From Gammaproteobacteria bacterium (GTDB lineage: Bacteria > Pseudomonadota > Gammaproteobacteria > Arenicellales > Poriferihabitantaceae): a DNA stretch of 38,164 nucleotides. Position 1 is the stretch's first letter, and every line of letters starts with the position of its first letter. The position numbers were made by a program, and so were the translations under genes. Positions 1-38,164 of this stretch are shown in pieces. The stretch is taken from contig JALCBG010000007.1 in NCBI GenBank assembly GCA_028066695.1, positions 1 to 38,164 of the forward strand, read 5' to 3'. The notes below the pieces were generated by a model. That model was not told the origin of the DNA. It made no database searches and saw only the letters and a program-made list of their open reading frames with translations.

Positions 1-26
1 TTAAACATGTTCATTTGCTTTTTCAT
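1..26 (-). CDS. Start of a further array gene (partial, cut by window edge)
   Basis: An ATG at 26 opens a leftward frame reading M-K-K-Q-M-N-M-F before the window ends. The Met/Asn/Lys-rich start resembles the signal-peptide starts of the B-type array genes (for example MNMNM, MKMRMQKK). It lies downstream of a perfect TATAAT at 65-70. Only eight codons are visible, so product and reality are uncertain. No clear Shine-Dalgarno sequence is seen. Confidence 0.35.
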
Positions 27-64
27 TTTGCGGGCGGGTGAAATGGAATGGCGGCAACCCCGGC

Positions 65-70
65 ATTATA
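65..70 (-). promoter_or_regulatory. Candidate -10 box upstream of the left-edge frame
   Basis: On the minus strand the hexamer reads TATAAT, a perfect sigma70 -10 match, about 39 nt before the ATG at 26. The -35 region is poor (TAGCGC at 18-bp spacing). It differs from the TGCTAGGAT-type promoters that precede the A genes. It lies just past the B4 stop and a possible terminator, which fits the start of a new transcript. Confidence 0.35.
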
Positions 71-75
71 AACCA

Positions 76-100
76 CAAAAATCCCGCCGCGCTACGGCAG
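76..100 (-). terminator. Possible intrinsic terminator after gene B4
   Basis: Read on the minus strand, CTGCCG and CGGCGG (100-95 and 89-84) can form a 6-bp stem with one G-U pair around the loop TAGCG. The stem is followed by G-A and a run of five T (81-77). The stem spans the B4 stop codon. It is short but has both elements of a rho-independent terminator. Confidence 0.4.
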
Positions 101-3085
101 CAGGTCGGCGATTCTGATTTCAATATTGACCGCATTCAGGCCGGAAAACCCGGCGACGAGGTCGGCGCCGCGCAGCCCGAGCAAATAGCGCGCGATGAGA
201 ATGCCGTCCACTTCGTCCACTCCGCCGTCGCCGTCCACATCCAGCGTCCCGGCATGCACGCCGGCCTGCACCGCCGCCTCCAGCCGCGCCGCCTCCAATT
301 CGCTCTGCCCGGCCGGCAGCGCCGCGCCGCGCACGCCGAGAAGATACCGCGCAATCAAAATGCCGTCGGCGGCGTTCACGCCGTCCGTGCCGTCTTCGGC
401 GACATTCAGATACGAATCCAAAATGCCGACGCGAAAAGCGCGCCGGTCTTCCACCGAGTCGTTGTCGGTCACTTCATAGACCACATCCACCGGCGCCGCG
501 GCCGTGGCCGGCGTGCCGGTGATTTCGCGCGAGGACCGGTCAAAAGTCAGGCCCGCGGGCAGGCCGGTCAGCGCATAGGTATGGGGCGTGCTGCCGTTGG
601 CCGCCGCCGGCAGCGTCACCCCCTCGCCCGCGGCGAGCGCATCGCCGGCGACAAACGCCAGGTCGTTCTGCGGCGGAAGTTCCAGCGCCAAGAACGGCGT
701 GGCCTGCGCCAAGTCGCTCCACTCGCTGTTGCCGTGGACGGCGCTTTCGCCGCGCACTTGCGCTTCGTAGGCGAGGCCGTTGGTCAGGCCGGTAAGCGTG
801 TATCGCGGCGACGGCGAGGCGGCGATCTCCGCAAACTGCCAGACTCGGCCGACTCGCCGCCAGCGCAGGCGGTAGACGCTCTCCCCGCCGCGCGCCTCCC
901 AGGCGAGGCGCAGTTTTTGGCTCTTCGGAGTTGCGGCGAAGCCGTCCGGCGCGTAGAGCGGGCGGCTGATGGTGACCGGGTAGTCCGCGGTGTGAACGCG
1001 CAGCAAGACCACATTTTCACCGCCGGCAAGCGGAATGGGGTCGCTCACGGTGTTGCTGGTGATGGCGGTCAGCGAGGCCGGCACAGCCGTCGGTTTGGAG
1101 CGATGGTATTGCGCCACGCCGCCAAAGGTCGCGGTGATGACCACCGCGGTCACCGCCTTTTCCACCTGCAGCGAATACGCCGGCACCAGCGCATTAAAGG
1201 CGGATGTGGCGAGCAGCGAGTTTGCGTCGGTGCGCGCGGTTTCATCGGCGTCGTGAACCAGCAGTTTGCTGATGGCGCCGCCGCGGAACACATCCACGGT
1301 GTAAGTGCGCGAACTCGCGCCGTCTTCGGCGGTGACCACCACCAGGAACACATTTTCGGTTCCGCCGACCACGGTGTTTTGCCGGGTGGTGGGCGGGCCC
1401 AAAAATCCGGCGCGGCCGACTTGGATGAGAGCGCCGGGATCTTCCGCGGTCGGCGTAATGGTCATCTGTATGACATTGTTGTTGACCGGGAGAAAGTAGG
1501 AGGTGACGCCGGCGGCGAACGCGGGCGACAGCACGCCGAATTGGGGCCGCAAATCCGTGAGCAGCGCGCTGCTGCCGGCCTTGCGCCGCGACGCCGTGAT
1601 GGTGTAAGTGCGCGTGGCGCTTCCGTCTTCGGAGGTTGTCACGATGAGGAAGGTGTTGCCCCCGGTTTGCGCCTCGTTTCCGTTTTCTTTGTCTATGGTC
1701 TGCGTGCTGGTCGCGCCGCTTGCGACGCCCCCCAAAAACCCGGCGCGGCCGACTTGCACGCTCGCGCCGCCGGCGTCGGACAGGGTCGGCGTGATTGCCA
1801 ATGAACCGCGGCTGCTCAGCATGCTGAGCGAGTAGGCGAATGTGTCCGCGCTGAACGCCGGCGACAGCGAGAGACCGGAGGAGATTTCCAGCGCCGCGAG
1901 GCTCGCGTCGCTTTTCGCCGCCTGGCGCGTAATCGCGATTTCGTAGGTTGTTTTGGTTTTGTCCTCGGCGGTGACTTCAATGTGAAAGATGTTGCCCGCG
2001 GTTTGCAGATCGTTTCCGCCGTCTTTGTCCACGAGTTGCGTGCTTGCCGAGCCGCCGGCGGCCGCGGCGAGAAAGCCGGCGCGGCCGACTTTGATGGTCG
2101 CGCGGGCATCCGCCGCGGTCGGCGTGATGTCCACATTGGAGACGCGGCTTCTGATCTCGGCCGTGTAGGAGAGCGTGCCGGCGTCAAACGCCGGCGACAA
2201 CTCCACCGCGCCGCCGCCGGCGGCGAGCGCCAGCGATGCGAGCGAGGCGTCGGCGGACGGCAATTCCATGGTCGCGGTGAGCCGGTTGGACCACTCGTTG
2301 GCGTTCGGGGCCGGGGCGTAGGCGCGCACCTCAAAGTCGTATTCGGTGTTCGCGGTCAAATCCTCCACCATGTATTGCATGGCGGTGATTTGCTCGCCGC
2401 AATTTTCCGGGTTGCCCGCGCCGGCGGCGCAGTCGGCGTCGTCGCCGGAAGCGTTTTGCCATGCGCCGGCGGCGATATCGTCCGAGTTGCCGGGCGTGCC
2501 GTCCGGGTCCTGCGCCGAAGTGCGCCAGCGGAGGTTGTAGGTGGTGACGACCGAGCCGGAAGAGACGCGCCATTGCAGTTGCACTTTCCATTTTTTCCCG
2601 CCGGGGTCGGCGGTGAATTTGCGCGGAGACAGCGCCAGTCCGACGGTTTCGGTCGCGGCCTGCGCGACCGCCGACCAGGGACTTTCAAATCCGTCAAAGT
2701 CGCGCGTTTTCAGGCGCGCTTCATAAGTCGTGCCCGGATACAAATTGGTGAACGACGTGGAAGTGGCGTTGGCAAGGGAGACGCCGTTCGGGTTCACATT
2801 GCCGCTGAGGCCCGAGCCGGGCGGTCCCGCGAATCGGAGGCCGGTGGCGGAGTGCCAATCGGTGCCGCGCACGCGCAACGAGGGAACAAAAACCCCGGGT
2901 CCCCCCGGCCCGAACGAGCCCTTGGTCCAAGTGAGATTCAGCGCGGTGGATTCCGACCCGGGTTTCGGCGTGAGCGACAGGTTGGTGGGCGCGGTAACTT
3001 GCGCCTGCGCGGCCGCGGCAAACCACACCGCCGCGGCCAGCAGCGCGCCGGTAAAAGTTTTCCCGCGCATGTTCATGCCGCGCAT
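92..3085 (-). CDS. Array protein B4: secreted FN3/cadherin-like/Ig/dockerin-like modular protein
   Basis: 997 residues, stop TAG. Signal peptide about 1-29 ending AAAQAQ. Then FN3-1 (about 30-145), FN3-2 (150-275) holding the only two cysteines (DDADC...NPENCG), four cadherin-like modules (277-388, 392-500, 503-601, 602-709), FN3-3 (710-798), a putative-Ig module with the GLPAGLTFD...ITGTP signature (799-889), and a dockerin-like C-terminus (890-997) with a canonical second Ca-loop, DVDGDGGVDEVD. The first ATG abuts the TAA of A4; ATGs at 3076 and 3070 are alternatives that match the paralogue starts better (MNMRGK). FN3-3 lacks the usual GAWQSASGDD insertion. The family plan suggests extracellular adhesion or scaffolding; the real ligand is unknown. 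Confidence 0.85.
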   Translation of the reverse strand: MRGMNMRGKTFTGALLAAAVWFAAAAQAQVTAPTNLSLTPKPGSESTALNLTWTKGSFGPGGPGVFVPSLRVRGTDWHSATGLRFAGPPGSGLSGNVNPNGVSLANATSTSFTNLYPGTTYEARLKTRDFDGFESPWSAVAQAATETVGLALSPRKFTADPGGKKWKVQLQWRVSSGSVVTTYNLRWRTSAQDPDGTPGNSDDIAAGAWQNASGDDADCAAGAGNPENCGEQITAMQYMVEDLTANTEYDFEVRAYAPAPNANEWSNRLTATMELPSADASLASLALAAGGGAVELSPAFDAGTLSYTAEIRSRVSNVDITPTAADARATIKVGRAGFLAAAAGGSASTQLVDKDGGNDLQTAGNIFHIEVTAEDKTKTTYEIAITRQAAKSDASLAALEISSGLSLSPAFSADTFAYSLSMLSSRGSLAITPTLSDAGGASVQVGRAGFLGGVASGATSTQTIDKENGNEAQTGGNTFLIVTTSEDGSATRTYTITASRRKAGSSALLTDLRPQFGVLSPAFAAGVTSYFLPVNNNVIQMTITPTAEDPGALIQVGRAGFLGPPTTRQNTVVGGTENVFLVVVTAEDGASSRTYTVDVFRGGAISKLLVHDADETARTDANSLLATSAFNALVPAYSLQVEKAVTAVVITATFGGVAQYHRSKPTAVPASLTAITSNTVSDPIPLAGGENVVLLRVHTADYPVTISRPLYAPDGFAATPKSQKLRLAWEARGGESVYRLRWRRVGRVWQFAEIAASPSPRYTLTGLTNGLAYEAQVRGESAVHGNSEWSDLAQATPFLALELPPQNDLAFVAGDALAAGEGVTLPAAANGSTPHTYALTGLPAGLTFDRSSREITGTPATAAAPVDVVYEVTDNDSVEDRRAFRVGILDSYLNVAEDGTDGVNAADGILIARYLLGVRGAALPAGQSELEAARLEAAVQAGVHAGTLDVDGDGGVDEVDGILIARYLLGLRGADLVAGFSGLNAVNIEIRIADLLP
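93..292 (-). repeat. 200-bp block identical to 9323-9522
   Basis: Encodes the second dockerin-like loop and C-terminus of B4. Read base by base it matches the end of A3 with no difference, then diverges at 293. This is an A/B cross-class identity at an offset of 9230 bp. Confidence 0.85.
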
Positions 3086-6000
3086 TTACGGAAGCAAGTC
3101 CGAGACTTTCGTTTCCACATCGGACGCGGTCAGCCCGGAAAATCCGCTGACAAGTTCCGCGCCGCGCAGCCCGAGCAAATACCTGGCGATGAGAATGCCG
3201 TCGTCGCCGTCCACCGCGCCGTCTTCGTTCGCGTCCAATTCCATGCCGCGCACCCCGGCCTGCACCGCCGCCTCCAGCCGCGGCGCGCCCAATTCGCTCT
3301 GCCCCTCGGCGAGCGCCGCGCCGCGCACGCCCAGCAAATACCGCGCGATAACGATTCCATCGGCCGGATTGACGCCGTCCGCGCCGTCTTCGGCGACATT
3401 CAGTTGCGAATCCAAAATGCCGATGCGAAAGCGCCGCTCGTCGGTCACCGAATCGCCGTCGGTTACGCTGTAGACCACCTCCACCGGCGCCGCGGGCGCG
3501 GTCGGCATGCCGCTGATTTGCCGCGTCGCCGCGGTGAAGAACACGCCGGGCGGCATGCCGGTCAGCGAAAACACATAGGGCGTGGCGCCGTCGGCCGCGT
3601 TCGGCAGCGTAACCACCGAAACGACTTCGCCGGCGACAAACGCCAAGTCGTCCTGCGGCGGAAGTTCCACCGCCACGGCCGGCGCGGCTTCCAGCGATTC
3701 GCTCCATTCGCCGTCGCCGGCCGGGTTGTCGGCGCGCGCCTGCACCTGGTAGGTCGTGCCGTTGGTCAGGCCGGGTATCGTGTATCGCGGCGCGGCGCCG
3801 GCCTCCTCGCCGTTGTCATCGGCGCCGCTCGCCGATTGCCATGCGCCGGGTCCGGTTTTCGTCCGCCAGCGCAAGCGGTAAGTGGTGGTGCCGGCGACCG
3901 CGTCCCACGAGACGCGCAGTTTTTCCGTCTTCGGATTCGCCGCGAGATTTTCCGGCGCGTCCGCCGGGCGCAGAATGGTGACCGGGTAATCGGCGGTGGA
4001 CACTTTCACCAGAATTAAATTTTCGCCGCCGGCCAGCGGAACCGCGCTGCTCGCCGTGCCGCTGGTCAGCGCGGTCGCCGAAGCCGGCGTAACCGTCGGT
4101 TGCGTGCGCTGGTAATTCGCGCTGCCGGCGGTGATGGTCGCGGTGATCACCACCGCGGTTACCGCCCTGTCCACGACCAGCGAATACCCCGGCACGGTCT
4201 GGCTGAAGTCGGCTGTCGGCAGCAGCGAGTTCGCGTCGGTGCGCGAAGTTTCATCGGCGTCGTGAATCAGCAGTTTGCTGACCGCGCCGCCGCGAAACAC
4301 ATCTATCGTGTAAGTGCGCGTGACCGCGCTGTTTTCCGAGGTGACCACCACCAAAAACACATTGTTGCCGCGCCCGACTTCGGTGCCCTGCGCGACCGAG
4401 GATCCGCCCAAATGCCCGGCGCGGCCGACCTGAATGCTCGCCGCGACATCCCGCGTGGTCGGCGTGATGCCCAGTTGTCCGACATCGTTGCCGACCGCCG
4501 CGTAGTAGGAAGTGACGCCGGGGCTGAACGCCGGAAACAGCGTGCCGTGCGAAATGGACAGCGCCGACAGCGCGGCGTCGTCCTCGGCCTGCCGGCGCGA
4601 AATCGCGACTTCATAGGTCTGCATGGCGCTTCCGTCTTCGGCCGTAACTTCAATCTGAAAGGTGTTCTGCGACGCGTCCTGCGCTTCAAACGCCGATGTC
4701 TTGGTGATGGTTTGCGCCGCGCCCATGCCGCTTTGCGCCGAGGCGAGCGCGCCGCTTCGCCCGACTTCCAGCGCCGCCGTGACGTCGTTCGCGGTCGCGG
4801 TGATGGTCAGGGTGGAAGTGTTGTTGCGTATGCTCCCCGTGTAGGAAAAAACCGCCGGATCAAACGCCGGGGTGAGCGCAACCGGGCTTCCGGTAACCAG
4901 CGTCAGCGCGGACAGCGACGCATCCACGGCCGCTTTCAGGCGCGAAATCCGGATTTCGTAGATGCGCATATCCCCGTTCTCGGCGGTGACTTCAATATTA
5001 AAGATGTTTTCCGCCGGTCCCTGCGCGCTCGTTCCGCCGGAGGTGTCCATGGTGCGCCGAACCGCCGCGCCGCTGTCCACCGCGTTGCCGCCGACATCTA
5101 TGGACGCGCCGCCGTCCGAAGCGGTCGGCGTGAGTTCCACATACTTCGCGGAATTGCGGACGGTGGCGTTGTAGGTAAGAATGTCCGCGTCAAATTCCGG
5201 CGAGAACTCCACATTGCCGAGGGCGTCGCCGATGGCCAGCGAGCGCAGCGAATCGTCGTAACTGAGCCCTTCCGTGGTGAGCGTCAGCGAGTCCGACCAT
5301 ATGCCGGGACCTATGCTGTTTTCCTGGCGCGCCTGAAAGTCGTAATCGGTGTTTTCGGCGAGCCCGGCGATTTCGTATCTGGTTGTGCCGGCGGCGATTT
5401 CCTCGCCGCAATTTTCCGGGTTTGCCGCGCCGTCGGCGCAGTCGGCGTCGTCGCCGGCGGCGTTTTGCCATGTGCCGGCGGCGACATCATCGGAATTTCC
5501 GGGCGTGCCGTCCGGGTCCTGCGCCGAAGTGCGCCAGCGCAAATGGTTTTTGGTTACCGTGCCGGCGTTGGACGCGGCGCTCCATTGCAGCGTGACGCGC
5601 CAGGTCATCGCATCCACCTGCGCCGAGAAACTGCGCGCGCCCAGTTGCGGTTTGCCCGGGCTGTCGCCGCTCAGCGTCACGCCCTGCGCGACCCCCGACC
5701 AGGCGCCGGTTCCGCTGGAGTTTCGGACGCGCACGCGCGCTTCATAAGTGGTGTCGGGCGACAAATTGGAGAGGGTCGTCTGGCTGACAGCGGGATCGAT
5801 GTAGAGAAAATTGCCGCTGCCCAGCGTATTGGAGGCGACCACGCCGGAGGGCAGGGTGCTGAAAAAGACGTCGTTGCCCCAAGTCCCGCCGGATTGGCGC
5901 ACATCCAGTATCTGCCGTTGAATTTCGCCGCTCGGCTGCGTCCAAGTGAGGCGCAGCGCGGTGGATTCCGAGCCCAGCTCGGGCGTGAGCAACACGTTGG

Positions 6001-6100
6001 AGGGCACGCCCTGCGCATGCGCCTGCGCGCCCGCGCCAAACAACAGCGCGGCGGCGGCGAGCATGCCGGTGAATGGGCCGGTGAAAAACCTCTTTAACAT
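3086..6100 (-). CDS. Array protein A4: secreted FN3/cadherin-like/Ig/dockerin-like modular protein
   Basis: 1004 residues from the ATG at 6100 (MLKRFFTG). An in-frame extension to 6160 exists, but the paralogues A1-A3 share this start. Signal peptide about 1-30 (QAHAQ). FN3-1 about 31-142, FN3-2 about 150-278 with the conserved Cys pair, four cadherin-like modules (279-390, 391-502, 503-602, 603-710), FN3-3 711-811, putative-Ig 812-896, dockerin-like 897-1004 with loop DANEDGAVDGDD. Large parts are identical in DNA to A1 (533 bp) and to B2 (284 bp), and the dockerin to B3 (147 bp). This makes A4 the best connected donor or recipient in the array. First gene of unit 4; B4 begins at the base after its stop. 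Role inferred only from modules: secreted surface or matrix protein. Confidence 0.85.
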   Translation of the reverse strand: MLKRFFTGPFTGMLAAAALLFGAGAQAHAQGVPSNVLLTPELGSESTALRLTWTQPSGEIQRQILDVRQSGGTWGNDVFFSTLPSGVVASNTLGSGNFLYIDPAVSQTTLSNLSPDTTYEARVRVRNSSGTGAWSGVAQGVTLSGDSPGKPQLGARSFSAQVDAMTWRVTLQWSAASNAGTVTKNHLRWRTSAQDPDGTPGNSDDVAAGTWQNAAGDDADCADGAANPENCGEEIAAGTTRYEIAGLAENTDYDFQARQENSIGPGIWSDSLTLTTEGLSYDDSLRSLAIGDALGNVEFSPEFDADILTYNATVRNSAKYVELTPTASDGGASIDVGGNAVDSGAAVRRTMDTSGGTSAQGPAENIFNIEVTAENGDMRIYEIRISRLKAAVDASLSALTLVTGSPVALTPAFDPAVFSYTGSIRNNTSTLTITATANDVTAALEVGRSGALASAQSGMGAAQTITKTSAFEAQDASQNTFQIEVTAEDGSAMQTYEVAISRRQAEDDAALSALSISHGTLFPAFSPGVTSYYAAVGNDVGQLGITPTTRDVAASIQVGRAGHLGGSSVAQGTEVGRGNNVFLVVVTSENSAVTRTYTIDVFRGGAVSKLLIHDADETSRTDANSLLPTADFSQTVPGYSLVVDRAVTAVVITATITAGSANYQRTQPTVTPASATALTSGTASSAVPLAGGENLILVKVSTADYPVTILRPADAPENLAANPKTEKLRVSWDAVAGTTTYRLRWRTKTGPGAWQSASGADDNGEEAGAAPRYTIPGLTNGTTYQVQARADNPAGDGEWSESLEAAPAVAVELPPQDDLAFVAGEVVSVVTLPNAADGATPYVFSLTGMPPGVFFTAATRQISGMPTAPAAPVEVVYSVTDGDSVTDERRFRIGILDSQLNVAEDGADGVNPADGIVIARYLLGVRGAALAEGQSELGAPRLEAAVQAGVRGMELDANEDGAVDGDDGILIARYLLGLRGAELVSGFSGLTASDVETKVSDLLP
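3159..3305 (-). repeat. 147-bp block identical to 6250-6396
   Basis: Lies in the dockerin-like end of A4 and matches the same part of B3 without a mismatch, at an offset of 3091 bp. Confidence 0.8.
3855..4387 (-). repeat. 533-bp block identical to 24218-24750
   Basis: Covers the end of cadherin-like module 3, all of module 4 and the start of FN3-3 in A4. Aligned line by line with A1, 20363 bp away, I find no mismatch or indel, including silent positions. Confidence 0.85.
5692..5975 (-). repeat. 284-bp block identical to 16717-17000
   Basis: Encodes nearly all of FN3-1 of A4. The same bases form FN3-1 of B2, at an offset of 11025 bp. Similarity continues past a single difference at 5976. Confidence 0.85.
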
Positions 6101-6150
6101 GTCAATTGTGCCGGCGAAATGCATTCGGGGGAAACGGAAATCGCCGGGAA

Positions 6151-6179
6151 ATCCTAGCAAACCCCGCGCGGGCGCGCTA
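6151..6179 (-). promoter_or_regulatory. Promoter of unit 4 (A4-B4)
   Basis: Extended -10 TGCTAGGAT (TAGGAT at 6151-6156), identical to units 1 and 2. At 17-bp spacing the -35 position reads TAGCGC (6174-6179) and overlaps the TAG stop of B3, so this copy has lost the TTGCCG seen in the other three. The 76-bp gap 6101-6176 also holds the conserved leader ending in CAATTGACATG. Confidence 0.55.
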
Positions 6180-9100
6180 CGGCATCAAACCGGCGATTTT
6201 TGCCGCGATTGCGGCCGCGTCCAGATTGGAAAATCCGGCGATAAGGTCGGCGCCGCGCAGCCCGAGCAAATACCTGGCGATGAGAATGCCGTCGTCGCCG
6301 TCCACCGCGCCGTCTTCGTTCGCGTCCAATTCCATGCCGCGCACCCCGGCCTGCACCGCCGCCTCCAGCCGCGGCGCGCCCAATTCGCTCTGCCCCGCGG
6401 TCAGCGCCGCGCCGCGCACGCCCAGCAGATAGCGCGCGATGACGATTCCGTCCGCCGGATTGATTCCGCCCGCGCCGTCTTCGGCGACATTCAGATACGA
6501 CTCCAAAACGCCGACGCGAAAACGCTGCTCGTCGGTCACCGACATGTTGTCGGTGACGCGGTAGACCACCTCCACCGGCGCCGCGGCCGCGCCCGGCGTG
6601 CCGGTGATTTCGCGCGAGGACGCGTCAAAAGCCAGTCCGGCCGGCAGCCCGGTCAGGGTAAAGGTGTGGGGCGTGGCGCCGCCGACCGCGTTTCCCAGCA
6701 CCACGCCGGCGCCGGCGGCGAGCGTCTCATTGGCGGCAAACGCCAAATCCGGCTGGTCCGCGGCGGAGGCAAACTCAAACGCGGTCGCCGACGGCGTTCC
6801 CTCCGCCGCCGCGCTCCATTCGCCGCCGCCGGCCGCGTTCACGCCGCGCACCGCCACTTCGTATGCGGCGCCGTCGGTAAGGCCGCGGATTCTATACAGC
6901 GGAAAGTCCGCGACCGCTTCGCCGTTTTCGTCATCGCCGCCCGCCGACTGCCAGGCGCCGGGCGCGCCGCCGCCGGCGTCTTTCAGCCGCCAGCGCACGC
7001 GGTAGCCGGTGACCACGGGCGCGGACCCTCGCGTCCAGCGCGCCAGCAATTTCGCGCGTTGCGGCGACACCGTCAAACCCGCCGGCGCGGGCGGGCTGCG
7101 CAGAATGGTGATCTCATATTCGGGGCCGCTGATGTTCACCTTGATCACATTGAGGCCGCGCCCCAGCGTAATCGGCGGGGTCGGCGCGTTGTTCTGGAAC
7201 GGGAAGAGGGAGGACGAGCCGGGCGGGCGGTAGGTGCCGCCGGGCTCGTTGTGCGCCACGGTGATCACCACCGACTGCGCGGTGGTCGCGACAAAGTATT
7301 TGTCCCGCGTCCTGTCAAGAATGGTTGCGGGCGGGACCGCCGAGGTGAAAAGCAGCGAGTTTTCCGCGGTGCGTTGGTTCGCGGGCAACGACGCGTCGTG
7401 GACTTCCAGTTTGCTGAAATTGGCCGGGCGGAACAGGCGGATGGTGTAGGTGGTAACGCGCATGCTGTCTTCGGAGGTGACCTCGACCAAATACACATTT
7501 GCGCCGCGATGGGCGTCCTGCGTGCTGGTGGCGCCGGGCGAGATATGCCCGCTCAGAGAGCCGGGGACGCCGACTTTGACGGTTTTGGTGACCGGGTCCC
7601 CCAATGTCGCCGTCGGAGTGATGCCGAACCGCCCGACGAACTGCACAAAATTCGCCCCCGCGACATTGTAGGAGGTGATGTCGGGATTGAACGCCGGCTG
7701 CAGTTCGCCGTGCGAAATCTCCAGTGTTAGCAGGGCGGAGTCGGTTGCCAGCGGCTGGCGAATCAGTTGAATGGTGTAGGTGCGCGTGGCCGCCCCGTCT
7801 TCGGCGGTGACCTCAATGAGAAAGATGTTGGTATTGGTGTTTCCGGCGGTTCCCCCCGATTCGTCGTAGCCCTGGCGGCTGCGCTGGCCGCTGGCGACTC
7901 CCGCCAGAAACCCGGCGCGGCCCACTTTGATGGACGCGCCGGCGTCGGCCGCGGTCGGAAAGATGTCAAAAGCGACGCTGGTAAGGGTGTTTCGGAGGAA
8001 AGTCCGGTAGGAGAGCGTTTCCGGAGCAAACGCGGGCCGCAGCCCGGCATGGGCCGACACGGCCAGCGCGGAAAGGCTCGCGTCCGTGTTCGCCTGCAGG
8101 CGCGTGACCGCGATTTCGTAGATTTTCACCGAGCTGTCCTCGGCGGTGACCCGAATGCGAAAGGTGTTTTTCTCCGGGTCCTGCCGGGCGGCGCCGGCGG
8201 CTTTGTCAATGGTCTGGCGGCTCGCCGCGCCGCCGGTGGCGGCCGCCTCAAAGCCCTTGCGGCCGATTTCTATCGCGGAAGTGCCGGCCGCCGACGCGGT
8301 CGCGGTGATGTCCAGATTGGAGGTGACGTTGCGGATTTCGGCGGTGTAGTTGGTCGTGTTTTTGTCAAACGCCGGCGTGAGCGCGATGGCGTTGCCGCCG
8401 CCGTCGGCGAGCGCCAGCGCGCTGAGGTCGGCGTCGTCGCTGAGTTGCTCCACCGTGAAAGTGAGGCGGTTGGACCACCCGCTGAACCCCCCGCCGCTTT
8501 TTTCGGCGCGCACTTCAAAGTCATAGTCGGTTTCCGCGGGCAGGTTTTGGATCAGGTAGCGCGAAGTGGCGGCCGAGAGTTCCTCGCCGCAATTTTCCGG
8601 GGCGGACGCGCCGTCGGCGCAGTCGGCGTCGTCGCCGGAGGCGTTTTGCCATGCGCCGGCGGCGACATCATCGGCGTTGCCGGGCGTGCCGTCCGGGTCC
8701 TGCGCCGAGGCGCGCCAGCGGACATGCCAGTTGGCGACCGTGCCGAAGCCGGACGCGATGCTCCATTGGAGTTGAATCCTCCACTTCTCCATGCCCGGCT
8801 CCGAAGTAACCAGGCGCGGACTCAGCGCCGGCAGGGGCGTGTCCATGCTTAGGGTCGCGACTTGCAGAGTCTCCGACCAAGACCCATTGACAGGGGCAGG
8901 GGTCAAAAACCCCGGGACTATGTAATAAGCCCGCATTTGCACCTGGTAAGTCGTCGCCGGCATCAAACCGCTGACGACTCCGCCGGTGGCGTCGGGGTGA
9001 ACCCTTCCTGTGCTGATTGTGCGGCCCTCCCAGATCGCGCCGCTGGGCAATCTGTTGTCTATCACGGTAGCGGCCGGACGGAGAGCGCCGAGAGAGCGCA

Positions 9101-9305
9101 GGGAGATGCTGTGATGCGTGATGGTGTTCCCTCCGTTCATCCAACTGAGATTGACCGCGCTTGACTCCCGCCCGGGCGTCGGCTCGTAAGTCAAAGCGGT
9201 GGGCGGGGCGGCCTGCGCGTGCGCCTCCCCGGCAAAAAACGCCGCGGAAAACAGCGCGCCGAGAAAAAGGCCGCCGAAAACTTTCTTTCGCATGTTCATA
9301 TTCAT
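6177..9305 (-). CDS. Array protein B3: secreted FN3/cadherin-like/Ig/dockerin-like modular protein
   Basis: 1042 residues from the ATG at 9305 (MNMNMRKKVF); ATGs at 9299 and 9293 are close alternatives. Signal peptide about 1-31 (GEAHAQ). FN3-1 about 32-157 has the B-type opening PPTALTYEPTPG. FN3-2 about 158-283 carries the Cys pair (DDADC...APENCG). Four cadherin-like modules follow. The third and fourth are the most diverged in the array; module 4 has HDASLPANQRTAENS in place of the usual HDADETSRTDANS. Then FN3-3 of the WRLKDAGGG type, putative-Ig with GLPAGLAFD, and dockerin-like 935-1042. It starts 16 bp after the A3 stop with no clear ribosome site, so translation is probably coupled. 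Cadherin-like module 2 closely resembles that of A3. Confidence 0.85.
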   Translation of the reverse strand: MNMNMRKKVFGGLFLGALFSAAFFAGEAHAQAAPPTALTYEPTPGRESSAVNLSWMNGGNTITHHSISLRSLGALRPAATVIDNRLPSGAIWEGRTISTGRVHPDATGGVVSGLMPATTYQVQMRAYYIVPGFLTPAPVNGSWSETLQVATLSMDTPLPALSPRLVTSEPGMEKWRIQLQWSIASGFGTVANWHVRWRASAQDPDGTPGNADDVAAGAWQNASGDDADCADGASAPENCGEELSAATSRYLIQNLPAETDYDFEVRAEKSGGGFSGWSNRLTFTVEQLSDDADLSALALADGGGNAIALTPAFDKNTTNYTAEIRNVTSNLDITATASAAGTSAIEIGRKGFEAAATGGAASRQTIDKAAGAARQDPEKNTFRIRVTAEDSSVKIYEIAVTRLQANTDASLSALAVSAHAGLRPAFAPETLSYRTFLRNTLTSVAFDIFPTAADAGASIKVGRAGFLAGVASGQRSRQGYDESGGTAGNTNTNIFLIEVTAEDGAATRTYTIQLIRQPLATDSALLTLEISHGELQPAFNPDITSYNVAGANFVQFVGRFGITPTATLGDPVTKTVKVGVPGSLSGHISPGATSTQDAHRGANVYLVEVTSEDSMRVTTYTIRLFRPANFSKLEVHDASLPANQRTAENSLLFTSAVPPATILDRTRDKYFVATTAQSVVITVAHNEPGGTYRPPGSSSLFPFQNNAPTPPITLGRGLNVIKVNISGPEYEITILRSPPAPAGLTVSPQRAKLLARWTRGSAPVVTGYRVRWRLKDAGGGAPGAWQSAGGDDENGEAVADFPLYRIRGLTDGAAYEVAVRGVNAAGGGEWSAAAEGTPSATAFEFASAADQPDLAFAANETLAAGAGVVLGNAVGGATPHTFTLTGLPAGLAFDASSREITGTPGAAAAPVEVVYRVTDNMSVTDEQRFRVGVLESYLNVAEDGAGGINPADGIVIARYLLGVRGAALTAGQSELGAPRLEAAVQAGVRGMELDANEDGAVDGDDGILIARYLLGLRGADLIAGFSNLDAAAIAAKIAGLMP
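6250..6396 (-). repeat. 147-bp block identical to 3159-3305
   Basis: B3 copy of the dockerin-like segment shared with A4; see 3159-3305. Confidence 0.8.
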
Positions 9306-9321
9306 GTCATTTTGCCGCGCA

Positions 9322-12300
9322 TTACGGCAGCAGGTCGGCGATTCTGATTTCAATATTGACCGCATTCAGGCCGGAAAACCCGGCGACGAGGTCGGCGCCG
9401 CGCAGCCCGAGCAAATAGCGCGCGATGAGAATGCCGTCCACTTCGTCCACTCCGCCGTCGCCGTCCACATCCAGCGTCCCGGCATGCACGCCGGCCTGCA
9501 CCGCCGCCTCCAGCCGCGCCGCGCGCAACTCGCTCTGCCCGGCGGCCAGCGAAGCGCCGCGCGCGCCCAGCAAATAGCGCGCGATTAAAATTCCGTCTGC
9601 CGGATTGACGCCGGCCGCGCCGTCTTCGGCGACATTGGCATACGAATCCAAAACGCCGACGCGAAAACGCTGCTGGTCGCGCCCCGCGCCGCTGTCGGTA
9701 ACCATGTAGAACACTTCCACCGGCGCCGCGGCCGCCGACGGCGTGCCGCTGATTTCGCGCGTGCCTTCGTCAAACGCCAGGCCCGGCGGCAGGCCGGTCA
9801 GTGCAAAGGTCAGCGACGAGGTTCCGCCGGCCGCGTTCTGCAGCGTAACCGCCGCGGCGACCGAGCCGGCGACAAACGCCAAATCGGCCTGCTGCGCCGC
9901 GAATTCCAGCCCGGTTCCCGGGGTCGCCTCCACCGCCGCGCTCCACTCGCCGCTTCCGGCCGCGTTGTCGCCGCGCACCGCCACCTGGTATGCGCTGCCG
10001 TCGGCCAGGCCGAGAATTCTGTAGAACGCGGCCGCGCCGACCGCCTCGCCGTCTTCGCTGTCGCCGCTCGCCGACTGCCATGCGCCGGGCGCGCCGCCGC
10101 CGGCGTCTTTCAGCCGCCAGCGCACGCGGTAGTCGCGCGCCGCGCCCTGCGGCGCGTCCCAGTGCGCCAATAACTTTTCACTCTGCACCGCCACGCCAAG
10201 ATTCGCCGGCGCGTCCGGCGGGCGAATGACGGTGAGCGGGTAATCGGCGGTGTGGACTTTCACCAGAATCAAATTTTCGCCGCCGGCCAGCGGCACCGGG
10301 TCGCTCGCCGTGCCACTGGTGATGGCGGCCGCCGATGCCGGCGTAACCGTCGGTTTGGTGCGCTGGTAGTTCACCCCGCCGGCGGTGATGGTCGGGGTGA
10401 TGACCACCGCGGTTACCGCCCTTTGCACCATCAGCGAATACGCCGGCACCAGCGGGTCAAAGGCGCTCGTGGCCAGCAGCGAGTTTGCGTCGTTGCGCGA
10501 CGCGGAGGCCACCGACGCGTCGTGAATCAGCAGTTTGGTGATGGCGCCGGCGCGGAATACATCAAGGGTGTAGGTGGTAATGCTGCTGCTGTCCTCGGAG
10601 GTGACCACCACCAAAAAGACATTGTTGCCGCCGCCGACTTCGGTGCCCTGCCGGCTGGTGGCGCCGGAGCCGACCCCGCCGGGAAAGCCGGCGCGGCCGA
10701 CTGTGATAGAGGAAGTTAGCGGGTCCCGCGGCGTCGCCGTCGGGGTGACGCCGAACTGCGCGACATTGTTGCCGACCGCGACATAATAGGAGGTGACGCC
10801 GGGGCTGAACGCCGGCTGCAGTTCGCCGTCCGAAACTTCCAGTTTTCTGAGGGTGGAGTCGCTTGACCGCGCCTGGCGAATTAACTGAATGGTGTAGGTG
10901 CGCGTGGTCTCCCCGTCTTCGGCGGTGACCTCAATGAGAAAGATGTTACCTTCGGTGTTTCCGGCGGTCCCCCCCGAGTCGTCGTAGCCCTGGCGGCTGC
11001 GCTGGCCGCTGGCGACTCCCGCCAGAAACCCGGCGCGGCCCGCTTTGATGGACGCGCCGGCATGCGCCGCGGTCGGAAAGATGTCAAAAGCGACGCTGGT
11101 AAGGGCGTTTCGGAGGAAAGACCGGTAGGAGAGCGTTTCCGGAGCAAACGCAGGCAGCAACCCGGCCCCGGCCGACACGGTCAGCGCGGAAAGGCTCGCG
11201 TCCGCGCTCGCCTGCAGGCGCGACACCGCGATTTCATAGGTTTGCAGTGTGCCGTCCTCGGCCGTCACCTGAATGCGAAAAGTGTTGAGCGAGGCGTCCT
11301 GCGCGGCTTCTCCGCCGCTGCGGTTGATGCTCTGCGAACTTGCCGCGCCGCTCGCCACCGCCGCCTCGGAGCCGGCGCGCCCGACTTTGATGGCCGCGCC
11401 GTCCGCGTCCGACGCGGTCGGCGTGATGTCCGCGTTTTCAACGGCGCTTCGGATGCTCGCGGTGTAGGACAAAATGTGCGGCTCAAAATCCGGCGTCAAA
11501 TCCACATCGGCGCTTCCGTCGTTGAATACCAGCGCGCTGAGGCTGGCGTCGGTGTTGAGCGCCTCCACGCTGAAAGCGAGCGTGTCCGACCACAGACCCG
11601 CGCCGATGCTGTTTTCCGCGCGCACCTCAAAATCGTAAGCGGTGTTTTCGGTGAGCCCGGTGACTTCGTAGGAGTCCGCCGACGCGGCCAGTTCCTCGCC
11701 GCAATTTTCCGGGTTTGCCGCGTTTGCCGCGCAGTCGGCGTCGTCGCCCGAGGCGTTTTGCCATGTGCCGGCGGCGACATCGTCGGAGTTGCCGGGTGTG
11801 CCGTCGGCGCCGGCGGTCGCCGAGGTGCGCCAGCGCAGGTGGAAGTTGGCAATCGTGCCGGAGTCGGGCGCGGCGGTCCATTGCAGTCCGGCCTTCCAGG
11901 TCATGCCGCCGGCATCGGCGGTGATGCGGCGCGCGCTCAGCGCCGGCTTGCCCGGGGTGTCGCCGCTCAGCGTCACGCCCTGCACGACCGCCGACCAGGC
12001 CGCCTGAAATCCGTCCACATCCGCCGACCTGATGCGCGCTTCATAGGTTGTCGCGGGCTGCAAACCGCTGATTGTCGCGGAAGTGGCGTTTGAGCGCGCC
12101 CATCGATTGCCGTTGCTGGCGGTGTGGATATTGCCGGTGATGCTTACGCCGGAGGGCGCCGCATTGTTAAAACTGCTGGTGGTGGGCCAATCGGCGCCGA
12201 AGGCGCGCACCCAGATGGCATGACTTGCCCATCCGGACCCGCCGTCCGCTCCCAGCGTCCAACTGAAATCCAGCGAAGTGGATTCCGAGCCGGTGGTCGG

Positions 12301-12399
12301 CGTGAGGTTCAGGTTGGTGGGCGCGTTTTGCGCCTGCGCGGCCGCGCCAGCCAGCAGCACGGCGGCGGCAAAAAGTCCGGTGAAAACTCTCTTTAACAT
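9322..12399 (-). CDS. Array protein A3: secreted FN3/cadherin-like/Ig/dockerin-like modular protein
   Basis: 1025 residues from the ATG at 12399 (MLKRVFTG). The frame stays open to 12831, but that part lies inside B2 and gives no signal peptide, so the shorter start is chosen. Signal peptide about 1-24 (AAAQAQ). FN3-1, FN3-2 with Cys pair (DDADC...NPENCG), four cadherin-like modules, FN3-3, putative-Ig and dockerin-like 918-1025 follow in order. FN3-3 is of the WRLKDAGGG kind otherwise seen in B1 and B3. Cadherin-like module 2 is nearly that of B3, and the last 200 bp are identical to B4. A3 is thus an A-type start on a partly B-type body. First gene of unit 3, with its own promoter at 12451-12479. 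Confidence 0.85.
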   Translation of the reverse strand: MLKRVFTGLFAAAVLLAGAAAQAQNAPTNLNLTPTTGSESTSLDFSWTLGADGGSGWASHAIWVRAFGADWPTTSSFNNAAPSGVSITGNIHTASNGNRWARSNATSATISGLQPATTYEARIRSADVDGFQAAWSAVVQGVTLSGDTPGKPALSARRITADAGGMTWKAGLQWTAAPDSGTIANFHLRWRTSATAGADGTPGNSDDVAAGTWQNASGDDADCAANAANPENCGEELAASADSYEVTGLTENTAYDFEVRAENSIGAGLWSDTLAFSVEALNTDASLSALVFNDGSADVDLTPDFEPHILSYTASIRSAVENADITPTASDADGAAIKVGRAGSEAAVASGAASSQSINRSGGEAAQDASLNTFRIQVTAEDGTLQTYEIAVSRLQASADASLSALTVSAGAGLLPAFAPETLSYRSFLRNALTSVAFDIFPTAAHAGASIKAGRAGFLAGVASGQRSRQGYDDSGGTAGNTEGNIFLIEVTAEDGETTRTYTIQLIRQARSSDSTLRKLEVSDGELQPAFSPGVTSYYVAVGNNVAQFGVTPTATPRDPLTSSITVGRAGFPGGVGSGATSRQGTEVGGGNNVFLVVVTSEDSSSITTYTLDVFRAGAITKLLIHDASVASASRNDANSLLATSAFDPLVPAYSLMVQRAVTAVVITPTITAGGVNYQRTKPTVTPASAAAITSGTASDPVPLAGGENLILVKVHTADYPLTVIRPPDAPANLGVAVQSEKLLAHWDAPQGAARDYRVRWRLKDAGGGAPGAWQSASGDSEDGEAVGAAAFYRILGLADGSAYQVAVRGDNAAGSGEWSAAVEATPGTGLEFAAQQADLAFVAGSVAAAVTLQNAAGGTSSLTFALTGLPPGLAFDEGTREISGTPSAAAAPVEVFYMVTDSGAGRDQQRFRVGVLDSYANVAEDGAAGVNPADGILIARYLLGARGASLAAGQSELRAARLEAAVQAGVHAGTLDVDGDGGVDEVDGILIARYLLGLRGADLVAGFSGLNAVNIEIRIADLLP
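9323..9522 (-). repeat. 200-bp block identical to 93-292
   Basis: A3 copy of the dockerin-like C-terminal block shared with B4; see 93-292. Confidence 0.85.
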
Positions 12400-12447
12400 G
12401 TCAATTTTTAATTGTGCGGCGAAATGCGGTCGGGCGTGAATTCCCGC
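12389..12447 (-). repeat. 59-bp leader block identical to 26465-26523
   Basis: Spans the first codons of A3 and its 5' leader. It contains the inverted repeat CAATT-AAA-AATTG just before the ATG. High similarity to the A1 leader continues to about 12480 through the promoter. In A2 and A4 the palindrome is shortened to CAATTG. Confidence 0.8.
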
Positions 12448-12450
12448 GAA

Positions 12451-12479
12451 ATAGTAGCAAACCCCGCCCGCGGCGGCAA
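12451..12479 (-). promoter_or_regulatory. Promoter of unit 3 (A3-B3)
   Basis: Minus strand: TTGCCG (12479-12474), 17-bp spacer, TACTAT (12456-12451), with TG one base before the -10. TACTAT is the best -10 of the four copies. It lies in the 115-bp gap between the B2 stop and A3. Confidence 0.6.
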
Positions 12480-12514
12480 GGGCATGGACACGCCGCCCCC
12501 CGCTGACATGCCAA

Positions 12515-15500
12515 CTACGGCAGCAAATCGGAGAGTGTGCTCTCCACGGTGCTCGCGGTCGGCCGCCCGGAAATTCCATTGGTGAGTTCCGCGCCGCGCA
12601 GCCCGAGCAGATACCTGGCGATGAGAATGCCGTCGTCGCCGTCCACCGAGCCGTCTCCGTCCGCGTCCAATTCCAGGCCGCGCACGCCGGATTCCACCGC
12701 CGCCTCCAGCCGCTCCGCGTCCAGTTCGCTCTGCCCTTGGCCGAGCGCCGCGCCGCGCACGCCGAGAAGATAGCGCGCGATGATGATTCCGTCGGCCGGC
12801 GTGGCGCCGTCGGCGCCGTCCTCGGCGACATTCAGGTGCGAATCCAAAATGCCGACGCGAAAGCGCCGCTCGTCGCTGCCCGCGGACGAGGCGCTGTCGG
12901 TCACGCTGTAGACCACCTCCACCGGCGCCGCGGGCGTGGTCGGCATGCCGCTGATTTGCCGCGTCGCCGGGCTGAAGAACACCCCGGGCGGCAGCCCGGT
13001 CACCGAAAAGACATAGGGCGCGGTGCCCTCGGCCGCGTTCGGCAGCGTGACCACCGAGGCGATGTCGCCGGCGACAAACGCCAGGTCGTCCACCGGCGGC
13101 AGTTCCACGGTCACCCGCGGCGCGGCTTCCACCGAGGCGCTCCATTCGCTGTTGCCGAGCGCGGCGTTGTCGGCGCGCGCCTGCACCTGGTAAGTGGTGC
13201 CGTTGGTCAGGCCGTTAATCGTGTATTCCGGCGCGACCGACGGCTCCACCGCCTCGCCGTTGTTGTCGGCGCGGCGCGCCGACCGCCAGGCGCTGCTGCC
13301 TTTCGCCCGCCAGCGCACCCGGTATTCGTCCACTCCGTGCCCGGCGTCCCACGAGACGCGCAGTTTTTGCGACCTTCCGCTCACGCTTACATTCGGCGTG
13401 AGCGGCGGGCGGGTGATGGTGACCGGGGATTCGGCGACATCCACTTTCACCAGAATCAAATTTTCGCCGCCGGCCAGCGGAATCGGGTCGCTCGCCGTGT
13501 TGCTGGTGAGCGCGGTCGCCGAGGCCGGTGTCACCGTCGGCCGAATGCGCTGGTAACTGGCGCCGCCGGCGGTGAGGGTGATGGTGATGACCACCTCGTC
13601 CACCGTATTGTCCGCGCTCAGCGAATACGCCGGCACGGTCTGGGCGAAGTTGGCTGTGGGCAGCAGCGAGTTGGCGTCGGTGCGCGATGTTTCGGCGGCG
13701 TCGTGAAACAGCATTTTGGTGACGGCGCCGCCGCGGAACACATCCACGGTGTAGGTGCCCGTGGTCATTCCGTCCTCGGCGGTGACCACCACCAAAAACA
13801 CATTGTTGCCGCGCCCGATTTCAACGCCCTGCACGGTGGAGGCGGGGCCCAAAAATCCGAAGCGCCCGAGTTGCAGGCCGGCGGCGGAGTCGGTTGCGGT
13901 CGGCGTGATCGCGAGTTGCGCGACATTGTTGCCGACCGCGAGGTAGTAGGAGGTGACGCCGGTGTCAAACGCGGGCGACAGCGTGCCGGAGCCGACCGAC
14001 AGCGCCGACAGCGAGGTGTCGGTCGCGGCCGCGGCGCGCGACATCGCGATTTGGTAGGTCAGCACGGTGCTCTGGTCGTCGGCGGTAACCTCAATCAGCA
14101 TGGTATTCGCCGAGGCGTCCTGCGCCGCGATTCCGGAGGAGCGGTCAATGCTCACCGAGACATTCTCGCCGCTGTTCACATCCACCGGCATCGCGCCGAG
14201 CTTGTTGAAGCGCAGGGTCGCGCCGTCGGGGTCGGCCGCGGTCGCGTTGAGCAGCAGGCCGGTGCGGTGGTTGCGCGCTTCGGCGGTGTAGGCGCGCACC
14301 GCCGGATTAAACGGCGGCGACAGCGGAATTTCCGAACCCGAGGTGATGGTCAGCGCCGACAGCGTCGCGTTGTTGTCGGCCACGAGGCGCGTCACCGCGA
14401 CTTCGTAGGTCTGCTTGGCGATTCCGTCCTGCGCGGTGACCGTGATGTAAAAGGTGTTGCGCTCCGGCCCCTGCCGGTTCGCGCCGCCGGACTGGTCAAG
14501 GTTGTGCCAAACGACCGCGCCGCCGCCGGCATCCTTTGCCGCGGCGGTTCCGTGGGCGATTTTGATGCGCGCCTCGGGGTCGGTGGAGGTCGGCGCGAGG
14601 CCGAAATCCAGCGTGGAACTGATCACTTCGGCGGCGTAGGTGAGCGTCTCCGGGTCAAACGCCGGCGTGAGCGTGACACCGCCGTCGACATCGGAGGCGG
14701 TCAGCGCGCTTAAGGTCGCGTCGGTGGGAAGCGATTCCACGGTGAAGGACAGGGTTTCCGACCACGCGCCGGTGTTGCCGGCGCTCGCGGTGCGCACCTC
14801 AAATTCATAGATCGCGTCCAGCGGCAGGTTCTCCACCATGTAAGCGCTTGCGCTCGCGGCCAGCGCCTCGCCGCAATTTTCCGGGTTGGCCGCGCCGGCC
14901 GCGCAGTCGGCGTCGTCGCCGGAGGCGTTTTGCCAGGCGCCGGCCGCGGTCCCGATGATGCCGGCGTCAAAGTCGGCGGCGATCTCCGCGGCGCGCCAGC
15001 GGACATGGTGGGCGGTGGCGGCCGGCGCGCCCTCGGGAAGCCGCCATTGGAGTTCCATGTCCCACATCTTCTGGCTGGGGTCCGCGGTAACCACGCGCGG
15101 CGTCAGCACCGCCAGAATGTTGTCCATGCTTTCCGTGACGAATTGCAGCGCCTCCGACCAGGGTCCCGCGGTGGATCCGTCGTCGTAGGAAACCATGCGC
15201 ACCTGGTAAGTGGTCGCCGGCTCCAGCCCGGTGAACAGCACCGAGGTTTCTTCGCTGTTAATTTCCCTGTGGTCTTCCCCCCTGCGCGCGTCCCAGGTCA
15301 CGCCGTCGGGCACGATGACGAAACCCACATGCTCCTCCCATTCGGTGTCAATGTCGCGCAAGTTGAGGCTGTTCCATTGGATGCGGTCGTCGCGGAGCCG
15401 GTAGCCAATGGGCGCGCCGAGGGTCCAATGCAGCCGGCCCGAAGTGGATTCGGCGCCGCGGGTCGGCGTGTACACCAGGTTATAGGGCGGGACAACCCCC

Positions 15501-17140
15501 CCGTCGGTGTCGGGCAGCCTGGTGCCGCTTGCGGTTGCAAACTGCACAACCGCCGACCAGTCCGAGACCTCGCGCTCGCTCACGGAATTCATGCGCACCT
15601 GGTAGGTGGTCGCCGGCTCCATCCTGCGAAGGCGCGCCGAGCTCTCCAGGCGGTGAATGGTCTTGGTGCGGTGGTTGTCGTCGTCGTCCGGCCCCTCGTG
15701 CGCGTCCAGCGGCATTTCGTGGGAGCCCTGGCTGTCCGTTATCGTGGGCAGCGCGTTGTGCGAGCGCACCGCCTGCCATTCCTCGCCGAGGGCGCGCACG
15801 CTCATGGTTTGAAACGCAATCGGCCCGGAGCCGCGCGTCCAATTCAGGCTGACCGAAGAGGCTTCCGCGCCGCGGGTCGGCGCGACGCGCAGGCCGGAGG
15901 GCGGCGTAATCCCCTTCGCCCCCTGCGCGGTTGTGAACCGCAGAACCTGCGACCAGTCGCCGGTCTCCGAGCCGCCGTCCAGGGAGCGCATGCGCACCTC
16001 ATAAGTGGTGTCCGGCTCCAGCCTTGTGAGGAGCGCGGTGGTTGCGTCGGGGTCAATTTCCCCCGGGGTGCCGGTTGTTTCGGCGTCCATTTTCACGCCG
16101 GGGGCCAATGTGCTGAACAGCGAATCCCCCGGCCAGTCCCCGCCGGAGACGCGCATGCTGATGGTGTGAAGTTGGATGTAGCGGTCGTTGTGCCGCGAGG
16201 CGATGGCCCTGCCGTTGGTCCAATGCAGCCGGCCCGAAAAGCCCTCCTCGCCGGGAGTCGGCGTGAAGGTCAGGCCGGTGGGCGGCGTAACCCCGAACAC
16301 GGCCTCTCCGGTTTCCACCTGCAAAACATCCGACCAAGCGCCCGCCGCCTCAGGCTGCCCCGCGACTTGGTACCAGAGCCGCACGCGCAGTTCAAAAGTC
16401 GTTGCCGCCCGCAAATTGATGATGTTTCCGCCGGTTGCCGCGGGGTGAATTTGGTGTTCGTCGCCGGCGGTGGTGCGGCCGGTCCAACTCGCGCCGTGGG
16501 GCAATTGGTTGTCTTTGGCGGAAGGGTTCGGCCATGCGCCGCCGGGCCGGCGTATGGCGATGGATTGATGCTGCGCGGTGGCGCCGGAAGGGGCCGTTCC
16601 CGCCGTCCAACTCAGGCGGATCTGATACGACTCCGACCCGGACACCTGCTCATAAGACAAATTGCCCGGCGGGGTTCCCGCCACCGTTCCGGCGGCCAAT
16701 GTTGCGCGCCGCACGGCCCCCGACCAGGCGCCGGTTCCGCTGGAGTTTCGGACGCGCACGCGCGCTTCATAAGTGGTGTCGGGCGACAAATTGGAGAGGG
16801 TCGTCTGGCTGACAGCGGGATCGATGTAGAGAAAATTGCCGCTGCCCAGCGTATTGGAGGCGACCACGCCGGAGGGCAGGGTGCTGAAAAAGACGTCGTT
16901 GCCCCAAGTCCCGCCGGATTGGCGCACATCCAGTATCTGCCGTTGAATTTCGCCGCTCGGCTGCGTCCAAGTGAGGCGCAGCGCGGTGGATTCCGAGCCC
17001 GGCTCGGGCGTGAGCAACAGGTTGGAGGGCACGCCCTGCGCGCGCGCCTCCCCGGCAAAAATCGCCGCGGAAAACAGCGCGCCGACAAAAATGCCCGCGA
17101 AAAACTTCTTTTGCATTTGCATTTTCATGTTCATGTTCAT
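12515..17140 (-). CDS. Array protein B2: long secreted modular protein with seven FN3 modules
   Basis: 1541 residues from the ATG at 17140 (MNMNMKMQMQKKFF), 9 bp after the A2 stop. Signal peptide about 1-35 (GEARAQ). It carries five successive N-terminal FN3-type modules, openings GVPSNLLL, PPGNLSYEQ, PPTGLTFTP, PPSGLRVAP and PPYNLVYTP, where its paralogues have one. Next come the FN3 with the Cys pair (DDADC...NPENCG), four cadherin-like modules, a last FN3, putative-Ig (GLPPGVFFS) and dockerin-like 1434-1541 with loop DADGDGSVDGDD. The four added modules account for the extra ~500 residues. The first FN3 is identical in DNA to A4 over 284 bp, so a B-type signal sequence is joined to an A-type module. 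Likely a longer-reach version of the same surface protein; function not known. Confidence 0.85.
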   Translation of the reverse strand: MNMNMKMQMQKKFFAGIFVGALFSAAIFAGEARAQGVPSNLLLTPEPGSESTALRLTWTQPSGEIQRQILDVRQSGGTWGNDVFFSTLPSGVVASNTLGSGNFLYIDPAVSQTTLSNLSPDTTYEARVRVRNSSGTGAWSGAVRRATLAAGTVAGTPPGNLSYEQVSGSESYQIRLSWTAGTAPSGATAQHQSIAIRRPGGAWPNPSAKDNQLPHGASWTGRTTAGDEHQIHPAATGGNIINLRAATTFELRVRLWYQVAGQPEAAGAWSDVLQVETGEAVFGVTPPTGLTFTPTPGEEGFSGRLHWTNGRAIASRHNDRYIQLHTISMRVSGGDWPGDSLFSTLAPGVKMDAETTGTPGEIDPDATTALLTRLEPDTTYEVRMRSLDGGSETGDWSQVLRFTTAQGAKGITPPSGLRVAPTRGAEASSVSLNWTRGSGPIAFQTMSVRALGEEWQAVRSHNALPTITDSQGSHEMPLDAHEGPDDDDNHRTKTIHRLESSARLRRMEPATTYQVRMNSVSEREVSDWSAVVQFATASGTRLPDTDGGVVPPYNLVYTPTRGAESTSGRLHWTLGAPIGYRLRDDRIQWNSLNLRDIDTEWEEHVGFVIVPDGVTWDARRGEDHREINSEETSVLFTGLEPATTYQVRMVSYDDGSTAGPWSEALQFVTESMDNILAVLTPRVVTADPSQKMWDMELQWRLPEGAPAATAHHVRWRAAEIAADFDAGIIGTAAGAWQNASGDDADCAAGAANPENCGEALAASASAYMVENLPLDAIYEFEVRTASAGNTGAWSETLSFTVESLPTDATLSALTASDVDGGVTLTPAFDPETLTYAAEVISSTLDFGLAPTSTDPEARIKIAHGTAAAKDAGGGAVVWHNLDQSGGANRQGPERNTFYITVTAQDGIAKQTYEVAVTRLVADNNATLSALTITSGSEIPLSPPFNPAVRAYTAEARNHRTGLLLNATAADPDGATLRFNKLGAMPVDVNSGENVSVSIDRSSGIAAQDASANTMLIEVTADDQSTVLTYQIAMSRAAAATDTSLSALSVGSGTLSPAFDTGVTSYYLAVGNNVAQLAITPTATDSAAGLQLGRFGFLGPASTVQGVEIGRGNNVFLVVVTAEDGMTTGTYTVDVFRGGAVTKMLFHDAAETSRTDANSLLPTANFAQTVPAYSLSADNTVDEVVITITLTAGGASYQRIRPTVTPASATALTSNTASDPIPLAGGENLILVKVDVAESPVTITRPPLTPNVSVSGRSQKLRVSWDAGHGVDEYRVRWRAKGSSAWRSARRADNNGEAVEPSVAPEYTINGLTNGTTYQVQARADNAALGNSEWSASVEAAPRVTVELPPVDDLAFVAGDIASVVTLPNAAEGTAPYVFSVTGLPPGVFFSPATRQISGMPTTPAAPVEVVYSVTDSASSAGSDERRFRVGILDSHLNVAEDGADGATPADGIIIARYLLGVRGAALGQGQSELDAERLEAAVESGVRGLELDADGDGSVDGDDGILIARYLLGLRGAELTNGISGRPTASTVESTLSDLLP
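16717..17000 (-). repeat. 284-bp block identical to 5692-5975
   Basis: B2 copy of the FN3-1 segment shared with A4; see 5692-5975. Confidence 0.85.
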
Positions 17141-17149
17141 GCCGCTACT

Positions 17150-20100
17150 TTACGGCAGCAGCCCGGCGATGTTCGCGGCGATTTCGGCCGCGTCCAATCC
17201 GGAAAATCCGGTGGTGAGTTCGGCGCCGCGCAGCCCGAACAAATAGCGCGCGATGAGAATGCCGTCGTCGCCGTCGGCGTCGCCGTCCCCGTCCACATCC
17301 AAAAACATGTTGTCGGCGCCGATTTTGATTTCCGGCTCCAACTCGCCGAACGCGGCCGCGCTCTGCCCCTGCGTGAGCGCCGCGCCGCGCACGCCGAGCA
17401 GATACCGCGCGATGAGAATGCCGTCGCGCGCGTCCCTGGCGCCGCTTTCATCCACATCCAGCGTGAACGCGACCACGCGCACGCGGAAAATCTGCTCGTC
17501 CTCCACCGCGCCGCCCTGCGTCACACGGTAGGTGACCTCGGCCGCCGGCGCGGTCTCGGCGCTTGGCGTGCCGCTGATTTGCCGCGTGCTCGCGTCAAAC
17601 GCCAGGCCGGCCGGCAGGCCGGTCAGCCCATAAGTGAGCGACGAGCCGCCGCTCGCCGCCGGCAGCGTAATCGCCGTGAGCGCCCGGTCCTTGAGCAGCG
17701 CCAAATCGGGCTGCTGCGAGGCGAATTCCACGCCGACCGCCGGCGTGGCGTCCAGCGACGCGCTCCACTCGCCGTCGCCGGCGCGGTTGTCGGCGCGCGC
17801 CTGCACCTGGTAGGTGGTTCCGTTTGTCAGGCCGGTAATCGTGTATTGCGGCGCGTCCGCGGGCGCGATTTCTTCGCCGTTGTCGTCGGCGCCGCCCGCC
17901 GACTGCCATGCGCCGGGGCCGGTTTCCGTCCGCCAGCGCAAGCGGTAAGTGGTGGTGCCGGCGACCGCGTCCCACGAGACGCGCAGTTTTTGCGTCTTCG
18001 GCGCCGCCCTGAGGTTTTCCGGCGCGTCCGCCGGGCGGGTGATGGTGACCGGGTAATCGGCGGTGTGGACTTTCAGCAGAATCACATTTTCGCCGCCGGC
18101 GAGCGGAATGTCCGCGCTCGGCGAGCCGCTGGTGATGGCGGTCGCCGAGGCCGGCGTAACCGTCGGCTGGGTGCGCTGGTAATTGACGCCGCCGGCGGTG
18201 ATGGTCGGGGTGACGACCACCGCGGTCACCGCCCGGCCCACGGTCAGCGAATACGCCGGCGTCAGCGGGTCAAAGTCCGAGGTGGCGAGCAGCGAGTTCG
18301 CGTCGTTGCGCGAGGCCGAGGCCACGCCCGCGTCGTGAATCAGCAGTTTGGTGATGGCGCCGGCGCGGAACATATCTATGGTGTAAGTGCGGGTGCTCCC
18401 GTCTTCGGCGGTGACCACCGTCAAAAACAGATTCCGGGTGCCGCCGCCGACAATGGTGTTCTGCGCGGTGGTGGCCGCGCCCAAAAATCCGGTGCGGCCG
18501 ACCTGAACGCCCGCGACCGAATCATTCGCGGTCGGCGTAATCGTGAACTGCGCGACACCGTTGCCGACCGCGACATAGTAGGAGGTGATGCCGGGGCTGA
18601 ACGCCGGCGACAGCGTGCCGGTGGAAATGGCCAGCGCCGACAGCGAGGCGTCTTGCGCCGCCGCCCTGCGCGAAACCGCGATTTCGTAGACCTGCGTGCT
18701 TTCGTCCTCGGCGGTGACTTCCACCTGATAGGTGTTTTCGGTTGCGTCCTGCGCGGCGTTTCCGTCCGTGCGGTCCACGCCCTGGCCCGCGCCGGCGCCG
18801 CTTTGCGCCGCGGCGAGAAATCCGGCGCGCCCGATTTTCAGGGAGGCGCCGCGCGCGTCGGACAGGGTCGCGGTGATCTCCACGCCGGTGCGGTGGCTGC
18901 GCACCGCCGCGGTGTAGGCGAACACCGCCGGGTCAAACGCCGGCGTGAGAACCAGTTCCGAACCCGAGGACAGCGTCAGCGCGGTCAAACTCGCGTCCGT
19001 GCTCACCGCCTGGCGCGACACGAGAATTGTATAGATGCGCATGTTTGCGCCGTTTTCCGCGGTTACCACGACATCAAAGGTGTTTTCCGCCGGTCCCTGC
19101 GCGGCGCCTCCGCTGGTTTTGTCCAGGGTGCGGCTGGCCGCCGCGCCGCTGTCCACCGCGTTGCCGCCGACCGTGACGCCCGCGCTCGCGTCCGCCGTGG
19201 TCGGCGTGATGTTCACCGACAGCACCGAACTGCGCACGGAGACGGTGTAAGTGAGAATGCTCTCGGAAAACGCCGGCGACAATTCCAAATCGTTGACGCC
19301 GTCGCTGACCACCAGCGCGCTCAAGTCCGCGTCGGAGTTCAGTCCGTCCACGGTGAAAGTCAGCGGGTCCGACCAGTTGCCGGCGCCATGCTGGTTTTCC
19401 GAGCGCGCCTGAAAGTCGTAACGGACGCCATCGGTCAGCCCGGTGACCTCGTAACTGGTCACGGCGGCGCCCAGTTCCACGCCGCAATTTTCCGGATTTG
19501 CCGCGCCGTCGGCGCAGTCGGCGTCGTCGCCGGCCGCGTTTTGCCATGTTCCGGCGGCGACATCGTCGGAGTTGCCGGGCATGCCGTCCGGGTCGCGCGC
19601 CGCGGTGCGCCAGCGGAAATGGTGTTTGGAAATCGTGCCGGAGTCGGGCGCGGCGCGCCATTGCAGCGTGGTGCGCCACCGCATCAGGCCCGGCTGCGAC
19701 GAGATGCTCTTCGCGGTCAGCGTCGGTTTGTCCGGGGTGTCGCCGCTCAGCGTTACGGCTTGCACGACCGCCGACCAAGCACTGAGGTCCCTTTCGTTGC
19801 CCAGAGATGCGACGCGCGCCTCGTAGGTGGTCGCCGGCTGCAAATTGGTGAAAGTCGCGGTAGTGGCGGTTCCAGCCATATAGTTGGAGAGGGAGCCGGA
19901 GCCCGAGAGGGAGCCGACAATAGTCACGCCCGTGGGTACGCGGTTTTGATCATTACTGGAGTGCCACGCGGTGCCGAATACGCGCAAGTGAACTTGGTTG
20001 AGACTGATTCCGTCCGGCGGGGAGGGGTCCGGCGTCCAACTGAAATCCAGCGAAGTGGATTCCGAGGCGCCGGTCGGCGCGAGCGTCGCGCCGGTGGGCG

Positions 20101-20185
20101 CGTCGGGCGCATTTTGCGCCTGCGCGGACGCGGCAAACAGCACCGCCGCGGCGGCGAGAAGTCCGGTGAAAAACCTCTTTAACAT
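17150..20185 (-). CDS. Array protein A2: secreted FN3/cadherin-like/Ig/dockerin-like modular protein
   Basis: 1011 residues from the ATG at 20185 (MLKRFFTG); an upstream in-frame start at 20236 is rejected by comparison with A1, A3 and A4. Signal peptide about 1-24 (SAQAQ). FN3-1 has the variant opening APDAPTGATLAP. FN3-2 has DDADC...NPENCGVE. Four cadherin-like modules follow; the first carries VGGNAVDSGAA, shared only with A4, in place of the usual VGRAGFL. Then FN3-3, putative-Ig (GLPAGLAFD) and dockerin-like 904-1011. Both Ca-loops of the dockerin-like part are canonical (DVDESGARDARD, DVDGDGDADGDD), a subtype shared only with A1. Leads unit 2; B2 follows after 9 bp. Confidence 0.85.
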   Translation of the reverse strand: MLKRFFTGLLAAAAVLFAASAQAQNAPDAPTGATLAPTGASESTSLDFSWTPDPSPPDGISLNQVHLRVFGTAWHSSNDQNRVPTGVTIVGSLSGSGSLSNYMAGTATTATFTNLQPATTYEARVASLGNERDLSAWSAVVQAVTLSGDTPDKPTLTAKSISSQPGLMRWRTTLQWRAAPDSGTISKHHFRWRTAARDPDGMPGNSDDVAAGTWQNAAGDDADCADGAANPENCGVELGAAVTSYEVTGLTDGVRYDFQARSENQHGAGNWSDPLTFTVDGLNSDADLSALVVSDGVNDLELSPAFSESILTYTVSVRSSVLSVNITPTTADASAGVTVGGNAVDSGAAASRTLDKTSGGAAQGPAENTFDVVVTAENGANMRIYTILVSRQAVSTDASLTALTLSSGSELVLTPAFDPAVFAYTAAVRSHRTGVEITATLSDARGASLKIGRAGFLAAAQSGAGAGQGVDRTDGNAAQDATENTYQVEVTAEDESTQVYEIAVSRRAAAQDASLSALAISTGTLSPAFSPGITSYYVAVGNGVAQFTITPTANDSVAGVQVGRTGFLGAATTAQNTIVGGGTRNLFLTVVTAEDGSTRTYTIDMFRAGAITKLLIHDAGVASASRNDANSLLATSDFDPLTPAYSLTVGRAVTAVVVTPTITAGGVNYQRTQPTVTPASATAITSGSPSADIPLAGGENVILLKVHTADYPVTITRPADAPENLRAAPKTQKLRVSWDAVAGTTTYRLRWRTETGPGAWQSAGGADDNGEEIAPADAPQYTITGLTNGTTYQVQARADNRAGDGEWSASLDATPAVGVEFASQQPDLALLKDRALTAITLPAASGGSSLTYGLTGLPAGLAFDASTRQISGTPSAETAPAAEVTYRVTQGGAVEDEQIFRVRVVAFTLDVDESGARDARDGILIARYLLGVRGAALTQGQSAAAFGELEPEIKIGADNMFLDVDGDGDADGDDGILIARYLFGLRGAELTTGFSGLDAAEIAANIAGLLP

Positions 20186-20236
20186 GTCAATTGTGCGGGC
20201 GAAATGCGATTGAGGGGAATCGGAAATCACCGCCAA

Positions 20237-20265
20237 ATCCTAGCAAAACCCGCGCGCGGCGGCAA
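20237..20265 (-). promoter_or_regulatory. Promoter of unit 2 (A2-B2)
   Basis: Minus strand: TTGCCG (20265-20260), 17-bp spacer, extended -10 TGCTAGGAT (TAGGAT 20242-20237). It sits in the 165-bp gap between the B1 stop and A2. The rest of that gap holds a GC-rich palindrome (20312-20325) and three GCATTC hexamers (about 20332-20350); I see no gene in it. Confidence 0.6.
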
Positions 20266-20350
20266 GCGGGTGTCCATTGACATGCCGCGCCGGCCCCGGT
20301 GGGCCCCGCGTCCCGCCCCGGCGGGCGCTGGGAATGCGAATGCGAATGCG

Positions 20351-23300
20351 TCAGGGAAGCAAATCGGAGATCTTGGTCTCCACATCGCTCGCGGTCAGCC
20401 CGGAAAAACCCGCGACAAGTTCCGCGCCGCGCAGCCCGAGCACATATCGCGCGATGAGAATGCCGTCGTCGCCATCCACGGTGTTGTCGCCGTCCACATC
20501 CAGTTTCATGCCGCGAATTCCGGCCTGCACCGCCGCCTCCAATCGCGCCGCGTCCAGCCCGCTCTGCCCGGCGGCGAACGATTCGCCGCGCGCGCCCAGC
20601 AAATAGCGCGCAATCAAAATGCCGTCGGCGGCGTTGATGCCGTCCGCGCCGTCGGCGGCGACATTAAGATGCGAGTTCAAAATTTCCACGCGAAAAGCGC
20701 GCGAGTCGGTGTCCGAGTTGTTGTCGGTCACTTCATAGACCACATCCGCCGCCGCCGCCGCGGCGCTCGGTGTGCCGGTGATTTCGCGGGTGTTCGCGTC
20801 AAACGCCAGGCCGGCCGGCAGCCCGGTCAGCGCATAGGTGTAAGGCGTGCTGCCATCCGCGGCTTCCGGCAGCGTCACTCCTTCGCCCGCGGCGAGCGCC
20901 TCGCCGGCGACAAACGCGAGGTCATCCGGCGGCGACAGGTCCAGCCCGACCGCCGGCGTGCCCTCCACCGTTTCGCTCCAATCGGTGTTGCCGTGGACTT
21001 CGCTGAGTCCGCGCGCCTGCACTTCGTAGGCGGCGCCGTCGGTCAGTCCGGCAATCGTGTAGCGCGGCACCGCGACCGCCTCGCCGTCTTCGTCGTCGCC
21101 GCTCGCCGATTGCCACGCGCCGGGCGAGCCGCCGCCGGCGTCTTTCAGCCGCCAGCGCACGCGGTAGCCGCTCTCGCCGCCGCCCGCGTCCCACGAGACG
21201 CGCAGTTTTTCGCGCTTGCCGTCGGCGCTCAGGTTGCCCGGCGTGTAGAGCGGACGGGTGATGGTGACGATGTAATCCGCGTCCAGATCAATGAACACCG
21301 CGAGTTCATTTTCGCCGCCGAGCAGCGGAATGGGGTCGCTGGCCGCGCCGCTGGCGAGGCTGGGCAGGGTGCGCACCAAGGAGATTGTCGCGCGGCGCGG
21401 GAATGGCGCGCCGGGCGCGAGGTAATGCGCCTCGGCGCCATGGTTCACGGTGAGGATGACCGCGGTCACCGCTTTGTCCACATTCAGCGAATACAGCGGC
21501 CTTGCCTGATTAAAGCCGGTGAGAAGCGAGTTCGCGCCGGTGCGCGAGGTTTCCGCCGCGTCGTGAATTTGCAAGTTGGTGATGGGGCCGCCGCGGAACA
21601 GGTTGACCTTGTAGGTGCGCGTATTCACGCCGTCTTCGGCGGTGACCACGACCTCAACCTGGTTGCGGCAGTAGTAGCGGTGGCAGCCGCCGGTGAAGAT
21701 GCTGCTGCCGCTGAGTTCCCCGTCCACGAAAACCGAGGCGGCGGTGCCGGGATGCGCCGGGGTTACCGTGAGGTTGACACTCTGAACACTGTTGGGCAGG
21801 AACCCGGCGTAGGAGGTGATGCCGGGGGCGAATGCGGGCGACAGCGTGCCGCCGCCGAGCAGCAAACGCGTGAGGAGCGTGCTGTTGCTCGCCTTTCGCC
21901 GCGACGCCGAGATGGTGTAGGTGCGCGTGGTGTTTCCGTCTTCGGCGGTGGTTTCCACCAGAAAGAGGTTGCCGCCGGTTTGCGGCTCGGTTCCGCTGTC
22001 TTTGTTTATGGCCAGCAGCGGGCTGAACCCGGTGCTTTTGAGATTCATCAGGGTCTCCCCGGCGCGGCCGACTTTCACGCTCGCGGCGGAATCGGCCGGA
22101 GCCGGTATGAACTCCAAGTTGGAACGACTGCTGCGCACGCTGACCGAGTAAGCGAGCGTGTCCGCGCTGAATGCCGGCGTCAGTTCAAAGGTGATGCCGG
22201 GGCGGACTACTTCCAGATTGGCCAGGCTCGCGTCGCTTTTCGCCGCCTGGCGCGTCACCGCGATTTCGTAGGTTTTTTTGGTGCTTCCGTCCTCGGCGGT
22301 GACTTCCACCTGAAAGGTGTTGCGCGCCGGACCCTGCCGCGCGGCGCCGGCCGATTTGTTCAGGGTCTGCGTGCTGCTGTTGCCGAGCGCCCCGGCGCGG
22401 CCGACTTTGATGGTCGCGTTGTCATCCGAAGGGGCCGCGGTGATGTCCACAGCGGTGATGTGGCTCCTGACCTCCACCGTGTAGGAGAGCGTCGCGGAGT
22501 CAAACTCCGGCGTCAACTCCCGCGCGGCGTTGTCAAGGAATTGCAGCGAGTCCAGCGACGCGTCGTCGCCGAGCAAATTCATCGTCAGCGTGAGGCGGTT
22601 GGACCACCCGCCGGCGCCTGTGGCGGTGGAGGCGCGCACTTCAAAATCGTATTCTTTGTTCGCGGGCAGGTCGGACAGCATGTAACGCCGCGCTTCGGCG
22701 CCCAATTCCTCGCCGCAATCCTCCGGGGCGGCCGCGCCGGCGGCGCAGTCGGCGTCGTCGCCGGACGCGTTTTGCCAGGCGCCCGCGAGGGCTCCGGGAT
22801 TGAGGCCGGGGTTGTCCCGGTCCGGGTCAATTTTCGCGGTGCGCCAGCGGACATGGTAGTTGGCGGCGGTGAAGCCGGACGGAACGCTCCATTGGAGTTC
22901 AATGCTCCATTTTTTTCCGCCGGGATTCGCGGTGAGTTTGCGCGGACTCAGCGCCGGTGAAGGAGTGTCCTGCGTCGCGGTTTCCACCTGCAAAGTCGCC
23001 GACCAACCTCCCGGAACAGACTGGATTTGGTCGTAAGAGCGCATGCGCAACTCATAGGTAGTCGCCGGCGCCAAACCGATGAGGTCGCCGCTGGTGACGG
23101 GACCATCAACCGTGTTCGCGAAGAGTTCCACACCGTCCCACTCCACGCCGTCGGGCAATTCGTTGGTGACGGTAACCCCCGGCCAGTTGTCGCCGCGAAC
23201 GCGCATCGCGATGGTGTGAAAACGGGCGGTAAGTCCGCCGTCCAGTGTGTTTGTCCAGCGGAGATTGACCCTGCTTGATTCCGACCCGGGAACCGGTTCG

Positions 23301-23413
23301 TAAGTCAAAGCGGTGGGCGGGGCGTGCTGCGCGCGCGCCTCTCCGGCCGCGGCAAAAAACGCCGCGGCCAGAAAAAGGCCGGCGAAAACTTTCTTTTGCA
23401 TGCGCATTTTCAT
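20351..23413 (-). CDS. Array protein B1: secreted FN3/cadherin-like/Ig/dockerin-like modular protein
   Basis: 1020 residues from the ATG at 23413 (MKMRMQKKVF), 32 bp after the A1 stop. Signal peptide about 1-29 (GEARAQ). FN3-1 opens PPTALTYEPVPG like B3. FN3-2 has the Cys pair in the variant form DDADC...APEDCG, and its preceding loop is DRDNPGLNPGALAG instead of the usual DGTPGNSDD. Four cadherin-like modules follow. The third holds a second Cys pair (GGCHRYYC) found in no other member and lacks the VGRAGFL motif. FN3-3 is of the WRLKDAGGG type. Then putative-Ig and dockerin-like 913-1020 with loop DVDGDNTVDGDD. Second gene of unit 1, probably on one transcript with A1. Confidence 0.85.
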   Translation of the reverse strand: MKMRMQKKVFAGLFLAAAFFAAAGEARAQHAPPTALTYEPVPGSESSRVNLRWTNTLDGGLTARFHTIAMRVRGDNWPGVTVTNELPDGVEWDGVELFANTVDGPVTSGDLIGLAPATTYELRMRSYDQIQSVPGGWSATLQVETATQDTPSPALSPRKLTANPGGKKWSIELQWSVPSGFTAANYHVRWRTAKIDPDRDNPGLNPGALAGAWQNASGDDADCAAGAAAPEDCGEELGAEARRYMLSDLPANKEYDFEVRASTATGAGGWSNRLTLTMNLLGDDASLDSLQFLDNAARELTPEFDSATLSYTVEVRSHITAVDITAAPSDDNATIKVGRAGALGNSSTQTLNKSAGAARQGPARNTFQVEVTAEDGSTKKTYEIAVTRQAAKSDASLANLEVVRPGITFELTPAFSADTLAYSVSVRSSRSNLEFIPAPADSAASVKVGRAGETLMNLKSTGFSPLLAINKDSGTEPQTGGNLFLVETTAEDGNTTRTYTISASRRKASNSTLLTRLLLGGGTLSPAFAPGITSYAGFLPNSVQSVNLTVTPAHPGTAASVFVDGELSGSSIFTGGCHRYYCRNQVEVVVTAEDGVNTRTYKVNLFRGGPITNLQIHDAAETSRTGANSLLTGFNQARPLYSLNVDKAVTAVILTVNHGAEAHYLAPGAPFPRRATISLVRTLPSLASGAASDPIPLLGGENELAVFIDLDADYIVTITRPLYTPGNLSADGKREKLRVSWDAGGGESGYRVRWRLKDAGGGSPGAWQSASGDDEDGEAVAVPRYTIAGLTDGAAYEVQARGLSEVHGNTDWSETVEGTPAVGLDLSPPDDLAFVAGEALAAGEGVTLPEAADGSTPYTYALTGLPAGLAFDANTREITGTPSAAAAAADVVYEVTDNNSDTDSRAFRVEILNSHLNVAADGADGINAADGILIARYLLGARGESFAAGQSGLDAARLEAAVQAGIRGMKLDVDGDNTVDGDDGILIARYVLGLRGAELVAGFSGLTASDVETKISDLLP

Positions 23414-23445
23414 TTGCTTTTCATGTGTTTTTTCATGCCGCCGCT

Positions 23446-26400
23446 TTACGGCAGCAACCCGGCGATTTTCGCCGCGATTGCGTCCGCGTCCAGATTGGAA
23501 AATCCGGCGGTAAGTTCGGCGCCGCGCAGCCCGAACAAATAGCGCGCGATGAGAATGCCGTCGTCGCCGTCGGCGTTTCCGTCCTCGTTGACATCCAATA
23601 ATATGCCGTCCGCGCCGGGTTTGATTTCCGCCTCCACCTCGCCGAACGCGGCCGCGCTCTGCCCTTTGGTGAGCGCATCGCCGCGCACGCCGAGAAGATA
23701 CCGCGCGATCAAAATGCCGTCGCGCGCGTCCCTCGCGCCGCTTTCGTCCACATCCGGATTGAAAGTAACGATGTCCACGCTGAAAATCCGCTCGTCAAAT
23801 TCGGAGTTGGCGTCGGTGACGCGGTAGGCGACCTCGGCCGGCGCCGCGGTTGCCGCGCTTGGCGTGCCGCTGATTTCGCGCGCGACATCGTCAAACGCCA
23901 GGCCGGCCGGCAGGCCGGTCAGGGTAAAAGTGTAGGGCGTGGTTCCGCCGCTCGCGTTCGGCAGGGTGATCGCGGCCGGCAGCGCCTGCGCGGCGATGAA
24001 CGCCAAGTCGGACAACTCCGCGGAGATTTCCACGCCGGCCGCAGGCGCGGCTTCCACCGATTCGCTCCACTCGCCGTCGCCGGCCGGGTTGTCGGCGCGC
24101 GCCTGCACCTCGTAGTTGGTTGCGTTGGTCAGGCCGGTAATCGTGTATCTGGGCGCGGCGCCGGCCTCTTCGCCGGCGTCGTCATCGCCGCTCGCCGATT
24201 GCCATGCGCCCGGCCCCGTTTTCGTCCGCCAGCGCAAGCGGTAAGTGGTGGTGCCGGCGACCGCGTCCCACGAGACGCGCAGTTTTTCCGTCTTCGGATT
24301 CGCCGCGAGATTTTCCGGCGCGTCCGCCGGGCGCAGAATGGTGACCGGGTAATCGGCGGTGGACACTTTCACCAGAATTAAATTTTCGCCGCCGGCCAGC
24401 GGAACCGCGCTGCTCGCCGTGCCGCTGGTCAGCGCGGTCGCCGAAGCCGGCGTAACCGTCGGTTGCGTGCGCTGGTAATTCGCGCTGCCGGCGGTGATGG
24501 TCGCGGTGATCACCACCGCGGTTACCGCCCTGTCCACGACCAGCGAATACCCCGGCACGGTCTGGCTGAAGTCGGCTGTCGGCAGCAGCGAGTTCGCGTC
24601 GGTGCGCGAAGTTTCATCGGCGTCGTGAATCAGCAGTTTGCTGACCGCGCCGCCGCGAAACACATCTATCGTGTAAGTGCGCGTGACCGCGCTGTTTTCC
24701 GAGGTGACCACCACCAAAAACACATTGTTGCCGCGCCCGACTTCGGTGCCTTGCGCCTGCGACGGCGCGCCCAAAAATCCGGCGCGGCCGACCTGCACCA
24801 TCGCGGCCGCGTCGGGAGTCGGCGTAATCGTGAACTGCGCGACGCCGTTGCCGATGGCGGCGTAATAGGAGGTGACGCCGGGGCTGAACGCCGGAAACAG
24901 CGCGCCGTGCGAAATGGACAGCGCCGACAGCGCGGCGTCGTCCGAAGCCGCGCGGCGCGAAACCGCGAGTGTGTAGGTCTGCGTGCTTCCGTCTTCGGCC
25001 GTGACTTCAATCTGAAAGGTGTTTAGCGACGCGTCCTGCGCGGCAAGCGCCGATGTCTTGTCTATGGTCTGCGCCGCGCCGGCGCCGCTTGTCGCCGCGG
25101 CGAGCGCGCCGGGGCGGCCGATTTTAATTCCCGATGCGGCCGCGTCGTTCGCGGTCGCGGTGATGGTCAGCGTGGTGGTGTTGTTGCGTATCAGCGCATC
25201 GTAGGAAAGCGTCCCCGGGTCAAACGCCGGCATGGGCATAATCGTGCTTCCGGTAACCAGCCGCAGCGCGGACAGCGACGCATCCGCGCTCGCTTTCAGG
25301 CGCGAAACCGAGATTTTGTAGACGCGCACATCCCCGTTCTCGGCGGTGACTTCCACATTAAAGGTGTTTTCCGCCGGACCTTGCGCGGCGCTTCCGGAAG
25401 TTTTGTTGACCGACTGCGAACTGGCCGAGCCGCTGTCCACCGCCGCCTCGGAGCCGGCGCGGCCGATTTTGATGGTCGCGGTGCCGTCAGCCGCGGTCGG
25501 CGTGATGCTCAGGTTATTTATGGAATTGCGGATTTCGGCGGCGTAGGCGAGCGTGCCCGCGCGAAACGTCGGCGACAATTCCACATCGGCGTTGCCGTCG
25601 TTGACCACCAGCGCGCTCAGCGAATTGTCGCCGCTGACCCCGTCCACGGTGAAAGTCAGTATGTCCGACCACGAGCCCACGCCGATGCTGTTTTCCTGGC
25701 GCGCCTGAAAGTCGTAATCGGTGTTTTCGGCGAGCCCGGTGATTTCGTAGCGCCTTATTTCGGCGGAGATTTCCTCGCCGCAATTTTCGGGGTTTGCCGC
25801 GCCGTCGGCGCAGTCGGCGTCGTCGCCGGCCGCGTTTTGCCATGTTCCGGCGGCGACATCATCGGAGTTGCCGGGCGTGCCGTCCGGGTCCTGCGCCGAA
25901 GTGCGCCAGCGCAAATGGTTTTTGGTTACCGTGCCGGCGTTGGACGCGGCGCTCCATTGCAGCGTGGCGCGCCAGGTCATCGCGCCGGGCTTTGCCGAGA
26001 AACCGCGCAGGCTCAGCGCCGGTTTGCCCGGGGAGTCGCCGCTCAGCGTTACCGCCTGCGCGGTCGCGGAAAAGGCCGAGCCTTGCGCGTCTTCGTCATA
26101 AGTCCGCATGCGCAGCTCATAAGTGGTTGCCGGCTGCAGACCGGTGATTTGCGCGGAAGGGGAGCCGGGATTAAGACCGCCGCGAGAATCCCTGTTGCCG
26201 GTGACCGTTACGCCTTCGGGCGTCACATCGCTGGTTTGGGAGCCGAGCGTCCCCCATCCTTCGCCGAAGACGCGCATATTGAGGAAGTACCAGCCGACTC
26301 CGCCTGAGCCGCTTGGGGCGGTCCCCTCGGTCCAACCCAAATCCATGGCGGTGGATTCCGCGCCGGCGGTCGGCGTGAGCGTGATATTGGTCGGCGGAGT

Positions 26401-26475
26401 GACTTGCGCCTGCGCGCCCGCGCCAAACGCCAGCGCGGCGGCGGCAAAAAGTCCGGTGAAAAACCTCTTTAACAT
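23446..26475 (-). CDS. Array protein A1: secreted FN3/cadherin-like/Ig/dockerin-like modular protein
   Basis: 1009 residues from the ATG at 26475 (MLKRFFTG); the in-frame ATG at 26526 would place the promoter inside the gene. Signal peptide about 1-24 (AGAQAQ). FN3-1 25-140, FN3-2 148-275 with DDADC...NPENCGEE, cadherin-like modules 276-390, 391-505, 506-603 and 604-711, FN3-3 712-810, putative-Ig 812-900, dockerin-like 902-1009 with two canonical loops (DVDESGARDARD, DVNEDGNADGDD). It shares a 533-bp perfect block and a 96-bp block (25871-25966 with 5499-5594) with A4 at the other end of the array. First gene of the array, divergent from btuC. Confidence 0.85.
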   Translation of the reverse strand: MLKRFFTGLFAAAALAFGAGAQAQVTPPTNITLTPTAGAESTAMDLGWTEGTAPSGSGGVGWYFLNMRVFGEGWGTLGSQTSDVTPEGVTVTGNRDSRGGLNPGSPSAQITGLQPATTYELRMRTYDEDAQGSAFSATAQAVTLSGDSPGKPALSLRGFSAKPGAMTWRATLQWSAASNAGTVTKNHLRWRTSAQDPDGTPGNSDDVAAGTWQNAAGDDADCADGAANPENCGEEISAEIRRYEITGLAENTDYDFQARQENSIGVGSWSDILTFTVDGVSGDNSLSALVVNDGNADVELSPTFRAGTLAYAAEIRNSINNLSITPTAADGTATIKIGRAGSEAAVDSGSASSQSVNKTSGSAAQGPAENTFNVEVTAENGDVRVYKISVSRLKASADASLSALRLVTGSTIMPMPAFDPGTLSYDALIRNNTTTLTITATANDAAASGIKIGRPGALAAATSGAGAAQTIDKTSALAAQDASLNTFQIEVTAEDGSTQTYTLAVSRRAASDDAALSALSISHGALFPAFSPGVTSYYAAIGNGVAQFTITPTPDAAAMVQVGRAGFLGAPSQAQGTEVGRGNNVFLVVVTSENSAVTRTYTIDVFRGGAVSKLLIHDADETSRTDANSLLPTADFSQTVPGYSLVVDRAVTAVVITATITAGSANYQRTQPTVTPASATALTSGTASSAVPLAGGENLILVKVSTADYPVTILRPADAPENLAANPKTEKLRVSWDAVAGTTTYRLRWRTKTGPGAWQSASGDDDAGEEAGAAPRYTITGLTNATNYEVQARADNPAGDGEWSESVEAAPAAGVEISAELSDLAFIAAQALPAAITLPNASGGTTPYTFTLTGLPAGLAFDDVAREISGTPSAATAAPAEVAYRVTDANSEFDERIFSVDIVTFNPDVDESGARDARDGILIARYLLGVRGDALTKGQSAAAFGEVEAEIKPGADGILLDVNEDGNADGDDGILIARYLFGLRGAELTAGFSNLDADAIAAKIAGLLP
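24218..24750 (-). repeat. 533-bp block identical to 3855-4387
   Basis: A1 copy of the block shared with A4; see 3855-4387. Flanking sequence diverges sharply at both ends. Confidence 0.85.
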
Positions 26476-26523
26476 GTCAATTTTTAATTGTGCGGCGAAA
26501 TGCGGTCGGGCGTGAATTCCCGC
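26465..26523 (-). repeat. 59-bp leader block identical to 12389-12447
   Basis: A1 copy of the A-gene leader with inverted repeat CAATT-AAA-AATTG before the ATG; see 12389-12447. Confidence 0.8.
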
Positions 26524-26526
26524 CAA

Positions 26527-26555
26527 ATCCTAGCAAACCCCGCCCGCGGCGGCAA
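26527..26555 (-). promoter_or_regulatory. Promoter of unit 1 (A1-B1)
   Basis: Minus strand: TTGCCG (26555-26550), 17-bp spacer, extended -10 TGCTAGGAT (TAGGAT 26532-26527). No leftward gene lies upstream here, so the conserved element cannot be explained as the terminator of a preceding gene. This supports the promoter reading for all four copies. Confidence 0.65.
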
Positions 26556-26579
26556 GCGGGGCATTTTGCGCGCGCGCGC

Positions 26580-26585
26580 GATAAT
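26580..26585 (+). promoter_or_regulatory. Candidate -10 box of btuCD
   Basis: GATAAT (5 of 6 to TATAAT) stands in an AT-rich island directly after an alternating CG tract (26568-26580), 31 nt before the btuC ATG. No convincing -35 is seen at 16-18 bp. There is no cobalamin riboswitch on this side. Confidence 0.35.
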
Positions 26586-26615
26586 ATAGCCCGCCTCAAT
26601 GCCCCCCAAACTTTA

Positions 26616-27701
26616 ATGTCCAGTTTCTCCAAAACCCGCCGCCGCTCGGTGCTTGGCGGATTGTGCGCATTGCTCGCCGCGGTTTCGGCCGGCTCGCTGG
26701 CGAGCGGCGTCATTCCCACCGGCCTGCGCGAAGTGTTGGCCGCATTGCCCGACGCGCTGCTGGTCGCGATCACGCCGATGTTGAACCGCCCCTATCCGTC
26801 GCTGCACGGAGACGCCGGGCAATTGATTTTAATCCTCGCCGAAATCCGCATTCCGCGCCTCCTTCTCGCGCTGATGGTCGGCGCCGGACTGGCAATGTGC
26901 GGCGCGGTCATGCAGGGATTGTTTCGCAACCCGATGGCCGATCCGGGCCTGCTCGGTGTTTCCTCCGGCGCGGCGCTCGGCGCGGTCATGAGCATCGTGC
27001 TCGGCGGCGCGCTGTTCGCCGGCGGGTTGTTCGGCGCGCTGCTGCTGCCGGTTGCCGCGTTCGCCGGCGGACTCGCCGGACTCGCGCTGGTCTACCGCCT
27101 GTCGCTGGTCGGCGGCAAAACCGACACCGCCACCATGCTGCTCGCCGGCATCGCCGTCAACGCCATCGCCGGCGCGCTGATCGGGCTGATGAGTTATCTC
27201 GCCGACGACGAACAATTGCGCGGCCTGATTTTTTGGAGCCTCGGCAGTCTGGAGGCGGTGGACTGGCGCGCGTTGTTGGCGGCGATGCTGCTGGTGATTC
27301 CGGCGCTTTTGTTGCTGCCGTTTTACGCCGGCGCGCTGAACGCAAACTTGCTCGGCGAAAGCGAGGCCGGCCACCTCGGCATTGACATGGAAAAAGTCAA
27401 GCGGCATCTGGTGATTCTGGTCGCGCTGGTGGTCGGCGCCGCGGTTTGTCTGAGCGGCGTCATCGGTTTTGTCGGGCTGGTGGTGCCGCATTTAATCCGC
27501 ATCGCGCTGGGTCCCGACCACCGCCTGCTGCTGCCGGCCTCGGCGCTGTTCGGCGCGGTCTTGCTCGGCGGCGCCGACATTCTCGCGCGCACCGCGGCGG
27601 CGCCGGCGGAAATTCCGGTGGGCATCATCACCGCCGCGCTCGGCGGCCCGTTCTTTTTGTGGTTGCTGCTGCGCTTTCGCCGCGCGCGCGTCGCGCAGTG
27701 A
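26616..27701 (+). CDS. btuC: Vitamin B12 ABC transporter permease BtuC (FecCD family)
   Basis: 361 residues from the ATG at 26616 (MSSFSKTRRR); the open frame extends to 26490 but would cover the promoter area. Inner-membrane permease of the FecCD family with about ten hydrophobic segments. The family's conserved stretch IRIPRLLLALMVGAGLAMCG, then MQGLFRNPMADP, LLGVSSGAALG and a late GLVVPHLIRIALGPDHR are all visible. Such permeases dimerise with a BtuD ATPase and take substrate from a periplasmic BtuF. The vitamin assignment rests on btuB, btuF and the cobalamin riboswitch nearby; by sequence alone a siderophore or heme permease would be possible. The stop overlaps the btuD start (GTGA). Confidence 0.85.
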   Translation: MSSFSKTRRRSVLGGLCALLAAVSAGSLASGVIPTGLREVLAALPDALLVAITPMLNRPYPSLHGDAGQLILILAEIRIPRLLLALMVGAGLAMCGAVMQGLFRNPMADPGLLGVSSGAALGAVMSIVLGGALFAGGLFGALLLPVAAFAGGLAGLALVYRLSLVGGKTDTATMLLAGIAVNAIAGALIGLMSYLADDEQLRGLIFWSLGSLEAVDWRALLAAMLLVIPALLLLPFYAGALNANLLGESEAGHLGIDMEKVKRHLVILVALVVGAAVCLSGVIGFVGLVVPHLIRIALGPDHRLLLPASALFGAVLLGGADILARTAAAPAEIPVGIITAALGGPFFLWLLLRFRRARVAQ

Positions 27702-28507
27702 CCCTCGCCGCCAAAAACCTCACGCTGCAACTCGGCGGGCGCGTCATCGTGGAGAATTTCAGCGCCGAGTTTTCCGCCGGCAAATTGAGCGTCCTCACCG
27801 GCGCGAACGGCGCCGGCAAGACCACCTTGTTGCGCGGTCTTAATGGCGAACTGCGCCCGTCGCGCGGCGCGGTGGAATTGGCCGGCGCGCCGCTTCTCGG
27901 CATGCCGCGCCGCGAGTTGGCGCGCCGCCGCGCGGTGCTGCCGCAGCAGTCGCGTTTAAATTTCCCGTTCAGCGCGCTGGATGTGGCCATGATGGGGCGC
28001 ATGCCGCACGCCACTTCCGACGCCGACGACCGCGTCATCGCCGAGAGCGCGCTGGAATTGTGCGGCTGCGGCGAATTTGCCGAGCGCGCCTACACCGACT
28101 TGTCCGGCGGCGAGAAGCGGCGCGTGCAGATCGCGCGCGTTCTCGCGCAGATTTTTGCGCCGGGCGCGCCCGAACGGTTTTTACTGCTGGACGAACCGGC
28201 CGCGTCGCTGGATGTGCGCCACCAGCAGGAATTGCTTCGGCTGCTGCGCGACCTGTGCCGCGGCGCGCGCATCGGCGTGATCTGCTCGCTGCATCAACTC
28301 AACCTCGCCGCGCAATTCGCCGATCGCGCCTTGCTGTTGGAAAACGGCCGGCTGCGCGCCGACGGCGAGCCGCAGGAAGTGTTCACGCAGCGGCGGCTGT
28401 CCGATGTGTTCGGGCTTGACGCCGAAGTCGGGCGGCATCCGGACGCGTCCTCGGTGCCGCTGATCATTCCCAAACTGCCGCGCACTCAGGGCGCGCGCGA
28501 CTGGTAA
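27698..28507 (+). CDS. btuD: Vitamin B12 ABC transporter ATP-binding protein BtuD
   Basis: 269 residues from a GTG at 27698 that overlaps the btuC TGA. The upstream open frame inside btuC has no ABC homology, which decides the start. Walker A GANGAGKTT (35-43), Q-loop near 83-84, ABC signature LSGGEK (135-140), Walker B FLLLDEP (161-167) and switch His in SLHQ (199) are intact, so the ATPase should be active. It powers import through BtuC. Close in style to HmuV/FecE-like ATPases, so the name depends on context. The last 22 bp overlap the end of btuF on the opposite strand. Confidence 0.85.
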   Translation: MTLAAKNLTLQLGGRVIVENFSAEFSAGKLSVLTGANGAGKTTLLRGLNGELRPSRGAVELAGAPLLGMPRRELARRRAVLPQQSRLNFPFSALDVAMMGRMPHATSDADDRVIAESALELCGCGEFAERAYTDLSGGEKRRVQIARVLAQIFAPGAPERFLLLDEPAASLDVRHQQELLRLLRDLCRGARIGVICSLHQLNLAAQFADRALLLENGRLRADGEPQEVFTQRRLSDVFGLDAEVGRHPDASSVPLIIPKLPRTQGARDW

Positions 28508-29409
28508 TTAGCACCGGGGGGCAAGGGGGAGGGATTGGGACGAATGCGGCGCACTTCGTCTATGCGCTCGCAAAAATTTCGCAGGCCGAGAATCATGCGC
28601 GGCGTGTTGCGGTTCAGCACTTGCGTATTCGCGCGCACCACGCCGCCGTGCGCGACCGCGTTTACCGATTTCCATTTGTTCCACATGGACATGTCGCCGC
28701 GCATTCCGCCGATGATGATGTCCGGATTGGCTTCCACCACCGCTTCCTCGCTGATGCGCGGCGCGATGATCGGCAGGTGCGCGAAAATGTTGCGCGCGCC
28801 GCACATTTCCAATGCGCGGCTGATCATGTGCTCGCCGTTCAGCGTCATCAGCGGGCGCTTCCACACTTGGTAGAACGCGCCCAACTCCGTCTTTGCCGCG
28901 TAGTCGGCGCGCACCGCCGCCAACTCGGCGCGAAGTTTTTCCGGATTTATGCGCGCCTCGCTGCCGGCGAGTTGCGCGAATTCCTCCACGGTTTCAATGA
29001 TGCCTTCAAAGCCGCGCGGCTGCGAGTAATACACCGGAAATCCCATTTGCTCCAGTTTGTCAATGCCGGCGCGGTGGCTCTGGGAGGGCCAGGCGATCAC
29101 CAAATCCGGCGCGAGCGCGAGCACCGCTTCCACGCTGACCCGCGCGTGATCGCCGACCGGCGGAATTGCCGCGGCCTCCGGCGGATAATCCGACGGCGGC
29201 ACCGCGCCGACCACCTTATCGCCCGCGCCGGCCGCGAACAAGTTTTCGGTGATATGCGGCGCGAGACTGACGATGCGCGCCGCCGGCGCGGGCAGGACCA
29301 CATCGCGGCCGAAGTCGTCTTGGACGCGGATTTCCGCGGAGACGACGGGGGCCGCGAATGCAAGCGCAAGCAGCGCGTTCGCGATGCAATTAACGCGCAG
29401 TGGAAGCAT
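28486..29409 (-). CDS. btuF: Periplasmic vitamin B12-binding protein BtuF
   Basis: 307 residues. Signal peptide about 1-25 ending APVVSA, with no lipobox. The mature protein has the helical-backbone metal/vitamin receptor fold: the RIVSLAPHITENLFAAGAG start, a DYPPEA loop, LAPDLVIAW, and a C-terminal lobe with NPDIIIGG. BtuF carries cobalamin from BtuB to BtuCD. The ATG at 29409 lies 20 bp inside the end of btuB, so the pair is translationally coupled and under the same riboswitch. The C-terminus is Pro-rich (RPNPSPLPPG) and overlaps btuD by 22 bp, tail to tail. Confidence 0.85.
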   Translation of the reverse strand: MLPLRVNCIANALLALAFAAPVVSAEIRVQDDFGRDVVLPAPAARIVSLAPHITENLFAAGAGDKVVGAVPPSDYPPEAAAIPPVGDHARVSVEAVLALAPDLVIAWPSQSHRAGIDKLEQMGFPVYYSQPRGFEGIIETVEEFAQLAGSEARINPEKLRAELAAVRADYAAKTELGAFYQVWKRPLMTLNGEHMISRALEMCGARNIFAHLPIIAPRISEEAVVEANPDIIIGGMRGDMSMWNKWKSVNAVAHGGVVRANTQVLNRNTPRMILGLRNFCERIDEVRRIRPNPSPLPPGANYQSRAP

Positions 29410-31264
29410 GCCGCAGCGTCAGCAGAAAGTTGGTGCCGTCCTGCGGGTAATAGGCGACCGTTTCGTATTGCTTGTCAAAGATGTTGTTGACGCGCAATGC
29501 GAGCGTCCAGTTGCCGCGCAGGCGGAGTTCGCCGCGCAGGTCGGCGGTGGCGAAGCCGTTCAGGCGGCGCGTGTTTGCCGCGTCGTCAAACGAACTGCTT
29601 TGCGCATGCGCCGAAGCGCCGAGCGAAAACGCGCCGAATGCGCGCGACGCGTCAAAGTTAAAAATCGTCTTTGCGCGGCGCGCCAGGCGTTTGCCGGCGT
29701 TTTTGCCGACGCCGGTTTTCGGCTCCTGCGCGGTCAGGTTGGCGTTGAAGTTCCACCGCCCGAAAGCGAGGCCGCCCGAGAGTTCCAGTCCGCGAATTAC
29801 CGCGACATCCACATTCACCGGGCGGAACGCCGAGTCCAGCGCGATCTGGTTGTCAATCTGCGTGCGGAACATGTTGAGCGCCCAGTTGACGCCGAAGTCG
29901 CGGCCGGAAAATCCGACATCAATGCTCTCCGATTCTTCCGGCTCAAGGTCCGGGTTGCCGGAGCGCGGCCAGTACAGATCGTTGAAGGTCGGCGCGGCGA
30001 AACCGGTGCCGAAGAAGACGGTGACGCGGTGCGCGTCACCGATGTTTGCGCCCCAGGCGATGCCGCCGGTGGAGTGGTCGCCGAATTGCTCGTTGTCGTC
30101 GTTGCGCGCCGACACTTCGGCGTCAAAAAATCCGGCGTCCACGCGCCACGAGGCGAACGCGGCGGTGTTTTCGCGGCTTTTGACGACATAGTTGGTGGTG
30201 CTCTCCACGCGGTCTTCCAGGTAATCCACGCCGGCGATGATGCGGTGGCGCTCGCCGAGCGCAAAGTCGTTTTGCCAACTTGCCTGATTGCGCAGCGTGT
30301 CAAAGGTGGAGATGTATTCGCCGTCGTTGAAGTTGTCGCTCAAATCCTGCGACTGCCCGAACGACAGCGACGAATTCCAAAAGCGCGCGGCGCGCGCGTC
30401 AAGTTTGATGCGGCCGGTGCGCGTGGAGGTGAGCGACTCGTTCTGAAAACTTCCGTCAAACTCCAGTTCGTTGTCGGAACTCAGCAGCGCGCTTTCAATG
30501 GAAAACCTTCCGGCCGACCCGCCGGCGCGGAAGGAAACCGAGCGGTTGGTGTGCTTGTCGCGGTCGTCTTCCAGGTTGTTTTCCGGCAGAAAGCAGCCGG
30601 CGAACGGCGAGGTGCTGCCGCGGCATGCGTTGAAGCCCTGCGTGGAGGACGCCGACGCGCCGAGCCGGTACCAGCCGCGCTCGCCGCCGCCGGAGACGCC
30701 GACGCCGCTCTTCGCGGTTTTGTGGCTGCCGGCGGCGAGGTCAACGGTGGTGCGCCGCTCGCGGTCGCGGCGCGTGAAAATTTGAATGACGCCGCCGATG
30801 GCCTCGGAGCCGTAGAGACTGGAGCGCGGGCCGCGCACCACCTCTATTTTTTCAATTTGCTCCAAGGACAAATCGCGAAACGGCGGCAGGCCGTTGGTGG
30901 CGTTGCCGATTTTGACGCCGTCCAGCAGCAGCAGCACATGATTGGATTCGGTGCCGCGCAAAAACAGCGAACTGAGTTGGCCGGTTCCGCCGCTCTGGGT
31001 GATGGAAATTCCCGGCACCGTGCGCAGCACATCTTCCACGGTGTTCGCTTGCATTTCTTCAATGTCATCGCGCGTGATCACGCTGACCGGCGCGAGCGCG
31101 CGGTCGGCGGTCTCGGCGAAACGCGAGGCGGTGATGAGGATGCTGATCGGTTTTTGCTGCGCGAGCGCGGCCGGCGCAATGGCGGTCAGCGCGGCGGCAA
31201 ACAGCGGGAAAAACCCATGGAGAAAGCGGCGGCCGGAACGGCCGCGCAAGTCGGACTGCTTCAT
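29390..31264 (-). CDS. btuB: TonB-dependent outer-membrane cobalamin receptor BtuB
   Basis: 624 residues from the ATG at 31264, preceded by GGGAG at 7-nt spacing; a TTG two codons earlier is less likely. Signal peptide about 1-36 (PAALAQ). TonB box-like ISILITA at 40-46. The plug domain (about 50-160) follows E. coli BtuB closely: LAPVSVITR, VEDVLRTVPG, GTGQLSSLFLRGTES, LLLDGVKI, VVRGPRSSLYGSEAIGGV. A beta-barrel of about 450 residues follows. The end FLLTLRHASTAR has a short tail after the last strand rather than a terminal Phe. Imports cobalamin across the outer membrane using TonB energy. First gene of btuB-btuF. Confidence 0.9.
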   Translation of the reverse strand: MKQSDLRGRSGRRFLHGFFPLFAAALTAIAPAALAQQKPISILITASRFAETADRALAPVSVITRDDIEEMQANTVEDVLRTVPGISITQSGGTGQLSSLFLRGTESNHVLLLLDGVKIGNATNGLPPFRDLSLEQIEKIEVVRGPRSSLYGSEAIGGVIQIFTRRDRERRTTVDLAAGSHKTAKSGVGVSGGGERGWYRLGASASSTQGFNACRGSTSPFAGCFLPENNLEDDRDKHTNRSVSFRAGGSAGRFSIESALLSSDNELEFDGSFQNESLTSTRTGRIKLDARAARFWNSSLSFGQSQDLSDNFNDGEYISTFDTLRNQASWQNDFALGERHRIIAGVDYLEDRVESTTNYVVKSRENTAAFASWRVDAGFFDAEVSARNDDNEQFGDHSTGGIAWGANIGDAHRVTVFFGTGFAAPTFNDLYWPRSGNPDLEPEESESIDVGFSGRDFGVNWALNMFRTQIDNQIALDSAFRPVNVDVAVIRGLELSGGLAFGRWNFNANLTAQEPKTGVGKNAGKRLARRAKTIFNFDASRAFGAFSLGASAHAQSSSFDDAANTRRLNGFATADLRGELRLRGNWTLALRVNNIFDKQYETVAYYPQDGTNFLLTLRHASTAR

Positions 31265-31270
31265 TTTCAA

Positions 31271-31300
31271 ACTCCCGCGCGCACCCGCGCATAAGAGAGT
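31271..31300 (-). promoter_or_regulatory. Candidate Shine-Dalgarno-sequestering hairpin of btuB
   Basis: On the transcript ACUCUC (31300-31295) can pair with GGGAGU (31276-31271), which contains the btuB ribosome site. The stem is six pairs with one G-U, and the loop holds a smaller GCGC/GCGC helix. No T-run follows, so translational rather than transcriptional control is favoured. Pairing read by eye; not folded. Confidence 0.4.
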
Positions 31301-31334
31301 GGTGCGGCCCCTCCCTTGGCGGGTCCGCGAAAGA

Positions 31335-31543
31335 GTTCAGGCCGGTCTCCGGGCTCATGAGTTTGCCGGCATGAATAATTGCCGACTCCGCGGTCTGCGC
31401 CTTCCCATATCCGAAGATACAGTGGCGAATTGCAAACCGCGCCTCATTTACCGTTGCGGGGGCAGCGCCGGTTTTGCACCGGCTTCCCGTTTCACTCCGC
31501 GCGCCGAATACCAAAAATAAACGGCCGGGCGAAGCACCTGAAC
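31335..31543 (-). promoter_or_regulatory. Cobalamin (AdoCbl) riboswitch upstream of btuB
   Basis: The minus-strand RNA carries the family's conserved parts in order: AGGUGC near the 5' end, GGGAAGCCGGUGCAAAACCGG, the CUGCCCCCGCAACGGUAA core, GCCACUG, and the B12-box region AGCCCGGAGACCGGCCUG. The closing P1 helix is a perfect 7-bp pair, GTTCAGG (31543-31537) with CCTGAAC (31341-31335). Ligand binding in this family lowers expression of B12 uptake or synthesis genes. It sits between the btuB promoter and btuB and should control btuB-btuF only. Confidence 0.93.
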
Positions 31544-31548
31544 GCATG

Positions 31549-31566
31549 CGCTCCCAAGCGGGAGCG
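31549..31566 (-). other. 5' UTR hairpin before the riboswitch
   Basis: CGCTCCC and GGGAGCG form a perfect 7-bp stem with a 4-base loop. It lies between the predicted transcription start (near 31568) and P1 of the riboswitch. It may protect the 5' end or help folding. It lacks a T-run and is not a terminator. Confidence 0.45.
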
Positions 31567-31574
31567 TGAGCGCG

Positions 31575-31603
31575 AATGTAGCCGCGTCTTGTGCCGTTGT
31601 CAA
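31575..31603 (-). promoter_or_regulatory. Promoter of btuB-btuF
   Basis: Minus strand: perfect TTGACA (31603-31598), 17-bp spacer, TACATT (31580-31575). A start about 7 nt downstream would put the whole riboswitch in the 5' UTR. The 373-bp gap 31265-31637 is filled by this promoter, the hairpin, the riboswitch, the expression platform and the divergent promoter of the MmgE/PrpD gene. Confidence 0.7.
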
Positions 31604-31625
31604 GTGGGCGCGCAAAAAAATCCCC

Positions 31626-31631
31626 TACAAT
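31626..31631 (+). promoter_or_regulatory. Candidate -10 box of the MmgE/PrpD gene
   Basis: TACAAT (5 of 6) ends 6 nt before the ATG at 31638. If used, transcription would start at or next to the ATG, giving a leaderless mRNA. No good -35 at 17 bp (AGTGGG); TTGTCA lies 23 bp upstream, too far. Confidence 0.4.
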
Positions 31632-31637
31632 CGCGCG

Positions 31638-33029
31638 ATGCCCGCGCGCCCCCAGCACGACACCGCCGCCGATATTGATGTCGTCGGCCGCCTCGCCGCC
31701 GAAATCGCCGGGGCGCCGCCGGCGCCGCCGAGCGCATTGGCGCGCGCCGCCGACGCGCTGACCGACACCCTCGCCTGCATCCTCGCCTCCAAGGACGAGC
31801 CGGTGGTGCGCGCGCTTTTTGACGGCGGCGCAATACCCGCGCGCGGGGAATGCGTGGTGCCCGGCTTCGGGCGCGCCGATGCGGTGGACGCCGCGCTTTG
31901 CAACGCCACGGCCGCGCACGCGCAGGATTTTGACGACTACCACGGACCGTCCATCGCCCACGCCGGCGCGCCGCTGGTCGCGGTCTGCCTGGCGCTCGGC
32001 GAATGCGAAAACGCCGGCGGCGCGCGCGTGCTGGACGCGCATGTGCACGGCCTGCAGGCGATGCGCGCGCTCGGCGATTTGCTCTGCTCCGAGCATTACA
32101 CGCACGGCTGGCACGCCACCTCCACCATCGGCGCGCTCGGCGCGGCCGCGGCCGGCGCGCGCTTGTTGCGGCTGGACGCAACGCGCGCCGCGGCCGCGGT
32201 GAGTCTGGCGAGCAGCATGGCCGGCGGATTTTTGTCGCAGATCGGAACCATGGCGAAACCGCTGCATGCCGGGTTCGCCGCGCAGTCGGGCGCGCGCGCC
32301 GCATTGCTGGCGCGCGCCGGCATCACCGCCTCGCCGCGCGCGGTGCAGGGTCCGCGCGGCGCGCTGCAGTTGTGGATGCCAACCGGCGCGGCGGCGCGCG
32401 CCGATGTGATTGCGGACGGGTATTCCATTGAGACCGACGGTTTGTTCGTCAAGCGCTACCCGTGCTGCGGTTACATTTTGCGCCCGGTGGACGCCGCGCT
32501 GGACATCGCATCGCGCGACGGTTTTCGCGCCGGCGAGGTGCGCGCGGCGAAGTTGTCGGCGCCGGCGCGGCACTTAAAGGTGGTGGAATATGAAAACCCG
32601 CAAAACTCGCTGCAGGCGCGTTTCAGTTACCACTTTTGCGTCGCCGCGGCGCTGGCGCATGGCGAACTGACCAGCGGGAGTTTTTCGCCGCGCAATTTGC
32701 AGGACCCGGCGGTGCGCGAATTGATGGCGAAGATTCGCGTGGAGGGGTATCCGGTCGCGCCGGAAACCCCCGACAACGCCGCGGAAATTCCGGACATATT
32801 GAAAGTGGAAATGCATGACGGCGCGGTTTTTGAATGCAGCGTCGGGGAGCCGCTCGGCGCGCCGTCGCGCCCGCTGACGCGCGACGCGCTGCTCGCAAAG
32901 TTGTGGGACAATAACCGCCACCGCGCTCTCGCCGCGCGCCGCGCGCAAATTGACGCCGCGCTGCAAAACGCGGCGGAATTGGAATCCATCAAAGACCTGA
33001 CCGAACTTCTGTGCGCGACTGCGGATTGA
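31638..33029 (+). CDS. MmgE/PrpD family protein (2-methylcitrate dehydratase-like)
   Basis: 463 residues from the ATG at 31638; an in-frame ATG at 31566 would lie inside the btuB promoter region. Family hallmarks: DFDDYH (97-102), HGWHATST (156-163), GTMAKPLHAG (203-212) and KRYPCCG (272-278). Length fits the family. Members dehydrate 2-methylcitrate (PrpD), decarboxylate cis-aconitate or act on related tricarboxylates. No prpB, prpC or acnD is nearby, so the substrate cannot be fixed. Cytoplasmic; no signal peptide. Divergent from btuB, and 7 bp ahead of the DM13 gene, with which it is probably co-transcribed. Confidence 0.82.
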   Translation: MPARPQHDTAADIDVVGRLAAEIAGAPPAPPSALARAADALTDTLACILASKDEPVVRALFDGGAIPARGECVVPGFGRADAVDAALCNATAAHAQDFDDYHGPSIAHAGAPLVAVCLALGECENAGGARVLDAHVHGLQAMRALGDLLCSEHYTHGWHATSTIGALGAAAAGARLLRLDATRAAAAVSLASSMAGGFLSQIGTMAKPLHAGFAAQSGARAALLARAGITASPRAVQGPRGALQLWMPTGAAARADVIADGYSIETDGLFVKRYPCCGYILRPVDAALDIASRDGFRAGEVRAAKLSAPARHLKVVEYENPQNSLQARFSYHFCVAAALAHGELTSGSFSPRNLQDPAVRELMAKIRVEGYPVAPETPDNAAEIPDILKVEMHDGAVFECSVGEPLGAPSRPLTRDALLAKLWDNNRHRALAARRAQIDAALQNAAELESIKDLTELLCATAD

Positions 33030-33036
33030 TTTTTTT

Positions 33037-33447
33037 ATGAAACGACGAAACTTTCTCGCCATTGCAACCGCGGCGTTGTTCGCCCCCGCGCCGGCGCGCG
33101 CCGAGGAAATTCTCGCGCGCGGCAAATGGACCAAGGTCAGTTACGCGATTCGCGGCGAGTGGGAAATTGTCGCGCGCGAAGACGGCGCGCGCATCATTCG
33201 CTTTGATGAAAATTTCAAAACGCGCCGCGGACCCGACCTGAAAGTGTTTCTCTCGCCCGACCCGCTCGCCGAAGTGGAGGAGGGCAGCGCGGCGTCGCGC
33301 TCGTTTGAAATCGGCGCGCTCGCCGCGCACCGCGGCGCGCAGCAATACGAAATTCCCGCGCACCTCAACCTCGCCGATTACCGCGCGCTGTTGATTCACT
33401 GCAAATCCTACGCGCACCTGTGGGGCGGCGCCGACCTCGCGCGCTGA
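33037..33447 (+). CDS. Exported DM13-domain protein
   Basis: 136 residues. The N-terminus MKRRNFLAIATAALFAPAPARA is a cleavable signal with RRNFL, close to a Tat motif. The rest is one DM13 domain: ENFKTRRGPDLKVFLS (58-73), QQYEIP (102-107) and the conserved Cys in HCKSYAHLWG (Cys122). DM13 domains are thought to take part in redox or electron transfer through this Cys, but the partner is unknown. The ATG follows a short T-run 7 bp after the MmgE/PrpD stop, so it is likely its operon partner. Confidence 0.75.
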   Translation: MKRRNFLAIATAALFAPAPARAEEILARGKWTKVSYAIRGEWEIVAREDGARIIRFDENFKTRRGPDLKVFLSPDPLAEVEEGSAASRSFEIGALAAHRGAQQYEIPAHLNLADYRALLIHCKSYAHLWGGADLAR

Positions 33448-33501
33448 CGCGCCCCGCATTATTTCCTCATTATTTTCTGACGAAACGCGCATGACCGCGC
33501 G

Positions 33502-34893
33502 ATGAAATACCTGCCGCTCCACCTTGATTTTAGCGGCCGCCGCTGCGTCGTCATCGGCGGCGGCGCGCTCGCCGAGCGGCGCGCGCGGCAACTGCTGGAG
33601 GCCGGCGCGCGCGTGGATTTGGTCGCGCTGGAGGCCGGCCGCGAACTCCGATCATTGATAGCGTCGCGCGGCGGCGATGTCGCGCTGCGCGGGTATATGC
33701 CGGGCGATGTCGCCGCCGGTTACGCGCTCGCGGTCGCGGCCACCGATGACGACGAAACCAACCGCCGCGTCGCCGCCGAAGCCGCGCGCAACCGCGTGCC
33801 GGTCAATGTCGCCGGCGAGGCCGCGCGCGGCGATGTGATTTTCCCCGCGACCGTGGAGCGCGCGCCGCTGACCATCAGCGTCGCAAGCGCGGCCGCGTCG
33901 CCGACGCTGTCGCGCTTGCTCGGCGCGCGCATTGAGGCGCTGGTGCCGGCCGCCTACGGTGAACTTGCAAAACTGGTCGGAAAATTCCGCGCGCGCGCCA
34001 AGGAAAAAATCCCCGATGTGCGCGAGCGCGCGCAGTTTTGGGAAAACATGCTGCAAGGCGCGGTCGCCGAAAATGTTTTTTCCGGAAATGCCGCCGAGGC
34101 CGAAGCGCAACTTTCGCGCGCGCTGGAATCGCCGTCCGAGCATTCCGCCGGCGAAGTGTATTTAATCGGCGCCGGACCCGGCGACCCGGATTTGCTGACG
34201 CTGCGCGCGCTTCGGCTGCTGCAGCAGGCCGATGTGGTGCTCTACGACCGCTTGGTCTCGCCGGAAATTTTGGAGAAACTCGGCGGCGAGTTAATTCATG
34301 TCGGCAAACGCCCCGCCGACCACACGGTCGCGCAGCCCGACATCAATCAAATGCTGAGCGACTACGCGCGCGCCGGCAAGCGCGTGGCGCGGCTGAAAGG
34401 CGGCGACCCGTTCATCTTCGGCCGCGGCGGCGAGGAAATCGCGCACCTCGCCGGCGAGGGCATTCCGTTTCAGGTCATCCCCGGCATCACCGCCGCGTCC
34501 GGCTGCGCGTGCTACGCCGGCATCCCGCTGACCCACCGCGACCACGCGCAGTCAGTGCGCTTCGTCACCGGCCAATTGCGCGACGGCGGCGTGGATTTGG
34601 ACTGGCCGTCGCTGGTCGCGCCGATGCAGACGCTGGTGTTTTACATGAGTTTGCGCGGCCTGCCGCTGATTTGTGAAAACCTGCAAAAGGCCGGCATGGA
34701 CGCGTCCACCCCGGCCGCGCTGATTGAAAAAGGCACGACCCCGCGGCAAAAAGTCCACGCCGGCACCCTCGGCGACATGGGAAATTTAACCGAGCGCACC
34801 GAAGTGCGCGCGCCGACCATCTTCATAGTCGGCGCGGTGGTCTCGCTGCGGCCGGAGTTGGGGTGGTTTGAAGCGGCGAAAAACACCGGCTAA
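33502..34893 (+). CDS. cysG: Siroheme synthase CysG (dehydrogenase/ferrochelatase plus SUMT)
   Basis: 463 residues, close in length to enterobacterial CysG. The N-terminal half has the NAD site GGGALAERRA (19-28) and ATDDD (80-84). The C-terminal half is uroporphyrinogen III methyltransferase: GAGPGDPD (223-230), GGDPFIFGRGG (300-310), then PGITAASGCACYAGIPLTHRDHAQS. It makes siroheme from uroporphyrinogen III. In the N-terminal part the E. coli NVVDAPK segment, containing the Asp used for dehydrogenation and chelation (Asp104), reads NVAGEAA here: Gly105, with Glu106 beside it. The nearby phosphorylatable Ser (E. coli Ser128) is kept as Ser129. The methyltransferase half looks intact. The stop overlaps the phosphohexomutase stop on the other strand. 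Confidence 0.9.
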   Translation: MKYLPLHLDFSGRRCVVIGGGALAERRARQLLEAGARVDLVALEAGRELRSLIASRGGDVALRGYMPGDVAAGYALAVAATDDDETNRRVAAEAARNRVPVNVAGEAARGDVIFPATVERAPLTISVASAAASPTLSRLLGARIEALVPAAYGELAKLVGKFRARAKEKIPDVRERAQFWENMLQGAVAENVFSGNAAEAEAQLSRALESPSEHSAGEVYLIGAGPGDPDLLTLRALRLLQQADVVLYDRLVSPEILEKLGGELIHVGKRPADHTVAQPDINQMLSDYARAGKRVARLKGGDPFIFGRGGEEIAHLAGEGIPFQVIPGITAASGCACYAGIPLTHRDHAQSVRFVTGQLRDGGVDLDWPSLVAPMQTLVFYMSLRGLPLICENLQKAGMDASTPAALIEKGTTPRQKVHAGTLGDMGNLTERTEVRAPTIFIVGAVVSLRPELGWFEAAKNTG

Positions 34894-36275
34894 AACGGCA
34901 GTTCCAAATCCGCGCGCGCGCGCAGCAGCAGTTTGCGAAAGTGCGCCTGAATTTCCTCCAACTGCGCGCGCGTGTCGGCTTCAAAGCGCAGGCTCAGTGC
35001 GGGCGTGGTGTTGGAGGCGCGCGCCAGGCCGAAGCCGTGCGGGAAGTCCATGCGCAGGCCGTCAATGCGGCTGATGACCGCGCCGTCTTCTTCACCGGCG
35101 GCGGCGAGCAGGTCGGCGACCAGTTTGTGGTTTTCGCCTTCCTGCATCGGCAGTAAAATTTCCGGCGTGTTGACGCTGTCGGGCAGCGCGGCGAAAACTT
35201 CGGCCGGCGCGCGCGGATCGGCGGCGAGCAATTCGCACAGGCGCGCGGCCGCGTAAATGCCGTCGTCAAAACCGCCCCAGCGGTCGTTGAAAAAAATATG
35301 CCCGCTCATCTCGCCGGCGAACAGCGCGCCGGTTTCCAGCAGTTTGTTTTTGATGAAGGAATGCCCGGTCTTGCACATCGTGGCGACGCCGCCGTGCTTT
35401 TCAATCGCGCGCGGCAATGCGCGCGAGCATTTCACATCAAAGATGATTTCCGCGCCGCGCCGCTCGGCGAGAATGCGCTCGGCGAAGAGCAGCATCAGCC
35501 GGTCGGGCCAGATGATTTCGCCGTCATGCGCGACCACGCCGAGGCGGTCGCCGTCGCCGTCAAACGCCGCGCCGAAATCCGCGCCATGTTTTTTCACCGC
35601 GGCGATCAGGTCGGCGAGGTTTTCCGGGCGGGTCGGGTCGGGGTGGTGGTTGGGAAAGTTGCCGTCCACTTCGCAGAACAATTCCACGGTCTCGCAGCCG
35701 AGTTCGCGAAACACCGTTGGCGCGACCGCGCCGGCGACGCCGTTGCCGCAGTCAATGACCAGTTTGAGTTTTTTTTCCGGGTTGAGATGAATGTCGCCGG
35801 TCATTTTTTTTTGATAGGCGCCGAGCGCGTCCTCGCGCCGCAACTTTCCCGCGCCGCCGGAATTTTCTCCGAAATCTTTCTCCAGAACGCGCCGCTTGAT
35901 TTCCTGAATCGCATCGCCGGAAAGCGTTTCGCCGGCGATCATGATTTTCATGCCGTTGTCCGGCGGCGGGTTGTGGCTCGCGGTCACCTGCACGCCGGCG
36001 CGTTTGCCGGCGGCCAAATACAGCGCCGGCGTCGGCGCCATGCCGATGTCCACCACATCGCAGCCGCTTTCGCGAATGCCGCCGGCGACCGCGCGCGAAA
36101 TCGCCGGCCCGCTCAGCCGCCCGTCGCGGCCGACCACGAATTCGCCGACCCCGCGCGCGCGCGCCTCGGCGCCGAGCGCGCGCCCGATATCCGCGGCGAG
36201 TTCCTCGCTCAACGCGCCGCCGACTTCGCCGCGAATGTCGTAGGCGCGGAAGATTTGGTGGGGGAAATTTTTCAC
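34890..36275 (-). CDS. Phosphomannomutase/phosphoglucomutase (AlgC-type)
   Basis: 461 residues from a GTG at 36275 that overlaps the TGA of the transporter gene; an ATG at 36320 would add 15 residues that lack homology to the usual FPxxIFRAYDIRG start. All four active-site loops are intact: TASHNP (98-103, phospho-Ser100), Mg loop DGDGDR (239-244), sugar loop GEMSGH (321-326) and phosphate loop RASNTTP (419-425). Interconverts hexose 6- and 1-phosphates for polysaccharide or nucleotide-sugar synthesis. The GEMSGH loop fits dual mannose/glucose enzymes such as AlgC. Last gene of the lpd-side operon, converging on cysG. Confidence 0.9.
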   Translation of the reverse strand: MKNFPHQIFRAYDIRGEVGGALSEELAADIGRALGAEARARGVGEFVVGRDGRLSGPAISRAVAGGIRESGCDVVDIGMAPTPALYLAAGKRAGVQVTASHNPPPDNGMKIMIAGETLSGDAIQEIKRRVLEKDFGENSGGAGKLRREDALGAYQKKMTGDIHLNPEKKLKLVIDCGNGVAGAVAPTVFRELGCETVELFCEVDGNFPNHHPDPTRPENLADLIAAVKKHGADFGAAFDGDGDRLGVVAHDGEIIWPDRLMLLFAERILAERRGAEIIFDVKCSRALPRAIEKHGGVATMCKTGHSFIKNKLLETGALFAGEMSGHIFFNDRWGGFDDGIYAAARLCELLAADPRAPAEVFAALPDSVNTPEILLPMQEGENHKLVADLLAAAGEEDGAVISRIDGLRMDFPHGFGLARASNTTPALSLRFEADTRAQLEEIQAHFRKLLLRARADLELPF

Positions 36276-37210
36276 GGGGCGGGTTGGGGATTGACCGGCG
36301 CGCGCGCCTCCGGTTTCCACACCGCGAGCATGCCGGCGATGACGATCATCAGCATGCCGGCCGCGGTATGCGCGTCCGGGCGCTCGGCGAAGAACACCCA
36401 GCCCCAGAACGCGGCGAACAGCAAATACGAATAATCAAAAGTGGCGATGATTGACGGCGGCGCGGACTGGTAGGCTTTTGCCAGGCCCGTGCCGATGATG
36501 ACCATTAGCAGCGCGAGCGATGCGATCACTCCCCATTCGGCCGCGCCCATCGCGACCCAGTTGCCGAGCAAAAACGGGTAGCGGCCCGCGAACAGAGGCT
36601 GCGCGAGAAACACCGCGATGCTCGCCAGCAGTCCGCCGGCGACCAGCGTCCAGTTGAGCATGATCGCGAGCGCCAGCGGTTTTTCATGGACGCATTTTGC
36701 GCGCGTGATAATTGCGGCGAGCGCGTAGAGCAAACCCGCGAGCACCGGAACCAGCATGTAAAACGAAAACGCGTCGGTGTCGGGGCGCAAAATCACCAGC
36801 ACCGCGGCGAACCCGAGAAGCACCGCGCTCCACCTGCGCGCGCCGACCGGCTCGCCGATCAGCAGCGCGGAAAACAGCGCGACAAAAATGGGGCCGGTGT
36901 AGAGGGACGCGGCGATAACCGACAAACTCAGCAGCGGCGCGGCCGCGTAGATTGCGACATACATCAGCACCAGCAGCGCGCTGCGCAGAATGCTCCATTT
37001 AAGCGACAGCGGACGCGCCGATGCGCGCGCGACGCGCAGCAACGCAAACAAGAGCGGCAGCGCGAGCAGCGAGCGCAGCACGAAAATCTGCCACAGCGGA
37101 AAGTCGGCGCTCGCGTATTTAACGATGGCGTCCGCAAGCGCCATCGCAAACACGGTGGCGATGATGATGCCAACGCCGAGAAGGATGTTGTCGGGCGGGT
37201 TTTTTGACAA
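36272..37210 (-). CDS. EamA/DMT-family inner-membrane transporter
   Basis: 312 residues from a TTG at 37210, 5 nt after the methyltransferase TAA. The open frame continues to 37357 inside that gene but is charged and not membrane-like, so the TTG is the best start, though not proven. About ten hydrophobic helices in two EamA halves. Typical features are LPLWQ-like FPLWQIFVLRSLLA near the start, SLYTGPIFVALFSALLIGEP at the end of half one, and FDYSYLLFAAFWGWVFFAE near the end. Family members export amino acids, metabolites or drugs; substrate unknown here. The C-terminus ends in a Pro-rich tail that overlaps the next gene's start. Confidence 0.8.
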   Translation of the reverse strand: MSKNPPDNILLGVGIIIATVFAMALADAIVKYASADFPLWQIFVLRSLLALPLLFALLRVARASARPLSLKWSILRSALLVLMYVAIYAAAPLLSLSVIAASLYTGPIFVALFSALLIGEPVGARRWSAVLLGFAAVLVILRPDTDAFSFYMLVPVLAGLLYALAAIITRAKCVHEKPLALAIMLNWTLVAGGLLASIAVFLAQPLFAGRYPFLLGNWVAMGAAEWGVIASLALLMVIIGTGLAKAYQSAPPSIIATFDYSYLLFAAFWGWVFFAERPDAHTAAGMLMIVIAGMLAVWKPEARAPVNPQPAP

Positions 37211-37215
37211 TGGTT

Positions 37216-38076
37216 TTAACTCATGCTGCGGTCTGTTTTCGCGGCCGATTCCTGCATCCGCCGCCGCGCCAGCTCCGCGTATTCTTCGGAAATGTCCACG
37301 CCGATCCAATTGCGCCCGCTCAGCATCGCCATTTTGCAGGTGGTGCCGGAGCCGCACATCGGGTCAAAGACGAGGTCGCCGGGATTGCTCCACGAGCGGA
37401 TTTGATCCAGCGCGAGTTTTTCGGGGAACACCGCCGGATGCGTGAAGGCGATTTTGTCGGAGGTGGTGCCGCCGAGGCCGACCGCGTATTGCCAGATGTT
37501 GGTTTTGGTTTTTTCGGTTTTTAATTCGCGCAGGTTTTTCTTGTTCACGCCGTCGGCTCTTTTGTCGTGCACCAGCATCTCATAGCCGTTGCGGGCGGTT
37601 TTTGTTTTCAGCGGGTGGAAGGTCGCGGGCGCGCCTTTGCTCAGCACGAACATGAATTCGTAGCAGTTGGTATAGGCATTACTGCGCATGAACGGCGTGT
37701 TCTTTTTTTGGTAGATCATCACGTCGTGCATTTGAAAACCGGCCTGCTGAAAAAACAAACCCTGCCGAAAACTGGTCAGCGTGCGCCCGCCTTTGATGAC
37801 TTTGTCGCCGACCACCCAGACGACCACGCCGCCTTTTTTGGTGACGCGAAACAATCCCTCGGCGACCGCTTCAAAACGAAACGCATAGCCGCGGTAGTCG
37901 CGTAGGTTGTCATAGGGCGGCGAGGTGACCGTGAGGTCCACCGATTCCGGCGGCATTTTTTCCCGCATGAACTCCACGCAATCGGCGCGGTGGATTTTGC
38001 GTTCAATATTCGCGCGCGGCGCGAGCGCCCCGGCGTTCGCGGCGGTTTCCGCGGAAGTTTTTTGCGCGGCGCGCAT
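37216..38076 (-). CDS. Beta-class DNA methyltransferase (N4-cytosine or N6-adenine)
   Basis: 286 residues from the ATG at 38076, which overlaps the lpd stop as TGATG. The catalytic motif TSPPYDNLRDY (51-61) comes first and the AdoMet-binding motif FDPMCGSGTT (237-246) with NWIGVDIS comes last. This order is that of the beta class. The middle (about 95-200), with many Lys and aromatic residues, should hold target recognition. TSPPY is frequent in N4-cytosine enzymes but does not exclude N6-adenine. No restriction endonuclease is next to it, so it looks like an orphan enzyme embedded in a housekeeping operon. Confidence 0.85.
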   Translation of the reverse strand: MRAAQKTSAETAANAGALAPRANIERKIHRADCVEFMREKMPPESVDLTVTSPPYDNLRDYRGYAFRFEAVAEGLFRVTKKGGVVVWVVGDKVIKGGRTLTSFRQGLFFQQAGFQMHDVMIYQKKNTPFMRSNAYTNCYEFMFVLSKGAPATFHPLKTKTARNGYEMLVHDKRADGVNKKNLRELKTEKTKTNIWQYAVGLGGTTSDKIAFTHPAVFPEKLALDQIRSWSNPGDLVFDPMCGSGTTCKMAMLSGRNWIGVDISEEYAELARRRMQESAAKTDRSMS

Positions 38077-38164
38077 CACTTCGCCTTGTGAATCGCCCGC
38101 CCGTCCACCGCCAGCGCGGCTTCGTGGACGGCTTCGGAAAGGGTCGGGTGGGCGTGAATGGTGC
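38076..38164 (-). CDS. lpdA: Dihydrolipoamide dehydrogenase, C-terminal end (partial)
   Basis: The last 28 residues are visible, reading TIHAHPTLSEAVHEAALAVD and on to AIHKAK before TGA (38078-38076). The HAHPT-x-S-E signature is the dimer-interface His-Glu pair that acts as base at the disulfide site of the partner subunit in lipoamide dehydrogenase (E3). The rest lies beyond the window. It heads an operon with the methyltransferase, which starts on its stop codon. Confidence 0.85.
   Translation of the reverse strand, partial: TIHAHPTLSEAVHEAALAVDGRAIHKAK

Follow-up and report, generated by a model that had tools for sequence, protein, structure and literature searches.

A species-specific array of alternating A and B genes for probable adhesive surface proteins with dockerin-like C-termini

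Eight intact genes were found on the reverse strand at positions 92–26475 of the stretch of gammaproteobacterial DNA analysed here (the window; 38,164 nucleotides), and the listing of open reading frames (ORFs) in the window places them in the order A-B-A-B-A-B-A-B (Table 1). The preliminary description of an eight-gene array in four two-gene units was borne out, and its limits are exact: each B gene starts 9–32 bp after its A gene, and the gaps from a B gene to the next A gene are 165, 115, and 76 bp. With the genes typed by 5′-end clade, such strict alternation has a chance probability of 2/70. The window ends at a contig end, which overlaps contig C79 by 55 bp; on C79 the array continues to a full extent of ten genes, with an SDR gene after G10; G9 and G10 are separate units and do not form a fifth A-B bicistron. 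An earlier reading restricted to the window could not reveal this ten-gene extent or the genome-wide set of C-terminal modules described below. In congener G001, the SDR and btuC genes are divergent and lie about 141 bp apart with no array between them; the array occupies an intergenic SDR/btuC site that is empty in one congener.

Table 1. Genes and promoter- or terminator-like sequences of the array and its flank (window positions, unless contig C79 is named)
Feature	Position	Strand	Length	Remarks
btuC	26616..27701	+		divergent flank of the array
Promoter-like block 5′ of A1	26527..26555	-		TTGCCG-N17-TAGGAT, TGC before the -10; by eye
A1	23446..26475	-	1009 aa	signal peptide, FN3-1, FN3-2, three cadherin-like, X, FN3-3, He_PIG, dockerin-like C-terminus
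B1	20351..23413	-	1020 aa	module order as A1; starts 32 bp after A1
Promoter-like block 5′ of A2	20237..20265	-		same conserved block as A1; by eye
A2	17150..20185	-	1011 aa	
B2	12515..17140	-	1541 aa	starts 9 bp after A2; several additional N-terminal FN3 units
Promoter-like block 5′ of A3	12451..12479	-		TACTAT as the -10; by eye; uncalled by consensus scan
A3	9322..12399	-	1025 aa	
B3	6177..9305	-	1042 aa	starts 16 bp after A3
TAGGAT 5′ of A4	6151..6156	-		-35 part absent; by eye; uncalled by consensus scan
A4	3086..6100	-	1004 aa	
B4	92..3076	-	994 aa	starts 9 bp after A4; atypical signal peptide, B-type FN3-2
Terminator-like hairpin and T run at the B4 stop codon	83..104	-		consensus match only
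G9	1..26 and C79 17469-20150	- (in window)	893 aa	first 26 bases in the window
G10	C79 14394-17324		976 aa	follows G9; no FN3-1

All eight window proteins share fn3 domains, the Cadherin-like domain PF12733 (72–142 bits against a cut-off of 24.2 in every gene), and a dockerin-like C-terminal end, and He_PIG is above its cut-off in seven of them. Of the single module order initially described for the eight genes, the common domain set stands, and B2 departs from it by its extra FN3 units. The X module is a fourth cadherin-like unit, strong matches to which were found only in the ten array genes and in none of 144 relatives. The AlphaFold model of A1 comprises a row of beta-sandwich domains followed by helices; its Foldseek matches are multi-Ig/FN3 rods, headed by the bacterial grappling-hook protein GhpA, with low TM-scores that indicate the general rod type only. 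We infer a location at the surface and a function in adhesion, the array products being long, probably adhesive surface proteins.

Only at the 5′-end, i.e., in the signal peptide, FN3-1, and FN3-2, do A and B represent genuine phylogenetic classes. In the tree of this region, the four B genes are monophyletic (SH-aLRT 99.1/UFBoot 100); AU tests of the 5′-end accept the A|B split, which equals the maximum-likelihood tree, and reject the grouping of A3 with B3 (7e-83), and the A|B split is also accepted in the first cadherin-like domain (CL1). Mean amino acid identity is 74% among A signal peptides vs. 49% between A and B, and the corresponding values for FN3-2 are 69 and 51%; the contrast is small in FN3-1 (A-A 42, B-B 36, A-B 35%), the least conserved module. 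The classes are imperfect even at the 5′-end, since the signal peptide of B4 is not B-like, though its FN3-2 is B-type. The A/B labels given in the preliminary description proved meaningful at the 5′-end, but did not carry over to the 3′-half of the genes, where the A|B split was rejected by the AU test (1.0e-4 for the FN3-end part).

From the second cadherin-like domain (CL2) onward, sequence has been exchanged between A and B genes, also within one unit (A3/B3). The A|B split is rejected in CL2-X (2e-55), where A3+B3 belongs to the maximum-likelihood tree; mean amino acid identity is 53% among A genes vs. 56% between A and B in He_PIG, and 64 vs. 68% in the dockerin-like part. Segments are shared between A3 and B3 (CL2, 92% nucleotide identity), A3 and B4 (dockerin-like end, 92%), and A4 and B2, which cluster in He_PIG and the 3′-end (A4+B2, 99.5/99 in the 3′-half tree). 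The X module of A4 is identical to that of A1, and near-identical tracts join A1 and A4 (97.1% over 713 nt), the FN3-1 of A4 and the first extra FN3 unit of B2 (99.4% over 325 nt), and G9 and G10 (97.4% over 848 nt). In the CL1-X tree, A1+A4, B1+B4, and A3+B3 are each supported at 100/100, such that units 1 and 4 are sisters for both A and B, as duplication of the pair predicts. The earlier proposal that the pair was the duplicated unit is upheld by these sister groups, but its four interchangeable versions are not clean, given the exchange of A and B from CL2 onward. Pair duplication followed by ectopic recombination fits best.

It is very unlikely that this mosaic pattern is largely an artefact of assembling a short-read draft genome. 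Some of the joins could be assembly errors, because the draft is fragmented (89 contigs) and its repeats of 325–848 nt at 97–99% identity exceed common short-read lengths, and the break within the array has a 55-bp overlap of the kind that de Bruijn graphs leave; however, most shared segments are 85–95% identical, far beyond the collapse of read errors, all ten frames are open, and the SDR and btuC genes that bound the array are neighbours in the same order in the congener, supporting the overall join. The same tracts, which are long, nearly identical between otherwise diverged genes, and swapped between A and B, could also belong to a repertoire for surface variation, in which recombining cassettes yield mosaic antigens or adhesins, much like the gene-conversion systems known from host-associated bacteria. 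Antigen diversity often arises by gene conversion (PMC4534519), and FN3-1, at about 35–42% amino acid identity, is the most variable module. We regard this explanation as unlikely: all ten genes are intact, with neither silent cassettes nor a single expression site, promoter-like sequence heads each unit, and the exchanged parts lie mostly in the shaft and C-terminus rather than in the exposed tip.

The proposal of a separate promoter for each A gene holds in part. A conserved block recognised by eye (TTGCCG-N17-TAGGAT/TACTAT) is a predicted promoter for A1–A3, whereas A4 retains only the -10 part; a consensus promoter scan, which covered positions 1–20000 of the window only, did not call the conserved sequences that lie in this range. 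Gene spacing together with this promoter-like sequence suggests that each A-B pair may be made from one message.

The dockerin-like module is not confined to the array. In this 2.08 Mb genome it forms the C-terminus of about 44 proteins, reaching to within 10 aa of the stop codon in almost all cases, and it was found in none of 99 relatives; a scan of a contig collection with the profile of this end gave just three distant loci, proteases of a Deltaproteobacteria MAG and a Thiotrichaceae MAG among them. At least one F-hand-type D-x-D/N loop is present in all 46 ORFs carrying the module and two are recognised in more than half, while the eight window proteins have a canonical second loop, with a degenerate first loop in six of them. 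In hmmscan with PF00404, A1, A2, and B4 score 17–18 bits vs. 22.9, and A1 and B4 pass once neighbouring matches are summed. The structure model of the module by itself was poor (pLDDT 52). The module may anchor the proteins at the cell surface.

Canonical dockerins measure 60–70 aa and have closely spaced repeats. The module described here is longer, at ~105 aa with loops ~54 residues apart, which argues against a cellulosome-like assembly, in which dockerin-like ends would bind the cohesins of a scaffold and the rods would be displayed on a scaffoldin. Such an assembly is quite improbable, even though several proteins of this genome reach the Dockerin_1 cut-off, dockerins are the best solved-structure matches of the profile, and Ca-loop motifs are present: cohesin PF00963 had no match at E ≤ 0.1 in the genome itself (92% complete) or in 29 relatives. 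Two secreted genes on contig C44, one carrying the dockerin-like module at its end, have at the N-terminus a domain that appears cohesin-like by eye, but neither Pfam (E ≤ 10) nor the PDB gave a cohesin match for it, and BLASTP with a Thiotrichaceae gene gave no support; the resemblance is a lead only.

The array is specific to one species and is absent from three sampled species of its genus. These three congeners lack both PF12733 and the C-terminal module, so that the A/B trees cannot be extended to other species; a whole-protein profile scan of the contig collection found no relative, and an NCBIfam search returned nothing informative.

We consider it fairly probable that the array is a species-specific ten-gene set of secreted multi-domain rods that grew from a duplicated A-B unit and is used in pairs. 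An ancestral two-gene unit, A then B, would have been tandemly duplicated to four units between the SDR gene and btuC, after which ectopic recombination or gene conversion would have shifted shaft and C-terminal segments between genes of both types. Two classes would have persisted in the signal peptide and two FN3 domains at the N-terminus. Both proteins would use Sec for export and be tethered to the cell surface by the common dockerin-like F-hand module. Each would extend outward as a rod of about eight beta-sandwich domains, with a distal FN3 tip that is different in A and in B. Co-made from one message, the two may work jointly as an adhesin or matrix layer with two specificities, perhaps as a heteromer.

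A plainer account, which has some though a minor chance of being correct, is ordinary tandem family expansion, in which the products are redundant single adhesins and the A/B alternation is a by-product of copying a two-gene block, with no joint function. Other family members in this genome also lie in tandem (contigs C30, C46, C52, and C11) with no evident A/B pattern, recombination crosses A and B freely in the shaft and C-terminus, and G9 and G10 follow without making an A-B pair. Against this, the 5′ classes stay distinct despite a homogenised remainder and none of the four units has lost the short distance from A to B; this suggests selection for two different tips that are produced together. 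A broader and rather doubtful version is that a display system was built since the split from the sampled congeners, with ~44 rod or repeat proteins docking to a non-cohesin surface partner via the C-terminal module and the A/B rods forming a two-component adhesin with two tip classes on freely recombining shafts.

If paired use is correct, selection holds the paired classes apart at the N-terminus and recombination evens out the rest of the protein, in an array whose site is vacant in a sister species. The ~44 surface-type proteins with a common C-terminal module would then pose a testable question, namely how dockerin-like proteins are displayed without recognisable cohesins.

No description of a tandem A/B array of this kind was found in the open-access literature. 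Type I dockerins (PF00404) of cellulosomes are likewise duplicated Ca-binding F-hand-type loops that end many otherwise different secreted proteins, but differ in size and loop spacing from the module here, for which no cohesin was detected; moreover, the ten array proteins and the others scanned carry adhesion-type domains, not carbohydrase domains. Aureispira GhpA (PDB 9fly, 9flp, 9flw) is likewise a bacterial extracellular rod of many beta-sandwich domains; unlike the array, it is a single giant protein, and A1 matches it in a general way (whole-chain TM about 0.1). Gene-conversion families of surface antigens (PMC4534519) likewise consist of mosaic surface-protein genes produced by segmental exchange among paralogues, whereas in the array all copies are intact, promoter-like sequence heads the units, and exchange is mainly in the shaft and C-terminus. 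The parts seen of two reports on sponge-associated bacteria (PMC8163846, PMC6506613) give enrichment of domains and do not describe a tandem A/B array with a common dockerin-like end; the FN3/cadherin proteins in those parts are likewise secreted, with multiple FN3 and cadherin-type domains, and their proposed role is adhesion to host tissue.

The eight window genes for rod-like, probably surface-located proteins, all of which are intact, are transcribed in the order A1, B1, A2, B2, A3, B3, A4, B4, and this order, together with the limits of the genes, bears out the preliminary description of a same-strand array alternating between A and B. Each B gene had been placed 0–32 bp behind its A gene, in agreement with the measured gaps of 32, 9, 16 and 9 bp within units 1–4; 165, 115 and 76 bp separate one unit from the next, and the short gaps depend on the ATG start codons chosen for the A and B genes. 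The A proteins start with MLKR(F/V)FTG, and the Met/Asn/Lys-rich start ascribed to most B proteins was found in B1–B3, with B4 (MNMRGKTFTG) as the exception. The Pfam families fn3 and Cadherin-like exceed the cut-off in all eight genes and He_PIG in seven, and Dockerin_1 was detected below threshold at the C-terminus of several proteins. Counted by hand, the promoter-like blocks ahead of A1 and A2 have 8 of the 12 sigma-70 consensus bases, the threshold of the scanner, applied to window positions 1–20000, being 9. Judged from sequence, A and B would be expressed together.

Features of the array, its flank and further loci
Feature	Sequence	Position	Strand
Eight of the array genes	Window	92-26475	-
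Promoter-like block TTGCCG-N17-TAGGAT, TGC ahead of -10	A1, A2	~52 nt before ATG	
Same block, TACTAT as -10	A3	~52 nt before ATG	
-10 part of block alone	A4		
Terminator-like hairpin (predicted)	B4	Stop codon	
Cobalamin riboswitch (107.8 bits) upstream of btuB-type receptor gene	Window	31334-31543	-
FN3-rich protein	L056 (C81)	9589-14178	
Secreted gene, first of pair	L108 (C44, same genome)	1305-2270	-
Secreted gene, second of pair	L108 (C44, same genome)	2-1204	-
Secreted protease	L073 (Thiotrichaceae MAG)	2744-4513	
Secreted protease	L071 (Deltaproteobacteria MAG)	3894-6844	

The overlap between the left end of the window contig, C20, and contig C79 is exactly 55 bp long; this 55-mer occurs solely at these two ends. 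C79 carries the array onward with G9 (893 aa; 65 bp ahead of it) and G10 (976 aa; 144 bp ahead), followed by an SDR gene and clpB; the full array thus comprises ten genes, namely four A-B units and two more genes spaced on their own. The 5′ end of G9 clusters with A2, G10 lacks FN3-1, and their 3′ ends are 97% identical over 848 nt. Individual joins in the array may be wrong, because the draft is fragmented (2.08 Mb, 92% complete, 89 contigs, the window being one) and the repeats exceed short-read length. One of three congeners, G001, has an SDR homologue (73% identical) next to btuC (67%), in divergent orientation and with ~141 bp and no gene separating them; in the other two, a different gene adjoins btuC. 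This shared order supports the contig join, and it also favors the array having arrived or expanded at this site once the lineages had separated. Loss of the array from G001 is a less probable alternative; its X module (the fourth cadherin-like unit) was found in none of the 144 relatives sampled, among which the array is limited to this species. The btuB-type receptor gene adjoins btuF, btuD and btuC.

Trees were built on codon alignments of three segments (support given as SH-aLRT/UFBoot), and AU tests were performed on the eight window genes. In the signal peptide-FN1-FN2 tree, B1–B4 form a single clade (99.1/100). For the 5′ end and for CL1, the AU test scored the A|B split no worse than the best tree; at the 5′ end, the A and B labels thus carry phylogenetic meaning, and the A3+B3 grouping was rejected (7e-83). 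Farther along, the test rejected the A|B split both in CL2-X (2e-55) and in the stretch that begins with FN3-3 and runs to the end (1.0e-4). With 100/100 for each pair, the CL1-X tree joins A1 to A4, B1 to B4 and A3 to B3; in the 3′-half tree, the groups are A4+B2 (99.5/99), A3+B3 and B1+B4. Mean identities agree: in the signal peptide and FN3-2, A genes resemble one another more than they resemble B genes, an excess that He_PIG and the dockerin-like end do not show. The genes are therefore mosaics with two classes at the 5′ end. B2 starts with additional FN3 units, the first 99.4% identical to A4 FN3-1 over 325 nt; these were omitted from the alignment, the trees taking only the last B2 FN3-1 unit. 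Duplication of the pair, as proposed earlier, finds support in units 1 and 4, which are sisters in CL1-X by their A genes and also by their B genes, and in units 2 and 3 its signal is overwritten. Redundant tandem expansion is the simplest rival; in favor of a role for the pair, the strongest point is that two 5′ classes persist despite exchange elsewhere in the gene. A and B may form a heteromer.

The cadherin-like family has 70–75 matches in this genome and two, both in one genome, among 59 relatives. A profile of the C-terminal module matched ~44 genes on more than 20 contigs of this genome and none in 99 relatives, three being congeners; a class-wide set of 369 genomes contained four others, each with one to four weak matches. 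The module (~105 aa) has F-hand-type loops (e.g., DVDGDGGVDEVDGILIARY) ~54 residues apart, finishes no more than 10 residues before the stop in nearly all of these proteins, and has dockerins as its best solved-structure matches, with weak E-values (0.0003 and above). The carriers scanned include proteins of fn3, cadherin-like, He_PIG, Calx-beta and YDG/MBG types; the search detected no cohesin. Long proteins (up to 2553 aa) with this module lie on contigs C11, C24, C35 and C71, several at contig ends, and one that was scanned is of YDG/MBG type. N runs in or beside such genes on C38 and C42 (L045, L046) represent scaffold gaps or masked stretches. The L056 protein has three dockerin-like loops and, by eye, a leucine-rich-repeat stretch. 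The adjacent C44 genes have related N-terminal domains without a Pfam family, the first ending in the module and the second running off the contig; a resemblance of this domain to cohesin, noted by eye, found no support. The L073 and L071 proteases have an array-like dockerin-like end, L071 with several such modules apparently divided between two overlapping frames.

FN3 and cadherin-like rods that carry a Sec-type signal peptide are, as a rule, located outside the cell. The C-terminal module probably anchors the array proteins at the surface, where they may serve adhesion. The AlphaFold model of A1 (seven alignment rows, mean pLDDT 68.7) is a chain of beta-sandwich domains with helices at the end. 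Since whole-chain TM-scores are ~0.1, the model supports only a rod of the general multi-domain Ig/FN3 type matched by Foldseek, as in GhpA of Aureispira, titin, contactin and S-layer proteins.
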